DNA from: Pseudomonas sp. JQ170C
GTDB taxonomy: Bacteria > Pseudomonadota > Gammaproteobacteria > Pseudomonadales > Pseudomonadaceae
Reading direction: 5' to 3'
Assembly (NCBI RefSeq): GCF_035581345.1
Contig: NZ_CP141608.1
Span: forward strand, 1,692,001 to 1,756,000
Length of the DNA stretch: 64,000 bases
Shown here: positions 1-64,000 of the stretch, one piece after another
Layout: each line of letters opens with the position of its first letter
Position numbering within the stretch: the first letter of the stretch is position 1
Made by a program: the position numbers and the translations under genes
The notes under the pieces: model-generated
Database searches by the model: none
The model's input: the letters and a program-made list of their open reading frames with translations, nothing else
What the model was told of the DNA's origin: nothing

Positions 1-2
1 AG

Positions 3-95
3 GCCGCCGCCATTGTGCTGGTGATCGGAGGCGTATGCCTGTCAATGCGCCAGCACGGCCAGGTAGGAGCGGGCTTGCCCCGCGAAGCAGTGTGA
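3..95 (+). CDS. 3' end of a truncated reading frame, probably a membrane protein
   Basis: An open frame runs from the window edge to a TGA at 93-95 and reads AAAIVLVIGGVCLSMRQHG before entering the REP element. A hydrophobic helix followed by a short basic tail is what the last transmembrane segment of a multi-pass transporter such as an EamA-type exporter looks like, but 30 residues are too few to name a family. The last ten or so codons and the stop are encoded by REP sequence. Confidence 0.4.
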   Translation, partial: AAAIVLVIGGVCLSMRQHGQVGAGLPREAV

Positions 96-132
96 CGGGC
101 CAAATGCAATCGCGGGGCAAGCCCGCTCCTAC
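63..132. repeat. REP inverted pair
   Basis: GTAGGAGCGGGCTTGCCCC and its inverted copy are separated by about 25 bases. This is the P. putida-type REP element, and it lies between the truncated frame and the FKBP gene. Confidence 0.9.
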
Positions 133-202
133 GGGCCTTGCAAACAGCGTGCATTCCTGCGAAAAGGCTGCCACGAAATAAAGCGCTTGAACGAGGTAAA
201 CC

Positions 203-541
203 ATGAGCAGCGAACTGCAAATCATCGATCTTGAGCTGGGCGAGGGCAAGGAAGCGGTCAAGGGCGCCCTGATAACCACCCAGTACACCGGCTGGCTCGA
301 AGACGGCAGCACATTCGATTCCTCCTATGACCGAGGCAAACCGTTCCAGTGCGTGATCGGAACGGGCCGGGTCATCAAGGGCTGGGACCAGGGCCTGATG
401 GGCATGAAGGTCGGTGGCAAGCGCAAGCTGGTGGTGCCGTCGCACCTGGCCTATGGCGAGCGCAGCATGGGCGCGATCACTCCGCACTCGAACCTGACCT
501 TCGAGATCGAGCTGCTGGAAGTCCTGACCCGCGACGATTGA
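203..541 (+). CDS. FKBP-type peptidyl-prolyl cis-trans isomerase, single domain
   Basis: The 112-residue protein is a minimal FKBP domain that catalyses cis-trans isomerisation of prolyl bonds during protein folding. Family hallmarks are the YTG motif near residue 28, FD near 38-39, VIKGWDQGL near 57-65 and AYGE near 83-86, all lining the FK506/proline pocket. There is no signal peptide and no dimerisation extension, so it is probably a cytoplasmic monomer like FKBP12, about 108 residues long. A GAGG ribosome-binding site lies 7 bases before the ATG. It is transcribed alone, flanked by a REP upstream and a strong palindrome downstream. Family assignment is certain; the in vivo substrate is unknown. 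Confidence 0.93.
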   Translation: MSSELQIIDLELGEGKEAVKGALITTQYTGWLEDGSTFDSSYDRGKPFQCVIGTGRVIKGWDQGLMGMKVGGKRKLVVPSHLAYGERSMGAITPHSNLTFEIELLEVLTRDD

Positions 542-681
542 TGGCCGTTGGTCTTATTTGTGCAATATCAAGGTATTAAAGTCACTCGTGCTCAGGGTCG
601 AGCACTCAAGGATCGAACCAAACGGGCTTATCGCACTCTCAGTTAGCCCGCTCCACGGATGGAACGACAGACAGGGATCAC

Positions 682-699
682 CCGCGGCCTCGGCCGCGG
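682..699. other. 18-bp perfect GC palindrome in the FKBP-phosphatase gap
   Basis: CCGCGGCC-TC-GGCCGCGG is perfectly self-complementary and lies in the 210-base gap between two same-strand genes. No T-run follows, so it is not a classical intrinsic terminator. It may be a transcript-stabilising hairpin. The rest of the gap shows no gene. Confidence 0.6.
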
Positions 700-751
700 C
701 GTGTCACAGGCGGGTCAGCCACATCCCTTTTGCCGTAGAAGAGCCCGCTCC

Positions 752-1414
752 ATGAAGTTGTCGATCCTGTTCAAGCGTCACCGCCACGCCTTGTGTTCCC
801 TGGCCCTGCTCGGTGGTGTCACGCTGCTGGCCGTGGAAGCCGTCGAAAGCCGCGCCGAGCCTGTGGATGGCGTCCAGACCCTGGTGTTTCTGCGCCACGC
901 CGAAAAACCTGGCGAAGGCTTGGGGCAGCTCAATTGCCAAGGACTCAATCGTGCGCTGGACCTGGCCACCGTGCTGCCGGAAAAGTTCGGCAAAGCCGAC
1001 TATGTGTTTGCCGCCAACCCTTCCCGACATGTGGAAGAGGGCAGCAAGGATGACGCCTACAGCTACATTCGCCCGCTGATGACCATCAGCCCCAGCGCCA
1101 TCAAGCTCGGGTTGCCGGTGAACATCGACTTCGGTGCCAACGACACCGCCGACCTTGCCGACGAACTGCTGCAAGACAAATACCGCAACGCCACCGTCTA
1201 CACCGCCTGGTCCCACGGCTACCTGCCCGAGTTGATAAACACTGTGGCCGGCAAGGCCGTGGGCAAAAAACAGGTCATTACCGAAGACTGGGACGGCGGC
1301 GACTTCGACTCGCTCTATGTGCTGACCCTGACCTGGCATAACGGTAAGGCCAGCCTGCTCAGCCGCAACTACAAGCAGGGCCTGAACAACGGTGCGCAAA
1401 GCTGCCCGACCTGA
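752..1414 (+). CDS. Histidine phosphatase superfamily protein with N-terminal export/anchor segment
   Basis: The 220-residue protein has a basic N-terminus and a hydrophobic stretch at about residues 13-30, which suggests a signal peptide or membrane anchor with the catalytic domain in the periplasm. The phosphohistidine motif FLRHAEKP carries R48 and H49, and a second conserved histidine lies in WSHGYLP at about residue 155. These are the expected catalytic residues of branch-1 histidine phosphatases. The ATG at 752 is preferred over an upstream start because the hydrophobic leader follows it directly. The substrate cannot be inferred from sequence or from the neighbours, which are an FKBP gene upstream and a convergent LysR gene downstream. 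Confidence 0.8.
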   Translation: MKLSILFKRHRHALCSLALLGGVTLLAVEAVESRAEPVDGVQTLVFLRHAEKPGEGLGQLNCQGLNRALDLATVLPEKFGKADYVFAANPSRHVEEGSKDDAYSYIRPLMTISPSAIKLGLPVNIDFGANDTADLADELLQDKYRNATVYTAWSHGYLPELINTVAGKAVGKKQVITEDWDGGDFDSLYVLTLTWHNGKASLLSRNYKQGLNNGAQSCPT

Positions 1415-1426
1415 TGAGCCAGGCGC

Positions 1427-2329
1427 TCAACGCGCGACTTTGGCGATCTGCTCGCGGGCGCGCTGACTGAACAGTTGCAACAGGTCATCCAGGTGATGGG
1501 GATGACTTTCGTTGGCGCGGGTCAGGGCGTAGAGGGTGATCGGCAATGGCGGATCGAGTGGCCGCACGCGGGTGTGCTGCGAGCCGAGCGCGGTGAAGGG
1601 GTCGATCAGCGCAATACCCGCGCCGGATTCGACCATGGCCCGGGCCAGTGAGTAGGTCTGCACGCGAATGCCGATGCGCGGGGCCGGTTCCAGGTGTTTG
1701 AGGTAATTGCCCACTTGCGCTGCCAGCGGGTCACTGCTGCTCAGGCCGATCAGCGGCGCACCGGCCAGGGCCTGGACCGGCAACGGTGAGCCCTGGCTTT
1801 GCTCATCCCACCAGCCTTCCGGGGCCAGGGCGACCAGCACGCCGTGGGCCAGCGCCTGCGTGTTCAGGCCCGGGTGGTCGGGATGGCGCAAGGTCAGGGC
1901 AACATCGACTTCGCGCATCAGCAACTGTTGCACCAGTTCACGGCTGTGATAACTGGAAAGCTCGCATTCGGACTGCGGATGACGTTCGGACCACAGACTG
2001 ATCACCGGCCCAAACAGTGACAGCGCCAGCGCCGGGGTGGCACCGATACGCAAACTCATACCCGGCTGGCGACGCAGGCTGGCAGCCAGGCGGCGAACCC
2101 CTTCGACACTGTCGCTGACCTTGTCCACCTCACGCTCCAGGGCCAGGGCCTCCGGCGTGATCTGCAGCTTGCCGCGCACTCGCAGGAACAAGGGAAACCC
2201 CAGCTGCGCTTCGGCGTGCTGGAGGATTTTCGACACCGCCGGCTGCGTCACGTGCAGCAACTGCGCTGCGCCGCTGATCGAGCCGGTCTGGCGGATGGCC
2301 TGGAATACTTCGATGTGACGCAAGCGCAT
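1427..2329 (-). CDS. LysR family transcriptional regulator
   Basis: The 300-residue protein has an N-terminal winged helix-turn-helix (about residues 2-60, including SISGAAQLLHVTQPAVSK) and a periplasmic-binding-protein-like effector domain to the C-terminus. This is the standard LysR length and architecture. The ATG at 2329 gives the usual MRLRHIEVF start; an ATG four codons upstream is possible. It is divergently transcribed from the D-amino acid dehydrogenase-like gene at 2435, so that gene is its most likely target, with D-amino acids or a related compound as candidate effector. A 13-bp palindrome in the shared intergenic region is a candidate operator. Target and ligand are inferred from position only. 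Confidence 0.9.
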   Translation of the reverse strand: MRLRHIEVFQAIRQTGSISGAAQLLHVTQPAVSKILQHAEAQLGFPLFLRVRGKLQITPEALALEREVDKVSDSVEGVRRLAASLRRQPGMSLRIGATPALALSLFGPVISLWSERHPQSECELSSYHSRELVQQLLMREVDVALTLRHPDHPGLNTQALAHGVLVALAPEGWWDEQSQGSPLPVQALAGAPLIGLSSSDPLAAQVGNYLKHLEPAPRIGIRVQTYSLARAMVESGAGIALIDPFTALGSQHTRVRPLDPPLPITLYALTRANESHPHHLDDLLQLFSQRAREQIAKVAR

Positions 2330-2352
2330 GGCGTACCCCATAACCTTTGTTT

Positions 2353-2365
2353 ATGGCCGGGCCAT
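2353..2365. promoter_or_regulatory. Candidate LysR operator palindrome
   Basis: ATGGCC-G-GGCCAT is a perfect palindrome in the 105-base divergent region between the LysR gene and the FAD oxidoreductase gene, 24 bases upstream of the regulator start. It fits a LysR recognition site near an autoregulated promoter. Assignment is by position and symmetry only. Confidence 0.4.
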
Positions 2366-2434
2366 TTTTATTCATTATCCCGCGGCTGTCACTGACCCTA
2401 GGCTGAAGGCCTGCGGATGGGTGGGTGAAGGCAT

Positions 2435-3670
2435 ATGGCACAGCGGGTAACAGTGATCGGCGGCGGCGTCATCGGCCTGGCAACGGCCTACGCCCTGGTG
2501 CGCGAAGGTTTTGCGGTTGACCTGATCGAGGCGCGTGAGCGCCTGGCCGCTGGCACCAGCTACGCCAATGGCGGCCAGTTGTCCTACCGCTATGTGTCGC
2601 CGCTGGCCGATGCCGGGGTGCCGTTGCAGGCACTGGGCTGGCTGTTGCGCCGCGACTCGCCGCTCAAATTGCGCCCCCGCCTGGACCTGGCCCAGTGGCG
2701 CTGGATGGGGGCGTTCATGGCCGCGTGCCGCACCTCGGTCAATCGCACCAACGCGGCCCACTTGTTGCGCCTGGCCCTGCACAGCCAGGCCACCCTGGCC
2801 CAATGGCGCGAAGACGACCAACTGGACGGGTTCGCCTGGCGGCGCAATGGCAAGCTGGTGACTTTTCGCAACCCGGCCAGCTTTGCCCATGCCCGCGCTC
2901 ATCTGCTCGATCCGCAGGGGCAGCAGGTGCTCGATGCGGCCGGCATTGCCGTGCTGGAACCGGCCCTGGCCGATGCGCCCTTCATCGGCGGGGTGTACAC
3001 CGCCGATGAAGAAGTTGCCGACTGCCACCGCTTTTGCCTGGCCCTGGCGCAGCGCCTGCAAGCCTCGGGGCAGTGCCGTCTGCTGCTGGGCCAGAGCGTG
3101 ACCCGCATTCGTCATGCCAATGGAGTGGTCCAGGCGCTGGAACTGGGCGACCAGGTTTTGCCGGTGGAACGCCTGGTGCTCTGTGCCGGGTACCGTAGCG
3201 CCAGCCTCGGCCTGCCGGGCCTGCAGTTGCCGATCTACCCGCTCAAGGGCTACAGCCTGACCGCACCGATTCGGGCGGGGCATCGGGCGCCGGAGGTCAG
3301 CATCACGGATTACGACCGCAAGATTGTCTACGCCCGGCTTGAATGCCAGCTGCGTGTGGCGGCGATGGTCGATATCGTCGGCGGCGACGAGTCCGTCAAC
3401 CCTGGTCGCCTGGCCACCCTGCATCGCCTGGCCGCCGCCACGTTGCCGGATGCCGCCGATTATGCAAATGCCCGGGAGTGGGCCGGCATGCGCCCGGCAA
3501 CGCCCACCGGCGTGCCCTTGCTGGGCGCCACCTGCTACCGCAACCTCTGGCTCAACCTGGGGCATGGTGCGCTGGGTTTTACCCTGGCCTGTGCCAGCGG
3601 TGCGCTGCTGGCCGAACTGATCGGCGGCCGCGCCCCCGCAATCGACCTCAAGGGATTCACAGCACGGTAG
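2435..3670 (+). CDS. FAD-dependent D-amino acid dehydrogenase-like oxidoreductase (DadA type)
   Basis: The 411-residue protein belongs to the DAO/DadA superfamily. It starts with the Rossmann dinucleotide-binding motif GGGVIGLATAYALVREG (residues 8-24) followed by an acidic residue that binds the FAD ribose, and ends with the glycine-rich HGALGFTLACASG segment typical of DadA. Such enzymes oxidise D-amino acids to 2-oxo acids and pass electrons to the respiratory chain. Length matches DadA (about 430). No alr/dadX racemase is adjacent, so this is probably a paralogue of the main DadA with a different amino-acid range. The stop codon TAG is part of the REP element that follows. Confidence 0.85.
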   Translation: MAQRVTVIGGGVIGLATAYALVREGFAVDLIEARERLAAGTSYANGGQLSYRYVSPLADAGVPLQALGWLLRRDSPLKLRPRLDLAQWRWMGAFMAACRTSVNRTNAAHLLRLALHSQATLAQWREDDQLDGFAWRRNGKLVTFRNPASFAHARAHLLDPQGQQVLDAAGIAVLEPALADAPFIGGVYTADEEVADCHRFCLALAQRLQASGQCRLLLGQSVTRIRHANGVVQALELGDQVLPVERLVLCAGYRSASLGLPGLQLPIYPLKGYSLTAPIRAGHRAPEVSITDYDRKIVYARLECQLRVAAMVDIVGGDESVNPGRLATLHRLAAATLPDAADYANAREWAGMRPATPTGVPLLGATCYRNLWLNLGHGALGFTLACASGALLAELIGGRAPAIDLKGFTAR

Positions 3671-3736
3671 GAGCGGGCTTGCCCCGCGATAGCGGTGTGT
3701 CATGCAGAGCGCATCGCGGGGCAAGCCCGCTCCTAC
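3667..3736. repeat. REP inverted pair
   Basis: GTAGGAGCGGGCTTGCCCC pairs with an inverted copy 30 bases on. The leading GTAG supplies the TAG stop of the upstream oxidoreductase. It separates two convergent genes. Confidence 0.9.
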
Positions 3737-3740
3737 GAGG

Positions 3741-4178
3741 TTATGCCATGGGTGGGAGGCGGCGTTTGACCGGGGTTTTCTTGACGATCGCGGTGTTGGT
3801 CTCGGCATGGCCGTTGAGTTTGTCGAGGATCGTGTCGAGCTCTTCCATCGAGCGCACATGCAGACGTGCGATAAAGCAGTCATCCCCGGTCACCTTGTCG
3901 CACTCGGTGAACTCGGGGATGGCCATGATCTGGCGCTCCACCTCCTGCAACTGCCCCGGCAACGGCCGCACGCGGACGATGGCCTGCAGTTGGTAGCCGA
4001 AACAGCGCGGGTCGATCTCTACCGTGTAGCCCTTGAGCACGCCGCGTTCTTCCAGGCGGCGCAGGCGTTCGCTGACACTGGGGGAGGACAGGCCGCTCAG
4101 TTGCGCCAGGGCCTTGAGCGAGCGCCGGGAGTCCTCCATCAGCGCCTTTATCAATAACTGGTCGATGTCGTCGGTCAT
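3741..4178 (-). CDS. Lrp/AsnC family transcriptional regulator
   Basis: The 145-residue protein has an N-terminal helix-turn-helix (about residues 17-45, LKALAQLSGLSSPSVSERLRRLE) and a C-terminal RAM/AsnC ligand-binding domain starting near residue 60, with the GDDCF motif near residue 100. Length matches Lrp-type regulators. The ATG at 4178 gives the canonical MTDDIDQLLI start; the longer frame upstream of it is not Lrp-like. It is divergent from an EamA-family exporter gene (start 4310). Lrp-family regulators beside exporters often control amino-acid efflux, so the exporter is the likely target. The effector amino acid is not predictable. Confidence 0.92.
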   Translation of the reverse strand: MTDDIDQLLIKALMEDSRRSLKALAQLSGLSSPSVSERLRRLEERGVLKGYTVEIDPRCFGYQLQAIVRVRPLPGQLQEVERQIMAIPEFTECDKVTGDDCFIARLHVRSMEELDTILDKLNGHAETNTAIVKKTPVKRRLPPMA

Positions 4179-4309
4179 GTCGGCCTCGTTAGGCGGATTG
4201 CGAAATTTGCCTTGATAGTAAAGGCAGATTCTCAGCTTAGCCTGTTTTATCCGCTGGAATCGCCCCCGGCGCACTGGTCATAATTTACCCATCGTCTAGG
4301 AGGTGGGTG

Positions 4310-5215
4310 ATGGACAGTTCAATACGCCGTGGGTCGTTCGAGATGGTCGCCGCGATGCTGATTTCGGGGACCATCGGCTGGTTTGTGCTGGTGTCCGGGC
4401 AGCCGGTGCTGGATGTGGTGTTCTGGCGTTGCGTGTTCGGTGCCGGCACCTTGCTGTTGATCTGCCTGGCCATGGGCTTTCTGCGGCCGGGCATCCTCAC
4501 CCGCGTCACGTTCGCCCTGGCGGTGTTCAGCGGGGTGGCGATCGTGGGTAACTGGGTGTTGTTGTTCGCCTCCTATTCGCGCGCCTCGATTGCCATCGGC
4601 ACGGCGGTGTACAACGTCCAGCCGTTCATGCTGGTGGGGCTGGCGGCGGTGTTTCTTGGCGAGAAGATTACCGTGCAGAAGCTGTTCTGGCTGGCGCTGT
4701 CGTTTCTCGGGATGCTGGCAATCGTCAGTGCCCATGGCAGCCAGGGCGGCAGTGGCAGCGACTACCTGGTGGGCATTGGCCTGGCCCTTGGCGCAGCGTT
4801 TCTCTATGCCGTGGCGGCGTTGATCATCAAGCGCTTGAGCGGTACACCGCCACACCTGATCGCGTTGATCCAGGTGTGCACCGGCATCCTGCTGCTGGCG
4901 CCCTGGGCCAATACCTCGGGCCTGCCCAGCGAGGCCGGTGCGCTCGGCTCATTGATCACGCTGGGGATTGTCCACACCGGGGTGATGTATGTGCTGCTTT
5001 ATGGGGCGATCCAGAAGCTGCCGACCGCCTTGACCGGGGCCTTGTCGTTCATCTACCCGATCGCGGCGATCTTCGTCGACTGGTTCGCCTTTGGTCATCG
5101 CCTGGAGCCGCTGCAGTGGCTGGGCGTGGCGGCGATCCTGCTGGCGGCGGCCGGCATGCAGCAGGGCTGGTGGTTCAAGCCGGCGGCCAAGGCGGTTGCT
5201 GTCAAGCCAGACTGA
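4310..5215 (+). CDS. EamA/DMT family transporter
   Basis: The 301-residue protein is almost entirely hydrophobic, with about ten transmembrane helices arranged as two EamA repeats (roughly residues 10-140 and 150-290). This is the standard drug/metabolite transporter layout in the inner membrane. The ATG at 4310 is chosen because AGGAGG lies 5 bases upstream; an in-frame GTG directly before it is less likely. Members export amino acids, purine bases, sugars or drugs, and specificity cannot be read from sequence. Divergence from the Lrp-type gene points to an amino acid or derivative as substrate. Confidence 0.9.
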   Translation: MDSSIRRGSFEMVAAMLISGTIGWFVLVSGQPVLDVVFWRCVFGAGTLLLICLAMGFLRPGILTRVTFALAVFSGVAIVGNWVLLFASYSRASIAIGTAVYNVQPFMLVGLAAVFLGEKITVQKLFWLALSFLGMLAIVSAHGSQGGSGSDYLVGIGLALGAAFLYAVAALIIKRLSGTPPHLIALIQVCTGILLLAPWANTSGLPSEAGALGSLITLGIVHTGVMYVLLYGAIQKLPTALTGALSFIYPIAAIFVDWFAFGHRLEPLQWLGVAAILLAAAGMQQGWWFKPAAKAVAVKPD

Positions 5216-5894
5216 GGGCTGCGCGGTCGATCAGGGCCGCCACTTCGGCGGCCCTGGAGGCCAGCGAGGCATGGCTGGCGTCGAGGTTGAGTGTTTCTTT
5301 GGGCTTCATGCGCTCGGCCATGAATGCCTGGTTGTCCGGGTGGATCATCCGGTCGTGCGTCGAGCGCTGGTACCAGCAAGGTTTGTGCTTCCACGCCGGG
5401 TTACTGATGGTGTCGCCAAAGGTGCTGGCCAGCGGTGCCTTCTGGGTCACGCTCATGACCAGCCCTTCATCCTTGCTCAGGTCCTGGCAGAAACTTTCGT
5501 GGAGTTTGTCGGGTTTGATCCATAGGTAGCCATCAGTGTCCGGTTGCAGGTTGGCCGCCGCTTCAGGTGGATTCTTGCCGGTGATGCTGCCCGGGCTTTC
5601 GCCGTCATCGGGGGCGAAAGCGGCGATGTACACCAGGCCTGCGACGTTGGGCTGATTGCCCATCTGGGTAATGACCGCGCCGCCATAGGAGTGACCGACC
5701 AGCAACACCTTGCCGGGAATCGAGGCGACCATCTTGCGCGTACGCTCGGCATCATCGGCCAGCGAGGTGAGGGGCATCTCCACGGCGTGCAGGTCGCGGT
5801 GACCCAGGCGTGACAATTCTAGGATGACCTTGCTCCAGTGGGCGGCGCCGCCCCAGAAGCCGTGAACCAGAACAATGGTGGGTTTCTCGCTCAT
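5202..5894 (-). CDS. Alpha/beta hydrolase
   Basis: The 230-residue protein carries HGFWGG near residues 11-16 (oxyanion-hole region), the nucleophile elbow GHSYGG with Ser69, and a likely catalytic histidine at about residue 208 in DASHASL. This is the triad order of small cofactor-independent esterases resembling the plant MES/hydroxynitrile-lyase branch. The start MSEKPTIVLVHG at 5894 is preferred over an upstream in-frame ATG because the hydrolase core begins directly after it. It converges on the transporter gene with a 14-base overlap. There is no signal peptide. The substrate is unknown. Confidence 0.88.
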   Translation of the reverse strand: MSEKPTIVLVHGFWGGAAHWSKVILELSRLGHRDLHAVEMPLTSLADDAERTRKMVASIPGKVLLVGHSYGGAVITQMGNQPNVAGLVYIAAFAPDDGESPGSITGKNPPEAAANLQPDTDGYLWIKPDKLHESFCQDLSKDEGLVMSVTQKAPLASTFGDTISNPAWKHKPCWYQRSTHDRMIHPDNQAFMAERMKPKETLNLDASHASLASRAAEVAALIDRAALSLA

Positions 5895-6040
5895 GATCGT
5901 TGCCCGGAAAAAGTGGTGGGAGTGGAAGTTTAGGTGCATTTTCCAGACACCGACGGCTGGCGATCGGCAGGCTGATCAGGGTTCTGCCGACACTGGGCGG
6001 GCAGGGTAGAATAGGCCGCTTTACGCCATCGAAATTGCCC

Positions 6041-6961
6041 ATGACTTCTGTGATCGACACCCTCCAGCACCACCTGCTCGCGGCCCTTGACCCGGCGCCG
6101 GCAGAAACCCGCCGGCTGTTCCATGGCCGTGGCCGCTGCTGGCCGGGGCTTGAGCAGATCACCGTGGACTGGTTGCAGGGCGTGTTGCTGGTGTCGCTGT
6201 TTCGCGAGCCGCCCGAGGGCCAGTTGCCGGCGCTGGAGCAGATGTTGCTGGCGCTGGCCGAGGCGCCTTGCTGGATGGGGCAGGCGATCCTGATCCAGCA
6301 CCGCTACCTGCCTGACAGCCCCGGCAACTGGCTTGTGGGTACCCCCAGCGAGCACTGGCTGATCGACGAGGATGGCCTTCGCTATCAGCTGGACCTGGGC
6401 GTGAAGCAGAACACCGGCCTGTTCCTCGACATGCGCTATGGCCGCCGCTGGGTACGTGAGCAGGCGGCGGGCAAGCGGGTACTGAACCTGTTCGCCTACA
6501 CCTGCGGGTTTTCCGTGGCGGCGGTTGCGGGCGGTGCCGAGCACGTGGTCAACCTGGACATGGCGCGCTCGGCCCTGAGCCGGGGGCGTGACAACCATCG
6601 GCACAATGGCCATGACCTGTCGCGGGTCAGCTTTCTGGGGCATGAACTGTTCAAGTCCTGGGGCAAGGTGCGCAAGTCCGGGCCTTATGACCTGATCATC
6701 ATCGACCCGCCGACCTTCCAGAAAGGCAGCTTCGTGCTGACCCAGGATTACCGCAAGATCCTGCGCCGCTTGCCTGAATTGTTGCGTGAAGGGGGGACGG
6801 TGTTGGCGTGCGTGAACGACCCGGGGATCGGGCTTGAGTTCTTGCTTGAGGGCATGGCCGAAGAAGCCCCAGCCCTGACGTTCGTGGAGCGCCTGGCCAA
6901 CCCCCCGGAGTTCGCGGACATCGACCCGGCCGGCGGCCTCAAAGCGATGGTGTTCGTGTAG
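6041..6961 (+). CDS. Class I SAM-dependent methyltransferase, RlmI/RlmK-like
   Basis: The 306-residue protein has QNTGLFLDMR (123-132), the SAM-binding motif I region VLNLFAYTCGFSVAA (147-161) and the catalytic-site motif IDPPTFQKG (221-229). This combination marks the COG1092 group that methylates 23S rRNA bases. It is shorter than E. coli RlmI (about 396) and lacks its N-terminal PUA domain, so the rRNA position modified, or even whether rRNA is the target, is open. The ATG at 6041 is used because the upstream extension has no family similarity. The TAG stop is contributed by the following REP element. Confidence 0.85.
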   Translation: MTSVIDTLQHHLLAALDPAPAETRRLFHGRGRCWPGLEQITVDWLQGVLLVSLFREPPEGQLPALEQMLLALAEAPCWMGQAILIQHRYLPDSPGNWLVGTPSEHWLIDEDGLRYQLDLGVKQNTGLFLDMRYGRRWVREQAAGKRVLNLFAYTCGFSVAAVAGGAEHVVNLDMARSALSRGRDNHRHNGHDLSRVSFLGHELFKSWGKVRKSGPYDLIIIDPPTFQKGSFVLTQDYRKILRRLPELLREGGTVLACVNDPGIGLEFLLEGMAEEAPALTFVERLANPPEFADIDPAGGLKAMVFV

Positions 6962-7027
6962 GAGCGGGCTTGCCCCGCGATGCGATGTAACTGCCCGATC
7001 GCTATCGCGGGGCAAGCCCGCTCCTAC
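6958..7027. repeat. REP inverted pair
   Basis: Two inverted GGAGCGGGCTTGCCCC units with about 30 bases between. The first unit provides the TAG stop of the methyltransferase; the second ends just before the convergent PepSY gene. Confidence 0.9.
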
Positions 7028-7042
7028 CTGGTCAGTGCTGAC

Positions 7043-8500
7043 TCAGTGGCGAAGCCGTCGCCAGCCCAGCACGATACCGCTGACGCTGATCACCAGCCCA
7101 CCAATGCTGAGCACCACCATCCACACGTCCCACAACGGCCGCCGTTCCAGCAACGGCAGCCAGTCCCAGCTATGCAGCAAGGCAAACAGCCAACGCGACG
7201 CACGCCGGGGCTGGTCCATCACCCCCAGCAGTTCGCCGGTGTACAGGTCCAGGTGCAGCCAGCTCTGCTGCGGGTCATCGAACCGTACTCGCAGCACCGG
7301 CAAGCGTTTGTCCAGATGCCCGAGCATGCTCTGTTCGGCCCGTGCGTAGTAGTAGAAGTCGTAGGCGTCGAGCTGTTCGCTGTGCATCTTGACCGTCGGC
7401 AGAATCGCCTGGGCAGCACCTTCCACTACCTCCTTCGGCAAGCGCCCAAGCACCTGCCCGTCGGCCAGCAGCCGGGTGCGGCCGCCACCGTCATGACCTA
7501 CCAGGTACCCCGTACCGCCAATCAACCGCCACTCCAGCTCCCGCACCACAAAGCCCTCATCGGCAAAGCGTGCGATTGCCTGCTGGGCGGACACCGGGAA
7601 GGCCTCGGCCTGCAGTACCCCACCCTGATAGGCCGCGGTATTGAGCGGCGCATCGCTGCTGAACAGCCGCCACGGATTCATCGACATCAAGCCGCTGAAA
7701 ATCCAGGTGATCGCCAGCACCCCGAACACCAAGCCACCGATATGGTGCCAGCGGGCAAAGCCCCGGTAGGGCGAGCGCGAGCCGCTGCGGTAGGGCTTGC
7801 GCAGGCGCCAGCGCAACACGCCGATCACCGCCCCCAGCAACGCCATCAGCGTGGCGCCCAGCGACAGGTAAATCACCAGGTTGCTCCACAGCCCGTCCAG
7901 GCCGATGCCGCGCAGGGGGTACAGCCAGTGCAGCCAGGCGCCGACCAGGTTCCAGCCACGCTCCACGGCGCTGGCATCGCGCACCACTTCGCCGGTCTGG
8001 CCGGAGACGTAGAGCAAGGTGCCTTGGGCATCGTTGAGCTGCACACGCTGCAACGGACGGTCGGCATCCAGGGCCCGCGAGTGCGTCCACAGGTCTTCCT
8101 GCACCTCCCCTTGATAGCGCGCGGTTGCCAGCGGGTCGTACTGGTAGGCGCTGGTCAAGGCCTGGTCGCGATCGGTGGCGCCAAGGCGTTGCCCGCTGCG
8201 GGCATCCACGGCCACGTTGGCGCCACCGCTGTAGCCGAGCAGGTAGCGCGGTGTACCCGCCACGGTGCTCAAACAGATGCTCGACGGTGCCCGCTCGGGG
8301 TCGGCGGCAGCCAGGGCGCTGCGCAGGTCGACACAGCAGCCCTGCAGATTCAGCACCGGCAGGTGCGCCAGGTGCTCCCGGGGTGTCAGCTTGGGGTAGC
8401 CGACATACAGCATGACCACGCCCGAGAAGAACCACAGGGCCATGAACAGGCACAGGCCGATGCCGAGCCAGCGGTGCCACAGGTACAGGTAGCGTTTCAT
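7043..8500 (-). CDS. PepSY domain-containing inner-membrane protein
   Basis: The 485-residue protein begins with a long hydrophobic helix (KRYLYLWHRWLGIGLCLF, residues 2-19 and on) and has several further membrane segments around residues 190-215, 245-265 and 455-475, separated by periplasmic PepSY-type regions. Proteins of this type (PepSY-associated TM, similar to ferric reductase partner proteins) often sit next to TonB-dependent siderophore receptors and are thought to reduce or process imported iron complexes. It lies 10 bases downstream of such a receptor on the same strand, so the two are surely cotranscribed. The ATG at 8500 starts the first helix. Confidence 0.85.
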   Translation of the reverse strand: MKRYLYLWHRWLGIGLCLFMALWFFSGVVMLYVGYPKLTPREHLAHLPVLNLQGCCVDLRSALAAADPERAPSSICLSTVAGTPRYLLGYSGGANVAVDARSGQRLGATDRDQALTSAYQYDPLATARYQGEVQEDLWTHSRALDADRPLQRVQLNDAQGTLLYVSGQTGEVVRDASAVERGWNLVGAWLHWLYPLRGIGLDGLWSNLVIYLSLGATLMALLGAVIGVLRWRLRKPYRSGSRSPYRGFARWHHIGGLVFGVLAITWIFSGLMSMNPWRLFSSDAPLNTAAYQGGVLQAEAFPVSAQQAIARFADEGFVVRELEWRLIGGTGYLVGHDGGGRTRLLADGQVLGRLPKEVVEGAAQAILPTVKMHSEQLDAYDFYYYARAEQSMLGHLDKRLPVLRVRFDDPQQSWLHLDLYTGELLGVMDQPRRASRWLFALLHSWDWLPLLERRPLWDVWMVVLSIGGLVISVSGIVLGWRRLRH

Positions 8501-8510
8501 CGCGGGCGTC

Positions 8511-10679
8511 CTAGAAGCGCGTCTGCACGGCCAGCTCCAGGGTGCGCGGGGCACCCAGGTAGAGCATGCTGGCGCTGGTCCAGCGGGCATAGACTTCATC
8601 GGTCAGGTTGCGTACCCGGGCGGTGATGCGGGTGTCGGCATCGACCTTGTAGCCGACAAAGGCACCGAACACCGTGTACGACGGCGCATGCCGGGTGTTG
8701 GCCGCATCGGCGTACACCGACGACACATAGCGACTGTCGCCGCCCACCTGCCAGCTGGGGTCGATGTCGTAGGTCAGCCACAGATTGGCCACCCGCTCGG
8801 GGATGTTGGTCGGGGTGTTGCCCTTGCGCGACACGCTGGTGCCACCGACGTTCTCGTTGAACTCGTCGTACTGGGCATCGACGTAGGCGAGGTTGCCCTT
8901 GGCCAACAGCTGCGGGGTCACGCGCAACGAGCCCGCCAGCTCGACGCCGTGCGACGACTGCTTGCCCACCGGCTGGGTGAAGCCGGGGTTGGCCGGGTCT
9001 GTGGTGGCCAGGTTCTTGCGCTCGATGTGGTAGGCGGCAAGGGTGGCGGCGCCACGGCCGTCGAGAAAGTCGAACTTGCTGCCCACCTCGATCTGCTTGC
9101 CGGTGCTCAGGTCAAAGTCGCGCACCTGGGCAAAGGTCGCGGTGGTGAGGATACCGGCGGGCGGGTCGGCGGCGGTGCTGTACTGCACGTAGACGTTGGC
9201 GGCCGGTGTCAGTTGGTAGACCAGGCCGATGCGCCCGGTGGTGGGTTCGTAGGTTTGCTTGAAGTCCAGGGGGTTGTTGGCATCGACGGTGCGGTAGTTG
9301 TGGACCTCAAGGTCGATATGGTCGTAGCGCAGGCCGGTGAGCAGCGACAGGCGCTCGGTCAGTTGCAGGCGGTTTTCCAGGAACGCCGCCCAGGTGTCCA
9401 CGGTGTTCTGGCGGTTTTTCTGATAGCCCGGGAGCATGCCCTTGAGGTCGTAGAAGTGACCGGGATCGAAGTGCGCAGGGTCGACACTGTCGAACACCCC
9501 GGTGACTGAGCGCGGGTAGTTCATCTGCACGTTATGGCTGTAATCCATCCCGGCCGACCACTGGCTGTTCATGCCCAGCAACTGGCCCTGGTGCAGCAGC
9601 TCGAAGCGGTTGCCGTTGAGCTCCTGGTCGTGACGCTGCAGCAAGGCGTTGGAGCGGTTCACGTGGCTGTTGTCGGCGGTGTAGGCGTAGGTTTCAAGGT
9701 TTCGGAAGTTACGCTCGGTGTTGTAGTGGTAGAGGGTGTTGCGCACCGAGGTGTCGTCGTTGAAACGGTACTCGGTGATCGAGCGCAGCCAGCGCACCCG
9801 CTGCTCGTAACGACCGTCCTCGACGTTGTAGTTCTCGAAGCGCCGGCTTTCATCGACCTTCATTTCGCCACCCAGGGGGTTGAGCACCGGGCTGCCCCAG
9901 TAGGGGCTGTCGACGGTCTCGTTCTGGTATTCCAGGGCCAGGGTGTGGGAGAGCTGGTCGTTGATGTCGGTGAGCAGCGAGAAGGCCACGCTCCAGGCAT
10001 CGCGCTCTTCGCGGTCGACATAGCCGTTGCTGTGGGTGTGGCTGAAGTCCAGGCGCGCGTAGTTGCGGATGCCGTCGCCCTCGTTCAGCGCATGGTTGAA
10101 GCCAAACGAGGTTTCGCTGCTGTCGTAGGAACCGTACTTGATGCGACCCTCGTTGAAGTTCTCGTCGCGGCTGGCGAGCTTGGTGATGTAGTTGATCGAA
10201 CCGCCCACGGCACCGGCGCCGAACAGGAAGCTCGAGGGCCCGCCGATGGCTTCGACGCGGTCGTAGATCCAGCTGTCCACCGGGCGTGCGGCAATGGAGT
10301 CGTATTGCACGCTGATGCCGTTGAACAACTGGGTGATCTGCGCACCGGAAAAGCCCCGGTAGGCCACCGAGCCTGCGGAGCCCGGTGGCGAGGCGGCGGT
10401 CATGCCGGGGACGCCGTTGAGGGCGTCCTGGGTGGTCTGGGCGCCGCGCTGTTCAAGCTGCTGGCGGTTGACGATGTTCACCGACGCGGGGGTTTCCCGT
10501 GGGGTCAGGCCCAGGCGGGAGCCGGTTTGCGAGGGTGTGTCGAGCAGGACGCCTTCTTCGGTATCAGCGCGGCCTTCGATGCGCAGGTCGGGGAGCGTCA
10601 GCTGGGCCTCGGCCGAGGCATTGAAAGACAGCGCGCAGAGCAGCGCCGCGCAACCGGATAGGCGATTGGAGTAGGGCAT
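8511..10679 (-). CDS. TonB-dependent siderophore receptor
   Basis: The 722-residue outer-membrane protein has a signal peptide (about residues 1-24), an N-terminal plug domain (about 50-160, with QDALNGVPGM and the IYDRVEAIGGPSSFLFG box), and a C-terminal 22-strand barrel ending in the outer-membrane sorting residue phenylalanine (AVQTRF). FhuA/FecA-type receptors of this length import ferric siderophores, or in some cases other metal chelates, using TonB energy. No STN signalling domain is present, so it is not a transducer tied to an ECF sigma factor. It is sandwiched between a DUF2946 gene and a PepSY gene, a common metal-uptake arrangement. I could not find a convincing Fur box upstream. 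Confidence 0.92.
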   Translation of the reverse strand: MPYSNRLSGCAALLCALSFNASAEAQLTLPDLRIEGRADTEEGVLLDTPSQTGSRLGLTPRETPASVNIVNRQQLEQRGAQTTQDALNGVPGMTAASPPGSAGSVAYRGFSGAQITQLFNGISVQYDSIAARPVDSWIYDRVEAIGGPSSFLFGAGAVGGSINYITKLASRDENFNEGRIKYGSYDSSETSFGFNHALNEGDGIRNYARLDFSHTHSNGYVDREERDAWSVAFSLLTDINDQLSHTLALEYQNETVDSPYWGSPVLNPLGGEMKVDESRRFENYNVEDGRYEQRVRWLRSITEYRFNDDTSVRNTLYHYNTERNFRNLETYAYTADNSHVNRSNALLQRHDQELNGNRFELLHQGQLLGMNSQWSAGMDYSHNVQMNYPRSVTGVFDSVDPAHFDPGHFYDLKGMLPGYQKNRQNTVDTWAAFLENRLQLTERLSLLTGLRYDHIDLEVHNYRTVDANNPLDFKQTYEPTTGRIGLVYQLTPAANVYVQYSTAADPPAGILTTATFAQVRDFDLSTGKQIEVGSKFDFLDGRGAATLAAYHIERKNLATTDPANPGFTQPVGKQSSHGVELAGSLRVTPQLLAKGNLAYVDAQYDEFNENVGGTSVSRKGNTPTNIPERVANLWLTYDIDPSWQVGGDSRYVSSVYADAANTRHAPSYTVFGAFVGYKVDADTRITARVRNLTDEVYARWTSASMLYLGAPRTLELAVQTRF

Positions 10680-10778
10680 GGGTCGAACTCTGGAAATTGA
10701 GCCAGCGGCCAGCGGTACCGGTCAGTCAGGTACGGCAATAGGGCCGATTACAGGCAGCCGCACAGGCGGCCAGGTGGT

Positions 10779-11165
10779 TCAAGCCAGAAGGGGGGAGGCG
10801 CGGGGGTTGGCGGCAGGCCAGCAATAGCGCGGTGGCGCCTTGCTGCGCAGTTCACGGTGGTAACGGCGGGTACGGGCGGCGGCCAGTAGCCAGCCGATGG
10901 CCAGCACCAGGCCCAGGCAGACCACGGCTGCGGCACACACCGGGCAGGTTTGCAGGCTGTCCCAGCCGGCGACCGACTGATCGCCGAAGTCACTCTTGAG
11001 GGTAGGGCCGGCGCTGCCCATGGCCGAGCAGAAGGCGCCGCCGATGCCGTTGAGCTTGAGGCCCATCATCTGCCCATGACCGATTCCGCAGGCGAACAGA
11101 TTGAACAGGACACAGAAATACAAGGTCCAGGCAATCAGCGGGCGGTGGGCGCGGGTGGGATTCAT
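10779..11165 (-). CDS. DUF2946 family small membrane protein
   Basis: The 128-residue protein has a hydrophobic helix at about residues 10-30 (LIAWTLYFCVLFNLFACG), a periplasmic segment with the motif CPVC near residues 73-76, and a second helix at about 77-95. This matches DUF2946, a family that frequently accompanies TonB-dependent copper or siderophore receptors; its biochemical role is not established. The start at 11165 (MNPTRAHR) is preferred since the upstream 14 codons overlap the gap to the channel gene. It is the first gene of a likely three-gene operon with the receptor and the PepSY protein. The cysteine pair could bind metal. Confidence 0.75.
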   Translation of the reverse strand: MNPTRAHRPLIAWTLYFCVLFNLFACGIGHGQMMGLKLNGIGGAFCSAMGSAGPTLKSDFGDQSVAGWDSLQTCPVCAAAVVCLGLVLAIGWLLAAARTRRYHRELRSKAPPRYCWPAANPRASPLLA

Positions 11166-11207
11166 GGGCGCGACTTTATCACCGATGTCAGGGGCTAGAA
11201 AGTTCAA

Positions 11208-13244
11208 TCAGGCCTGCCCTTCACCACGGCCGGGCGGGGCTGGATAGTACTGAGCAAAGCTCACGTCATCGGTTTCGTCCACGCGCTTTTTCAGGCGTTC
11301 GTTGAAGGCCCGGTTCACCGCGTACTGGCCGCCAGAGCTGGTGCGAAACTGTGCGGTAAGCGTGATGCCGTTGAGGTTCATGCTGTCGACCCCGAACACT
11401 TGCAGCGGCCCTTGCAGGCTGTGGCGCAGCATCGGGTCTTCACTGATCGAGTGGCCCACTTCGCGGATCAGTTTCAAGGCGCTGTCGACGTTAGTGGCGT
11501 AGCTGAACTGCACCGAGAAAAACGCATAGGCGAATTGCCGTGACTGGTTGGTGACCGCCTTGATCTGGCCGAACGGAACCGAGTGCACGAAGCCCTTGGC
11601 GTCGCGCAGGCGCAGGGTGCGGATGGTCAGGCTTTCGACGGTGCCGGCGTGGCCGGAGTCGAGCACCACCCAGTCGCCGATGGCGATGGTGTCCTCGATG
11701 AGGATGAACAGCCCGGTGATCACATCCTGCACCAGTTGCTGGGAACCGAAACCGATGGCCAGGCCCACCACACCGGCACCGGCCAGCAGCGGGGCGACGT
11801 TGATGCCCAGGTTGGCCATGGTGGTGATGGTGCAGATCACCACCAGGATGATTTTGATGGCGTTGCGCAGCATTGGCAGGATGGTCCGCACCCGGGTGCT
11901 GGGCTGGCGCGAGGCACGGCGCCCGACCGTGGGTTTGAGCGCCTCCTGGATGGCAGTGTCGATCACCACCCACAGCAGCCAGGTCACCAGCAGGATCAGG
12001 CCGATGCTGCTCAACGAATCACTGATGGCGCGGCCCAGGCTGTTGCGCAGGGCGAAATCCAGTACGGAGAAGCCCCAGATGCGCCCCAGCAGCTCAATGA
12101 AGGCCACTGCCATGGCAATGCGCAGCAGGGCATGGGCCAGGTTGCGCAGCAGTTCCTTGTAGGGCCGCAGGCGCTGCCGTGCATCCTGCTCCTGATGCTT
12201 GAACATGCGTTGCAGGACGGTGCTGAGAAACACCGTGCCGATCAGCAGGATCGAGGTCAGCAGGGCCTTTTGCAACGCGCGCTGGCTTTCTTCGCCGGCG
12301 CCGATCAGGTGGATGGCCGAGACCAGGATCATCATCAGGATCGGCAGGAACCACAGCGCCGAGAAAATGCGCAGGGTTTCCTGTACCGCGCGATGCTCCA
12401 GGCGGTCGCGCAAGGCGCGGTTGCGGATCAGGTGCGCTACCGGGCGGCGCAGCTTGAGTATCAGCACCGCGAACGCCAGGGTCGCCAGCAGGCCCGTCAC
12501 GGCGGCGACGCTGCTGGTGATGTTGCCGCCCAGTTGCCGGGCGATCTGCGGGCTGGTGAGCGCATCGCTCCAGGCCGCCAGAAAGCCGATCAGAAACAGC
12601 GGCCGAGGTGCCACCCGGCGAATGATGCGCACGGCAGTGCGTTTGTGCCCGGTGTCGAACAGGGTGATCAGGCAGAGGATGATCGAGGTCGAAAAGGTAC
12701 CGCTGCTGGTGGCGTAGGCCAGGCTCATGCCCAGGGCGCGTCCGGCCGAGATTGCCAGGTAGTGGCTGATGTACAGGGTGATGATCAGGCTGGCCAGGGC
12801 AGGGAGGGTGTAGACCAGCAGGTACTTGACCACCTGGCTTGGGCGCGGTCGCTCGCGCAGCAGGCGCGAGCGGCTGCTGCTGCGTGCCAGAAAGCGCCCG
12901 AACTGGGTGAGCACGACAAAGGCGATCAGCCAGGTGATGGTGAGAATGGCGAAATCGCGCCACAGCTCCAGGGAGCTCAACCCCTCCGGCTTGGTTACCA
13001 ACTCATCGACTTCATCGGCAGCGCGGTCGGCACGCAGGCGCCAGTTGTCGATCACGTGGTTGTCTACATCCAGCTCCTGGCTGACATCGTCCAGGCCGTC
13101 GGCAATCGCGCCCAGCAGGCCACCCTGGACCACCGGCTCGGCGGGTTCAGTGGATTTGTCGGCCTTGGGCAGCAGGGGGACGGCGAACGCCAACTGGATG
13201 CTCAGCAGGGCGCCGAGCAGCAGGGCGAAGAAGGATCGGGTCAC
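11208..13244 (-). CDS. MscS-type mechanosensitive channel with large N-terminal membrane region
   Basis: The 678-residue protein has a signal peptide (ends near AFA, residue 21), a periplasmic coil-like section, about ten transmembrane helices, and a C-terminal MscS core. The pore-lining helix is GAGVVGLAIGFGSQQLVQD at about residues 490-508, followed by the beta domain with EDTIAIGDWVVL. This layout is like YbiO/YnaI-type channels that open under membrane tension to release solutes in osmotic downshock. The GTG at 13244 is chosen as start because an AAGGAG site lies upstream and the signal peptide begins there; the upstream extension reads into REP sequence. Confidence 0.9.
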   Translation of the reverse strand: MTRSFFALLLGALLSIQLAFAVPLLPKADKSTEPAEPVVQGGLLGAIADGLDDVSQELDVDNHVIDNWRLRADRAADEVDELVTKPEGLSSLELWRDFAILTITWLIAFVVLTQFGRFLARSSSRSRLLRERPRPSQVVKYLLVYTLPALASLIITLYISHYLAISAGRALGMSLAYATSSGTFSTSIILCLITLFDTGHKRTAVRIIRRVAPRPLFLIGFLAAWSDALTSPQIARQLGGNITSSVAAVTGLLATLAFAVLILKLRRPVAHLIRNRALRDRLEHRAVQETLRIFSALWFLPILMMILVSAIHLIGAGEESQRALQKALLTSILLIGTVFLSTVLQRMFKHQEQDARQRLRPYKELLRNLAHALLRIAMAVAFIELLGRIWGFSVLDFALRNSLGRAISDSLSSIGLILLVTWLLWVVIDTAIQEALKPTVGRRASRQPSTRVRTILPMLRNAIKIILVVICTITTMANLGINVAPLLAGAGVVGLAIGFGSQQLVQDVITGLFILIEDTIAIGDWVVLDSGHAGTVESLTIRTLRLRDAKGFVHSVPFGQIKAVTNQSRQFAYAFFSVQFSYATNVDSALKLIREVGHSISEDPMLRHSLQGPLQVFGVDSMNLNGITLTAQFRTSSGGQYAVNRAFNERLKKRVDETDDVSFAQYYPAPPGRGEGQA

Positions 13245-13307
13245 TGGGTACTCCTTGAACCGTGGATGACGGAAAGGGTAGTCAATGAACGGATCGTTGT
13301 AGGAGCA

Positions 13308-13352
13308 ATCGCGGGGCAAGCCCGCTCCGGCAGGAGCGGCCTTGCCCCGCGA
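13308..13352. repeat. REP inverted pair
   Basis: Back-to-back GGGGCAAGCCCGCTCC and GGAGCGGCCTTGCCCC, the second arm diverged at one base, between the sulfate-binding and channel genes. Confidence 0.88.
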
Positions 13353-13363
13353 AAAGGGCCTGA

Positions 13364-14362
13364 TTACTGGCCGGTGTAGATCTGGTCGAACACACCACCA
13401 TCATTGAAGTGGGTCTTCTGCACCGTGCGCCAGTCACCGAAGGTCTTCTCTACCGACAGGAAGTCGACTTTCGGGAAGCGGTCGGTGTACTTGGCCAGTA
13501 CCGCGGTATCGCGCGGGCGCAGGTAGTTGTTGGCGGCGATTTCCTGGGCCTCTGGCGACCACAGGTACTTGAGGTACGCCTCGGCGGTGGCGCGGGTGCC
13601 TTTCTTGTCGACCACTTTGTCGACCACGGTCACCGGTGGTTCGGCTTCGGCGGAGACGCTTGGGTAGATCACCTCGAACTGATCGCGGCCGAACTCCCGG
13701 GCGATCATTTCGGCTTCGTTCTCGAAGGTCACCAGCACGTCGCCGATCTGGTTGGTCATGAAGGTGGTGGTGGCGGCACGGCCACCGGTGTCGAGCACAG
13801 GCGCCTGCTTGAACAGCTTGCCGACAAAGTCCTTGGCCTTGTTCTCGTCGCCGCCGTTCTTCAGTACATAGCCCCAGGCCGAGAGGTAGGTGTAGCGGCC
13901 ATTACCCGAGGTCTTGGGGTTGGGCACGATGACCTGGACGCCATCCTTGAGCAGGTCGGGCCAGTCTTTGAGGGCCTTGGGGTTGCCCTTGCGCACGATG
14001 AACACCGTGGCCGAGGTGAATGGCGCGCTGTTGTTGGGCAGGCGCGTCACCCAGTTCTCGGGGACCAGTTTGCCGTTGTCGGCCAGGGCATTGATGTCGG
14101 TGGCCATGTTCATGGTGATGACGTCGGCCGGCAGGCCGTCGATGACCGAACGCGCCTGCTTGCTCGAACCACCGAACGACATCTGCACAGTGAGTTTCTC
14201 TTTGTGCTCGGCTTCCCAGTGCTTCTGGAAGGCAGCGTTGTAGTCCTTGTAGAAGTCGCGCATCACGTCATAGGAGACGTTCAGCAGCGGCGGCGCTGCA
14301 TGGGCCAGGTTGCTCAGGGCGAGGCCTGCGGCCAGAAGCGAGGCACTGAAGAGTTTTTTCAC
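13364..14362 (-). CDS. sbp: Periplasmic sulfate-binding protein (ABC transporter substrate-binding)
   Basis: The 332-residue protein has a signal peptide cleaved after AHA (residue 22) and the prokaryotic sulfate-binding family features: NVSYDVMRDFYKDYN near residue 28, the FGGSSKQARSV segment that hydrogen-bonds the sulfate, and DVITMNMATDI. It delivers sulfate, or thiosulfate, to the CysTWA permease. No cysT, cysW or cysA follows, so this is an orphan binding protein that must share a permease encoded elsewhere. Expression is probably induced by sulfur starvation through CysB, but I could not identify a site. The family is certain; sulfate versus other oxyanion is inferred. Confidence 0.93.
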   Translation of the reverse strand: MKKLFSASLLAAGLALSNLAHAAPPLLNVSYDVMRDFYKDYNAAFQKHWEAEHKEKLTVQMSFGGSSKQARSVIDGLPADVITMNMATDINALADNGKLVPENWVTRLPNNSAPFTSATVFIVRKGNPKALKDWPDLLKDGVQVIVPNPKTSGNGRYTYLSAWGYVLKNGGDENKAKDFVGKLFKQAPVLDTGGRAATTTFMTNQIGDVLVTFENEAEMIAREFGRDQFEVIYPSVSAEAEPPVTVVDKVVDKKGTRATAEAYLKYLWSPEAQEIAANNYLRPRDTAVLAKYTDRFPKVDFLSVEKTFGDWRTVQKTHFNDGGVFDQIYTGQ

Positions 14363-14455
14363 TGCGCATTCCTTGTTCGATTAGGCGTTAAAGGCATATT
14401 GCCAGCGACTATAGCGGTTCGGCTTTAGGCGCTAAAAGATTAAAAAGTGCTGTGC

Positions 14456-15280
14456 TTATTCCATTTTCTTAAACAACGCATTGCCGCAACGGGAGCAGAA
14501 CGCCGCCCCATGTTCGTGGTTGTTCTTGCGGCACACCGGGCAGTCGTGTTGCAGCTGCTCACCGCGCATGGCATTGGCCAGCTCCGCGGTGAAGATACCC
14601 GTAGGCACGGCAATGATCGAGTAACCGGTGATCATCACCAGTGACGAAATCACCTGGCCCAGGGGCGTCTTGGGCACGATATCGCCAAAGCCCACGGTGG
14701 TCAGGGTGACGATGGCCCAGTAGATCCCCTTGGGGATGCTGGTAAAGCCATGCTCGGGGCCTTCGACCACATACATCAAGGTGCCGAACACTGTCACCAG
14801 GGTCGAGACGCTGACCAGAAAGACGATGATCTTCTGCTTGCTGCCGCGCAAAGCCGCGAGCAGGTAATGCGCCTGCTTGAGGTAGGGGCTGAGCTTGAGC
14901 ACGCGAAAGATGCGCAGCATCCGGATCACCCGGATGATCAGCAGGTACTGGGCGTCGCTGTAGTACAGGGCGATGATCCCCGGCACGATCGCCAGCAAGT
15001 CGACCAGGCCATAAAAACTGAAGGCATAGCGCAGGGGTTTGGGCGAGCAGTACAGGCGCACCGCGTATTCGATCAGGAAGATGGCGGTGAAGCCCCACTC
15101 GATCCCGGCCAGCACGCCGGCGTAGTTCTGGTGGACTTCATCAATGCTGTCGAGCACCACGGTGATCAGGCTGGCGAGGATGATCAGCAGCAGGATGCTG
15201 TCGAAGCGTCTGCCTGCGACGGTGTCGGTTTGAAAAACGATGATGTAGAGCCGCTCACGCCAGCTCAAAGGGGTATCCAT
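14456..15280 (-). CDS. Voltage-gated potassium channel-like ion transporter with C-terminal zinc ribbon
   Basis: The 274-residue protein has six transmembrane segments. S4 carries spaced arginines and lysines (VIRMLRIFRVLKLSPYLK, about residues 115-132), and the pore loop contains the potassium selectivity filter TVGFGD (about 197-202). The last 30 residues hold two CxxC pairs (CPVC and CSRC), a zinc-ribbon-like tail that ordinary Kv channels do not need. The ATG at 15280 follows a GGAG site. It is probably an inner-membrane K+ channel whose tail may bind zinc or mediate assembly. No partner genes are apparent: the neighbours are a sulfate-binding protein and a urea transporter. Confidence 0.87.
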   Translation of the reverse strand: MDTPLSWRERLYIIVFQTDTVAGRRFDSILLLIILASLITVVLDSIDEVHQNYAGVLAGIEWGFTAIFLIEYAVRLYCSPKPLRYAFSFYGLVDLLAIVPGIIALYYSDAQYLLIIRVIRMLRIFRVLKLSPYLKQAHYLLAALRGSKQKIIVFLVSVSTLVTVFGTLMYVVEGPEHGFTSIPKGIYWAIVTLTTVGFGDIVPKTPLGQVISSLVMITGYSIIAVPTGIFTAELANAMRGEQLQHDCPVCRKNNHEHGAAFCSRCGNALFKKME

Positions 15281-15324
15281 GCTCAGCTCCACTACACGAT
15301 GGAGCTGAGCCTAGGGGCAGCCCT

Positions 15325-16212
15325 TCAGCTATGCAAGCGACCGGCACGGCGCGCCAGCGGCTGGCGCGTGAGGCGCTGGCCGATCAGTACCAGCCAGCAG
15401 GCCAGGATGAACGGTGCGGTAAGGCCTGGGACCGGCAACTGCGCGACCGCAGGTTGCAGCACGATTGCCAGGATCATGGCCAGCAGCGGCAACCAGGGTT
15501 GCTTGCGGGTCTGGCTGAAGGCCAGGGCAGCGAGTGCGGCGTTGAAGCCGTAGAGGCCGGCATAGGCGGCACTGGCTTCGCCACCGAGCAGGGCGACGCT
15601 GCCGCCCAGCGCCGCGCCGAGCAGTGCCCAGGCAGCGGCATAGCGGTTGGCGATCAGCAGGCCGATGGCAATCAGCAGGCCGGCCAGCGGGTTGTCCAGC
15701 AGGAAGATCTGACCAAGGCCGCGGGCCAGCGCATAGAGCGCATTGTGCTCGATGGGGCTGGCAGTGCCGGCGGCCGGTTCGCTGACCACCAGCACCGCCC
15801 AGCCGATCAGCACGAAGGGCGCGGTGTAGGCCGGCAGCAACAGATTGGAGCTGGCGCGCTTGAGCCACTGGTGCACGAGCATGCTGCTCAGGCCGCCGGC
15901 GGCGATGATCAGCGGCGGCAGGATGGCCGACCAGGGCAGGGCGTAGCTCAGCAGCAGGCCGATCAGTACGCCGTTGTAGCTGTACAGGCCGGCCTGGCGA
16001 TCCGTGCGGTTGTAGCCGCGGCGCTGGGCCGTCAGCAGCCCGGCGAGGGCGCCCAGCAAGGCGCCGCCGACCAGGTCGGGGGCGGTCAGGGTGATGGCCA
16101 GCAGGCAGAACAGGCCGCACAGCGGGCTGCGCTGCAGCAGGACCTGGCTGAAGCCATTGAGCAAGGCCGTGGCCCAGTCGGGGCACGGGTTGACGAAATT
16201 CTTGGTGTACAT
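15325..16212 (-). CDS. Urea transporter (UT family)
   Basis: The 295-residue hydrophobic protein has about ten membrane helices in two homologous halves and the UT-type segments YSYNGVLIGLLLSYALPW and LYGFNAALAALAF, the repeated N-G/N-A elements that line the urea filter. UT channels allow passive movement of urea across the inner membrane. No urease genes are in the window. The context is suggestive, because ureidoglycolate lyase about 14 kb away releases urea from purines. Start is the ATG at 16212 with only a weak ribosome-binding site. Separated from pyk by a REP pair. Confidence 0.85.
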   Translation of the reverse strand: MYTKNFVNPCPDWATALLNGFSQVLLQRSPLCGLFCLLAITLTAPDLVGGALLGALAGLLTAQRRGYNRTDRQAGLYSYNGVLIGLLLSYALPWSAILPPLIIAAGGLSSMLVHQWLKRASSNLLLPAYTAPFVLIGWAVLVVSEPAAGTASPIEHNALYALARGLGQIFLLDNPLAGLLIAIGLLIANRYAAAWALLGAALGGSVALLGGEASAAYAGLYGFNAALAALAFSQTRKQPWLPLLAMILAIVLQPAVAQLPVPGLTAPFILACWLVLIGQRLTRQPLARRAGRLHS

Positions 16213-16289
16213 GGGGGCAGTCTGGGTTGATGTGGAGTGGGGAGGCCTCTGTCGGGCCGGGTTTTCCCACGTGGATTGTTTTGCAAGCC

Positions 16290-16339
16290 ATCGCGGGGCA
16301 AGCCCGCTCCTACGGTAGGAGCGGGCTTGCCCCGCGATG
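16290..16339. repeat. REP inverted pair
   Basis: Tight inverted pair (GGGGCAAGCCCGCTCCTAC next to GTAGGAGCGGGCTTGCCCC) between pyk and the urea transporter gene, immediately after the pyk stop on the minus strand. Confidence 0.92.
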
Positions 16340-16350
16340 AGGCTTCACCT

Positions 16351-17766
16351 TCAGATCAGTGTTTCGATCCGCAGCGTGTTAGTCGATCCCGGCTTGCCAA
16401 AAGGCACACCGGCAGTGATCAACAGGGTGTCACCACGGCTGGCCATGCCCTGGGCCTGGGCGATTTCCAGTGCGGTGGAGCAGATTTCATCGACCTGGCG
16501 CAGGCGATCGTTGACCACCGAGTGCACGCCCCAGGCCACGCTCAGGCGACGAGCGGTGGACAGGTTGGGGGTCAGGTTGAGGATCGGCGCCCGTGGCCGC
16601 TCGCGGGCGGCGCGCAGGGTCGAGGCACCCGACTCGCTGTAGTTGACCAGCACGGCCACCGGCAGGATGCCGCTGATCCGACGGATCGCGCAGCTGATGG
16701 CGTCCGACACGGTCGCTTCGGCCTTGGGACGACCGACGTCCAGCTGCGCCTGGTAGTCCGGACCGTTCTCGACCTGGCGAATGATCTTGCTCATCATCTG
16801 CACGGCTTCGAGCGGGTAGTCGCCCGAGGCAGTCTCGGCCGACAGCATTACCGCGTCGGCACCTTCCGCCACGGCGTTGGCCACGTCGGTGACTTCGGCG
16901 CGGGTCGGGGCCGGGGAGAAGCGCATCGACTCGAGCATCTGGGTGGCGACGACCACCGGTTTGCCCAGTTCACGGCAGGTGTTGATGATGCTCTTCTGGA
17001 TCTGCGGCACGCTTTCGGCCGGCACTTCCACGCCCAGGTCGCCACGGGCCACCATGATCGCGTCGCTGAGCTCGGCGATGGCGCGCAATTGGGTCACGGC
17101 CGAAGGCTTCTCGATCTTGGCCATCAGGTAGGCACGGTCGCCGATCAGCTGGCGCGCTTCAACGATGTCTTCCGGGCGCTGCACGAACGACAGCGCCACC
17201 CAGTCCACACCCAGCTCCAGGCCGAAGGTCAGGTCGCGGCGGTCCTTGGCGGTCAGCGGGCTCAGGTCCAGCACCGCCTGTGGCACGTTGACGCCTTTGC
17301 GGTCCGACAGCTCGCCGCCGTTGAGCACTTCAGTCTCGATGGCATCGGCGTGCTTGGCGGTCACCCGCAGGCGCAGCTTGCCGTCATCGAGCAGCAGGTC
17401 CATGCCTGGCTCCAGCGCGGCGATGATTTCCGGGTGCGGCAGGTTGACCCGTGAGGTGGTGCCGGGGGTGGTGTCCAGGTCCAGGCGCAGGGCCTGGCCG
17501 CGCTGCAGTTGCACCTTGCCGTCGGCAAAGCGGCCGACGCGCAGTTTAGGGCCTTGCAGGTCCATGAGGATGCCCAGCGGGTAGTTGAGCTGGCTCTCTA
17601 CCTCGCGGATCCACTGGTAACGCAGGGCGTGGTCTTCGTGTTCACCGTGGCTGAAGTTGAGGCGAAAGATGTTCACCCCGGCTTCGACCAACTGGCGGAT
17701 GTCGTCGATACCGTTGATGGCTGGGCCGAGGGTAGCGAGGATTTTGACTTTTTTGTCAGGCGTCAT
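16351..17766 (-). CDS. pyk: Pyruvate kinase
   Basis: The 471-residue enzyme converts phosphoenolpyruvate and ADP to pyruvate and ATP. It shows the N-terminal KILATLGPA, FRLNFSHGEH (R and N of the active site), the signature MAKIEKPSAV with the catalytic lysine near residue 218, and MVARGDLGVE. Length is typical of bacterial pyruvate kinase. The start at 17766 overlaps the end of the glycerate kinase gene by 11 bases, so translation is probably coupled. As the last gene of the glyoxylate cluster it completes conversion of 2-phosphoglycerate-derived PEP to pyruvate. Pseudomonas usually has a second, unlinked pyruvate kinase. Confidence 0.96.
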   Translation of the reverse strand: MTPDKKVKILATLGPAINGIDDIRQLVEAGVNIFRLNFSHGEHEDHALRYQWIREVESQLNYPLGILMDLQGPKLRVGRFADGKVQLQRGQALRLDLDTTPGTTSRVNLPHPEIIAALEPGMDLLLDDGKLRLRVTAKHADAIETEVLNGGELSDRKGVNVPQAVLDLSPLTAKDRRDLTFGLELGVDWVALSFVQRPEDIVEARQLIGDRAYLMAKIEKPSAVTQLRAIAELSDAIMVARGDLGVEVPAESVPQIQKSIINTCRELGKPVVVATQMLESMRFSPAPTRAEVTDVANAVAEGADAVMLSAETASGDYPLEAVQMMSKIIRQVENGPDYQAQLDVGRPKAEATVSDAISCAIRRISGILPVAVLVNYSESGASTLRAARERPRAPILNLTPNLSTARRLSVAWGVHSVVNDRLRQVDEICSTALEIAQAQGMASRGDTLLITAGVPFGKPGSTNTLRIETLI

Positions 17767-19036
17767 GGTTGGCACTCTCAAGGATCAGAATGGCGCGAAA
17801 ATCGTTGACGTTGGTCCGCGTCGGCTCGGTGACGATCAAGGCGTCGAGAGCGGCGAAGTAGCCATAGCCGTTGTTGTTGTCCAGCTCGTCGCTGGCCGAC
17901 AGGCCCAGGGCCGCGGCGCGTGCGTAGCTCTGTGGGGTCATCAGGGCGCCGGCGTTGTCTTCGGAACCGTCGATGCCATCGGTGTCACCGGCCAGGGCGT
18001 AGACGCCGGGCAAACCCTTCAGGCTTTCGGTCAGGCTCAGGAGGAACTCGGCGTTGCGGCCGCCACGGCCATTGCCGCGCACGGTCACGGTGGTTTCGCC
18101 ACCGGAGAGGATCACGCAGGGCGGCGATAGCGGTTGGCCGTGCAGCACGATCTGCCGGGCGATGCCGGCATGCACCTTGGCCACTTCCCGTGATTCGCCT
18201 TCCAGGTCGCCCAGGATCAGCGGGCTGAAGCCGGCCTGGCGGGCCTTGACCGCAGCTGCTTCCAGCGACTGCTGGGGGCGGGCGATCAATTGGAAGTGGC
18301 TGCGCGCCAGTGCCGGATCATCGGCCTTGACGGTTTCGGACGCCGGGTTGTTCAGCCAGGCGGTCACGGCGGCAGGCGCTTCGATGTTGTAGCGCTTGAG
18401 GATCGCCAGGGCTTCGGCCGAGGTGCTCGGGTCGGCCACGGTCGGGCCGGAGGCGATGACGGTGGCCAGGTCGCCCGGCACGTCGGAAATCGCGTAGGTG
18501 TAAACGGTGGCTGGCCAGCAGGCCTTGGCCAGGCGGCCGCCCTTGATCGCCGAGAGGTGCTTGCGCACGCAGTTCATCTCGCCGATGGTGGCGCCGGATT
18601 TGAGCAGGGCCTTGTTGATCTGTTGCTTGTCGGCCAGGGTCAGGCCTTCGGCAGGCAGGGCCAGCAGGGCAGAGCCACCGCCGGACAGCAGGAAGATCAC
18701 CCGATCGTCGGCGGTGAGATTGCTGACCATCTCCAGCACGCGCTTGGCCACGGCCAGGCCTGCGGCATCGGGTACCGGGTGGGCGGCTTCGACCACTTCG
18801 ATCTTGGAGCAGCTGGCACCGTGACCGTAGCGGGTCACCACCAGGCCGGAAACCGGGCCTTTCCAGTTGCGTTCGACCACTTCGGCCATGGCGGCTGCGG
18901 CCTTGCCGGCGCCGATGACAATGACGCGACCGCTGCGGTCGCTGGGCAGGTGGGCTTCAAGGACCTGGCGAGGGTGCGCGGCATCGATGGCTGTGGCGAA
19001 CAGCTCGCGCAGAAATTGTTGCGGATCGAGCGACAT
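17756..19036 (-). CDS. ttuD: Glycerate 2-kinase (MOFRL family; formerly annotated hydroxypyruvate reductase)
   Basis: The 426-residue protein is a GckA/TtuD-type glycerate kinase that phosphorylates D-glycerate to 2-phosphoglycerate. The N-terminal domain has VIVIGAGKAAAAMAE near residue 38 and the glycine-rich FLLSGGGSALL near 115-125. The C-terminal MOFRL domain contains LSGGETTVTVRGNGRGGRN near residue 305 and AGDTDGIDG near 350. It follows glxR, which makes glycerate, and overlaps pyk by 11 bases. A terminator-like hairpin lies just upstream, between it and glxR. Older annotations as hydroxypyruvate reductase come from the tartrate plasmid homologue. Confidence 0.93.
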   Translation of the reverse strand: MSLDPQQFLRELFATAIDAAHPRQVLEAHLPSDRSGRVIVIGAGKAAAAMAEVVERNWKGPVSGLVVTRYGHGASCSKIEVVEAAHPVPDAAGLAVAKRVLEMVSNLTADDRVIFLLSGGGSALLALPAEGLTLADKQQINKALLKSGATIGEMNCVRKHLSAIKGGRLAKACWPATVYTYAISDVPGDLATVIASGPTVADPSTSAEALAILKRYNIEAPAAVTAWLNNPASETVKADDPALARSHFQLIARPQQSLEAAAVKARQAGFSPLILGDLEGESREVAKVHAGIARQIVLHGQPLSPPCVILSGGETTVTVRGNGRGGRNAEFLLSLTESLKGLPGVYALAGDTDGIDGSEDNAGALMTPQSYARAAALGLSASDELDNNNGYGYFAALDALIVTEPTRTNVNDFRAILILESANHDA

Positions 19037-19073
19037 GGCAGGCTCCAATCTTATTGTTCTTCAGAACTGAAAA

Positions 19074-19113
19074 CGCCCCTGGTTCTGCCTCCGTGCAGGC
19101 CGACCCAGGGGCG
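19074..19113 (-). terminator. Attenuator-like hairpin between glxR and ttuD
   Basis: Nine-base perfect arms (CGCCCCTGG and CCAGGGGCG) enclose a loop with a further GCCT/AGGC pair, and TTTT follows on the minus strand. It sits between glxR and ttuD, so it would reduce read-through into ttuD-pyk or act as a processing site. Confidence 0.65.
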
Positions 19114-19166
19114 GGTGTTGCTCTTCGCTTGCCTTGATTCAGAAGGCAATCAACGGGGCGCCTCTA

Positions 19167-19190
19167 CCGCGGGGCAAGCCCGCTCTTACT
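19167..19190. repeat. Single REP unit
   Basis: CGCGGGGCAAGCCCGCTCTTAC, one arm only, overlapping the end of glxR at its stop codon region. Confidence 0.75.
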
Positions 19191-20076
19191 CTTCGCGGAT
19201 CGAGAAGTTGGCCATGTGCTCAAGGCCTTTGATCAGCGCAGAGTGGTCCCAGTTGGCGCCACCGATGGCTGCGCAGGTGCTGAACACTTGCTGGGCATTG
19301 GCGGTGTTGGGCAGGTTGATGTTCAGTTCCTTGGCGCCTTGCAGGGCCAGGTTCAGGTCCTTCTGGTGCAGGCTGATACGGAAGCCTGGATCGAAGGTGC
19401 CTTTGATCATGCGCTCGCCGTGTACTTCCAGGATCTTGGAAGAAGCAAAGCCGCCCATCAGTGCTTCACGCACCTTGGCAGGATCGGCGCCGTTCTTGGC
19501 GGCGAACAGCAGGGCTTCTGCAACGGCCTGGATGTTCAGGGCCACGATGATCTGGTTGGCAACCTTGGCGGTCTGGCCGTCGCCGCTGCCGCCGACGCGG
19601 GTGATGTTCTTGCCCATGGCCTGGAACAGCGGCAGTGCGCGCTCGAAGGCATTCGGGCAGCCGCCGACCATGATGCTCAGGGTCGCGGCCTTGGCGCCGA
19701 CTTCACCGCCGGATACCGGGGCGTCCAGGTAGGTGGCGCCGGTGGCCTTGATCTTCTCGGCAAAGGCTTTGGTGGCGGTAGGGGAGATCGAGCTCATGTC
19801 GATCACCACCTTGTTCGGGCCAACGCCCAGGCCTACGCCGTTCTCGCCGAACAGCACCGAGTCTACCTGCGGGGTGTCGGGGACCATGACGATGATGAAT
19901 TCAGCTTCCTGGGCCACTTCTTTCGGGTTGGCCAGGGCAACGGCGCCAGCGGCGACCAGGTCGGCCGGGGCAGCATCGTGGTGGGTGGACAGGAACAGGC
20001 TGTGACCGGCTTTTTGCAGGTTCTGCGCCATTGGGTGGCCCATGATGCCGGTGCCGATAAATCCGATTTTAGCCAT
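19186..20076 (-). CDS. glxR: 2-hydroxy-3-oxopropionate (tartronate semialdehyde) reductase
   Basis: The 296-residue enzyme reduces tartronate semialdehyde to D-glycerate with NAD(P)H. It has the Rossmann motif GFIGTGIMGHPMAQNL (residues 4-19), the family substrate-binding motif DAPVSGGEVGA near 118-128 and the catalytic lysine in KVANQIIVA near 168. Length is that of GarR/GlxR. The start at 20076 is the one preceding the Rossmann fold; the upstream extension is REP-derived. It follows hyi on the same strand, with a REP pair between them. Confidence 0.95.
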   Translation of the reverse strand: MAKIGFIGTGIMGHPMAQNLQKAGHSLFLSTHHDAAPADLVAAGAVALANPKEVAQEAEFIIVMVPDTPQVDSVLFGENGVGLGVGPNKVVIDMSSISPTATKAFAEKIKATGATYLDAPVSGGEVGAKAATLSIMVGGCPNAFERALPLFQAMGKNITRVGGSGDGQTAKVANQIIVALNIQAVAEALLFAAKNGADPAKVREALMGGFASSKILEVHGERMIKGTFDPGFRISLHQKDLNLALQGAKELNINLPNTANAQQVFSTCAAIGGANWDHSALIKGLEHMANFSIREE

Positions 20077-20103
20077 GAGAAAAGCCTCTTGTAATGGTTG
20101 GAT

Positions 20104-20174
20104 GTAGGAGCGGGCTTGCCCCGCGATAGCGATGTAGCGGGATGACCGCAATCGCGGGGCGAGCCCGCTCCTAC
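20104..20174. repeat. REP inverted pair within the gcl operon
   Basis: Inverted GGAGCGGGCTTGCCCC units about 30 bases apart between hyi and glxR. Its position inside an operon suggests mRNA stabilisation of the upstream gcl-hyi part. Confidence 0.9.
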
Positions 20175-20183
20175 CGGGAGTTC

Positions 20184-20966
20184 TCAGATTGCGTTGTGCG
20201 ATTTCAGCCAGCCAAGGCCCGCTTCGGTGGTGGTCAGCGGCTTGTATTCACAGCCCACCCAGCCCTGGTATCCGATGCGGTCCAGGTGTTCGAATAGGAA
20301 GCGGTAGTTGATCTCGCCAGTGCCCGGCTCGTTGCGGCCCGGGTTGTCGGCCAACTGGATGTGGTTGATCTTGGCCAGGTTGCTTTCCATGGTGCGGGCC
20401 AGGTCGCCCTCCATGATTTGCATGTGGTAGATGTCGTACTGCAGGAACAGGTTGCTGCTGCCGACTTCAGCCTGGATTTCCAGGGCCTGCTTGGTGTTGT
20501 TCAGGTAGAAGCCCGGGATGTCGCGGGTGTTGATCATTTCCATGACCAGCTTGATCCCGGCGGCTTCCAGTTTGTCGGCGGCAAATTTCAGGTTGTCGAC
20601 GAAGGTCTTGCGCACGGTGGCGCAGTCCGGACCTTGTGGACGGATACCGGCCAGGCAGTTGACCTGGGTGTTGCCCAGTACCTTGGCGTAAGCGATGGCC
20701 AGGTCCACGCCTGCGCGGAACTGCTCGACGCGGGCTGGATCGCAGGCGATACCGCGATCGCCGTTGGCCCAGTCACCGGCCGGCAGGTTGAACAGCACCT
20801 GGGTCAGGCCGTGGGCATCGAGTTGCTGCTTGATTTCAGCCGAGCTGAAGTCATACGGGAACAGGTACTCGACACCGCTGAAGCCGGCATCGGCTGCAGC
20901 TTTGAAGCGGGCGAGGAAGTCCTGCTCGGTGAACAGCATGGACAGGTTGGCGGCAAAACGTGGCAT
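20184..20966 (-). CDS. hyi: Hydroxypyruvate isomerase
   Basis: The 260-residue TIM-barrel protein of the AP-endonuclease-2/xylose isomerase superfamily interconverts hydroxypyruvate and tartronate semialdehyde. Recognisable segments are the N-terminal RFAANLSMLFTE, the metal ligand region VMEMINTRDIPGFYL near residue 145 and NHIQLADNPGRNEPGTGEIN near 205-224. Length matches E. coli Hyi (258). It lies between gcl and glxR, the usual bacterial arrangement. The ATG at 20966 is preceded by a purine-rich AGGAGATATCC. Confidence 0.95.
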   Translation of the reverse strand: MPRFAANLSMLFTEQDFLARFKAAADAGFSGVEYLFPYDFSSAEIKQQLDAHGLTQVLFNLPAGDWANGDRGIACDPARVEQFRAGVDLAIAYAKVLGNTQVNCLAGIRPQGPDCATVRKTFVDNLKFAADKLEAAGIKLVMEMINTRDIPGFYLNNTKQALEIQAEVGSSNLFLQYDIYHMQIMEGDLARTMESNLAKINHIQLADNPGRNEPGTGEINYRFLFEHLDRIGYQGWVGCEYKPLTTTEAGLGWLKSHNAI

Positions 20967-21023
20967 GGATATCTCCTTGCAAAAGTGGGCCCAGTGCATC
21001 ACGCAGCAGGGCCGCTCAAGCGA

Positions 21024-22799
<1,776 letters not shown>

Positions 22800-22825
22800 G
22801 GTTTTGTGCCTCTTTGATTTTGTAA

Positions 22826-22835
22826 TTGTATACAA
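22826..22835. promoter_or_regulatory. YTGTRTACAR operator at gcl
   Basis: The perfect palindrome TTGTATACAA lies 27 bases upstream of the gcl ATG and, by the predicted promoter, roughly 9-18 bases after the transcription start, a position suited to repression. The motif type is that of FCD-class GntR regulators. Confidence 0.75.
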
Positions 22836-22850
22836 ATGGCTTTTCGTCAG

Positions 22851-22880
22851 AGTGTATTCACGCCAGGCGACTCTGGTCAA
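22851..22880 (-). promoter_or_regulatory. Predicted sigma-70 promoter of gcl
   Basis: On the minus strand TTGACC (22880-22875) and TACACT (22856-22851) are separated by 18 bases, a good -35/-10 pair. Transcription would start near 22844, just before the TTGTATACAA operator. Confidence 0.55.
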
Positions 22881-22965
22881 TCCATTTTCATCAGCGATGG
22901 GTGCTTTCGTCGGGAAGCCCGCAAAAAAGGCTTTTCGTCAGAATTGGGTTATCGCGTTGAAAATA

Positions 22966-22975
22966 TTGTATACAA
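22966..22975. promoter_or_regulatory. YTGTRTACAR operator at the GlcG-like gene
   Basis: A second perfect TTGTATACAA, 81 bases upstream of the GlcG/HbpS-like start and in the same divergent intergenic region as the gcl site. It suggests that the two divergent units share one regulator. Confidence 0.7.
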
Positions 22976-23055
22976 AAAAATTCGCCATTGTGTTCTATTT
23001 GTTCTATTGATTTTTACACCTGCCCTCGGGCTCCTAACAACAAGAGGACCTTTCC

Positions 23056-23496
23056 ATGAACGCATTGACCTTGAAAGTCGCCGTCAGCCTGGTAAACGCC
23101 GCGCTGGTAGCGGGCCGCAAGATCAACTCTGCTCCCCTGACCGTGGCTGTACTCGATAGCGGCGGCCACCTGCTGGCGCTGCAACGCGAAGACGGCGCCA
23201 GCCTGCTGCGCCCGCAAGTGGCGATGGGCAAGGCCTGGGGGGCGATCGCCCTGGGCAAGGGCTCGCGCCTGCTGGCGCTGGACGCGCAGCAGCGCCCGGC
23301 GTTCTTCGCCGCGCTCAATGGTCTGGGGCAGAGCCCGCTGGTGCCGGCGCCGGGTGGCGTGCTGATCCGTAATCAGCAGGGCGTGGTGGTGGGGGCGATC
23401 GGTATCAGTGGCGATACCTCGGACATCGACGAGCAGTGCGCGATCAGTGCGATCGAAGAGGCGGGGTTGACGGCGGATGCCGGTGTAGCGGCTTAA
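23056..23496 (+). CDS. GlcG/HbpS family protein
   Basis: The 146-residue protein is a single GlcG/HbpS (DUF336) domain. It shows AVLDSGGHLLALQREDGAS (about residues 34-52), GKAWGAIALGKGSR (about 58-71), and the C-terminal GVLIRNQQGVVVGAIGISGD that forms the ligand pocket strand. Related proteins bind haem (Streptomyces HbpS) or accompany glycolate and propanediol genes (GlcG, PduO C-terminal), but no enzymatic role is settled. It is divergent from gcl and carries its own TTGTATACAA operator, so a role linked to glyoxylate metabolism is likely though undefined. No signal peptide. The RBS is AGAGGACC before the ATG. Confidence 0.88.
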   Translation: MNALTLKVAVSLVNAALVAGRKINSAPLTVAVLDSGGHLLALQREDGASLLRPQVAMGKAWGAIALGKGSRLLALDAQQRPAFFAALNGLGQSPLVPAPGGVLIRNQQGVVVGAIGISGDTSDIDEQCAISAIEEAGLTADAGVAA

Positions 23497-23500
23497 CCCT

Positions 23501-23622
23501 GTAGGAGCGGGCTTGCCCCGCGATGCGATGTGACTGTGGGATCGCTATCGCGGGGCAAGCCCGCTCCCACAACAAGCCCGCTCCCACTCCAAGCCCCGCT
23601 CCCACTGCAAGCCTGTCCTACC
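23501..23622. repeat. REP inverted pair followed by degenerate tandem half-units
   Basis: A full inverted REP pair (23501-23570) is followed by three imperfect direct copies of AAGCCCGCTCCCAC up to 23622. The tandem half-units lie between two convergent genes. Confidence 0.85.
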
Positions 23623-23625
23623 GTT

Positions 23626-24234
23626 TCAGGCGTCGGGCTCGCAGCCCTTGAGCACCAGGCGGATGATGGTCTGCGCGGCGGCTTCGTAATCGCTGTCATC
23701 GAGCTTGGCCTTGCCGGTGACCACCGAGATCTGCCAATCGAAATCAGCGTAGGTCTGGGTCGCTGCCCAGATGCTGAACATCAGGTGGTGCGGGTCGATC
23801 GGGGCGATCTGGCCGCGGTCGATCCAGCCCTGGATGCACTCGATGTTGTGCCGGGCCTGTTCGTTGAGCTGCTCGACCTGGCTCGGGCTCAGGTGCGGGG
23901 CACCGTGCATGATCTCGCTGGCAAATACCTTGGACGCAAAGGGCAAGTCGCGGGAGATGCGCACCTTGGAGCGTATGTACGCGCTCAATACCTCTTTGGC
24001 ATCACCGTCGGCATTGAACGGGGTGGATGCCTGCATGATCGGTTCGATGATGCTTTCCAGGACCTCGCGGTAGAGGTTTTCCTTGGATTTGAAGTAGTAG
24101 TAGACGTTGGGCTTGGGCAACCCGGCCTTGGCGGCGATGTCGCTGGTCTTGGTGGCGGCAAAGCCCTTGTCGGCAAATTCCTCGCTGGCCGCGCGCAGGA
24201 TCAGTTCTTTGTTGCGCTCGCGAATGCTGCTCAT
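23626..24234 (-). CDS. TetR family regulator, RutR-like
   Basis: The 202-residue protein has an N-terminal TetR helix-turn-helix (about residues 9-55, TSDIAAKAGLPKPNVYYYFKSKENLY). Its C-terminal domain resembles E. coli RutR in the segment GQIAPIDPHHLMFSIWAATQTYADF (split about 145-169; compared from memory). RutR senses uracil and also controls purine-degradation genes in E. coli. Here it sits between the glyoxylate and purine clusters and is divergent from the DUF808 gene. The start at 24234 is the TetR-like one (MSSIRERNK). It is the best local candidate to bind the TGAC-N6-GTCA palindromes, though none lies in its own promoter. Ligand unknown. Confidence 0.85.
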   Translation of the reverse strand: MSSIRERNKELILRAASEEFADKGFAATKTSDIAAKAGLPKPNVYYYFKSKENLYREVLESIIEPIMQASTPFNADGDAKEVLSAYIRSKVRISRDLPFASKVFASEIMHGAPHLSPSQVEQLNEQARHNIECIQGWIDRGQIAPIDPHHLMFSIWAATQTYADFDWQISVVTGKAKLDDSDYEAAAQTIIRLVLKGCEPDA

Positions 24235-24380
24235 GGTTGACGCTGTTCCTCGTGTCGGGCCGCAAGCGGCACCGGGCCTGAAAGGGCGGTCGCGCATGGT
24301 AGCACCGCGTTCGCAAAGGGCTCAAGGTGGCGACTTTGGGCTATGCTGAGCACCTCTTAACCCGCTGGAATCAGGCAAAC

Positions 24381-25289
24381 ATGGCAGGAAGCAGTCTTCT
24401 GGTGTTGATCGACGATATCGCCACGGTATTGGACGATGTCTCGGTGATGACCAAGGTCGCGGCGAAAAAGACCGCAGGGGTGCTGGGCGATGACCTGGCG
24501 CTCAATGCCCAGCAGGTCACGGGGGTTCGCGCCGAGCGGGAAATCCCGGTGGTCTGGGCGGTGGCCAAGGGCTCGTTCCTCAACAAACTGATCCTGGTGC
24601 CGGCGGCGCTGTTGATCAGTGCGTTCATCCCCTGGGCGGTGACCCCGCTGCTGATGATCGGCGGCGCCTTCCTGTGTTTCGAGGGCTTTGAAAAGCTCGC
24701 CCACAAGTTCTTGCACAGCAAGGCTGAAGACCAGGCCGATCAGGCGCAACGGATCGAGGCGGTGGCGGATCCTGCGGTTGATCTGGTTGTCCTGGAAAAG
24801 ACCAAGATCAAAGGCGCTATCCGTACCGACTTCATTCTTTCGGCAGAGATCATCGCCATCACCCTGGGTGCGGTCGCCAATGCACCACTGCCCCAGCAGA
24901 TCATCGTGCTGTCGGGCATTGCCATTGTCATGACCATCGGCGTGTATGGCCTGGTGGCGGGCATCGTCAAGCTCGATGACCTGGGCCTGTGGCTGACCCA
25001 GAAAGCGTCCCGCGCTGCCCAGGCGCTGGGCAACGGCATCCTGCGGGCGGCGCCGTACATGATGAAGAGCCTGTCTGTCATCGGTACTGCGGCGATGTTC
25101 CTGGTCGGTGGCGGGATTCTGGTACACGGCGTGGCGCCGTTGCATCACGCCATCGAAGCCTTCAGTGACGGGTGGGGCGGGGTGTGGATGGCGGCGTTGC
25201 TCAATGGCGGGGTGGGGATTGTCGCCGGGGCTGCGGTGCTGGCGGTTGTGACGATTGTCGGCAAGGTTTGGCGGGCTGTGAAGGGCTGA
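24381..25289 (+). CDS. DUF808 family inner-membrane protein
   Basis: The 302-residue protein starts with the family signature [26 protein letters not shown] (given here as residues about 6-31) and has around five hydrophobic helices (about 75-105, 160-195, 225-245, 260-275). E. coli YedI is a homologue of unknown function. The ATG at 24381 is used; the upstream in-frame extension lacks similarity. It is divergent from the RutR-like regulator with 146 bases between them. The link to the purine genes around it is positional only, and a role in transport or membrane stress is possible but unsupported. Confidence 0.85.
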
Positions 25290-25293
25290 AATG

Positions 25294-25349
25294 GATCGCG
25301 GGGCAAGCCCGCTCCTACCGGTGGGTAGGAGCGGGCTTGCCCCGGCGAT
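25294..25349. repeat. REP inverted pair
   Basis: GGGGCAAGCCCGCTCCTACC and GGTAGGAGCGGGCTTGCCCC almost adjacent, between the convergent DUF808 and channel genes; the second arm has a one-base insertion (CCCCGGCG). Confidence 0.9.
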
Positions 25350-25354
25350 TTTGA

Positions 25355-26143
25355 TCAGAAGTGAACCTTGACCAGGAAGCTGGCTGTGTTCTGGTCGGTA
25401 TCGAAGGCGTCGCTGTCCTTGATGCCGTACTTGTTCTTCCAGTAGTCGTATTCAAAACCGACGTACAGCTGCTTCTCGCCCCAGTTCAACGCCTTGCCCA
25501 GGTCGTATTTGACCTGTGGGTTGAAGTGCAGGTTGGCGTGGTAGGTGCCACGGCGGCTGGTGGCATCGTTGTCGACGACCCAGTCCATGAAGCCATCGAT
25601 GAGGATGTCGGACTTGCCCACCGGAATGGTGTACGACCAGACGGGGGTGATCTGCCAGACGTTGTCACCGGCACGGCTGCCCTCGGTGTTGCGCTGGTAG
25701 AAGTTCAGCTGGAAGTAATCGAAGCCCGGGATTGCCAGGTCGAAACCAGGACCGATCAGGTAGGACTCGGTGTCGCCCTCACCAAATTCGTAGGTCATGG
25801 CCAGCAGCACGTCCTTGATCGGACCGAACTCCAGCTTCTGGTCGAAAATCTTGCCAAACGACAGGCGCGGTTGAATCTCGCCGTAGTAGGTGTTCGGACC
25901 GTTGTTGAAGTCCTTGTCGCCGTTATAAAAAATCTTGTCGACGAAGATGAAGTTGTCGCCGTACTTCCAGGCATCGGCGTGCTCGAAGGTCACGGTCTGC
26001 TGGATTTCCGGGTTGACGGCAAAGTTCTTGCCCCACAGATAGGTCAGGCTGTTGTTCTGCCATTGCAGCAGATCACCGGCGGTGGCGGCGGTACTGGCCG
26101 CCAGCAGGCCGCCGGCGAGAATCAGGCTATTGGTAATGCGCAT
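25355..26143 (-). CDS. Tsx/OmpK-like outer-membrane channel 1
   Basis: The 262-residue protein has a signal peptide (cleaved after ATA, near residue 26) and a beta-barrel of the Tsx/OmpK nucleoside-specific channel family, beginning GDLLQWQNNSLTYLWG and ending with the barrel-terminal phenylalanine (VKVHF). Tsx-type channels admit nucleosides and related compounds across the outer membrane. Located beside a urate/xanthine permease, it is a good candidate for uptake of purine bases or nucleosides. It is about 70 percent similar by eye to the neighbouring paralogue. The start at 26143 is set by the signal peptide; the 62-codon upstream extension is not protein-like. Confidence 0.87.
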   Translation of the reverse strand: MRITNSLILAGGLLAASTAATAGDLLQWQNNSLTYLWGKNFAVNPEIQQTVTFEHADAWKYGDNFIFVDKIFYNGDKDFNNGPNTYYGEIQPRLSFGKIFDQKLEFGPIKDVLLAMTYEFGEGDTESYLIGPGFDLAIPGFDYFQLNFYQRNTEGSRAGDNVWQITPVWSYTIPVGKSDILIDGFMDWVVDNDATSRRGTYHANLHFNPQVKYDLGKALNWGEKQLYVGFEYDYWKNKYGIKDSDAFDTDQNTASFLVKVHF

Positions 26144-26503
26144 CGCTGTGTTGCTCCCTTGATTGAATCTGTTGTCGGTACTCTGAGCGGCACCGTTGGG
26201 TTCATTACTTGTCTTTCGAGTCAGTTTTTTTCGATTGGCCACAGCTAATTGGCAAGAGCTGCGCCAACTTTCCGGGTACGGCACAACAATCCTGCTCGAC
26301 GTCTTTCTGAACAGCTGAAAAAGGGACATCAGGTTGGCATCACGCCTGCCAACCGCCCGAATTCATTGACTGAGCGGTCAGCAAACGCGGGCAGAATCCA
26401 TCCTGCCCTATCGAGGGGGCGCGCAGATTACTGGCTTGCGCGCGGGTCCTCAAGTGCTCCGTCATGGAGCGGGTGTGGCTAAAACTGTGCGTTTGGTCAG
26501 GTT
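26144..26503. promoter_or_regulatory. 360-base regulatory gap between the two Tsx-like genes
   Basis: No gene is visible. The region holds a perfect hairpin (GGTTGGCA and TGCCAACC, 26332-26354) and one TGAC-N6-GTCA palindrome. It must contain the promoter of channel 1 and the end of the channel 2 transcript. The hairpin lacks a T-run on the minus strand. Confidence 0.55.
26367..26380. promoter_or_regulatory. TGAC-N6-GTCA palindrome (Tsx-like gene 1 promoter region)
   Basis: TGACTGAGCGGTCA, about 224 bases upstream of the channel 1 start. It shares extended sequence with the site at 32506 (13 of 15 positions). Confidence 0.55.
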
Positions 26504-27289
26504 TTAGAAGTGAACCTTCACCAGGGCACTGGTCACACTCTGGTTGGTATCGAGCCGTCCACTGTTCTCGATGCCGTATTTGTCTTTCCAGTAGCTGTAT
26601 TCAACACCCACGTACAACTGCTTGGCGCCCAGGTTCAGGGCCTTGCCCAGGTCGTATTTGACCTGTGGGTTGAATTGCAGGTTGGCGTGGTAGGTGCCGC
26701 GGCGGGTCTCGTCGTTGTCGACCACCCAGTCCATGTAGCCGTCGATGAGGATGTCGGATTTGCCCACCGGCACGGTGAAGGAGAAGGTCGGGGTAATCTG
26801 CCAGACACCATCACCCGGGCGGCTGCCCTCGGTGTTGCGCTGCATGATGTTGAGGGTGAAGTAGTTGAAGCCGGGAATCGCCAGGTCAAAGCCGGGGCCA
26901 ATCAGGTAGGCCTCGTTGTCGCCTTCGCCAGTCTCGTAGGTCATGGCGATCAATACGTCTTTGATCGGGCCGAATTCAAATTTGCGCTCGAAGATCTTGC
27001 CGAACGACAGGCGGGGGCTGAACTCGCTGTAGTAGGTGTTGCTGCCTTTGTTCCGGTCGGTGCCGCCGTTGTAGAAGATCTTGTCGACGAAGAAGAAGGT
27101 ATCGCCGTATTTCCACTTGTTGGCGTGTTCGAAGGTCACCGTCTGCTGAATTGCAGGGTTGACCTGGAAGTCCTTGCCGTAGAGATAGGTCAGGCTGTTG
27201 GTGTGCCAGAGCAGCAAGTCCCCTGCGGTGGCTGGCAAAGCGGCCAGCACACTGCTGCCCAGCAGAAGGGAAGTGGTGATGCCTTTCAT
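26504..27289 (-). CDS. Tsx/OmpK-like outer-membrane channel 2
   Basis: The 261-residue protein is a paralogue of the channel encoded at 25355-26143. It has a signal peptide ending near ATA (about residue 22), GDLLLWHTNSLTYLYG at the mature N-terminus, shared blocks such as FVDKIFYNG and DILIDGYMDWVVDND, and a terminal phenylalanine. The duplicate pair lies directly downstream of a urate/xanthine permease gene, so it probably forms the outer-membrane part of the same uptake route. Differences lie mostly in loop regions (for example DRNKGSNTYYSEFS against DFNNGPNTYYGEIQ), which could reflect different substrates. Confidence 0.87.
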   Translation of the reverse strand: MKGITTSLLLGSSVLAALPATAGDLLLWHTNSLTYLYGKDFQVNPAIQQTVTFEHANKWKYGDTFFFVDKIFYNGGTDRNKGSNTYYSEFSPRLSFGKIFERKFEFGPIKDVLIAMTYETGEGDNEAYLIGPGFDLAIPGFNYFTLNIMQRNTEGSRPGDGVWQITPTFSFTVPVGKSDILIDGYMDWVVDNDETRRGTYHANLQFNPQVKYDLGKALNLGAKQLYVGVEYSYWKDKYGIENSGRLDTNQSVTSALVKVHF

Positions 27290-27422
27290 GTTGTGATTCC
27301 CGGCATTGTTATTGTTGGTCTTGGGTTTTTCGGCGCGAGGCGCCCCGGCCGACCCGCTCCTACGGGTCGACGGTCCTGCGTATTGCTCGGGTGAAACCGG
27401 GCGGCATGCGCCGCCCAAAGAC

Positions 27423-28778
27423 TCAGTGCTGGTGGGCGGCGTCGTTGTGTGCTGCGCGCTCGGCGCCGCCCAGGATGTTGAACAACAAGTTGAGGATCAG
27501 GGCGCTGACGGTGGCCATGGCGATACCGCTGTGGGTGATCGGTTCCATCCACTGGGGCATCTGCGAGAAGAACTCGGGACGCACCACCGGGATCAGGCCC
27601 ATGCCGACGCTGACGGCGACCAGCAGCTGGTTGCGGCGGTCGGCGATGTCGGCTTCCTGGAGGATCTTGATTCCGGTCGCCGCGACCATGCCGAACATCG
27701 CGATCGAGGCGCCACCCAGTACCGCAGGCGGGATCGAGGCGATGAGGAACGCGGCCTTGGGCAGCAGGCTGAGCAGGATCAGGAAACCGCCGGCAACCAC
27801 GGTGACGTAGCGGCAACGCACGCCGGTCATTTGCACCAGGCCGATGTTCTGGGCGAACGAGGAGTGGGTGAAGGTGTTGAAGAAGCCCGCCACGAAGGAT
27901 GCACCGGCGTCGCACATCAGGCCGCGGCGCAGCATGCCCGGGGTGACTTCACGGTCGGTGACCTTGCCCAGGGCCAGAAACATGCCGGTGGACTCGACGA
28001 AGATGATCACCACCACCAGGCACATCGACAGGATCGGCGCGAGGCTGAAGGTCGGCATGCCGAAGTGCAGCGGGGTCACCACTTGCACCCACGGCGCGTC
28101 GTCCAGGCCGGAGAGGTCGACCATGCCGATGGAGCCGGCGAGGATGTAGCCCAGGCCCATGCCGATCAGTACCGAGACGTTGACCCAGAAACCGCGCATG
28201 AAGCGATTGACCAGCAGGATGGTGGCCAGCACCAGAGCTGCAACGGTCAGGTAGACGGGAGAGCCGAAGGTTTCGGCTTCGGCGCCACCGCCGGCCCAGT
28301 TGACGGCAACCGGGAACAGCGAAAGGCCGATCGAGGTGATGACCGTGCCGGTCACCAGCGGTGGGAAGAAACGCACCACCTTGGACATGAACGGGGCGAT
28401 CAGCATGCCGAAGAAACCGGCTGCGATGGTCGCACCAAAGATACCTTGCAGGCCGACACCGGGCATCCCGGCCATGGCCACCATGCTGCCGACAGCAGCA
28501 AAGCTTGCACCCATCATGACTGGCATGCGGATGCCAACTGCGCCAATGCCGAACGACTGGACGATGGTGGCGACACCAGCGACCAGCAGGTCGGCATTGA
28601 TAAGGAAAGCGACTTCTTCACGAGAAAGGCCGGCGGCCTGGCCAATGATCAGTGGCACGGCGATCGCGCCTCCGTACATCAGCAAGACATGTTGTAGACC
28701 CACCAGGAACAGTTGGAGCATTGGCAGTGGCTGTCGTGGGGGCGCAACAGGGATGTACGCCTTGCGTGACTCGGACAT
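27423..28778 (-). CDS. uacT: NCS2 family urate/xanthine permease
   Basis: The 451-residue protein has 14 predicted helices and NCS2 hallmarks: QHVLLMYGGAIAVPLIIG in the first helix, with the conserved histidine, FVESTGMFLALGKVTDREV near residue 250 with the substrate-binding Glu, and the signature PAVLGGASIAMFGMVAATG near residue 345. It imports urate or xanthine with a cation across the inner membrane. Its position immediately downstream of urate hydroxylase puuD, on the same strand, favours urate as main substrate. The ATG at 28778 starts MSESRK. A second, AzgA-type NCS2 gene occurs about 5 kb away. Confidence 0.9.
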   Translation of the reverse strand: MSESRKAYIPVAPPRQPLPMLQLFLVGLQHVLLMYGGAIAVPLIIGQAAGLSREEVAFLINADLLVAGVATIVQSFGIGAVGIRMPVMMGASFAAVGSMVAMAGMPGVGLQGIFGATIAAGFFGMLIAPFMSKVVRFFPPLVTGTVITSIGLSLFPVAVNWAGGGAEAETFGSPVYLTVAALVLATILLVNRFMRGFWVNVSVLIGMGLGYILAGSIGMVDLSGLDDAPWVQVVTPLHFGMPTFSLAPILSMCLVVVIIFVESTGMFLALGKVTDREVTPGMLRRGLMCDAGASFVAGFFNTFTHSSFAQNIGLVQMTGVRCRYVTVVAGGFLILLSLLPKAAFLIASIPPAVLGGASIAMFGMVAATGIKILQEADIADRRNQLLVAVSVGMGLIPVVRPEFFSQMPQWMEPITHSGIAMATVSALILNLLFNILGGAERAAHNDAAHQH

Positions 28779-28805
28779 GCAACACCTCGGTTTTGTTTTT
28801 ATTCT

Positions 28806-28908
28806 TTGAGCTGCAAGCTCCAAGCGCCAGGCTTCAAGAAGAAGCAGGAATACGCGCTTGGCTTGCAGCTTTTTTTGCTTGTCGCTTACAGCTGGCAGCT
28901 TGCGGCTG
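28806..28908. repeat. Non-REP inverted repeat element between uacT and puuD
   Basis: AGCTGCAAGC (28809-28818) and GCTTGCAGCT (28861-28870) are perfect arms, continued inward by CCAAGCGC/GCGCTTGG, and a T-run follows on the plus strand. Further diverged copies of the AGCTGCAAGC unit run to about 28907. It differs from the GGGGCAAGCCC REP family found elsewhere in the window. Confidence 0.65.
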
Positions 28909-28910
28909 CC

Positions 28911-30236
28911 TTAGTGCGTCGGTGCACCTTTGGCGATCCAGGCACCAATCAGTTCACGTTCCTGCTGGGTCATCTGAGTGATGTTGCCCAGTGGCATGAT
29001 CTGCGTGGTAACGGCCTGCGCCTGGATGCGCGCAGCCTGTTGCTGGATCTGTTGCGGGGTGTCGAGCATCACACCGGCCGGTGGGGCGCTGAACAGCGGG
29101 CTGGTCGGCTTGGCCGAATGGCACACGGCGCAACGTTCCTGGATGACGCTGTGGATCTTGTCGAAGCCGGCGTCGTCGAGTTTGGCGACGGTTGCGGCCG
29201 GAGCTTCGGCAGGGGCGGCAGCCTGGGCAGGTTCGGCGGCTTTCTCTGCTGCTTTCTCGGCGGCGGTCTTGCCACCCAGCGCGGTTTCCGGCAGCGGCTG
29301 GTACTCGACCTTGGCGGCGGCTTGCTCAGGAGCGGTCGGCATCGGCGCAGGGCCGGTGACGTAGGCCAGGCAGATCATCGACAGGGCACCGACTGGCAGG
29401 GTCCAGGCGTACTTGTTGCTGTCATGACGGGTGTTGAAGTAGTGACGAACCAACACTGCAGCCACTGCGATACCGGCCAGGATCAGCCAGTTGTACTGGC
29501 TACCGTAGGTGCTCGGGAAGTGGTTGCTGATCATGATGAACAGCACCGGCAGGGTGAAGTAGTTGTTGTGCCGCGAGCGCAGCAGGCCCTTGGCCGGCAG
29601 TACCGGATCAGGTGTCTGGTTGGCTTCGATGGCGGCCACCAGCTGGCGCTGGGCCGGCATGATGGTGCGGAACACGTTACCGACCATGATGGTGCCGATG
29701 ATCGCGCCGGTGTGCAGGTAGGCACCGCGACCGCTGAACACCTGGCTGAAGCCGTAGCATGCAGCAATGACCAGCACGAACAGCACCAGGCCCAGCAGGG
29801 CAGGGCGCTTGCCCAGTGGCGAGTCGCAGAGGAAGTCGTAGATGAACCAGCCAGCGATCAGCGAACCGATACCGATGGCGATGCCTTCACCACCCGAGAG
29901 GGTGCTGCCAGGAGCCAGCAGGTACAGGGTCGGGTTCCAGTAGAACACCAGGCACAGCAGGGCAATACCCGACATCCACGTGAAATAGGCTTCCCATTTG
30001 AACCAGTGCAGGTTCTCCGGCATTTTTGGCGGAGCCAGCTTGTACTTCTCCAGGTGGTAGATCCCGCCACCGTGAATCGCCCAGAGATCGCCGGAAAGGC
30101 CGTCGCGCGGGTTGGCGCGGTTGAGGTTGTTCTCCAGCCAGACGAAGTAGAACGACGCGCCAATCCAGGCCACGCCAGTGATCATGTGAACCCAGCGCAC
30201 GCTCAGGTTCAGCCATTCCAACAGATGTGCTTCCAC
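28911..30236 (-). CDS. puuD: Urate hydroxylase PuuD (membrane urate oxidase with cytochrome c domain)
   Basis: The 441-residue protein oxidises urate to 5-hydroxyisourate. It is an integral membrane protein with about eight helices (residues 1-300), an alanine-rich linker near 310-350, and a C-terminal cytochrome c domain whose haem motif CAVCH lies at about 369-373, with a likely axial Met in MPLGN. Electrons are thought to go to the respiratory chain and not to oxygen directly. It replaces the soluble uricase (UOX) and the FAD-type HpxO. It is followed by uacT and preceded by allA on the same strand, inside the puuE-uraD-allA-puuD run. Confidence 0.93.
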   Translation of the reverse strand: MEAHLLEWLNLSVRWVHMITGVAWIGASFYFVWLENNLNRANPRDGLSGDLWAIHGGGIYHLEKYKLAPPKMPENLHWFKWEAYFTWMSGIALLCLVFYWNPTLYLLAPGSTLSGGEGIAIGIGSLIAGWFIYDFLCDSPLGKRPALLGLVLFVLVIAACYGFSQVFSGRGAYLHTGAIIGTIMVGNVFRTIMPAQRQLVAAIEANQTPDPVLPAKGLLRSRHNNYFTLPVLFIMISNHFPSTYGSQYNWLILAGIAVAAVLVRHYFNTRHDSNKYAWTLPVGALSMICLAYVTGPAPMPTAPEQAAAKVEYQPLPETALGGKTAAEKAAEKAAEPAQAAAPAEAPAATVAKLDDAGFDKIHSVIQERCAVCHSAKPTSPLFSAPPAGVMLDTPQQIQQQAARIQAQAVTTQIMPLGNITQMTQQERELIGAWIAKGAPTH

Positions 30237-30286
30237 AGTCTTTACCTCTACCCTGGCATCCTGTCGCCGGATGCTCAGGTCTTCTC

Positions 30287-30790
30287 TTATTGGTGGGGGG
30301 CGAGGATCAGTTGCTCATCCTCATTGAAAAAATGCTCATCGCAGTTGTTGCCAGTGCCACTGCGATCAACCACCAGGAAGTCATCCCGCTTTTCGATCGT
30401 CAGCACCGGATGGTGCCAGACGCCGCGATGGTAATTGATGCCCTGCTTTCCATTACTGCGGAAGGCACGGACAAGGCCCGATACAGGTGCATCGCCAACG
30501 GGCGCGACCACGATCAGAAAGGGGTTGCCGAGCAGCGGAATGAAAGCCTGGCTGCCCAGCGGATGGCGCTCCAGCATGCGAACGGTCAGCGGCATGTCCT
30601 GCGCGTCGGCGCGGAAGATGCTGATGATCGCGTTGTCCTCGGGCTGGGCGGTTTCGACCGTCGCCAGCTTGTGGAAGCGCATGGTCGAACCGTTGTTGAT
30701 CATGAAGTGGTCGCTGCCATCGGTTTCGATCACGTCACCGAAAGGGGCGAAGGCTTCTTTGGTCAATGGCTCAATCACTAAAGTGCGCAT
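30287..30790 (-). CDS. allA: Ureidoglycolate lyase
   Basis: The 167-residue cupin-fold enzyme splits (S)-ureidoglycolate into glyoxylate and urea. Family sequence is clear from the start MRTLVIEPLTKEAFAPFGDV and the blocks FRADAQDMPLTVRMLERHP, GSQAFIPL and NYHRGVWHHP, the last carrying cupin histidines. Length matches AllA (about 160-168). The long upstream extension of the frame is not AllA-like, so the ATG at 30790 is used. It stands 101 bases after uraD; that gap holds a GC-rich hairpin and no allantoicase gene, although AllA needs the product of allantoicase as substrate. Confidence 0.94.
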   Translation of the reverse strand: MRTLVIEPLTKEAFAPFGDVIETDGSDHFMINNGSTMRFHKLATVETAQPEDNAIISIFRADAQDMPLTVRMLERHPLGSQAFIPLLGNPFLIVVAPVGDAPVSGLVRAFRSNGKQGINYHRGVWHHPVLTIEKRDDFLVVDRSGTGNNCDEHFFNEDEQLILAPHQ

Positions 30791-30838
30791 GCGGATTCTC
30801 TTTATTCTGTGTTGTGGAGGGTGTCGATTTTCTTGCCG

Positions 30839-30874
30839 GGGCCCTGGGTGCGCTCGCGTCGCGCACTCGGGCCC
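30839..30874. other. GC-rich hairpin between uraD and allA
   Basis: GGGCCC (30839-30844) pairs with GGGCCC (30869-30874), and inside it GTGCGC pairs with GCGCAC around a 7-base loop. The stem is very stable. No T-run follows on the minus strand. It occupies the gap where an allantoicase gene would be expected. Confidence 0.65.
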
Positions 30875-30891
30875 GCTGGCATCGGCGTCCC

Positions 30892-31407
30892 TTAAAGTTG
30901 CAGCAGGCGGAACAGGGCAATCAGGTTGATCTGCGCCAGTGCTTCCTTGAACTCGGCCTCGACCGAGTTGTGGATGCGCTTTTCGAACGAGGCGAGGATC
31001 TGGTGCCGGTTGCTGCCTTTTACCGCCATGATGAACGGGAACTTGAACTTGGCCTTGTAGGCGTCGTTGAGCTCGGTGAAGCGCTCGAACTCTTCGGCGG
31101 TGCACTGGTGGATACCGGCGCCGGCCTGTTCATTGGTGCTCGATTCGGTCAGTTCACCCTGGATGGCGGCCTTGCCGGCGAGGTCCGGGTGAGCGTTGAT
31201 CAGTGCCAGTTGGGCGTCGTGCTCGGCGCTGAGCAGGATGTCGCTCATGCGCTGGTGCAGGGCTTCGATCTGGTCGACTTCCTGCAACTGGCCCAGGTCG
31301 TAGGCCTTCTCGGCAACCCAGGGCGAGTGTTCGTAGATGTCGGCAAAGGCTTCGACGAACGCAGCGCGCTCCAGGGACGAAGGCTTGAGGGTCTTGAAAG
31401 CGGTCAT
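30892..31407 (-). CDS. uraD: OHCU decarboxylase
   Basis: The 171-residue protein decarboxylates 2-oxo-4-hydroxy-4-carboxy-5-ureidoimidazoline to (S)-allantoin. It shows the UraD family blocks VEAFADIYEHSPWVAEKAYD, the active-site histidine in INAHPDLAGKAA (about residues 71-81), STNEQAGAG and FPFIMAVKGSNRHQIL. Length is as expected for a stand-alone enzyme; in some species it is fused to the allantoinase PuuE. Its ATG overlaps the puuE stop by one base (TAATG), giving tight translational coupling. Confidence 0.95.
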   Translation of the reverse strand: MTAFKTLKPSSLERAAFVEAFADIYEHSPWVAEKAYDLGQLQEVDQIEALHQRMSDILLSAEHDAQLALINAHPDLAGKAAIQGELTESSTNEQAGAGIHQCTAEEFERFTELNDAYKAKFKFPFIMAVKGSNRHQILASFEKRIHNSVEAEFKEALAQINLIALFRLLQL

Positions 31408-32333
31408 TAGACGTTCTCGGCTTTGTAAGGGTGGGTGGCATGCCAGTGACGGGCGATGTCCACGCGCCGGGCGAACCAGACCTGATCGTGGCTCTTGGCG
31501 TATTCGACGAAGCGCTTGAGTGCAGCCAGGCGGGCCGGACGGCCGACCAGGCGGCAGTGCAGGCCGATCGACAGCATCTTCGGTGCTTCGGCGCCTTCTT
31601 CGTACAGCACGTCAAAGGCGTCCTTGAGGTATTGGAAGAACTGCTCGCCGCAGTTGAAGCCCTGGACCTGGGTGAAGCGCATGTCGTTGGTGTCCAGGGT
31701 GTACGGGATCACCAGGTGCGGCTTGCCGGTCGGGTTGTTCGGTTCCCAGTAGGGCAGGTCGTCGTCGTAGGTATCGCTGTCGTAGAGGAAGCCGCCTTCC
31801 TCCATCACCAGGCGACGGGTGTTCGGGCCGGTGCGGCCGGTGTACCAGCCGACAGGGCGTTCGCCGGTCAGTTCGGTGAGGATGCGGATGGCTTCGAGCA
31901 TGTGCTCGCGCTCCTGGGCCTCGTCCATGTACTGGTAGTCGATCCAGCGGTAGCCGTGGCTGCAGATTTCGTGGCCGGCTTCGGCCATGGCGCGGATCGC
32001 GTCCGGGTGACGCTGGGCGGCCATCGCGACGGCAAACACCGTCAGCGGGACGCCGGTGTCCTTGAACAGCTTGAGCAGGCGCCAGACACCGGCGCGGCTG
32101 CCGTACTCGTAGAGCGATTCCATGCTCATGTTACGAGCGCCCTGCAGGGGCTGGGCGGCGACCATTTCCGAGAGAAAGGCTTCCGATTCCTTGTCTCCGT
32201 GAAGAATGTTGCGCTCGCCACCTTCTTCGTAATTGAGCACGAAAGACAAAGCGATGCGGGCATTCCCCGGCCAGCGCGGATGGGGTGGGGTATTGCCGTA
32301 ACCGATCAGGTCGCGAGGATAATCAGCGCTCAC
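31407..32333 (-). CDS. puuE: Allantoinase PuuE (polysaccharide-deacetylase fold)
   Basis: The 308-residue protein hydrolyses allantoin to allantoate and is the cofactor-independent, NodB-like allantoinase, unrelated to metal-dependent AllB. Markers are RDLIGYGNTPPHPRWPG at the N-terminus, SFVLNYEEGGERNILHGD, EICSHGYRWIDYQ near residue 125 and the C-terminal FARRVDIARHWHATHP. The GTG at 32333 is chosen because AAGGAAG lies 8 bases before it and it gives the family's usual start; the 21-codon upstream extension is arginine-rich and unlikely. First gene of the minus-strand unit puuE-uraD-allA-puuD, with operators upstream. Confidence 0.94.
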   Translation of the reverse strand: MSADYPRDLIGYGNTPPHPRWPGNARIALSFVLNYEEGGERNILHGDKESEAFLSEMVAAQPLQGARNMSMESLYEYGSRAGVWRLLKLFKDTGVPLTVFAVAMAAQRHPDAIRAMAEAGHEICSHGYRWIDYQYMDEAQEREHMLEAIRILTELTGERPVGWYTGRTGPNTRRLVMEEGGFLYDSDTYDDDLPYWEPNNPTGKPHLVIPYTLDTNDMRFTQVQGFNCGEQFFQYLKDAFDVLYEEGAEAPKMLSIGLHCRLVGRPARLAALKRFVEYAKSHDQVWFARRVDIARHWHATHPYKAENV

Positions 32334-32409
32334 TGCAGTCTTCCTTCTTATACGTGTCAACGGAGGGCGTGGCGCCCGAGGTAGGGTATCGGCCACGTCG
32401 ATGAGGTGA

Positions 32410-32419
32410 TTGTATACAA
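32410..32419. promoter_or_regulatory. YTGTRTACAR operator upstream of puuE
   Basis: Perfect TTGTATACAA, 77 bases upstream of the puuE GTG and overlapping its proposed -10 element. Confidence 0.7.
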
Positions 32420-32505
32420 CTTTGTTTGCGGTTTGTAAGTCTGTTTTTTCGTATTTCTTTGCCTTTTTACCCCGAAACCCCTCTGGGAGAGCCTTGCAAT
32501 AAACC

Positions 32506-32519
32506 TGCCTGATCGGTCA
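32506..32519. promoter_or_regulatory. TGAC-N6-GTCA-type palindrome, one mismatch
   Basis: TGCCTGATCGGTCA differs from the symmetric consensus at one base but matches the site at 26367 over a longer stretch. Confidence 0.45.
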
Positions 32520-32524
32520 GTTAA

Positions 32525-32538
32525 TGACGTTGGCGTCA
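32525..32538. promoter_or_regulatory. TGAC-N6-GTCA palindrome upstream of uraH/puuE
   Basis: TGACGTTGGCGTCA starts 19 bases after the previous site, close to two helical turns, so the two could bind protein cooperatively. Confidence 0.5.
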
Positions 32539-32613
32539 GTGATTGGCGTGGTTTTGCGACTGATGGCGTATTTATAGGGGGGGAGCGGTGTGCCGGTAAA
32601 GAATACAGAATTA

Positions 32614-32623
32614 TTGTGTACAA
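32614..32623. promoter_or_regulatory. YTGTRTACAR operator upstream of uraH
   Basis: TTGTGTACAA, about 97 bases upstream of the uraH start, matching the shared motif with one allowed purine change. Confidence 0.6.
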
Positions 32624-32719
32624 TTTTACAGAAAAATGTCTTAATAATCCGACAGCCGTAAGCTGCCGTGTGGCTTGCGGGTATTTTTTGCCCACAGATA
32701 GAACAGAGGCGAGCAAGCA

Positions 32720-33073
32720 ATGGGACGTTTGACCACGCATGTACTGGATGCCGCTCATGGCTGCCCTGGCAGCTCGATCAAAGTCGAGCTGTACCGGGTC
32801 GAAGGCCAGCAGCTGGAACTGGTGAACACCACCCTGACCAACAGCGATGGCCGTTGCGACGCGCCGCTGCTGCAAGGCGACGACTACCGCAGCGGTGTGT
32901 ACCAACTGCAGTTCAGCGCCGGCGACTACTACCGTGCTCGTGGCGTGCAACTGCCAGAGCCTGCATTTCTTGACGTGGTGGTACTGCGATTCGGCATCAG
33001 CGCCGAGCAGGATCACTACCACGTACCACTGTTGATCTCGCCGTACAGTTACTCGACCTATCGCGGAAGCTAG
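32720..33073 (+). CDS. uraH: 5-Hydroxyisourate hydrolase (transthyretin-like)
   Basis: The 117-residue protein hydrolyses 5-hydroxyisourate, the PuuD product, to OHCU. It has the transthyretin-related signature LTTHVLDAAHG at the N-terminus (catalytic histidine) and ends in the diagnostic tetrapeptide YRGS, which separates the enzyme from true transthyretin. There is no periplasmic signal, so it acts in the cytoplasm. Divergent from puuE-uraD, whose product UraD takes the next step; both share the regulatory region at 32334-32719. A strong intrinsic terminator follows. Confidence 0.96.
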   Translation: MGRLTTHVLDAAHGCPGSSIKVELYRVEGQQLELVNTTLTNSDGRCDAPLLQGDDYRSGVYQLQFSAGDYYRARGVQLPEPAFLDVVVLRFGISAEQDHYHVPLLISPYSYSTYRGS

Positions 33074-33104
33074 TTGGTCGCTAGATGAATCTTCGTAGGT
33101 CCTT

Positions 33105-33132
33105 GCCCGCTCACACTGGCGGGCTTTTTTTT
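33105..33132 (+). terminator. Intrinsic terminator of uraH
   Basis: GCCCGC-TCACACTG-GCGGGC followed by eight T residues, 32 bases after the uraH stop. Confidence 0.9.
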
Positions 33133-33160
33133 GCCTGGAATTCGGCTGCCTTACCCCGCA

Positions 33161-33186
33161 AGCAGGAGCGGGCTTGCCCCGCGAGA
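33161..33186. repeat. Single REP unit
   Basis: One arm only (GGAGCGGGCTTGCCCCGCGA), between two terminators in a convergent gene gap. Confidence 0.8.
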
Positions 33187-33201
33187 GGCATTGGAGGCAA
33201 C

Positions 33202-33231
33202 AAAAAAGCCCCACCCGAAGGTGAGGCTTTG
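33202..33231 (-). terminator. Intrinsic terminator of the AzgA-type permease gene
   Basis: On the minus strand AAGCCTCACC and GGTGGGGCTT form a stem with a CTTCG-type loop, followed by a T-run, about 20 bases after the permease stop. Confidence 0.85.
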
Positions 33232-33251
33232 GGGTGTAGCAGGCTGCGCTG

Positions 33252-34601
33252 TTACAGGAATACAAACTTGGCGATGAAGATCGCTGTCAGTACCCACAGG
33301 CTCGCCGAGATCTCGCTGAAGCGACCGGTACCGGCCTTGAGCACCACGTAGGTGATAAAGCCCAGGGCGATGCCGTCGGCGACCGAGAAGGTCAGCGGCA
33401 TCATGATCGCTGTGACGATCGCCGGGATGCTGTCGGTGGCTTCATCCCAGTTGATATGAGCCATGCTGCCCATCATCAGCATCGCTACGTAGATCAGTGC
33501 ACCTGCGGTGGCGTAGGCAGGAATCATTCCGGCCAGCGGGGCAAAGAACATCGCGGCAACAAAGAACAGGCCCACCACGACTGCCGTCAGGCCCGTACGA
33601 CCACCCGCGGCAACCCCTGCAGCACTCTCCACATAACTGGTGACCGGCGGTACACCCACCACGGCACCGAATACGCTGGACGCACTGTCAGCCTTCAACG
33701 CGCGCGAGAGGTTCTCGATGCGCCCGTCGGCATTCACCAGGTTGGCCCGCTGGGCCACACCCATCAGGGTGCCGGCCGTGTCGAACATGTGCACGAACAG
33801 GAAGGCAAACACCACGGCGATCATGCTGACGTTGAACACGCCGGCCACGTCCATCGCCATCCAGGTCGGTGCCAGGCTCGGTGGCAGCGAGAACAGCCCG
33901 CCGTATTCCACCAGGCCCAGGCCCCAGCCGGCGAGGGTGACGCTGATGATGCTGATCAGGATCGCACCGAACACCCGGTGGTAGCTGAGCACGGCAATCA
34001 TCAGGAAGCAGATGGCTGCCAGCAGCGGGCCAGGCTCGTGCAACGAACCAAGCTTGATCAGGGTGGCCGGGCTGTCGACGACAATTCCAGCTGTTTTAAG
34101 ACCGATCAGTCCGAGGAACAATCCGACGCCGGCACCCATTGCATGACGCAGGCTTACGGGAATGCTGTTGAGCAGCCATTCACGCACCCGCGACAAAGTC
34201 AGCAACATGAACAACACCCCGGAGACGAACACTGCGCCCAGTGCAGCTTCCCAGGTGTAGCCCATGGTCCCGACCACGGTATAGGTAAAGAAGGCGTTGA
34301 GCCCCATGCCGGGTGCCAGGCCGACTGGCCAGTTGGCATACAGGCCCATCAACAGACAGCCCAGGGCGGCAGCGATACAGGTGGCGACGAAGGCCGCTCC
34401 GTGATCGATGCCGGCATCGGCCATGATGTTGGGGTTGACGAAGATGATGTAGGCCATGGTGATGAACGTGGTAAGGCCCGCGATCATCTCGGTCTTGACG
34501 GTGGTGCCATGTAGCTTGAGTTTGAAAATCCGCTCCAGCCAGCTCGTTTCGAGCGGTGGGGCAAGATCCAGCGTAGGGGCTTCGGATTTGCGGCTTTCCA
34601 C
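33252..34601 (-). CDS. NCS2 family AzgA-type purine permease
   Basis: The 449-residue protein has about 13 helices and AzgA-subfamily marks: GLTTFITMAYIIFVNPNIM near residue 45, GMGLNAFFTYTVVG near 97-110, FLFVHMFDTAGTLMGVAQRA near 270 and SYVESAAGVAAGGRTGLTA near 325. AzgA/PbuG members take up adenine, guanine or hypoxanthine by proton symport. The neighbours guaD and xdhABC would process imported guanine or hypoxanthine. It is divergent from gclR across a region with three candidate operators. It differs in subfamily from the urate/xanthine permease at 27423-28778, so the two cover different bases. Confidence 0.92.
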   Translation of the reverse strand: MESRKSEAPTLDLAPPLETSWLERIFKLKLHGTTVKTEMIAGLTTFITMAYIIFVNPNIMADAGIDHGAAFVATCIAAALGCLLMGLYANWPVGLAPGMGLNAFFTYTVVGTMGYTWEAALGAVFVSGVLFMLLTLSRVREWLLNSIPVSLRHAMGAGVGLFLGLIGLKTAGIVVDSPATLIKLGSLHEPGPLLAAICFLMIAVLSYHRVFGAILISIISVTLAGWGLGLVEYGGLFSLPPSLAPTWMAMDVAGVFNVSMIAVVFAFLFVHMFDTAGTLMGVAQRANLVNADGRIENLSRALKADSASSVFGAVVGVPPVTSYVESAAGVAAGGRTGLTAVVVGLFFVAAMFFAPLAGMIPAYATAGALIYVAMLMMGSMAHINWDEATDSIPAIVTAIMMPLTFSVADGIALGFITYVVLKAGTGRFSEISASLWVLTAIFIAKFVFL

Positions 34602-34705
34602 AGCGAGTACTCCTCAAGTCTTTTCTTGTTTTTCAGAACCGGTCCTGCGCACGCACTAGGGGGCTCTGTGAGGCGGATGGGATGGCAGGCGACCGGACCG
34701 TTTGT

Positions 34706-34719
34706 TGACTTCTGAGTCA
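34706..34719. promoter_or_regulatory. TGAC-N6-GTCA palindrome (AzgA permease/gclR)
   Basis: TGACTTCTGAGTCA. With the following GGAAGTT it resembles the xdhA-upstream site at 42754 in 16 of 21 positions. Confidence 0.5.
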
Positions 34720-34745
34720 GGAAGTTGCACGGATGGATTATGCGT

Positions 34746-34755
34746 TTGTATACAA
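34746..34755. promoter_or_regulatory. YTGTRTACAR operator (AzgA permease/gclR)
   Basis: TTGTATACAA inside the longer palindrome TTTGTATACAAA, midway between the divergent genes. Confidence 0.7.
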
Positions 34756-34843
34756 AGAATGCAAATAATGTTTTTGTTATTGTGCGCAGATAATTTCGCC
34801 CAGCAGCTATAAAGGCCATCATCCCCTGCAGAAATCCCTGCGG

Positions 34844-34853
34844 CTGTGTACAA
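34844..34853. promoter_or_regulatory. YTGTRTACAR operator near gclR
   Basis: CTGTGTACAA, 107 bases upstream of the gclR ATG; one arm is imperfect. Confidence 0.5.
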
Positions 34854-34960
34854 TGTGCCCATACCTTAATCGTTTAATTTTTTTACCAAGACTTGCCATC
34901 GACCCACTGGCTGCTATTAAAGTCAGGGTCCGACTGGCGGATCTCCGTGCTCGAGTGCCC

Positions 34961-35725
34961 ATGAACGAACAGCTGCAACCTCTCAAGAAACCAGTGCGTA
35001 CCGGCAAGGCCGGGCGCAGCGGAACCCAGGACGATATCGTCTACGCGCACATTTTCGAGGCCATTCTCGAACAGCGCCTGGCGCCGGGTACCAAGTTGAG
35101 CGAGGAAGCCCTGGGTGAGATCTTTGGTGTCAGTCGCACCATCATTCGTCGCGCCTTGTCGCGCCTGGCCCATGAAAGCGTGGTGCTGCTGCGGCCCAAC
35201 CGCGGTGCGGTAGTGGCCAGCCCTACGGTCGAGGAAGCCCGCCAGGTGTTTTTCTCCCGCCGCATGGTCGAGCGTGCCATCACCGAGTTGGCCGTCGAAC
35301 ACGCCACCGCCGAACAGCTCAACGAACTGCGCCAGATGGTGCGTGAAGAACGCGACAGCTTCTCGCGTGGTGATCGCGGCGCCGGCATCCGTCTCTCTGG
35401 CGAGTTCCACCTGAAACTGGCCGAAGCAGCGGGCAATGCGCCCCTGATCAGCTTCCAGCGCAGCCTGGTATCGCAAACCTCGCTGATCATCGCCCAGTAC
35501 GAAAGCGGCAACCGCTCGCACTGCTCCTACGATGAACACATGCAACTGATCGACGCCATCGAGGCCCGTGATGTGAATCAGGCAGTCAGCCTGATGATGC
35601 ATCACATGGATCACATCGACAGCAAACTCAACCTCGACGAAGAAAGCGCCTCGGACGATCTGCATGCGGTGTTCTCGCACCTGCTGCAGACCAAGAAGCG
35701 CAGCTCGGTTCCGGTCAAAGGCTGA
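34961..35725 (+). CDS. gclR: GntR family (FCD/FadR subfamily) regulator, GclR
   Basis: The 254-residue protein has a winged helix-turn-helix (about residues 25-90, LSEEALGEIFGVSRTIIRRALSRLAHE) and an FCD effector domain with the metal/ligand histidines in EFHLKLAEAAGN and SCYDEH-type segments (here HCSYDEHMQL and MMHHMDHID). In P. putida KT2440 the GntR gene at this position is GclR, the repressor of the gcl cluster; loss of it allows growth on ethylene glycol (from memory). Its promoter region carries two copies of the palindrome found at gcl, which supports it as the binding protein. The ATG at 34961 follows the non-conserved upstream extension. Confidence 0.88.
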   Translation: MNEQLQPLKKPVRTGKAGRSGTQDDIVYAHIFEAILEQRLAPGTKLSEEALGEIFGVSRTIIRRALSRLAHESVVLLRPNRGAVVASPTVEEARQVFFSRRMVERAITELAVEHATAEQLNELRQMVREERDSFSRGDRGAGIRLSGEFHLKLAEAAGNAPLISFQRSLVSQTSLIIAQYESGNRSHCSYDEHMQLIDAIEARDVNQAVSLMMHHMDHIDSKLNLDEESASDDLHAVFSHLLQTKKRSSVPVKG

Positions 35726-35729
35726 TTGA

Positions 35730-35776
35730 ATCGCGGGGCGAGCCCGTTCCAGAAGGAGCGGGCTCGCCCCGCGCTG
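35730..35776. repeat. REP inverted pair, variant
   Basis: GGGGCGAGCCCGTTCC and GGAGCGGGCTCGCCCC, a G-for-A variant of the usual unit with compensating changes in both arms, after gclR. Confidence 0.85.
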
Positions 35777-35901
35777 CGTTTGACACGGCTGGCACTTCAC
35801 TCATCCTCTGCTAGATTCTCACCTGCTCCACACCGCAAACCTTCATCAAGCAGTTGGGCTTGCACGCGTTGAATGGAACTTCAACTCTTGAGGACAGGTT
35901 T

Positions 35902-36600
35902 ATGTCGATGCCCCTGAGCAAACGCATGGGTGCTGAACTGATCGGGACGTTCTGGCTGGTGTTGGGTGGTTGCGGTAGTGCGGTGCTGGCGGCGTCGCTA
36001 CCTGCAGGCATCGGCCTGGTGGGGGTCGCAATGGCCTTCGGTCTCACCGTGCTGACGATGGCATTCGCCATCGGTCATATCTCCGGTTGTCACCTGAACC
36101 CTGCCGTATCGGTGGGCCTGGTGGTGGGTGGCCGATTCCCGGCCAAGGACTTGCTGCCCTACATCGTCGCCCAGGTGATCGGCGCGATCCTGGCTGCTGC
36201 AGTGATCTACTTTATCGCCAGTGGCAAGGAAGGCTTTGATGTGGCTTCCGGCCTTGCCTCCAACGGCTATGCCGAGAATTCGCCGGCCGGCTATTCGCTG
36301 GCGGCCGGTTTTGCCAGTGAAGTGGTGATGACCGCAATGTTCATCCTGATCATCATGGGCGCCACCGACAGCCGCGCCCCGGCGGGCTTTGCGCCGATTG
36401 CCATCGGCCTGGCCCTGACCCTCATCCACCTGATTTCCATTCCGGTCACCAACACTTCGGTCAACCCTGCCCGCAGCACCGGGCCGGCGCTGTTCGTCGG
36501 CGGCTGGGCGCTGCAGCAGTTGTGGTTGTTCTGGGTGGCGCCGCTGATCGGGGCAGTCATCGGCGGCGCGGTGTACAAGGGTTTGTTTCGCGAACCTTAG
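35902..36600 (+). CDS. aqpZ: Aquaporin Z
   Basis: The 232-residue protein is a six-helix MIP-family water channel. Both half-helix motifs are present, HLNPAVSVG (about residues 67-75) and [10 protein letters not shown] (about 189-198), and the selectivity-filter residues fit a water-selective AqpZ with no glycerol-facilitator insertions. The start [19 protein letters not shown] at 35902 matches AqpZ. It converges with guaD with a 4-base overlap of the stop codons. There is no evident link to purine use apart from location. Confidence 0.94.
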
Positions 36601-37901
36601 CGCTGGTGAACGCAACGGCCGGCAGCGAAGGTCTGCTTGACGGTGCGGTCATCGCCCAGTGTCATCAGCACGAACAGCGTCTCATCGATGCTGTTCGATT
36701 GCTGGATGCGGTAGTCCATCAACGGCGTGGCCTTGTAGTCCAGCACCACGAAGTCGGCATCGTTGCCCGGCTTGAGGCTGCCGATACGGTCGTCCAGGTA
36801 CAGCGCCTGGGCGCCGCCCAAGGTGGCCAGGTACAGTGACTTGAACGGGCTCAGGCGCGCCCCCTGCAACTGCATGACCTTATAGGCTTCGTTGAGGGTG
36901 TTGAGCAGCGAGAAGCTGGTGCCCGCGCCCACATCGGTCCCCAGGCCCACCTTGACCTTGAACTTCTCAGCCTGTGGCAGGTTGAACAGGCCGCTGCCCA
37001 GGAACAGGTTGGAGGTCGGGCAGAAGGCCACGGCCGAGCCGGTTTCGGACAGACGCTGGCATTCTTCGTCGCACAGGTGCACGCCGTGGGCGAACACCGA
37101 GCGCTCGCCCAGCAGCTTGAAGTGGTCGTAGACGTCCAGGTAACCCTTGCGCTCCGGGAACAACGCCTTCACCCAGTCGATTTCCTTGAGGTTTTCGCTC
37201 AGGTGGGTGTGCATGTACAGGTCGGGGAATTCACCCAGCAGCTGACCGGCCAGGGCCAGTTGTTCCGGGGTGCTGGTGGGGGCGAAGCGCGGCGTTACCG
37301 CATAGTGCAGGCGGCCCTTACCGTGCCAGCGCTCGATCAGTGCCTTGCTCTGGGTGTAACCGGATTCGGCGGTGTCGGTCAGGTAGTCGGGGGCGTTGCG
37401 GTCCATCATCACCTTGCCGGCGATCATGCGCAGGTCCAGGCGCTCGGCTTCCTCGAAGAAGGCATTCACCGACTCGGGATGGACACTGCCGAACACCAGG
37501 GCCGTGGTGGTGCCGTTGCGCAGCAGTTCTTCGACGAAGATCTTCGCGACCTTGTCGGCGTGCGCCTTGTCGGCAAACTGCTTTTCGCACGGGAAGGTGT
37601 AGGTGTTGAGCCAGTCCAGCAACTGCTCGCCGTACGAGCCGATCATGCCGGTCTGCGGGAAGTGGATATGGGTGTCGATAAAACCTGGGGTGATCAGCGC
37701 ATCCTGGTAGTGCTCGACATCGATATCGGCAGCGAGGGTCGGCAGCAGCTCACTGGCATGCCCCAGGGCGCTGATCTTGCCCCCGTCGATCACCAGCAGG
37801 CCGTCTTCAAAATACTGGTAGGAGGCTTCGATGCCCACTTCGGCAGGGTCGGCGATGCTGTGCAGGATGGCGGCACGGTAGGCTTTGCGGGTTGCGCTCA
37901 T
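36597..37901 (-). CDS. guaD: Guanine deaminase
   Basis: The 434-residue amidohydrolase converts guanine to xanthine and ammonia. Zinc-site motifs are [14 protein letters not shown] (about residues 66-79), MHTHLSEN near residue 234, [12 protein letters not shown] near 275 and [13 protein letters not shown] near 325. Length matches bacterial GuaD. It feeds xanthine to XdhAB. Ten bases separate it from xdhC on the same strand, so xdhA-xdhB-xdhC-guaD is one operon. The ATG at 37901 begins [11 protein letters not shown]. Confidence 0.95.
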
Positions 37902-37911
37902 AGGGCTCTCG

Positions 37912-38757
37912 TCATATGGCTTGGCTGCGCCGTGACGGCGGCAGCAATTGGGCAATAGGGCCGGCGTTGGCAGCGGTGTCGTGCTGGCCGAAGCTGGCGT
38001 TGTAGGTGGCAATGATTTCTGCGGCGATGGACACGGCGATCTCGATCGGTAACTTGCCCTTGACCTCGGCCAGTCCCATCGGGCAACGCATGCGTTGCAT
38101 CCGCTCTTCGCTGAAGCCGCGATCGCGCAGGCGATGCTCGAACTTGACCCGTTTGGTCTTCGAGCCGATCAGGCCGAACCAGGAAAAATCGTTGCGCTTG
38201 AGGATCGCGGCGGTCAGCTCGAGATCCAGCTGGTGATTGTGGGTCATCACAATGCAGTAACTGCCGACGGGCAGGTCGTCGACTTCATCGACCGGCTCTT
38301 CGCTGACAATCTTGCTGACCCCTTGCGGGATGTACTCAGGAAATTCCTGCTCGCGCGAGTCGATCCAGCGGACCCGGCAGGGCAGCGCGGCGAGCAAGGG
38401 TACCAGAGCGCGGCCGACATGGCCTGCACCGAATACCGCGATTTGCGCCTGCACCTGCCCCATCGGCTCGAACAACAGCACGGTGGCGCCGCCGCAGCAC
38501 TGGCCCAGGCTAGCACCCAGGCTGAAGCGCTCCAGGTGAGGGGACTCGCGACGCTCCTCGAGCATCTGCCGGGCGATCTTCATCGCCTTGAATTCCAGGT
38601 GCCCGCCGCCGATGGTGTCGAACAGCTGCGAAGCGCTGACCACCATCTTGGAGCCGGCATTGCGCGGGGTCGAGCCGCGCTCTTCGATGATGGTCACCAG
38701 TACGCAGGGTTCGCCGCGGGCTTGCAGGTCGGCGAGGGCGTTGATCCAGGTGTGCAT
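37912..38757 (-). CDS. xdhC: Xanthine dehydrogenase accessory protein XdhC
   Basis: The 281-residue protein is the maturation factor that loads sulfurated molybdenum cofactor into XdhB. It has the N-terminal CoxI-type region (TIIEERGSTPRNAGSKM, about residues 23-39) and a C-terminal Rossmann-like domain (VFGAGHVGRALVPLLAAL, about 107-124). Length is as usual for XdhC. Third gene of xdhA-xdhB-xdhC-guaD, separated from xdhB by a REP element. Confidence 0.95.
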   Translation of the reverse strand: MHTWINALADLQARGEPCVLVTIIEERGSTPRNAGSKMVVSASQLFDTIGGGHLEFKAMKIARQMLEERRESPHLERFSLGASLGQCCGGATVLLFEPMGQVQAQIAVFGAGHVGRALVPLLAALPCRVRWIDSREQEFPEYIPQGVSKIVSEEPVDEVDDLPVGSYCIVMTHNHQLDLELTAAILKRNDFSWFGLIGSKTKRVKFEHRLRDRGFSEERMQRMRCPMGLAEVKGKLPIEIAVSIAAEIIATYNASFGQHDTAANAGPIAQLLPPSRRSQAI

Positions 38758-38780
38758 AGTGTGTTGCCTCTTTGGTGCGT

Positions 38781-38829
38781 TATCGCAGCGCAAGCCCGCC
38801 CCCAGGCAGGAGCGGGCTTGCCCCGCGAT
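38781..38829. repeat. REP inverted pair, first arm degenerate
   Basis: GCAAGCCCGCCCCCAGG and GGAGCGGGCTTGCCCC between xdhB and xdhC, inside an operon. Confidence 0.8.
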
Positions 38830-38835
38830 TGACCC

Positions 38836-41232
38836 TTACGGTGTCACGGTCTCGACTTCAGCAGCCGGCTGCTGCGCCGCTACCGCCTTGCGCATCTGCT
38901 CGCAGCCCCACAGAACCCGCTCCGGCGTCGAAGGCGCGTCGATCTTCGGCTGCACGCGGTAATCGGCAAGGCTCGCGACGGCGTCCTTGATCGCACACCA
39001 CGCCGCGATACCCAGCATGAACGGCGGTTCGCCCACGGCTTTGGAATGGAATACCGTGTCTTCCGGGTTCTTGCGGTTCTCCACCAGCTTGACCCGCAGA
39101 TCAATCGGCATGTCGGCCACGGCCGGGATCTTGTAGCTGGCCGGGCCGTTGGTCATCAGCTTGCCCTTGGCGTTCCACACCAGTTCTTCGGTGGTCAGCC
39201 AGCCCATGCCCTGGATAAAGCCGCCCTCGACCTGACCGATGTCGATGGCCGGGTTCAGCGAGGCGCCGACGTCATGCAGGATGTCGGTGCGCAGCATCTT
39301 GTACTCGCCGGTCAGGGTGTCGACGATCACCTCGGCACAGGCTGCGCCAAAGGCAAAGTAGTAGAACGGCCGGCCACGGGCCTGGCTACGGTCGTAGTAG
39401 ATCTTCGGCGTCTTGTAGAAGCCGGTGCTCGACAGCGACATCTGGGCAAAGTAGGCCTGCTGCACCAGCGACTCGAAGCTGAGGATTTCATCGCGCACGC
39501 GCACATGGCCGTTGCGGAATTCGACGTCTTCCTCGCTCACTTTGTACTGGCGAGCGGCGAATTCGGTCAGGCGCTTCTTGAGGATTTCAGCAGCGTTCTG
39601 GGCCGCCTTGCCGTTCAGGTCGGCACCGCTGGACGCTGCGGTTGGCGAGGTGTTGGGCACCTTGTCGGTGTTGGTGGCGGTGATCTGAATGCGCTGGAAA
39701 TCAACCTGGAACACTTCGGCGACAACCTGGGCGACCTTGGTGTTCAGGCCCTGGCCCATCTCGGTGCCGCCGTGGTTCAGGTGGATGCTGCCGTCGGTGT
39801 AGATGTGCACCAGGGCGCCCGCCTGGTTGAGGAAGCTGGCGGTAAACGAAATGCCGAACTTCACCGGGGTCAGCGCCAGGCCTTTTTTCAGGATCGGGCT
39901 GTTGGCGTTGAAGCGGCGGATCGACTCGCGGCGTTGCTGGTAGTCACTGCTGGCTTCGAGCTCGGCCGTGATTTCTTCGAGCATGTTGTGCTCGACGGTC
40001 TGGTAGTAGTGGGTGACGTTGCGCTCGGTCTTGCCGTAGTAGTTGGCCTTGCGCACCGCCAGCGGGTCCAGCACCAGGTGGCGGGCGATATGGTCCATCA
40101 CCTCTTCGATGGCGACCATGCCCTGCGGGCCGCCAAAGCCGCGGTAGGCGGTGTTGGAGGCGGTGTTGGTCTTGCAGCGGTGACCGTGAATGGTGGCATC
40201 GCCCAGGTAGTAGGCGTTGTCGGAGTGGAACATCGCCCGGTCGACGATCGAGGCCGACAAGTCTGGCGAGCAGCCGCAGTTGCCGGCCAGGTCAAAGTTG
40301 ATCCCGTGCAGGCGGCCGGTGTCGTCGAAACCGACGTCGTACTCGATGTAGAACGGGTGACGCTTGCCGGTCATCAGCATGTCTTCGACCCGCGGCAGGC
40401 GCATCTTGGTCGGCTGGCCGGTCAGGTGGGCAATCACTGCGCACAGGCAGGCGGGGCTGGCGGCCTGGGTTTCCTTGCCGCCGAAGCCGCCACCCATGCG
40501 GCGCATGTCGACGACGATCTTGTTCATCGACACATCGAGTACTTCGGCCACCAGTTTCTGCACTTCGGTGGGGTTCTGGGTGGAGCAGTAGACGATCATG
40601 CCGCCGTCTTCGGTGGGCATTACCGAAGAGATCTGGGTTTCCAGGTAGAAGTGCTCCTGGCCGCCGATGTGCAGGGTGCCCTGCAGGCGGTGCGGCGCGC
40701 TGGCCAGGGCGCTGACCGAGTCGCCGCGCTGGTGGGTGTGGCTGTCGAGGACGAAGTGCTTCTTGCGCAGGGCCTCGACCACGTCCAGAACCGGCTCCAG
40801 GTCTTCGTACTCGATGATCGCGGCCATGGCGGCGCGGCGGGCGGTATCCAGGTCACGGGCGGCGACCGCGACCACCGGCTGGCCGACGAACTCGACCTTG
40901 TCGATGGCCAGCAGCGGGTCACCGGGCAGCAGCGGGCCGATGTCTTTGAGACCCGGCACGTCTTCGTGGGTAATGGCAATGCGTACGCCTTCAAAGGCGT
41001 AGCAGGGGCTGGTGTCGATGCTCAGCACCCGGGCGTGGGCCCGGTCGGACAGGCGCGCATACACGTGCAGCTGATTGGGGAACTCCAGGCGGTCATCGAT
41101 ATACACCGCTTCACCCGACACATGCTTGTCGGCGCTGTCGTGCTTGATGCTGGCGCCCACACCGGTGGTCAGGCCCTGGCTGAACAGTTCGGCCATTTCG
41201 GCCTGGCTTTTGGGGGCGTGATGGTTAGACAT
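38836..41232 (-). CDS. xdhB: Xanthine dehydrogenase large (molybdopterin) subunit
   Basis: The 798-residue subunit carries the molybdenum cofactor and oxidises hypoxanthine and xanthine to urate. Recognisable are the N-terminal GVGASIKHDSADKHVSGEAVYIDD, the cofactor-binding MGGGFGGKETQA near residue 246, AYRGFGGPQG near 362, GTEMGQGLNTK near 490 and GEPPFMLG near 742, with the catalytic-glutamate region. Length matches proteobacterial XdhB (about 780-800). Its start overlaps the xdhA stop region by 8 bases. Confidence 0.96.
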   Translation of the reverse strand: MSNHHAPKSQAEMAELFSQGLTTGVGASIKHDSADKHVSGEAVYIDDRLEFPNQLHVYARLSDRAHARVLSIDTSPCYAFEGVRIAITHEDVPGLKDIGPLLPGDPLLAIDKVEFVGQPVVAVAARDLDTARRAAMAAIIEYEDLEPVLDVVEALRKKHFVLDSHTHQRGDSVSALASAPHRLQGTLHIGGQEHFYLETQISSVMPTEDGGMIVYCSTQNPTEVQKLVAEVLDVSMNKIVVDMRRMGGGFGGKETQAASPACLCAVIAHLTGQPTKMRLPRVEDMLMTGKRHPFYIEYDVGFDDTGRLHGINFDLAGNCGCSPDLSASIVDRAMFHSDNAYYLGDATIHGHRCKTNTASNTAYRGFGGPQGMVAIEEVMDHIARHLVLDPLAVRKANYYGKTERNVTHYYQTVEHNMLEEITAELEASSDYQQRRESIRRFNANSPILKKGLALTPVKFGISFTASFLNQAGALVHIYTDGSIHLNHGGTEMGQGLNTKVAQVVAEVFQVDFQRIQITATNTDKVPNTSPTAASSGADLNGKAAQNAAEILKKRLTEFAARQYKVSEEDVEFRNGHVRVRDEILSFESLVQQAYFAQMSLSSTGFYKTPKIYYDRSQARGRPFYYFAFGAACAEVIVDTLTGEYKMLRTDILHDVGASLNPAIDIGQVEGGFIQGMGWLTTEELVWNAKGKLMTNGPASYKIPAVADMPIDLRVKLVENRKNPEDTVFHSKAVGEPPFMLGIAAWCAIKDAVASLADYRVQPKIDAPSTPERVLWGCEQMRKAVAAQQPAAEVETVTP

Positions 41233-42679
41233 AAGCGGTCACCCGAGTCTCGATGTGCGGCGATTGCAGTTCGATGAAGTATTTGCGCAACAGGTTCTGG
41301 GCACCGAGCAGGCGGTACTCCTTGCTGGCGCGGAAGTCCGACAGCGGCGTGAAGTCTTCGGCCAGGGCCTGGCAGGCGCGCTCGATGCTGGCCTGGTTCC
41401 AGGGTTTGCCGACCAGGGCCGCTTCACAGGCACGGGCCCGTTTCGGTATCGCGGCCATGCCGCCGAAGGCCATGCGGGCAGCCTGGACCACGCCGTTTTC
41501 GATGCGCAGGTTGAAGGCGGCGCACACGGCGGAAATATCGTCATCCAGTCGTTTGGACACCTTGTAGGCGCGGAACGTCCAGTCGGCCTTGGCCCGTGGA
41601 ACGATGATTTTCTCGATGAACTCGCTTTCCTGGTGCGCAGTGATGCGGTAGTCGATGAAGTAGTCTTCAAGGGCCAGGGTGCGGGTGCTGTCGCCCTTGC
41701 GCAGGACAATCTGCGCATCCAGTGCAATCAGCAGGGGCGGGGAGTCGCCGATGGGCGAGGCGTTGCCGATATTGCCGCCCAGGGTGCCCTGGTTACGGAT
41801 CTGCAGCGAGGCGAAGCGGTGGAGCAATTCGCCGAAGTCGGGGTATTCGCGGCTCAGGGCGTCGTAGCAGTCGGTCAGCGGGGTGGCTGCGCCGATTTCC
41901 AGGTGATCGTCTTGCGTTTCGATACGCTTGAGTTCGGCGACGTTGCCCACATAGATCATGACCGGCAGGGTCTTGTGGAACTGGGTCACTTCCAGTGCCA
42001 GGTCGGTACCACCGGCCAGCAGGCGCGCTTCAGGGTGAGAGCCATAGAGGTCGGCAAGATCGGCCACGGTCAGCGGCACCAGGCAGCGCTTGTCGCCGCT
42101 GTTGAGTTCACCGGTTTCGCTGGGTGCGATGGCTTTGAGGCGGGCGATGGTCTGGGCTTCGCCATTGTCGAACTGGTCAGGCCTGGCCTGGCAGCACGAT
42201 TGCTCGGCGGCGGCGAGGATGGGGCGGTAGCCGGTGCAGCGGCAGAGGTTGCCAGCCAGGGCTTCCTGGGCTTTGTGCAGGTCGGGTGCATCGCTGTTCT
42301 TTTGCAGGGCAAACAGCGACATGACGAAACCTGGGGTGCAGAAGCCGCACTGGGAACCATGGCAATCGGCCATGGCCTGTTGCACGCTGTGCAGTTGGCC
42401 CTGATGCTTGAGGCCTTCGACGCTGATCAATTGCTTGCCGTGCAGTGACGAGACAAAAGTCAGGCACGAGTTGAGGCTGCGATAGCGAATGTGCTCGCGG
42501 CCATCATCGTCTTCGCTCAATTCGCCGACCACCACGGTACAGGCGCCGCAATCGCCGCTGGCGCAGCCTTCCTTGGTACCGGATTTGCCCAGATGCTCGC
42601 GCAGGTATTGGAGCACGGTCAGGTTGGGGTCCAGAGCATGCTCACTGCGCAGCTCCTGGTTGAGTAGAAACTGGATCAC
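41225..42679 (-). CDS. xdhA: Xanthine dehydrogenase small (iron-sulfur/FAD) subunit
   Basis: The 484-residue subunit passes electrons from the molybdenum centre to NAD+. It has a plant-ferredoxin [2Fe-2S] site (GCASGDCGACTV, about residues 38-49), a second [2Fe-2S] domain (SQCGFCTPG about 108-116 and GNLCRCTGYRPI about 142-153), and a C-terminal FAD domain with LAGGTDLALEV near 222 and GNIGNASPIGDSPP near 305. First gene of the operon; its promoter region holds a strong TGAC-N6-GTCA palindrome and a CTGTACACAG site beside the second GntR gene. Confidence 0.96.
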   Translation of the reverse strand: MIQFLLNQELRSEHALDPNLTVLQYLREHLGKSGTKEGCASGDCGACTVVVGELSEDDDGREHIRYRSLNSCLTFVSSLHGKQLISVEGLKHQGQLHSVQQAMADCHGSQCGFCTPGFVMSLFALQKNSDAPDLHKAQEALAGNLCRCTGYRPILAAAEQSCCQARPDQFDNGEAQTIARLKAIAPSETGELNSGDKRCLVPLTVADLADLYGSHPEARLLAGGTDLALEVTQFHKTLPVMIYVGNVAELKRIETQDDHLEIGAATPLTDCYDALSREYPDFGELLHRFASLQIRNQGTLGGNIGNASPIGDSPPLLIALDAQIVLRKGDSTRTLALEDYFIDYRITAHQESEFIEKIIVPRAKADWTFRAYKVSKRLDDDISAVCAAFNLRIENGVVQAARMAFGGMAAIPKRARACEAALVGKPWNQASIERACQALAEDFTPLSDFRASKEYRLLGAQNLLRKYFIELQSPHIETRVTAYV

Positions 42680-42753
42680 GGGAAGGCCTCACACGCGGTT
42701 TATTGTTGTTGAGCGGACTGTAAGCAGACTTGATTTTCAGGTCAACAATTTTC

Positions 42754-42767
42754 TGACCTTCGGGTCA
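42754..42767. promoter_or_regulatory. TGAC-N6-GTCA palindrome upstream of xdhA
   Basis: TGACCTTCGGGTCA, extended by CT before and GG after, lies 75 bases upstream of the xdhA start. A nearby inverted half (AGGTCAACA) precedes it. This is the most symmetric of the five sites. Confidence 0.6.
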
Positions 42768-42920
42768 GGAAATTTTCCACGCCATTTCCCACCTGCTACA
42801 AGCGCTCTTCTTATAGAGCATAGTTCCCTTCGCCTACGCCGAATCTTTTGCGCCATTCGTGCCAACTTCTGCGCCCTGGCCCCTGCGCGGCGCCGGGGCA
42901 AGTGCGCTACAATCCGCCCC

Positions 42921-42930
42921 CTGTACACAG
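42921..42930. promoter_or_regulatory. YTGTRTACAR-type operator upstream of the second GntR gene
   Basis: CTGTACACAG reads CTGTGTACAG on the other strand, one base from the 34844 site. It lies 24 bases before the GntR start, suited to autoregulation. Confidence 0.5.
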
Positions 42931-42953
42931 TTCAATGATTTTGAAGGAAAACC

Positions 42954-43613
42954 ATGACGTTCAAGGCGCCGGACAGCCTCTCCGAGCAAATTGCCCATTA
43001 CCTGGCCGAGCGGATCATCAGCGGCGAGCTCAAGCCTGCCGAGCGTATCCAGGAGCAGAAGGTCACCCAGGCGTTGAATGTCAGCCGTGGCTCCGTGCGC
43101 GAGGCTTTATTGATCCTCGAGCGACGTCATCTGGTGACGATCCTGCCGCGTCGCGGCGCCCACGTGACCGAGCTCGACGAGCACAATGTGCGCAGCCTCT
43201 GCACCCTGATGGGCGAGCTCTATACCTTGCTGGGCAATGCCGTGGCGCAGAACTGGCGTACCCAGGGCGACCTGGCGCCTTTCCTCAAGATCCAGCAGCG
43301 CCTGACCACGGCGCTTGAGCGCCAGGACATCCGCGTCTTCGTCGAGGACAGCTTTGCGGTGATGCGCGCTGCTTATCCGTTCGCCAACAATCCTTACCTG
43401 CAGGAAACCGTCGAGAATCTGCAGCCGGCCATGAGCCGTGCCTATTTCCTCGCGCTTGACCAACGCAAGGCCGAGATGAGTGATTTTCTGGCGCTGTTTG
43501 CCAACCTGCTTGAAGCGGTGGTCGCTCGCGACCAGGCACGCATCCGCACCGTGCTGGCGGAGTACTGCCAGCGCAGTTGCGAGCTGGTGCTGGCGGCACT
43601 GGCGACCGCCTGA
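42954..43613 (+). CDS. GntR family (FCD subfamily) regulator
   Basis: The 219-residue protein has a winged helix-turn-helix (about residues 8-75, with RIQEQKVTQALNVSRGSVREALLILE) and an alpha-helical FCD effector domain. It is divergent from xdhA and ends 2 bases before the smc start, so it could be cotranscribed with smc while acting on the xdh operon. A different GntR gene (gclR) lies 8 kb away in the same purine cluster; the two HTH helices differ, so they need not share targets. Effector may be a purine or its breakdown product, by context only. Confidence 0.85.
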   Translation: MTFKAPDSLSEQIAHYLAERIISGELKPAERIQEQKVTQALNVSRGSVREALLILERRHLVTILPRRGAHVTELDEHNVRSLCTLMGELYTLLGNAVAQNWRTQGDLAPFLKIQQRLTTALERQDIRVFVEDSFAVMRAAYPFANNPYLQETVENLQPAMSRAYFLALDQRKAEMSDFLALFANLLEAVVARDQARIRTVLAEYCQRSCELVLAALATA

Positions 43614-43615
43614 GC

Positions 43616-46600
43616 ATGCGCCTCAAGTGCATTCGCCTGGCCGGGTTCAAGTCGTTCGTCGACCCCACTACGGTCAACTTCCCCAGCAACATGGCGGCGG
43701 TGGTCGGGCCCAATGGGTGCGGCAAATCCAACATCATCGACGCCGTGCGCTGGGTGATGGGCGAAAGTTCGGCCAAGAACCTGCGTGGCGAGTCGATGAC
43801 CGACGTCATCTTCAACGGCTCCACCAGCCGCAAACCGGTCAGCCAGGCCAGCATCGAACTGGTTTTCGATAACTCTGACAGCACCCTGGTGGGCGAATAT
43901 GCCGCCTATGCGGAAATCTCCATTCGCCGCAAAGTGACCCGCGACGCCCAGAACACTTATTACCTCAACGGCACCAAATGCCGGCGTCGCGATATCACCG
44001 ATATCTTCCTCGGTACCGGCCTGGGCCCGCGCAGCTACTCGATCATTGAGCAGGGGATGATCTCCAAGCTGATCGAGGCCAAGCCTGAAGACCTGCGCAA
44101 CTTCATTGAAGAAGCCGCCGGCATCTCCAAGTACAAGGAGCGTCGGCGCGAAACCGAGAGCCGCATCCGCCGCACCCATGAAAACCTCGAGCGCCTGACC
44201 GACCTGCGCGAAGAACTCGAACGCCAGCTGGAGCGTTTGCACCGCCAGGCCCAGGCCGCCGAGAAGTACAAGGAGTACAAGGCCGAGGAGCGTCAGCTCA
44301 AGGCGCAGTTGTCGGCCTTGCGCTGGCAGGCGCTGGACGAGCAGGTCGGGCAGCGCGAAGCGGTGATCGGTGACCAGGAAGTGGCTTTCGAGGCCCTGGT
44401 GGCCGAGCAGCGCAATGCCGATGCCAGCATCGAGCGCCTGCGTGACGGGCACCATGAGTTGTCCGAGCGTTTTGGCCAGGTCCAGGGTCGTTTCTATTCG
44501 GTCGGTGGCGATATTGCCCGGGTCGAGCAAAGTATCCAGCACGGCCAGCAACGCTTGCGCCAACTGCAGGACGATTTGAAGGAAGCCGAGCGTTCACGCC
44601 AGGAAACCGAATCGCACCTGGGGCATGACCGCACGATGCTCGCTACCTTGGGCGAAGAGCTTGAAATGCTTGAGCCCGAGCAGGAAATCACCTTGGCGGC
44701 AGCCGAGGAGTCCGCCGCGACCCTCGAAGAAGCCGAAGCCACCATGCATGGCTGGCAGGAGCAGTGGGACAGCTTCAACACCCGCTCGGCCGAGCCGCGG
44801 CGCCAGGCCGAAGTGCAGCAGGCGCGAATACAGCAGCTGGACCAGGCCCTTGAGCGCCTGTTCGAGCGCCAGCGCAAGCTGGGTGAGGAGCGCGACCAGC
44901 TCAATGCCGATCCGGAAGATGCCGCCCTTGTCGAGCTGGCAGAGCAAGTGGCCGGCAGCGAGCTGGCGCTCGAAGACTTGCAGGTGCAGGAACAGCACGT
45001 GGTCGAACAGCTCGAGACCCTGCGTGAGCAACTGCAACAAGCCGTCCAGGCCCAGCAGCAGGCTCAAGGCGAGCTGCAGCGCCTGGGTGGACGCCTGGCG
45101 TCGCTTGAAGCCCTGCAACAGGCGGCGCTGGATCCGGACTCCGGTACCGCGCAGTGGTTGCGTGACCAGGGGCTAGAGCAGCGCCCGCGCCTGGCCGAAG
45201 GCCTGCGGGTGGAACCGGGGTGGGAGCTGGCGGTAGAGACCGTCCTGGGTGCCGATTTGCAGGCGGTGCTGGTTGACGATTTCTCGGGGCTCGACCTCGC
45301 GGCGTTCAGTCAGGGCGATCTGCGCTTGCTCGACGCGCGCACCGACGGTGAGCGGGTGCCCGGCAGCCTGCTGGACAAGGTCGAGGGGCGCGTCGATCTG
45401 GCGCCCTGGCTGGGTCAGGTCCGGCCTGTAGAGAGCCTGGAGCAGGCGTTGGCCCAGCGTGGCCAGCTCGGTGCCGGCCAGAGCCTGGTCAGCCGCGATG
45501 GCTATTGGGTCAGCCGCCATTTTCTGCGGGTCAACCGCGCCAGCGATGCCCAGGGTGGGGTGCTGGCACGTGGCCAGGAGCTGGAGCGTCTGGGGCTTGA
45601 GCGTCTGGAGCAGGAAGCGGCGCTGGAAGTGCTCGACGTGCAGCTCCAGGCGCAGCGCGAGCAGCAGCAGGCCCTTGAAGAGCGCCGCGAGCACTTGCGT
45701 CGTCAAGCCCAGGATGAAGCCCGGCAGCAGAGTGAATTCAATGCTCGCTTGTCGGCGGGCAGGGCGCGGGCCGAGCAGCTGACCTTGCGCCGCCAGCGCC
45801 TGGAAGAAGAACTGGCCGAGCTGGTGGAGCAGCGCGCACTGGAAAGTGAACACCTCGGTGAATCGCGGCTGCAGTTGCAGGAGGCGCTTGACCTGATGGC
45901 CCTGGACACCGAGCAGCGCGAACTGCTCCTGGCCCAGCGTGACAGTTTGCGCGAGCGCCTCGATCGGGTGCGCCAAGAGGCTCGTCAGCACAAGGATCAC
46001 GGTCATCAGTTGGCGGTGCGCCTGGGTTCGTTGCGTGCCCAGCACGATTCCACCCGCCAGGCGCTGGAGCGTCTGGAGCTGCAATCAGAACGGCTTTCTG
46101 AAAAGCGCGAACAGCTGACGCTCAACCTTGAGGAAGGCGAGGCGCCCCTTGAGGAGCTGCGCCTGAAGCTGGAAGAGCTGCTGGAAAAGCGCATGAGCGT
46201 CGATGGCGAAATGCGCCAGGCGCGGCTGCACATGGACGAAGCCGATCGTGAGCTGCGGGATGCGGAAAAACGCCGGACCCAGGCTGAACAACAGGCCCAG
46301 CTGTTGCGCGGCCAGCTGGAACAGCACCGCCTGGAGTGGCAAGGCCTGAGCGTGCGCCGCAAGACCCTCCAGGAGCAGTTGCAGGCCGATGGTTATGACC
46401 TGCAGGGCGTGCTGGCGACCTTGAGCGAGACGGCCAGTGAGCAGGAGGCCGAACAGGAGCTTGAGCGCATTGATGCGCGCATCCAGCGCCTGGGGGCAAT
46501 CAACCTGGCGGCCATCGACGAATACCAGCAACAGTCCGAGCGCAAGCGCTACCTGGATGCGCAGGATGCCGACCTGGTCGAAGCGCTGGACACGCTGGAA

Positions 46601-47104
46601 AACGTCATTCGCAAGATCGACAAAGAAACCCGCAATCGTTTCAAAGATACCTTTGATCAGATAAATGCCGGATTACAGGCACTTTTCCCAAAAGTTTTCG
46701 GTGGTGGCAGCGCTTACTTGGAACTGACGGGCGAAGATCTACTCGATACAGGGGTGACAATCATGGCGCGGCCGCCTGGCAAGAAGAACAGCACCATTCA
46801 TTTGCTCTCGGGCGGTGAAAAAGCGCTGACTGCCCTGGCCCTGGTATTCGCCATTTTCAAACTCAACCCGGCACCGTTCTGCATGCTCGATGAAGTCGAT
46901 GCACCACTGGACGATGCCAACGTCGGGCGATACGCCAATCTGGTCAAGGAGATGAGTCAGACCGTGCAGTTCATCTACATCACCCACAACAAGATTGCCA
47001 TGGAGATGGCTGATCAGTTGATGGGCGTGACCATGCATGAACCGGGTTGCTCACGTCTTGTTGCAGTTGATGTGGAAGAGGCTATGGCCATGGTCGACGC
47101 GTGA
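43616..47104 (+). CDS. smc: Chromosome partition protein Smc
   Basis: The 1162-residue ATPase of the SMC complex compacts and segregates chromosomes. The N-terminal Walker A is GPNGCGKSNIIDAVRW (about residues 33-48). Two long coiled coils (about 170-500 and 650-985) flank a hinge near 510-640. The C-terminal head has the ABC signature LLSGGEKALTALAL and Walker B FCMLDEVDAPLDD near 1090-1105. The ATG at 43616 gives MRLKCIRLAGFKSFVDP, the invariant SMC start. It is followed by zipA, as in other Pseudomonas. scpA/scpB are not in the window. Confidence 0.98.
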   Translation: MRLKCIRLAGFKSFVDPTTVNFPSNMAAVVGPNGCGKSNIIDAVRWVMGESSAKNLRGESMTDVIFNGSTSRKPVSQASIELVFDNSDSTLVGEYAAYAEISIRRKVTRDAQNTYYLNGTKCRRRDITDIFLGTGLGPRSYSIIEQGMISKLIEAKPEDLRNFIEEAAGISKYKERRRETESRIRRTHENLERLTDLREELERQLERLHRQAQAAEKYKEYKAEERQLKAQLSALRWQALDEQVGQREAVIGDQEVAFEALVAEQRNADASIERLRDGHHELSERFGQVQGRFYSVGGDIARVEQSIQHGQQRLRQLQDDLKEAERSRQETESHLGHDRTMLATLGEELEMLEPEQEITLAAAEESAATLEEAEATMHGWQEQWDSFNTRSAEPRRQAEVQQARIQQLDQALERLFERQRKLGEERDQLNADPEDAALVELAEQVAGSELALEDLQVQEQHVVEQLETLREQLQQAVQAQQQAQGELQRLGGRLASLEALQQAALDPDSGTAQWLRDQGLEQRPRLAEGLRVEPGWELAVETVLGADLQAVLVDDFSGLDLAAFSQGDLRLLDARTDGERVPGSLLDKVEGRVDLAPWLGQVRPVESLEQALAQRGQLGAGQSLVSRDGYWVSRHFLRVNRASDAQGGVLARGQELERLGLERLEQEAALEVLDVQLQAQREQQQALEERREHLRRQAQDEARQQSEFNARLSAGRARAEQLTLRRQRLEEELAELVEQRALESEHLGESRLQLQEALDLMALDTEQRELLLAQRDSLRERLDRVRQEARQHKDHGHQLAVRLGSLRAQHDSTRQALERLELQSERLSEKREQLTLNLEEGEAPLEELRLKLEELLEKRMSVDGEMRQARLHMDEADRELRDAEKRRTQAEQQAQLLRGQLEQHRLEWQGLSVRRKTLQEQLQADGYDLQGVLATLSETASEQEAEQELERIDARIQRLGAINLAAIDEYQQQSERKRYLDAQDADLVEALDTLENVIRKIDKETRNRFKDTFDQINAGLQALFPKVFGGGSAYLELTGEDLLDTGVTIMARPPGKKNSTIHLLSGGEKALTALALVFAIFKLNPAPFCMLDEVDAPLDDANVGRYANLVKEMSQTVQFIYITHNKIAMEMADQLMGVTMHEPGCSRLVAVDVEEAMAMVDA

Positions 47105-47253
47105 TGGGGTGCGATGCGGCGTGAACCTGCGGTAAATGGGCCTGTCAGTTGCGACAGACGGTGTAAAGTTATCTTTGGTCGTGCTAGCTTAATGTCACTT
47201 ATCTTTTGCGTGGGTAAAACGCCTGTCAGAACATAGAGTTGGCGCCACGTTTT

Positions 47254-47277
47254 AAAGGGGTTTAAACCCTTTATTTT
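47254..47277 (+). terminator. Terminator-like hairpin between smc and zipA
   Basis: AAAGGG-GTTTAAA-CCCTTT is followed by ATTTTT. It is A/T-flanked and could end or attenuate the smc transcript. The surrounding 203-base gap shows no other feature. Confidence 0.55.
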
Positions 47278-47307
47278 TCAGCATTTTTTACAGAGGCACG
47301 GGATTAC

Positions 47308-48183
47308 ATGGAAATCGGTCTGCGCGAGTGGCTGATCGTCATCGGCATCATTGTCATTGCCGGTATTCTTTTTGACGGCTGGCGTCGTATGCGCGGCGGC
47401 AAGGGCAAGCTGAAATTCCGTCTGGATCGCAGCTTTTCAAACCAGCCTGACGAAGACAGCGGCGGCGGTGCAGAAGTGTTGGGCCCGCCACGTGTGCTGG
47501 ACAACCATAAAGAGCCCGAGCTGGATGAGCATGACCTGCCGTCCATGAGTGCGCCTGCGCGCGAGCGTGACAACAAGCCCAAGGCTTCCAAGCGCAAGCG
47601 TGGCAGCGAGCCCCAGCAGGGCGACCTGAACCTGGCGGCCGAACCGCGTGACCGCGAGCCCGACCTGTTCGCCAGCGCTGACGACGACTTCCCGGATGAA
47701 AGCCGTAGCAGCAGTGGTTACGGTAGCAACGAAGCTCGCGATCTGCCGCCGGTTGAAGAAGTGCTGGTGATCAGCGTGATTTCCCGTGACGAAGGCGGCT
47801 TCAAGGGCCCGGCTCTGCTGCAGAACATCCTCGAAAGCGGCCTGCGTTTTGGCGAGATGGATATCTTCCACCGCCACGAGAGCATGGCCGGTAACGGCGA
47901 GGTGCTGTTCTCCATGGCCAACGCGGTCAAGCCAGGCGTCTTCGACCTGGACGACATCGATCATTTCAGCACCCGTGCCGTGAGCTTCTTCCTCGGCCTG
48001 CCAGGGCCGCGCCATCCGAAGCAGGCGTTTGATGTGATGGTGGCTGCTGCGCGCAAACTGGCCCACGAGCTCAATGGCGAGCTCAAGGATGACCAGCGCA
48101 GCGTGATGACGGCCCAGACCATCGAGCATTACCGCCAGCGCATCGTCGAGTTCGAGCGCCGTGCGCTGACCCAGAAACGCTAA
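47308..48183 (+). CDS. zipA: Cell division protein ZipA
   Basis: The 291-residue protein anchors and bundles FtsZ at the division septum. It has a single N-terminal membrane helix (about residues 7-25, [17 protein letters not shown]), a charged linker rich in Asp, Glu, Arg and Pro (about 40-145), and the C-terminal FtsZ-binding domain (about 150-285, [21 protein letters not shown] region). Topology is N-out/C-in. It lies between smc and ligA, the conserved gammaproteobacterial order. Confidence 0.96.
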
Positions 48184-48188
48184 AAGCA

Positions 48189-48232
48189 GCGCGGGGCGGG
48201 CCCTCCTTGAAGGAGTGGGCTTGCCCCGCGAT
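48189..48232. repeat. REP pair, diverged
   Basis: GCGGGGCGGGCCCTCC and GGAGTGGGCTTGCCCCGCG after zipA; several mismatches in the first arm. Confidence 0.75.
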
Positions 48233-48234
48233 GA

Positions 48235-50646
<2,412 letters not shown>

Positions 50647-50705
50647 CAGCGATAAACACAACGTTACCCATGGTCTAGTCTTGGCGAGCAGCCAGGAGGA
50701 TCAGC

Positions 50706-51851
50706 ATGTATCGTTTTTTCGAGCAGTTGGGGGCCAGGATCGCGGCCCCTTTTCTCAGCCAGGCGCAGCACCCGGACCGGGTCTGGCAGTGCCAGTGCGG
50801 CCAGTCGGTGTTCTTTCGCAACAGCCAGTGCCTGGCCTGTCAGTCGGCACTCGGTTACTGGCCACCGAGCAACCGGGTGGCGAGCCTGTTGCCGGGGGCG
50901 GTTGAAGGCACCTGGCTGCTTGATGGCGAACCGCAGCTCGGCCCGCTGCGCCGTTGCGCCAACCTCGATAGCCCGGCGGCCTGCAACTGGCTGCTGGCGG
51001 CGGATGAGCCGTACAGCCTGTGCCTGGCCTGCCGCTTGAACCGGACCATTCCCGACCTCTCGATTGCCGAGAACTCCCTGCGCTGGCGCAAACTGGAAAC
51101 CGCCAAGCGCCGCCTCACCGCGCAACTGTTGCACCTGGGCCTGCCGGTCGAACCCAAGGTCGAGGGTGACGGGCCCGGCCTGGCATTCGACTTTATCGGC
51201 GTTGACCTTGAGGGCAACGCCCCCGTTACCGGCCATGCCAATGGCTTGATCACCCTGGACGTACGCGAAGCCGACGATGACTGGCGCGAGCGGGTCCGGG
51301 TGCAGTTGCATGAGCCTTATAGAACCTTGCTCGGTCATCTGCGTCACGAAGTGGGGCACTACTACTGGGACCGCCTGATCGCCAACGGGCCTTGGCTCGA
51401 TGGCTTTCGCCAGTTGTTTGGTGATGAGCGGGAAAGCTACAGCGACGCGCTTGAACGGCATTACCAGCAGGGTGCGCCGAGTGACTGGGCGCTGGCGCAT
51501 GTGAGTGCCTACGCCACCATGCATCCCTGGGAAGACTGGGCTGAAACCTGGGCGCATTACCTGCACATGACCGATGCGCTGGACACCGCCCTGGCCCTGG
51601 GCATGAATGCTCGGAGCCTGGAGCTGGATTATCCACCGTACCAGGCCCAGGACCTGTACCAGCCGGAAGACCCGGGCGCCAAGGATTTTCTGGCGTTCAT
51701 CAACGCCTGGGTCGAGCTCTCGGCCATGCTCAACGAACTGTCGCGCAGCATGGGGCAAGTGGATTTCTACCCGTTCGTGCTGTCGTCGGCGGTGGTGGCG
51801 AAATTGCACTTCATCCACCTATGCGTCACCGAAAACTCGCCAAGTCATTGA
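50706..51851 (+). CDS. Zinc-ribbon and metallopeptidase-like protein (DUF2248 type)
   Basis: The 381-residue protein has an N-terminal zinc ribbon (CQCGQSVFFRNSQCLACQ, about residues 29-46; further Cys in CANL and CLAC near 75-105) and a C-terminal domain containing LRHEVGHYYWDRL near 213-225, a gluzincin-like HExGH site, plus a distant WAETWAHYLH that may supply the third ligand. The family is annotated as putative zinc-binding peptidase. No signal peptide. It stands between ligA and ffs with an AGGAGG-like RBS. Peptidase activity is predicted from the motif, not demonstrated. Confidence 0.85.
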   Translation: MYRFFEQLGARIAAPFLSQAQHPDRVWQCQCGQSVFFRNSQCLACQSALGYWPPSNRVASLLPGAVEGTWLLDGEPQLGPLRRCANLDSPAACNWLLAADEPYSLCLACRLNRTIPDLSIAENSLRWRKLETAKRRLTAQLLHLGLPVEPKVEGDGPGLAFDFIGVDLEGNAPVTGHANGLITLDVREADDDWRERVRVQLHEPYRTLLGHLRHEVGHYYWDRLIANGPWLDGFRQLFGDERESYSDALERHYQQGAPSDWALAHVSAYATMHPWEDWAETWAHYLHMTDALDTALALGMNARSLELDYPPYQAQDLYQPEDPGAKDFLAFINAWVELSAMLNELSRSMGQVDFYPFVLSSAVVAKLHFIHLCVTENSPSH

Positions 51852-51940
51852 GTGGCGATGATTTTTTATCAACTAAAGGTTGTATCTTGGCGACAGGCCG
51901 GTACAATGGCGCGGCTCGTCGCCAGATGAGCACGCGTTAT

Positions 51941-52053
51941 GGTGGCCCCATCGGTCCCCCCGCAACGATCAGCCGTGAACCCGGTCAGGCCTGGAAGGGA
52001 GCAGCCGCAGCGGTGACATTGTGTGCCGGGGTGTGGCTGGTGGGGCCGCCACC
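51941..52053 (+). ncRNA. ffs: 4.5S RNA of the signal recognition particle
   Basis: The sequence begins GGTGGCCCCATCGG and ends GTGGGGCCGCCACC, so the ends pair along a long rod. The conserved Ffh-binding apex is present: CCGGTCAGGCCTGGAAGGG with downstream AGCAGCCGCAGCGG. Length is about 113 bases, as in E. coli (114). Located between the zinc peptidase-like gene and dnaX, the typical Pseudomonas place. Exact ends are estimated from the outer stem. A short ORF across it is spurious. Confidence 0.93.
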
Positions 52054-52063
52054 TATCTCCAAG

Positions 52064-52081
52064 TCCTTGAGCCCTCAAGGA
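52064..52081. other. Perfect hairpin after ffs
   Basis: TCCTTGA-GCCC-TCAAGGA, 11 bases after the 4.5S RNA. No T-run follows on the plus strand; a seven-A run is nearby. The remaining 220 bases up to dnaX contain no visible gene. Confidence 0.5.
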
Positions 52082-52301
52082 TGTCTCAGCAAAAAAATCT
52101 CTAAGTGGAACAGCGTTTGGGAACACCTGAGTGGTGCGCCGTAAGCGACATGTTTTCCTGCGCGCAGCTTTTGTCCAGCCTTCTTGCTTTGTGCATTCGC
52201 GCCGTGGAAGTTAGCGCGCACGGCAGCGATCGGCGGGTGCAATTTTGCCCCCGCTCCGCTACGATTAGCGGTCTTCAGCTTGCCAGTCGCGACGGTTTTC
52301 G

Positions 52302-54338
52302 ATGAGTTATCAGGTTCTTGCACGTAAATGGCGTCCGCGCTCGTTCCGCGAAATGGTCGGCCAGACCCATGTGCTCAAGGCCTTGATCAATGCACTGGAC
52401 AACCAGCGCCTGCACCATGCCTACCTGTTCACCGGTACCCGCGGTGTGGGCAAGACCACCATTGCGCGGATCATCGCCAAGTGCCTGAACTGCGAGACCG
52501 GTATCACCTCCACCCCGTGCGGCACCTGTTCGGTGTGTCGGGAGATCGATGAGGGCCGGTTCGTCGACCTGATCGAGATCGACGCCGCCAGCCGCACCAA
52601 GGTCGAAGATACTCGCGAACTGCTCGATAACGTGCAGTACGCCCCCAGCCGTGGACGCTTCAAGGTCTACCTGATCGACGAAGTACACATGCTCTCCAGC
52701 CACTCGTTCAACGCCTTGTTGAAAACGCTGGAAGAGCCGCCGCCCTACGTCAAGTTCATCCTGGCGACCACCGATCCGCAGAAATTGCCGGCGACCATCC
52801 TGTCGCGCTGTTTGCAGTTTTCCCTGAAGAACATGACCCCGGAGCGGGTGGTCGAGCACTTGAGCCATGTGCTGGGTGCCGAGAACGTTCCGTTTGAAGA
52901 TGATGCCCTGTGGCTGCTCGGCCGTGCGGCCGATGGCTCCATGCGTGATGCCATGAGCCTGACCGATCAGGCCATTGCTTTCGGTGAAGGCAAGGTGCTG
53001 GCCGCCGATGTGCGGGCCATGCTCGGTACGCTGGATCACGGTCAGGTCTATGGCGTGTTGCAGGCGCTGCTCGAAGGCGACGCCCGCGCGCTGCTCGAAG
53101 CCGTAAGGCATCTGGCGGAGCAGGGGCCGGACTGGAATGGCGTGCTGGCCGAGATGCTCAATGTGCTGCACCGCGTGGCCATCGCCCAGGCTTTGCCCGA
53201 GGCGGTCGATAACGGCCAGGGTGACCGTGATCGCGTGTTGGCCCTGGCCCAGTCGTTGCCGGCAGAAGATGTGCAGTTCTATTACCAGATGGGCCTGATC
53301 GGTCGTCGTGATCTGCCGCTGGCACCAGACCCTCGCGGTGGTTTCGAGATGGTGTTGTTGCGCATGCTGGCGTTTCGGCCTGCCGACACCGATGACGCAC
53401 CGAAGCCGGTACTAAAGCCGGTGGGGATCAGCCAGGCCACAGCTGATTCTGCAAGTACGGTGGCAGCGGCCGCTGTGGTCGCACCTGCCGTGGTTGCCGC
53501 AGCGGTTGACGAGCCCGAGCCGGTCGAGCCGCAGCCAGTGCCTGTGGCAGCGCCAGAAGCTGAAGCTGAACCTGTGCCGGTCGACGTGCAAGCGCCAGCG
53601 CCCGAGCTTGTGGTCGATCTGCCCTGGAACGACCCGGTGGAGGCGCCGCCTGCTGTTGAACCCGAGCCTGAGCCCGAACCTGTCGCCCCCGCACCGCAAC
53701 CTGCCCCGGTTGCGGCTGCCGTTCGCCAGGACGCGCCACCGCTCGACGAGGGCATCGGCTACAGCCCGGCCGGTATGGACCGCGACGACGAGCCGCCGCT
53801 GGATGAAGACTATTACGAACCGGAAATGGATCCGGCCAGCTACAGTTACCTCGATGAGCTGGCGATCGAGCATGTGCACGAAGCGACGCCTGTCGCGGAG
53901 CCCGAGCCGCTCCCTGCAGCCCAGCCGGCCACCGGCCTGGCATTGCAATGGCTGGAATTATTCCCACAGTTGCCGATCTCGGGGATGACCGGCAGTATCG
54001 CCGCCAACTGTACCTTGATGGCCGCCGAAGGCGATGACTGGCTGCTGCACCTGGACCCGGCCCATAGCGCCCTGTTCAACGCCACCCAGCAACGGCGCCT
54101 GAACGAGGCCCTGAACCAGCATTTCGGGCGTACGCTCAAGTTGTCCATCGAGCTGATTCGTCCCGAGCAGGAAACCCCGGCCCAGGCGGCATCGCGCAAG
54201 CGTGCCGAGCGTCAGGGCGAAGCTGAGGCGTCGATCCAGGCCGATCCGCTCATCCAGCAGATGATTCAGCAGTTTGGCGCCATGGTTCGACACGATACCA
54301 TTGAGCCTGTAGACGCCCAGGTCGCACAGGGCGAATGA
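52302..54338 (+). CDS. dnaX: DNA polymerase III subunits tau/gamma
   Basis: The 678-residue clamp-loader ATPase has Walker A GTRGVGKTTIARI (about residues 44-56), a zinc site (CLNCETGI, PCGTCSVC, about 64-82), Walker B LIDEVHML (about 123-130) and the sensor motif LSRCLQF. A proline/glutamate/alanine-rich linker runs from about 370 to 545, followed by the tau-specific C-terminal region that contacts the alpha subunit and DnaB. I see no AAAAAAG slippery heptamer in the gene, so programmed -1 frameshifting of the E. coli type is not evident. Followed by ybaB and recR, the conserved order. Confidence 0.97.
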   Translation: MSYQVLARKWRPRSFREMVGQTHVLKALINALDNQRLHHAYLFTGTRGVGKTTIARIIAKCLNCETGITSTPCGTCSVCREIDEGRFVDLIEIDAASRTKVEDTRELLDNVQYAPSRGRFKVYLIDEVHMLSSHSFNALLKTLEEPPPYVKFILATTDPQKLPATILSRCLQFSLKNMTPERVVEHLSHVLGAENVPFEDDALWLLGRAADGSMRDAMSLTDQAIAFGEGKVLAADVRAMLGTLDHGQVYGVLQALLEGDARALLEAVRHLAEQGPDWNGVLAEMLNVLHRVAIAQALPEAVDNGQGDRDRVLALAQSLPAEDVQFYYQMGLIGRRDLPLAPDPRGGFEMVLLRMLAFRPADTDDAPKPVLKPVGISQATADSASTVAAAAVVAPAVVAAAVDEPEPVEPQPVPVAAPEAEAEPVPVDVQAPAPELVVDLPWNDPVEAPPAVEPEPEPEPVAPAPQPAPVAAAVRQDAPPLDEGIGYSPAGMDRDDEPPLDEDYYEPEMDPASYSYLDELAIEHVHEATPVAEPEPLPAAQPATGLALQWLELFPQLPISGMTGSIAANCTLMAAEGDDWLLHLDPAHSALFNATQQRRLNEALNQHFGRTLKLSIELIRPEQETPAQAASRKRAERQGEAEASIQADPLIQQMIQQFGAMVRHDTIEPVDAQVAQGE

Positions 54339-54406
54339 CCGAATAACTCAAGCAGCCCGGGCCAGGCCCGCGCCGCACCCCGTAACTCTTATTTGAGGTG
54401 ATCCCC

Positions 54407-54733
54407 ATGATGAAAGGTGGCATGGCCGGCCTGATGAAGCAGGCCCAGCAGATGCAGGAAAAAATGGCCAAGATGCAGGAAGAGCTGGCCAACGCCGAAG
54501 TGACTGGCCAATCGGGCGCTGGCCTGGTCAGCGTGGTGATGACCGGTCGTCACGACGTCAAGCGCATCAGCCTGGACGACAGCCTGATGCAGGAAGACAA
54601 GGAAGTGCTCGAAGACCTGATCGCCGCCGCCGTCAACGATGCAGTGCGCAAGGTCGAGCAGAACAGCCAGGAAAAAATGGGCGGAATGACCGCTGGCATG
54701 CAACTGCCACCGGGTTTCAAAATGCCGTTCTAA
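54407..54733 (+). CDS. ybaB: YbaB/EbfC family nucleoid-associated protein
   Basis: The 108-residue DNA-binding protein has the family start [20 protein letters not shown], an amphipathic helix region to about residue 45, then a beta-rich core with [12 protein letters not shown] and the Met-rich tail. It forms dimers that bind DNA non-specifically. GAGG lies 8 bases before the ATG at 54407; an adjacent in-frame ATG at 54410 is equally possible. Located between dnaX and recR as in most proteobacteria, suggesting a role in replication repair. Confidence 0.94.
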
Positions 54734-54754
54734 GGCAGCCCTTGTAGTACCCAC

Positions 54755-54797
54755 GGTGGGAGCACAGCTGTGAAGTTGTCGCTCCCATCGTCGTTTT
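54755..54797 (+). terminator. Terminator-like hairpin between ybaB and recR
   Basis: GGTGGGAGC and GCTCCCATC arms (one G-T pair) with an 17-base loop and GTCGTTTTTCT after them. Confidence 0.6.
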
Positions 54798-54831
54798 TCT
54801 CGTGCTTCATTGATATTCAGGCTAATTGACC

Positions 54832-55434
54832 ATGAGCTTCAGTCCCCTGATTCGCCAACTGATCGATGCCTTGCGCACCTTGCCCGGTGTCGGTCAGAAA
54901 ACCGCTCAGCGCATGGCGTTGCAGTTGCTTGAGCGCGACCGCAGCGGCGGCCTGCGCCTGGCCCAGGCCTTGAACCAGGCCATGGAAGGCGTTGGGCACT
55001 GCCGCCAGTGCCGGACCCTGACCGAGCAGGAACTGTGCCCGCAGTGCGCCGACACGCGCCGAGACGACACGCTGCTGTGCGTGGTGGAAGGCCCGATGGA
55101 TGTGTACGCGGTAGAGCAGACCGGCTATCGCGGTCGCTACTTTGTGCTCAAGGGGCACCTGTCACCGCTGGATGGCCTTGGGCCGGAGGCGATCGGCATT
55201 CCGCAGTTGATGGCGCGTATCGAAGAGCAAGACAGCTTCACCGAAGTGATCCTGGCCACCAACCCGACGGTGGAAGGTGAGGCGACTGCTCATTACATCG
55301 CCCAGTTGCTGGCCGACAAGGGGCTCGTTGCTTCGCGTATTGCCCACGGGGTGCCGTTGGGTGGGGAGCTGGAGCTGGTGGATGGCGGGACCCTGGCGCA
55401 TTCCTTTGCCGGGCGTAAGCCGATCTCGCTGTGA
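54832..55434 (+). CDS. recR: Recombination protein RecR
   Basis: The 200-residue protein works with RecF and RecO to load RecA at gaps. It has the helix-hairpin-helix [17 protein letters not shown] (about residues 17-33), a Cys4 zinc finger ([16 protein letters not shown], about 57-72) and a Toprim domain with [15 protein letters not shown] (about 85-99). Length equals E. coli RecR (201). The ATG at 54832 begins [12 protein letters not shown]; the in-frame TTG before it is not needed. Confidence 0.97.
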
Positions 55435-55439
55435 AACTG

Positions 55440-55489
55440 ATCGCGGGGCAAGCCCGCTCCTACAGTAGGAGCGGGCTTGCCCCGCGCTG
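55440..55489. repeat. REP inverted pair
   Basis: Tight inverted pair of GGGGCAAGCCCGCTCC between the convergent recR and apt genes. Confidence 0.92.
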
Positions 55490-55491
55490 CG

Positions 55492-56040
55492 TTAAAACTC
55501 GCTCAGCGAGAACGCCGTCAGGCAAAAAGTGGGTACACCCACAGCTTCCAGGCGCTTCGACCCGTCCAGCTCCGGCAGGTCGATGATCGCGGCAGCCTCG
55601 AACACCTCGGCGCCCATGCGCCGTACCAGGTTGGTGGCTGCCAGCAAGGTGCCGCCGGTGGCGATCAGGTCATCGAACACCAGCACCGAGTCGCCCTCGC
55701 ACAGGCTGTCGGCATGCACTTCGAGGAAGGCTTCACCGTATTCGGTCTGGTAGCCCTCGGCGATCACATCGGCCGGCAGTTTGCCCTGCTTGCGAAACAG
55801 GATCAGGGGCTTGTTCAGTTGGTGGGCGATGATCGAGCCGATCAGGAAGCCGCGGGCGTCCATGGCGCCGATGTGGCTGAATTCGGCCTCGACATAACGC
55901 TCGATGAAGGCGTCGGCCACATGACGCAGGCCCCGTGGCGACTGGAACAGCGGAGTGATGTCGCGAAAGATCACGCCAGGTTTCGGGAAGTCCGGCACCG
56001 GGCGGATCAGGGCTTTGAGGTCGAAGGGTTCACTGTGCAT
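55492..56040 (-). CDS. apt: Adenine phosphoribosyltransferase
   Basis: The 182-residue enzyme salvages adenine to AMP with PRPP. It has [19 protein letters not shown] (about residues 15-33, family start region) and the PRPP-binding loop [17 protein letters not shown] (about 122-138). Length matches Apt. It is transcribed toward recR and downstream of anr. It gives the cell a purine salvage route alongside the catabolic genes 15 kb away, though no shared operator is visible. Confidence 0.96.
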
Positions 56041-56095
56041 GGGGCGGGTATCCTGAAAAACGAATGCCCGCCAGTATACCCTTTATCCTGCGGGC

Positions 56096-56830
56096 TCAGC
56101 TGTCCAGCGAGCCACCGGCCAGCGCACACAGCTGGATCGGATCGAGGATATGGATTTCCTTGCCTTCGGCAGAAATCAGGCCGTTTTGCTGGAAGCGGGT
56201 GAACACCCGGGAAACCGTTTCCACGGCCAGGCCCAGGTAGTTGCCGATTTCGTTGCGCGACATGCTCAGGCGGAACTGATTGGCCGAGTAACCGCGGGCA
56301 CGGAAGCGAGCAGAGAGGTTCACCAGGAAGGTGGCGATGCGCTCGTCGGCGGTTTTCTTCGACAGCAGCAACATCATTTGCTGGTCGTCACGAATTTCGC
56401 GGCTCATCACCCGCATCAGTTGCCGGCGCAGTTGCGGCAACTGTACCGAGAGCTCGTCGAGGCGCTCGAACGGGATCTCGCAGACCGAGGTGGTTTCCTG
56501 GGCCTGGGCCGAGACCGGGTAGGCTTCGGTGTCCATGCCGGACAGGCCGACCAGCTCGCTGGGCAGGTGGAAGCCGGTAATCTGCTCTTCGCCGCTGTCG
56601 CTCAAACTGAAGGTTTTCAGGGCGCCGGAGCGCACCGCGTAAACTGAGCCGAAGTTGTCACCCTGGCGGAACAGAAATTCGCCTTTCTTCAGCGGTCGCC
56701 CGCGTTTGACGATTTCATCCAGTGCATCCATGTCTTCCAAGTTCAACGATAATGGCAGGCATAGAGGCGCCAGGCTGCAATCCTTGCAGTGGGCCTGGTT
56801 GTGAGGGCGCAGTTTAACTGGCTCGGACAT
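56096..56830 (-). CDS. anr: Anaerobic regulator Anr (FNR family)
   Basis: The 244-residue CRP/FNR-family regulator has the N-terminal oxygen-sensing cysteine cluster [10 protein letters not shown] (about residues 16-25) that holds a [4Fe-4S] cluster with a fourth Cys near residue 116 (TSVCEIPF), a cyclic-nucleotide-like beta-roll, and a C-terminal HTH with the FNR recognition helix [23 protein letters not shown] (split about 196-218). The E--SR triad in ETVSR recognises TTGAT half-sites. The start at 56830 gives the known Anr N-terminus. It is next to hemN, whose promoter has a perfect Anr box. Confidence 0.96.
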
Positions 56831-56985
56831 TTCTTCATTCCTTGTAGGAAAGCACACATAAGCCGTAAGGGTAACTCAGGGCATGGGGTTTCGGCCAGTC
56901 TGTGCCGGGTAAGGCGTGCTGGCAGAGGTGCGGTTTATCGTCCGACCTCGCTAAACATAGTGTGCTTTACAAGAAACTCTGTAAA

Positions 56986-58368
56986 TCAAATGACCCGTGA
57001 GAATCGCTGCTGGCTGTGCATGCCCAGGTAGGCGTCGAACGCCATGCAGACCGAGCGTACCAGCAGCCGTCCGGCAGGCAGCACCTCGATGCCCTTGGCA
57101 CTGAGGTTGATCAAACCGTCTTTGTGCATGGCTTGCAGCGCCGGCCACTCGTCCTTGAAGTAACCGCGAAAGTCGATGGTGAAGGCCTGTTCGATGGTGT
57201 CGAAATCCAGCTCGAAATGGCAGATCAGTTGCTGGATCACGGCACGGCGCAAGCGGTCGTCAGCGGTGCAGACCAAACCGCGGCTGGTGGCCAGCTGGGC
57301 ACTGAGCAGGGAGTTCTGGTAGGTGTTCAGGTCGCTGCTGTTCTGGCAGTACAGGTCACCGATCTGGCTGATGGCTGAAACGCCAAGGCCGATCAGGTCG
57401 CAATGGCCGTGGGTGGTGTAGCCCTGGAAGTTGCGTTGCAGCGTTGACTCTTCCTGGGCAATGGCCAGCTCGTCATCGGGCAGTGCGAAGTGATCCATGC
57501 CGATATAGCGGTAGCCGGCGGCGGTCAGTTGCTCGATGGTCCGTTGCAGCATCTCCAGCTTGGCGGCCGGTGCCGGCAGGTCGTTGCTGTCGATACGCCG
57601 TTGGGGCATGAAGCGCTCCGGCAGGTGCGCATAGTTGAACACCGACAGGCGATCCGGTTGCAACTTGATGACTTCCTCCACGGTGCGGGCGAACCCCTCG
57701 GGGGTTTGCTTGGGCAGGCCGTAGATCAGGTCGAGGTTGATCGAGCGAAACTGCAGGGTACGTGCAGCTTCAATGATCGCGCGCGTCTGCTCCAGGCTCT
57801 GCAAGCGGTTGATCGCCCGTTGCACCACGGGGTCAAGGTCTTGCACGCCAAGGCTGACCCGGTTGAAACCCAGCTCGCGCAGCAGGCCCATGGTTGACCA
57901 GTCGGCCTCGCGGGGGTCGATCTCGATGCCGTAGTCGCCGGAGTCGTCGTCCAGCAGGTTGAAGTGCTGGCGCAGGTAGGCCATCAGGCGGCGCAGTTCG
58001 ACATGGCTGAGGAAGGTTGGCGTACCGCCACCAAAATGCAGTTGCTCGACGGTCTGCTTGGGGTCCAGGTGGCAGGCGATCAGCTGGATCTCCTGCTCCA
58101 GGCGCTGCAGATAGGGCAGCGCGCGGCCCCGGTCCTTGGTGATGACCTTGTTGCAGGCGCAGTAGTAGCAGATGTTGGCGCAGAACGGCACGTGCACGTA
58201 GAGCGACAGCGGGCGCACGGCGCGACGGCTGTCACGCAGGGCGTGCAGAAGATCGAATGAGCCGACTTCGCTGTGCAGTTGCACGGCGGTTGGGTATGAG
58301 GTGTAGCGTGGACCTGCCAGGTCGTAACGACGGATCAGGTCAGAGTCCCAACGAAGTGCGTCGAGCAT
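56986..58368 (-). CDS. hemN: Oxygen-independent coproporphyrinogen III oxidase
   Basis: The 460-residue radical-SAM enzyme makes protoporphyrinogen IX precursors for haem without oxygen. The iron-sulfur motif is CANICYYC (CxxxCxxC, about residues 61-68), after YVHVPF, and GGGTPTFLS near 112-120 binds SAM. It has the N-terminal YTSYPTA typical of true HemN, as opposed to HemW. Length matches E. coli HemN (457). Anr is next downstream and an Anr box lies 64-77 bases upstream, so it should be induced at low oxygen. Confidence 0.96.
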   Translation of the reverse strand: MLDALRWDSDLIRRYDLAGPRYTSYPTAVQLHSEVGSFDLLHALRDSRRAVRPLSLYVHVPFCANICYYCACNKVITKDRGRALPYLQRLEQEIQLIACHLDPKQTVEQLHFGGGTPTFLSHVELRRLMAYLRQHFNLLDDDSGDYGIEIDPREADWSTMGLLRELGFNRVSLGVQDLDPVVQRAINRLQSLEQTRAIIEAARTLQFRSINLDLIYGLPKQTPEGFARTVEEVIKLQPDRLSVFNYAHLPERFMPQRRIDSNDLPAPAAKLEMLQRTIEQLTAAGYRYIGMDHFALPDDELAIAQEESTLQRNFQGYTTHGHCDLIGLGVSAISQIGDLYCQNSSDLNTYQNSLLSAQLATSRGLVCTADDRLRRAVIQQLICHFELDFDTIEQAFTIDFRGYFKDEWPALQAMHKDGLINLSAKGIEVLPAGRLLVRSVCMAFDAYLGMHSQQRFSRVI

Positions 58369-58431
58369 GTGGGCGGTCCCCGGAGAAAGCAGCTAGTGTC
58401 CGGAGTCTAGGGAGTTGGGCACAATCGCGTG

Positions 58432-58445
58432 TTGATTTGTATCAA
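58432..58445. promoter_or_regulatory. Anr/FNR box of hemN
   Basis: TTGAT-TTGT-ATCAA matches the FNR/Anr consensus TTGAT-N4-ATCAA perfectly, 64 bases upstream of the hemN start. The site fits class II activation. Confidence 0.9.
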
Positions 58446-58452
58446 CGCTGCT

Positions 58453-59136
58453 TTAGTGGCCCATCAGCCAGTGCTGGTGTGGCCCTGGCAGGGTCCAGAG
58501 GCCAAACAGGATCACCAGAAGCCCGCCGGCAACCCGCACGCCGCGTTTGCGCAGCAGCGCGCTGGTGCGCTCGGCGGCAAGCCCTGTGGCCAGCAGCACC
58601 GGCCAGGTGCCCAGGCCGAAGGCGAGCATCAGCAGGGCGCTGTCGACGGCATTGCCCTGGCTCGCGGCCCACAGCAGGGTGCTATAGACCAGGCCGCAGG
58701 GCAGCCAGCCCCACAGGGCGCCCAGCAACAGGGCGCGGGGCAGGCTGGACACTGGCAACAGACGGTTGGCGACCGGTTGGATATGTCGCCACAGGCCGCG
58801 CCCCAGTGCTTCGATGCGGGTCAGGCCGCTCCACCAGTCGGCCAGGTACAGGCCCATGCAAATCAACAGCAGTGCCGCGACCACGCGCATGCCCAGGGCC
58901 ACCGGGCTGTTGGCTACGGCCCAGCCGGCCAGGCCCAGCAGCAGGCCGGCCAGGGCGTAGCTGAGGATGCGTCCGAGGTTGTAGGCCAGCAGCAGGCGAA
59001 ACCGCCGACTGCGCTGTTCCTTGGGAATGGCCAGGGTCAGGGCGCCCATCAGGCCGCCGCACATGCCCAGGCAGTGACCGCCGCCCAGCAGGCCGAGAAT
59101 CAGCGCCGAGCTGAGCAGGGGAAGCAGTTCAAGCAC
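58453..59136 (-). CDS. TauE/SafE family (UreH-like) membrane protein
   Basis: The 227-residue protein has about six transmembrane helices and the segment LGGGHCLGMCGGLMGALTL near residues 13-31, whose His and two Cys could bind metal. It resembles the sulfite exporter TauE/SafE fold and the UreH/RcnA-like domain often found next to cbb3 oxidase maturation genes. The GTG at 59136 is inferred as start because the hydrophobic core begins there and it overlaps the ccoS end by 8 bases, suggesting coupled translation. A role in copper handling for cbb3 oxidase is a guess from context. Confidence 0.75.
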   Translation of the reverse strand: MLELLPLLSSALILGLLGGGHCLGMCGGLMGALTLAIPKEQRSRRFRLLLAYNLGRILSYALAGLLLGLAGWAVANSPVALGMRVVAALLLICMGLYLADWWSGLTRIEALGRGLWRHIQPVANRLLPVSSLPRALLLGALWGWLPCGLVYSTLLWAASQGNAVDSALLMLAFGLGTWPVLLATGLAAERTSALLRKRGVRVAGGLLVILFGLWTLPGPHQHWLMGH

Positions 59137-59341
59137 GGGGTGGGGCGCCGTCGTCGGGTTTCTTGCCGTCGGCCTCGTCCATGGCGGCGGTGTGCTGAGG
59201 GTCCTGGTCATCGAACAGGATGCTGTGGGCCGGGCCGTCGAGGTCGTCGTACTGGCCGCTGTCCACCGCCCAGAAGAAGATGTACACGGCGATGGCGACG
59301 ATCAGCAGCGCGGCGGGAATCATGACGTAGAGCGCGGGCAT
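59129..59341 (-). CDS. ccoS: cbb3-type cytochrome oxidase assembly protein CcoS
   Basis: The 70-residue protein has one N-terminal helix (about residues 4-25, LYVMIPAALLIVAIAVYIFFW) and a short acidic tail beginning AVDSGQYDDLDGP, the CcoS signature. It is required for insertion of cofactors into cbb3 oxidase. Located 12 bases after ccoI and overlapping the SafE-like gene. Small but unmistakable by sequence and position. Confidence 0.93.
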   Translation of the reverse strand: MPALYVMIPAALLIVAIAVYIFFWAVDSGQYDDLDGPAHSILFDDQDPQHTAAMDEADGKKPDDGAPPRA

Positions 59342-59353
59342 GGTGACTCCTGA

Positions 59354-61807
59354 TCAGACCGTGGCAGGGTGTGAGGTGCTGGCTGGCGCGCCGGCGCCAG
59401 GCAGGGCGCTGATACGGGTCAGGCGCAAGGCATTGAGCACCACGATCAGCGAACTGACCGACATGCCGACCGCAGCCCAGACCGGTGTGATCCAGCCCAG
59501 GGCGGCGAACGGCAACATGAGGCCATTATACAGCCCGGCCCAGAGCAGGTTCTCGATAATGATCCGCCGCGTGCGGCGCGCCAGGCGGAAGGCCTGGACC
59601 AGGGCGTCGAGACGGTTGGACAGCAGCACCGCGTCGGCGCTGGTCTTGGCCAGGTCGGTCGCCGAACCCATGGCAATGCTGATGTCGGCGGCGGCCAGCA
59701 CCGGCACATCGTTGACCCCGTCGCCGAGCATCAACACCTTGCGGCCCTGTTGCTGCAAAGCCTTGAGCTTCTCCAGCTTGTCATCCGGACGCAGGCCGCC
59801 GATGGCCTCGTCGATCGAAAGCTCCGCCGCCACGCTCTGCACCATCGGTGAGCTGTCGCCGGAGAGCAGCAGGGTGTGCCAGCCACGGGCGCGGCAGGCG
59901 GCGAGCAGGTCGGCGGCGTCGCTGCGCAGCCGGTCATCGAGCACCAGCCACGCCAGTGGCCCCGAGGTATCACCCAGCAGCAGCCACTGGCCGGGCTCGT
60001 CGGGCATGGACGGCGTTGCGCTGGCGCTCAGGGCGCAGACGAAGCCGGGTTCGCCGATGCGCAGCCGTTGACCCTGTACCACGCCCTCGAGGCCCAGGCC
60101 GGGCTCGGCATGGACTTCTTCGGCCGGGATGCTGGCGCGGCCGAAGGCGCGGGCGATCGGGTGCTCGGAGCGGTTTTCAAGGGCGGCGGCGAGCGTCAGG
60201 CACTGGTCGGCATCCTGCTGGCCCAGCGGGCGAATGCTGCGCAAGGTCAGGCGTCCTTCGGTCAGGGTGCCGGTCTTGTCGAAGATGACTGTGTCGATCT
60301 GGTTCAGGCCTTCCAGCACATGGCCTCGGGTCAGCAGCAGGCCGAGCTTGTGCAGGGTGCCGGTGGCGGCCGTGAGCGCGGTCGGGGTGGCCAGCGACAG
60401 TGCGCAGGGGCAGGTGGCGACCAGCATGGCCAGCACGATCCAGAACGCCCGTGACGGGTCCAGTTGCCACCAGAGCAGGCCGATGGCCGCGGCGGCGACG
60501 AGGGAGAACAGCAGGAACCATTGCGAGGCGCGGTCGGCGATCTCGGCCAGTCGCGGCTTTTCCGACTGGGCTCGTTCCAGCAGGCGGACGATGGCCGACA
60601 GCCGGGTGTCCTGACCCAGGGCCTGGACTTCAACAGTCAACGCACTCTCGACGTTCAGGGTCCCGGCGGTAACCGCATCGCCGGCGCGGCGGGGCTGTGG
60701 CAGGTATTCGCCGGTCAGCAGCGATTCGTCGACGCTGGACTGGCCGCTGACAATGCGCCCGTCGGCGGGCACCACGTGGCCCGGTTGAATCAAAACGCAA
60801 TCGCCCAGCTGAAGCTCGCGCAGCAGGATGCGTTCGCTCTGGCCCGCGGCGCCCAGGCGCAGGCAGGAGGCCGGCAGCAGATTGACCAGCTGCGCAGTGG
60901 CCGCGGCGGTACGCTCGCGGGCGCGGCGCTCCAGGTAGCGGCCGGCCAGCAGGAACAGGGCGAACATGCCCACGGCATCGAAATACAGTTCGCCACTGCC
61001 GGTGATGGCCGTCCAGATACCGGCGCCATAGGCCAGGCCGATGGCCAGCGACACCGAGACATCCATGGTCAGGTGGCGGGTGCGCAAGTCGCGGGCAGCG
61101 CCACGGAAGAACGGTGCGCAGCTGTAGAACACGATGGGCGTGGTGAGGAACAGTGCGACCCAGCGCAGGATGGTGTGCAGCTCGGGGCTCAGGTCGATGT
61201 TGAATTCCGGCCAGGTGGCCATGGTCGCCATCATGGCCTGGAACCACAGCAGGCCGGCGACGCCCAGTTGGCGCAGGGCGGTGCGGTTCTCGTTGGCCAG
61301 TTGTTCGGCGGCGCGGTCGGCCTGGTAGGGGTGGGCGGCGTAGCCGATGTGGCGCAGCTCGGCGAGCAGCTTGGACAGCGGCAGTTGGCTGTCGGCCCAA
61401 TTGACCTGCAGGCGATGGTTGGACAGGTTCAGGCGCGCCTCGGCGACGCCGGGCAGGTTGCGCAGGTGCTTTTCGATCAGCCAGCCGCAGGCGGCGCAGC
61501 TGATGCCTTCGATCAGCAGGGTAGTTTCGGCCAGTTCGCCACTGTGACGCACAAAGGGCTTTTGCACGTCGGCGCGGTCATACAGGGCCAGTTCGTCGAC
61601 CAATTGCTGGGGCAAGGCTTCGGGGTTGGCGCTGGCTTCGCTGCGGTGCTGGTAATAACTTTCCAGGTTGCCGGCGACAATGGCTTCGGCCACGGCCTGG
61701 CAGCCGGGGCAGCAGAACAGCCGAGGCTGGCCGAGTACCACGGCGGTGAAGTGGCTGCCGCCAGGAACGGGCAGGGCGCAGTGGTAGCAAGGCGTGGGCG
61801 AGGTCAT
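59354..61807 (-). CDS. ccoI: CcoI copper-transporting P1B-ATPase
   Basis: The 817-residue P-type ATPase exports copper to the periplasm for cbb3 oxidase assembly. It has an N-terminal Cys-rich region (CYHC and CCPGC, residues 7-34), a heavy-metal-associated domain with GISCAACGW (about 99-107), eight membrane helices, the ion-binding CPC in ATCPCALSLATP near 455, the phosphorylation motif DKTGTLTEG near 500 and the hinge GDGVNDVPVLAAAD near 700. Length fits CopA2/FixI, not the detoxifying CopA. Flanked by ccoS and ccoH. Confidence 0.95.
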   Translation of the reverse strand: MTSPTPCYHCALPVPGGSHFTAVVLGQPRLFCCPGCQAVAEAIVAGNLESYYQHRSEASANPEALPQQLVDELALYDRADVQKPFVRHSGELAETTLLIEGISCAACGWLIEKHLRNLPGVAEARLNLSNHRLQVNWADSQLPLSKLLAELRHIGYAAHPYQADRAAEQLANENRTALRQLGVAGLLWFQAMMATMATWPEFNIDLSPELHTILRWVALFLTTPIVFYSCAPFFRGAARDLRTRHLTMDVSVSLAIGLAYGAGIWTAITGSGELYFDAVGMFALFLLAGRYLERRARERTAAATAQLVNLLPASCLRLGAAGQSERILLRELQLGDCVLIQPGHVVPADGRIVSGQSSVDESLLTGEYLPQPRRAGDAVTAGTLNVESALTVEVQALGQDTRLSAIVRLLERAQSEKPRLAEIADRASQWFLLFSLVAAAAIGLLWWQLDPSRAFWIVLAMLVATCPCALSLATPTALTAATGTLHKLGLLLTRGHVLEGLNQIDTVIFDKTGTLTEGRLTLRSIRPLGQQDADQCLTLAAALENRSEHPIARAFGRASIPAEEVHAEPGLGLEGVVQGQRLRIGEPGFVCALSASATPSMPDEPGQWLLLGDTSGPLAWLVLDDRLRSDAADLLAACRARGWHTLLLSGDSSPMVQSVAAELSIDEAIGGLRPDDKLEKLKALQQQGRKVLMLGDGVNDVPVLAAADISIAMGSATDLAKTSADAVLLSNRLDALVQAFRLARRTRRIIIENLLWAGLYNGLMLPFAALGWITPVWAAVGMSVSSLIVVLNALRLTRISALPGAGAPASTSHPATV

Positions 61808-61838
61808 GGTGCTCGGTCGTTGGTCTTTTGGGAGGGTT

Positions 61839-61890
61839 ATCGCGGGGCAAGCCCGCTCCTACAGGGGTAGGAACGGGCTTGCCCGGCGAT
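61839..61890. repeat. REP inverted pair, diverged
   Basis: GGGGCAAGCCCGCTCCTAC and GTAGGAACGGGCTTGCCC between ccoI and ccoH, inside the operon. Confidence 0.85.
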
Positions 61891-61900
61891 AAATGGCGCC

Positions 61901-62440
61901 TCAATTCTCGTGGTGTTCAGCCCCTTGCAAGGCTTCATCGCCCAGCTGCAGGGTCACTCCGTGCGCGACCTTCTCTTCCTCGAACAAGCGCCACACCTGT
62001 TGGTTCTCGCTGCCCAGCAGTTCGACAAAACGACGGCCGTCAACCTGATCGGTCAACTGGCCCAGGTAACGCCCCGGCTCGCTTTCGCTGCGGGCCAGGA
62101 TCACCCGGCGGTCTTTTTCCGGCTGGGTCGGCGAGATCAGGTTCAGTTCCAGGCTCTGTGGCTGGCTGTTGCCGGTCAGGCGCAGGTCGACTTCACCGGT
62201 CAGCTCGTCCAGGTGGATGCTGGCCTTCAGGCCCAGGGTCTGGGCCAGCAACTCACGGTCCAGGGAGCGGTTGATGCCTTTGCCGGCCTCGTAGTAGTTG
62301 TCGTTGACCAGGTTGTCCGGGTTGTTCACGGCAATGGTGACCATGGTCAGGCTCAGGGTCACCGAGGTGGCCAGCACCCCGATGATGATCCAGGGCCAGA
62401 GGTGCTTGTACCAGGGGCTGGTGGCAGTTGCAGAAGGCAT
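61901..62440 (-). CDS. ccoH: FixH/CcoH family protein
   Basis: The 179-residue protein has a single N-terminal helix (about residues 14-36, LWPWIIIGVLATSVTLSLTMV) followed by a periplasmic FixH domain (ISPTQPEKDRRVILARSES and the YLGQLTDQVDGRRFVELLG blocks). CcoH/FixH is needed for stable cbb3 oxidase assembly. It lies 12 bases after ccoG and before ccoI, the standard ccoGHIS order. Confidence 0.93.
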   Translation of the reverse strand: MPSATATSPWYKHLWPWIIIGVLATSVTLSLTMVTIAVNNPDNLVNDNYYEAGKGINRSLDRELLAQTLGLKASIHLDELTGEVDLRLTGNSQPQSLELNLISPTQPEKDRRVILARSESEPGRYLGQLTDQVDGRRFVELLGSENQQVWRLFEEEKVAHGVTLQLGDEALQGAEHHEN

Positions 62441-62452
62441 AGGTTCAATCTC

Positions 62453-63868
62453 TTATCGAATTTGCGGGCCGATGAAGCGGCTCTTGGCTTCAACCTGGGT
62501 GGCGCTGTCGTCGGCGTCCTTGAGGATGAAGGTGACTTCGTTGGTGCTCGATGGCAGTTTTTCCGGGGCCATCGACAGTTGTACCGGCAGGCTGACGATA
62601 TCGCCGGCCGCCACGCGGATTTCCCGCGCGCCTTCAAGCTTGAGGTCCGGCAGGCCGGCGGCATCGAGCACGTAGACGTGGTCGCGCTGGTCCTTGTTCA
62701 TCACCTTGAGGCTGTAGACGTTCTCGATCCGGCCCTGGGCGTTCTCGCGGTACAGGACCCGGTCCTTGCTGACGTCAAAGCCCACCAGCGAGCGCATGAC
62801 GAAGGCGCTGGCGAGCAGGGCGATCATGGCCAGCAGCACCACGGCGTAGCCGATCAGGCGAGGGCGCAGCATATGGGTTTTCTGGCCCGAGAGGTTGTGC
62901 TCGGTGGTGTAGCTGATCAGGCCCTTGGGGTAGTTCATCTTGTCCATGATGGTGTCGCAGGCATCGATGCAGGCGGCGCAGCCGATACATTCGATCTGCA
63001 GGCCATCGCGGATGTCGATACCGGTCGGGCAGACCTGCACGCACATGGTGCAGTCGATGCAGTCACCCAGGCCCTTGGCCTTGTAGTCGAGGTCTTTCTT
63101 GCGTGGGCCACGGGTTTCGCCGCGACGCGGATCGTAGGAGACGATCAGGGTGTCCTTGTCGAACATCACGCTCTGGAAGCGTGCGTACGGGCACATGTAC
63201 ACGCACACCTGCTCGCGCAGCCAGCCGGCGTTGCCGTAGGTGGCCAGGGTGAAGAAGCCGACCCAGAAGTAGGCCCAGCCATCGGCCTGGCCGGTGAAGA
63301 ACTCCACAACCAGTTCGCGGATAGGGGAGAAGTAGCCGACGAAGGTCAAGCCGGTGACAAAGCCGATCAGCAGCCACAAGCTGTGCTTGGCCAGCTTGCG
63401 CAGGAACTTGTTGCCGCTCATGGGGGCCTTGTCGAGCTTCATGCGCTGGTTGCGATCACCTTCGGTGACCTTTTCGCACCACATGAAGATCCAGGTCCAG
63501 ACGCTCTGCGGGCAGGTGTAGCCGCACCACACACGCCCGGCGAATACCGTGATGAAGAACAGGCCGAAGGCAGCGACGATCAACAAGCCTGAGAGCAGGA
63601 TGAAGTCCTGGGGCCAGATGGTGGCGCCGAAGATGTAGAACTTGCGCTCCGGCAGGTTCCACCAGACGGCCTGGTGCTCACCCCAGTTCAGCCAGACCGT
63701 GCCGAAATACAGCAGGAACAGAAAGGCGCCACCGACCATGCGCAGGTTACGGAACACACCGGTAAACGCCCGGGTGTAGATTTTTTCCCGGGAGGCGTAG
63801 AGGTCGACGCTGTCCTTGTCTTTGTTGGCAGGCGGGGTGACATCATGTACTGGAATCTGCTTGCTCAT
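62453..63868 (-). CDS. ccoG: CcoG (FixG/RdxA) cbb3 oxidase maturation ferredoxin-like protein
   Basis: The 471-residue protein has five to six membrane helices and two [4Fe-4S] binding regions: CGYTCPQSVWTW near 130, then CIDCTMCVQVCPTG near 268-281 and CIGCAACIDACD near 292-303. A C-terminal immunoglobulin-like domain follows the last helix. It is proposed to reduce copper for CcoN. The start is ATG at 63868, or the ATG just before it at 63871. It opens the ccoG-ccoH-ccoI-ccoS unit; the ccoNOQP oxidase genes would lie beyond the window end. Confidence 0.95.
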   Translation of the reverse strand: MSKQIPVHDVTPPANKDKDSVDLYASREKIYTRAFTGVFRNLRMVGGAFLFLLYFGTVWLNWGEHQAVWWNLPERKFYIFGATIWPQDFILLSGLLIVAAFGLFFITVFAGRVWCGYTCPQSVWTWIFMWCEKVTEGDRNQRMKLDKAPMSGNKFLRKLAKHSLWLLIGFVTGLTFVGYFSPIRELVVEFFTGQADGWAYFWVGFFTLATYGNAGWLREQVCVYMCPYARFQSVMFDKDTLIVSYDPRRGETRGPRKKDLDYKAKGLGDCIDCTMCVQVCPTGIDIRDGLQIECIGCAACIDACDTIMDKMNYPKGLISYTTEHNLSGQKTHMLRPRLIGYAVVLLAMIALLASAFVMRSLVGFDVSKDRVLYRENAQGRIENVYSLKVMNKDQRDHVYVLDAAGLPDLKLEGAREIRVAAGDIVSLPVQLSMAPEKLPSSTNEVTFILKDADDSATQVEAKSRFIGPQIR

Positions 63869-63871
63869 CAT

Positions 63872-64000
63872 TGAGTCCCACGGCAGTGGAATAATGCCGC
63901 GATCAGTGCGTGCCGACCGCAGTCAGAAGTTTATGCTGCTCTGCGGCGAATGATACGCCTGTAGTGGCCCTGTGGGGCACGGCTGCGGCGTTTAGTCGCG
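63872..64000. other. Upstream region of ccoG, window end
   Basis: No gene is visible. There is no TTGAT-N4-ATCAA box here; ccoG may be read from a promoter further upstream. Confidence 0.4.

Follow-up and report, generated by a model that had tools for sequence, protein, structure and literature searches.

Among pseudomonads, the regulators closest to the one discussed here are UgmR (PA1520) of P. aeruginosa and GclR (PP_4283) of P. putida, both purine-linked repressors of the GntR family, as in the present case. Both gcl and PA1513-PA1518 are reported to be repressed by UgmR, bound in their upstream regions (PMC12694930, citing Xu et al. 2022), with uric acid as the inducer which relieves this repression; allantoin is reported to induce gcl by a route thought not to be UgmR (PMC12694930). 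In P. putida, deletion of gclR permits growth on ethylene glycol (PMC11166783), and CbrB has been located in vivo at PP_4283 (PMC6296734). In P. umsongensis GO16, growth with ethylene glycol, terephthalate or glucose was unchanged when its GclR homologue was deleted, and in this strain it is a ttdR-linked gcl which serves on ethylene glycol (PMC13357446). With respect to operator architecture, the nearest precedent is Atu1419 of Agrobacterium fabrum, an FCD repressor of the VanR subfamily which binds as a tetramer to a 10-bp palindrome (ATGTATACAT, core TGTATACA) at two sites 190 bp apart in the intergenic region, and for which looping has been proposed (PMC7797058). Repression by Lac repressor loops depends on helical phase, and measurements in vivo gave a fitted repeat of 10.95-11.60, near 11 bp (PMC1762422).

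The window considered in this study is a stretch of 64,000 nucleotides from the genome of Pseudomonas sp. JQ170C, which is close to P. vranovensis (the GclR of strain DSM 16006 is 100% identical). Its purine and glyoxylate genes around three divergent intergenic regions are as follows (positions refer to the window):

21024..22799, minus strand: gcl, glyoxylate carboligase, followed by hyi, glxR and a glycerate kinase-like gene
22826..22835, no strand: putative GclR operator, gcl-proximal, TTGTATACAA
22966..22975, no strand: putative GclR operator, gcl-distal and glcG-proximal, TTGTATACAA, at a conserved pair spacing
23056..23496, plus strand: GlcG-like gene, divergent from gcl (one weak NCBIfam match; name from the preliminary description)
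31407..32396, minus strand: puuE, allantoinase, followed by uraD, allA and puuD
32410..32419, no strand: putative GclR operator at puuE, TTGTATACAA
32614..32623, no strand: putative GclR operator at uraH, TTGTGTACAA
32720..33073, plus strand: uraH, hydroxyisourate hydrolase
33252..34601, minus strand: azgA, purine permease (PF00860; name from the preliminary description)
34746..34755, no strand: putative GclR operator at azgA, TTGTATACAA
34844..34853, no strand: putative autoregulatory GclR operator, in the promoter of gclR, CTGTGTACAA
34961..35725, plus strand: gclR, GntR/FCD repressor of the GclR/UgmR type

A preliminary description of this DNA had reported seven copies of the palindrome YTGTRTACAR, and all seven were recovered: positions 22826..42930 hold seven distinct occurrences (eleven strand matches), far above the mean of 0.17 strand matches expected from dinucleotide-preserving shuffles, none of which reached eleven in 100. 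The looser core TGTNNACA is not enriched (9 matches against 9.96 expected). The genome-wide search proposed in that description was run on the 5.94-Mb host genome and returned 30 strand matches, compared with 8 over the whole genome for a reversed control pattern. The 30 fall on 22 distinct places, of which these 20 kb contain 7. Eight of the 15 places elsewhere in the genome are inside open frames according to a GC3-based filter (L004, an antisense frame among these eight, was set aside).

Six of the seven palindromes are conserved. In a search of 29 genomes, one of which gave no match, 29 gcl copies were found in 28 genomes, and 28 of these copies have two exact TTGTATACAA sites, one beginning 26-28 bp and the other 144-169 bp away from the start of gcl. 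The sole copy without sites adjoins a LysR gene, which recalls GO16, where ttdR lies beside one of two gcl genes (PMC13357446). For the two other regions, sequences were aligned from the best 80 Pseudomonas-type loci around gclR. Each base of the puuE and uraH sites is at least 97% identical among 56 sequences, and the same holds for the azgA and gclR sites among 67 sequences, save for one central base of the azgA site, which is A or G. An exact search of the flank gives only the gclR-proximal site in the fluorescens-group loci L089-L102, because azgA and puuE are located elsewhere in these. Across the genus, the exact gcl pair is present in 266 of 398 genomes and the exact puuE pair in 206 of 298, while the reversed controls gave 0 in each genome. 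Judged by their conservation, the six palindromes are thus operators, two each in the gcl/glcG, puuE/uraH and azgA/gclR regions; their arrangement in pairs, and the helical phasing described below, had escaped the preliminary description.

The predicted gcl promoter has its -35 element at 22880 and a -10 element ending at 22851, so that the gcl-proximal operator would cover approximately +10 to +19, just past the start. The azgA operator is placed between the predicted -35 and -10 elements, and promoter prediction at puuE/uraH returned none.

The seventh palindrome is of a different kind. It lies in the region between xdhA and a second GntR gene:

41225..42679, minus strand: xdhA (named by the preliminary description and from its neighbour xdhC)
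42921..42930, no strand: seventh palindrome, CTGTACACAG, judged a chance match
42954..43613, plus strand: second GntR/FCD gene, AlkR-like (match to 9isw, titled AlkR (VanR), at E 3.1e-92)

A comparison of 72 relatives at this position, ahead of the second GntR gene, gave the motif in 2, TTGTGCACAG in 9, TTGTGCCCAG in 26 and other sequences in 35. The inclusion of xdhA in the regulon through this site, perhaps with the second GntR protein as a partner, is accordingly a highly improbable reading: the site does match YTGTRTACAR exactly, and two relatives carry TTGTACACAG at that place, but the motif is missing in the other 70, xdhA has a conserved palindrome of its own, and the second GntR protein matches AlkR. 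Site 42921 is probably a chance match. We therefore retained neither xdhA as a member by YTGTRTACAR nor the second GntR protein as a partner of GclR, and the earlier proposal of one regulon for all seven sites is not supported in these points.

The palindrome found at xdhA has the form TGACY-N4-RGTCA and had been overlooked in the preliminary description. It occurs three times in the window, where 0.17 matches would be expected, and is common to xdhA, azgA and a Tsx-like porin. The places and the candidate binder are as follows:

23626..24297, minus strand: RutR-like TetR regulator beside gcl, candidate binder of TGACY-N4-RGTCA
26367..26380, no strand: TGACTGAGCGGTCA, copy of the second palindrome ahead of a Tsx-like porin gene (35 of 48 loci)
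34706..34719, no strand: TGACTTCTGAGTCA, copy of the second palindrome ahead of azgA (93 of 94 loci, with a few genomes represented twice)
42754..42767, no strand: TGACCTTCGGGTCA, copy of the second palindrome immediately ahead of the predicted -35 element of xdhA (72 of 72 loci)

When extended with GGAA, the element is found only twice in the genome, at azgA and xdhA. TGACY-N4-RGTCA itself is present in 1 of 49 loci at a second Tsx-like gene and in 0 of 51 at the pbuX-type permease of the window. The box of E. coli RutR has the form TGACC-N4-GGTCA, similar to the palindrome seen here. The TetR protein encoded at 23626-24297 matches RutR structures at E 5e-39, but stays below both NCBIfam RutR cut-offs (175.6 against 368 and 152.8 against 230 bits), and a literature search for the RutR box TTGACCA gave no paper. 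Its binding to TGACY-N4-RGTCA is proposed here as a candidate link only. In P. aeruginosa, a TetR gene with a RutR-type domain, PA1504, has been named as a possible player in the allantoin control of gcl (PMC12694930).

The question of which protein reads the six conserved sites was addressed in a family-wide sample of 59 genomes, 21 of which have a GclR ortholog. The regulator is best taken as GclR, since all 21 gclR orthologs carry a site in their own promoter (13 exact, 4 as TTGTGCACAA and 4 as TTGTGTACAC, with one letter changed), including those for which azgA is absent from the fetched locus; it would also be the protein bound in the host species. The operator is likewise found at 12 of 12 azgA orthologs (once as TTGTACACAA) and at none of 4 azgA paralogs. 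Membership extends beyond the window to a second xanthine permease (positions 751823-753250 of the genome), where 15 of 16 orthologs carry TTGTATACAA between -68 and -84 and the remaining one carries GTGTATACAA, while 0 of 3 paralogs have a site. In six genomes, this permease has an additional site (exact in one, imperfect in five) at a distance of 102-103 bp, out of phase with the first.

Two more occurrences may be mentioned separately. A site precedes dihydrolipoyl dehydrogenase in 6 of 7 orthologs, with an unclear tie to purines, and TTGTATACAG is found before 8-oxoguanine deaminase in 2 of 3 genomes, more than 400 bp upstream.

The locus has the layout of the known regulon: the regulator gene is beside purine genes, and both gcl and the allantoin genes have operators. 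The identity with GclR/UgmR is one we infer from gene order together with the published accounts (PMC13357446, PMC12694930); a term search in the main texts of HT-SELEX and ChIP-seq studies on P. aeruginosa gave no PA1520 motif. It had been suggested that one regulon joins purine breakdown to glyoxylate assimilation, and this is borne out for gcl/glcG, puuE/uraH, azgA and gclR, though not for xdhA by this motif (2 of 72 relatives). The regulon is also wider than the control of gcl by GclR, as had been supposed, but it is not new, since PMC12694930 reports it for UgmR. Its core is in other words already published; what is added here is the operator map, the second permease and the evolutionary evidence for looping, the UgmR passages of PMC12694930 containing no operator pairs, spacing or loop.

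That a different or additional GntR protein, e.g. a GclR paralogue or a PA0120 homologue, also reads the palindromes and shares the sites is possible, although we consider it doubtful. The host has a GclR paralogue which is approximately 50% identical, with a near-identical recognition helix, and a PA0120 SELEX site at gcl has been reported (PMC12694930). The own-promoter site argues against the paralogue, being present in 21 of 21 gclR orthologs and in 0 of 3 paralogues. Genomes without a GclR match at E 1e-70 provide a further comparison. Seven of the eleven are also without puuE, and the missing sites are uninformative there because puuE is absent. Three of the four which have puuE (G055, G079 and G105) keep both puuE sites, and the fourth (G072) has a single degenerate one. 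Another protein may therefore also read the puuE sites, but the cut-off may miss diverged orthologues, and the G105 assembly is fragmented (650 contigs).

The spacing within the operator pairs was compared between loci. The gcl pair spacing takes values of 118, 127-130 or 138-141 bp in 69 loci (40 selected by a spacing window of 115-145, the other 29 without it). For the puuE/uraH pair, the values in 131 loci are 178-184, 192-196, 203-208, 216, 225 or 289 bp, with 185-191, 197-202 and 209-215 empty; 178-181 is seen in one genome group and 289 in one genome. Changes of at least 4 bp were counted on trees of the flanking genes. To be scored as in phase, a change had to lie no more than a quarter turn from a multiple of 10.75 bp, a condition which 44% of the sizes from 4 to 30 pass. 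Operator-to-gene distances in that region served as controls. At puuE/uraH, 28 of 29 inferred changes are in phase, compared with 9/20 and 7/20 for the controls. The result is similar with unordered costs (32/36, hence 4 out of phase; controls 13/30 and 13/25) and with linear costs (28/28; controls 9/19 and 6/20). When only changes of at least 6 bp are taken, one puuE control has 6/9 in phase. At gcl, all 9 changes are in phase, with controls (0/0 and 2/3) too few to compare. The sizes of the changes are best fitted by a repeat of 10.5-11 bp, the fitted value being 10.8-10.9 bp. Helical phase is thus constrained at both puuE/uraH and gcl, which is the property that we take as indicative of a loop.

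The composition of the locus sets has to be considered when reading these counts. In the first puuE count (24/24 in phase), 60 loci had been selected by a start-to-start window of 182-212. A puuE pair was not found in the search window for 37 of the first 118 relatives, of which 26 were inspected; the 11 relatives with a gcl pair and no puuE pair in that window were left out of the puuE spacing count. L132 and L151 were dropped, having one site between extrapolated gene starts. A set of 27 genomes was added, made up of the 11 of 119 without a GclR match and 16 with GclR and neither exact pair. Of these, 20 have puuE, and two sites are present in 17 of the 20. Several of the 17 show a spacing of 178-181, one shows 225 and one 289, and their inclusion gives the 28/29 (32/36 with unordered costs) stated above. 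The three loci where one site was found (L311, L317 and L325) are outside the count. Loci not drawn by spacing gave 11/11 to 14/14 changes in phase at puuE and 4/4 at gcl, depending on the cost function, with too few control changes for comparison. Seven spacings which had no part in the fit (azgA/gclR, and puuE in other genera) follow whole turns only to a moderate degree (mean cosine 0.59, P 0.012), and the data do not fix the absolute phase. Our search for a published account of GclR/UgmR operator spacing, which lay mostly outside the subscription literature, found none.

The phase is mostly kept while the distance shifts by whole turns, which suggests DNA looping by the repressor between the two operators of a pair. 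Another reading is that each GclR dimer acts alone on its own promoter, the whole turns being due to some other constraint, e.g. a bending protein located between the sites or the phase between the divergent promoters. The gcl and azgA operators are indeed on or near their own predicted promoters, and single operators exist, both at the second permease in most orthologs and at gclR in loci which do not include azgA. Longer intergenic regions also tend to have wider pairs (r 0.46 and 0.51), and such growing distances in GntR divergons were read as independent sites by Suvorova et al. 2015 (PMC4494728). We nevertheless regard independent action as unlikely, given that the operator-to-gene distances are unphased (9/20, 7/20) as opposed to the 28/29 between operators at puuE/uraH; a constraint from promoter phase would need to work through the operators.

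The looping reading also agrees with the protein. GclR has both a GntR DNA-binding domain and an FCD domain (PF00392, PF07729). The FCD domain of the VanR type consists of six helices, and the GclR model (m584afb7efc82, mean pLDDT 80.6) likewise has six confident FCD helices after residue 90, followed by a low-confidence seventh. It matches Atu1419 among other FCD regulators, and the operators are of the same type, each divergent region having two 10-bp palindromes built on the core TGTATACA. Atu1419 differs in pathway and effector and has 21-26% identity in the structural match, and its tetramer has been shown (PMC7797058), whereas GclR is a putative tetramer for which the evidence of a loop is evolutionary. 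The repeat near 11 bp of Lac repressor loops (PMC1762422) is similar to the fitted operator repeat obtained here, although the Lac repressor is of an unrelated family and its spacings were constructed, while those of the GclR operators are read from natural variation.

Taken as a whole, an explanation by GclR operators paired in three divergent regions, tetramer loops and release by uric acid appears probable to us, the tetramer and the loop being the parts that we infer. Two GclR dimers, joined as a tetramer, would bind both operators of a pair when the inducer is absent. The tetramer would loop the approximately 100 to 225 bp between the operators, shutting both divergent promoters. Uric acid would release GclR, whereby uptake, ring degradation and glyoxylate assimilation would open together, and a further operator would act at the second xanthine permease elsewhere in the genome.

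The way in which GclR shuts off gcl is of practical use, since loss of GclR enabled P. putida to grow on ethylene glycol, a monomer of PET (PMC11166783). If a loop is formed, the distal operator and the spacing would be simple handles on expression. The second palindrome points to a regulator for xdhA and purine uptake, and may bear on the induction of gcl by allantoin which appears to be independent of UgmR. We lean slightly towards the broader view that GclR/UgmR is a looping tetramer clamping three divergent promoters, that selection has kept the pairs in helical register across the genus, and that double sites of other GntR regulators may be loops. If so, the spacing record of wild genomes would reveal a repression loop without experiment, phase-locked operator spacing would be a cheap genome test for such loops in the GntR family, and the double sites of this family whose distance grows with the intergenic region, which have been read as independent, may be loops.

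The GclR-type motif TTGTATACAA is conserved at a second xanthine permease (locus L004; G000:C1:751823-753250 in the host genome), which is likely an additional member of the GclR regulon. In one genome (G020), one gcl copy has both GclR sites, and the second copy (locus L131) adjoins a LysR gene and has no GclR site.

TTGTATACAA also occurs upstream of a dihydrolipoyl dehydrogenase gene, where it is conserved (loci L021 and L301-L306); in the host this gene adjoins that of a cyclopropane fatty acid synthase. Two of three genomes carry TTGTATACAG more than 400 bp upstream of an 8-oxoguanine deaminase and permease pair (loci L014, L298 and L300). The host also has a GclR paralogue (L253 1423-2112, near position 4114593 of G000), about 50% identical to GclR and with an almost identical recognition helix. 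Next to the paralogue lie a further GntR-like gene and a frame that resembles a transporter.

The second palindrome, TGACY-N4-RGTCA, is conserved at three places, listed here with a RutR-like TetR gene:

23626-24297, TetR gene, with gcl/glcG on one side and the purine genes on the other
26367-26380, palindrome upstream of a Tsx-like porin
34706-34719, palindrome upstream of azgA
42754-42767, palindrome upstream of xdhA

The TetR gene scores under the RutR cut-offs, and its protein is a candidate for binding TGACY-N4-RGTCA.
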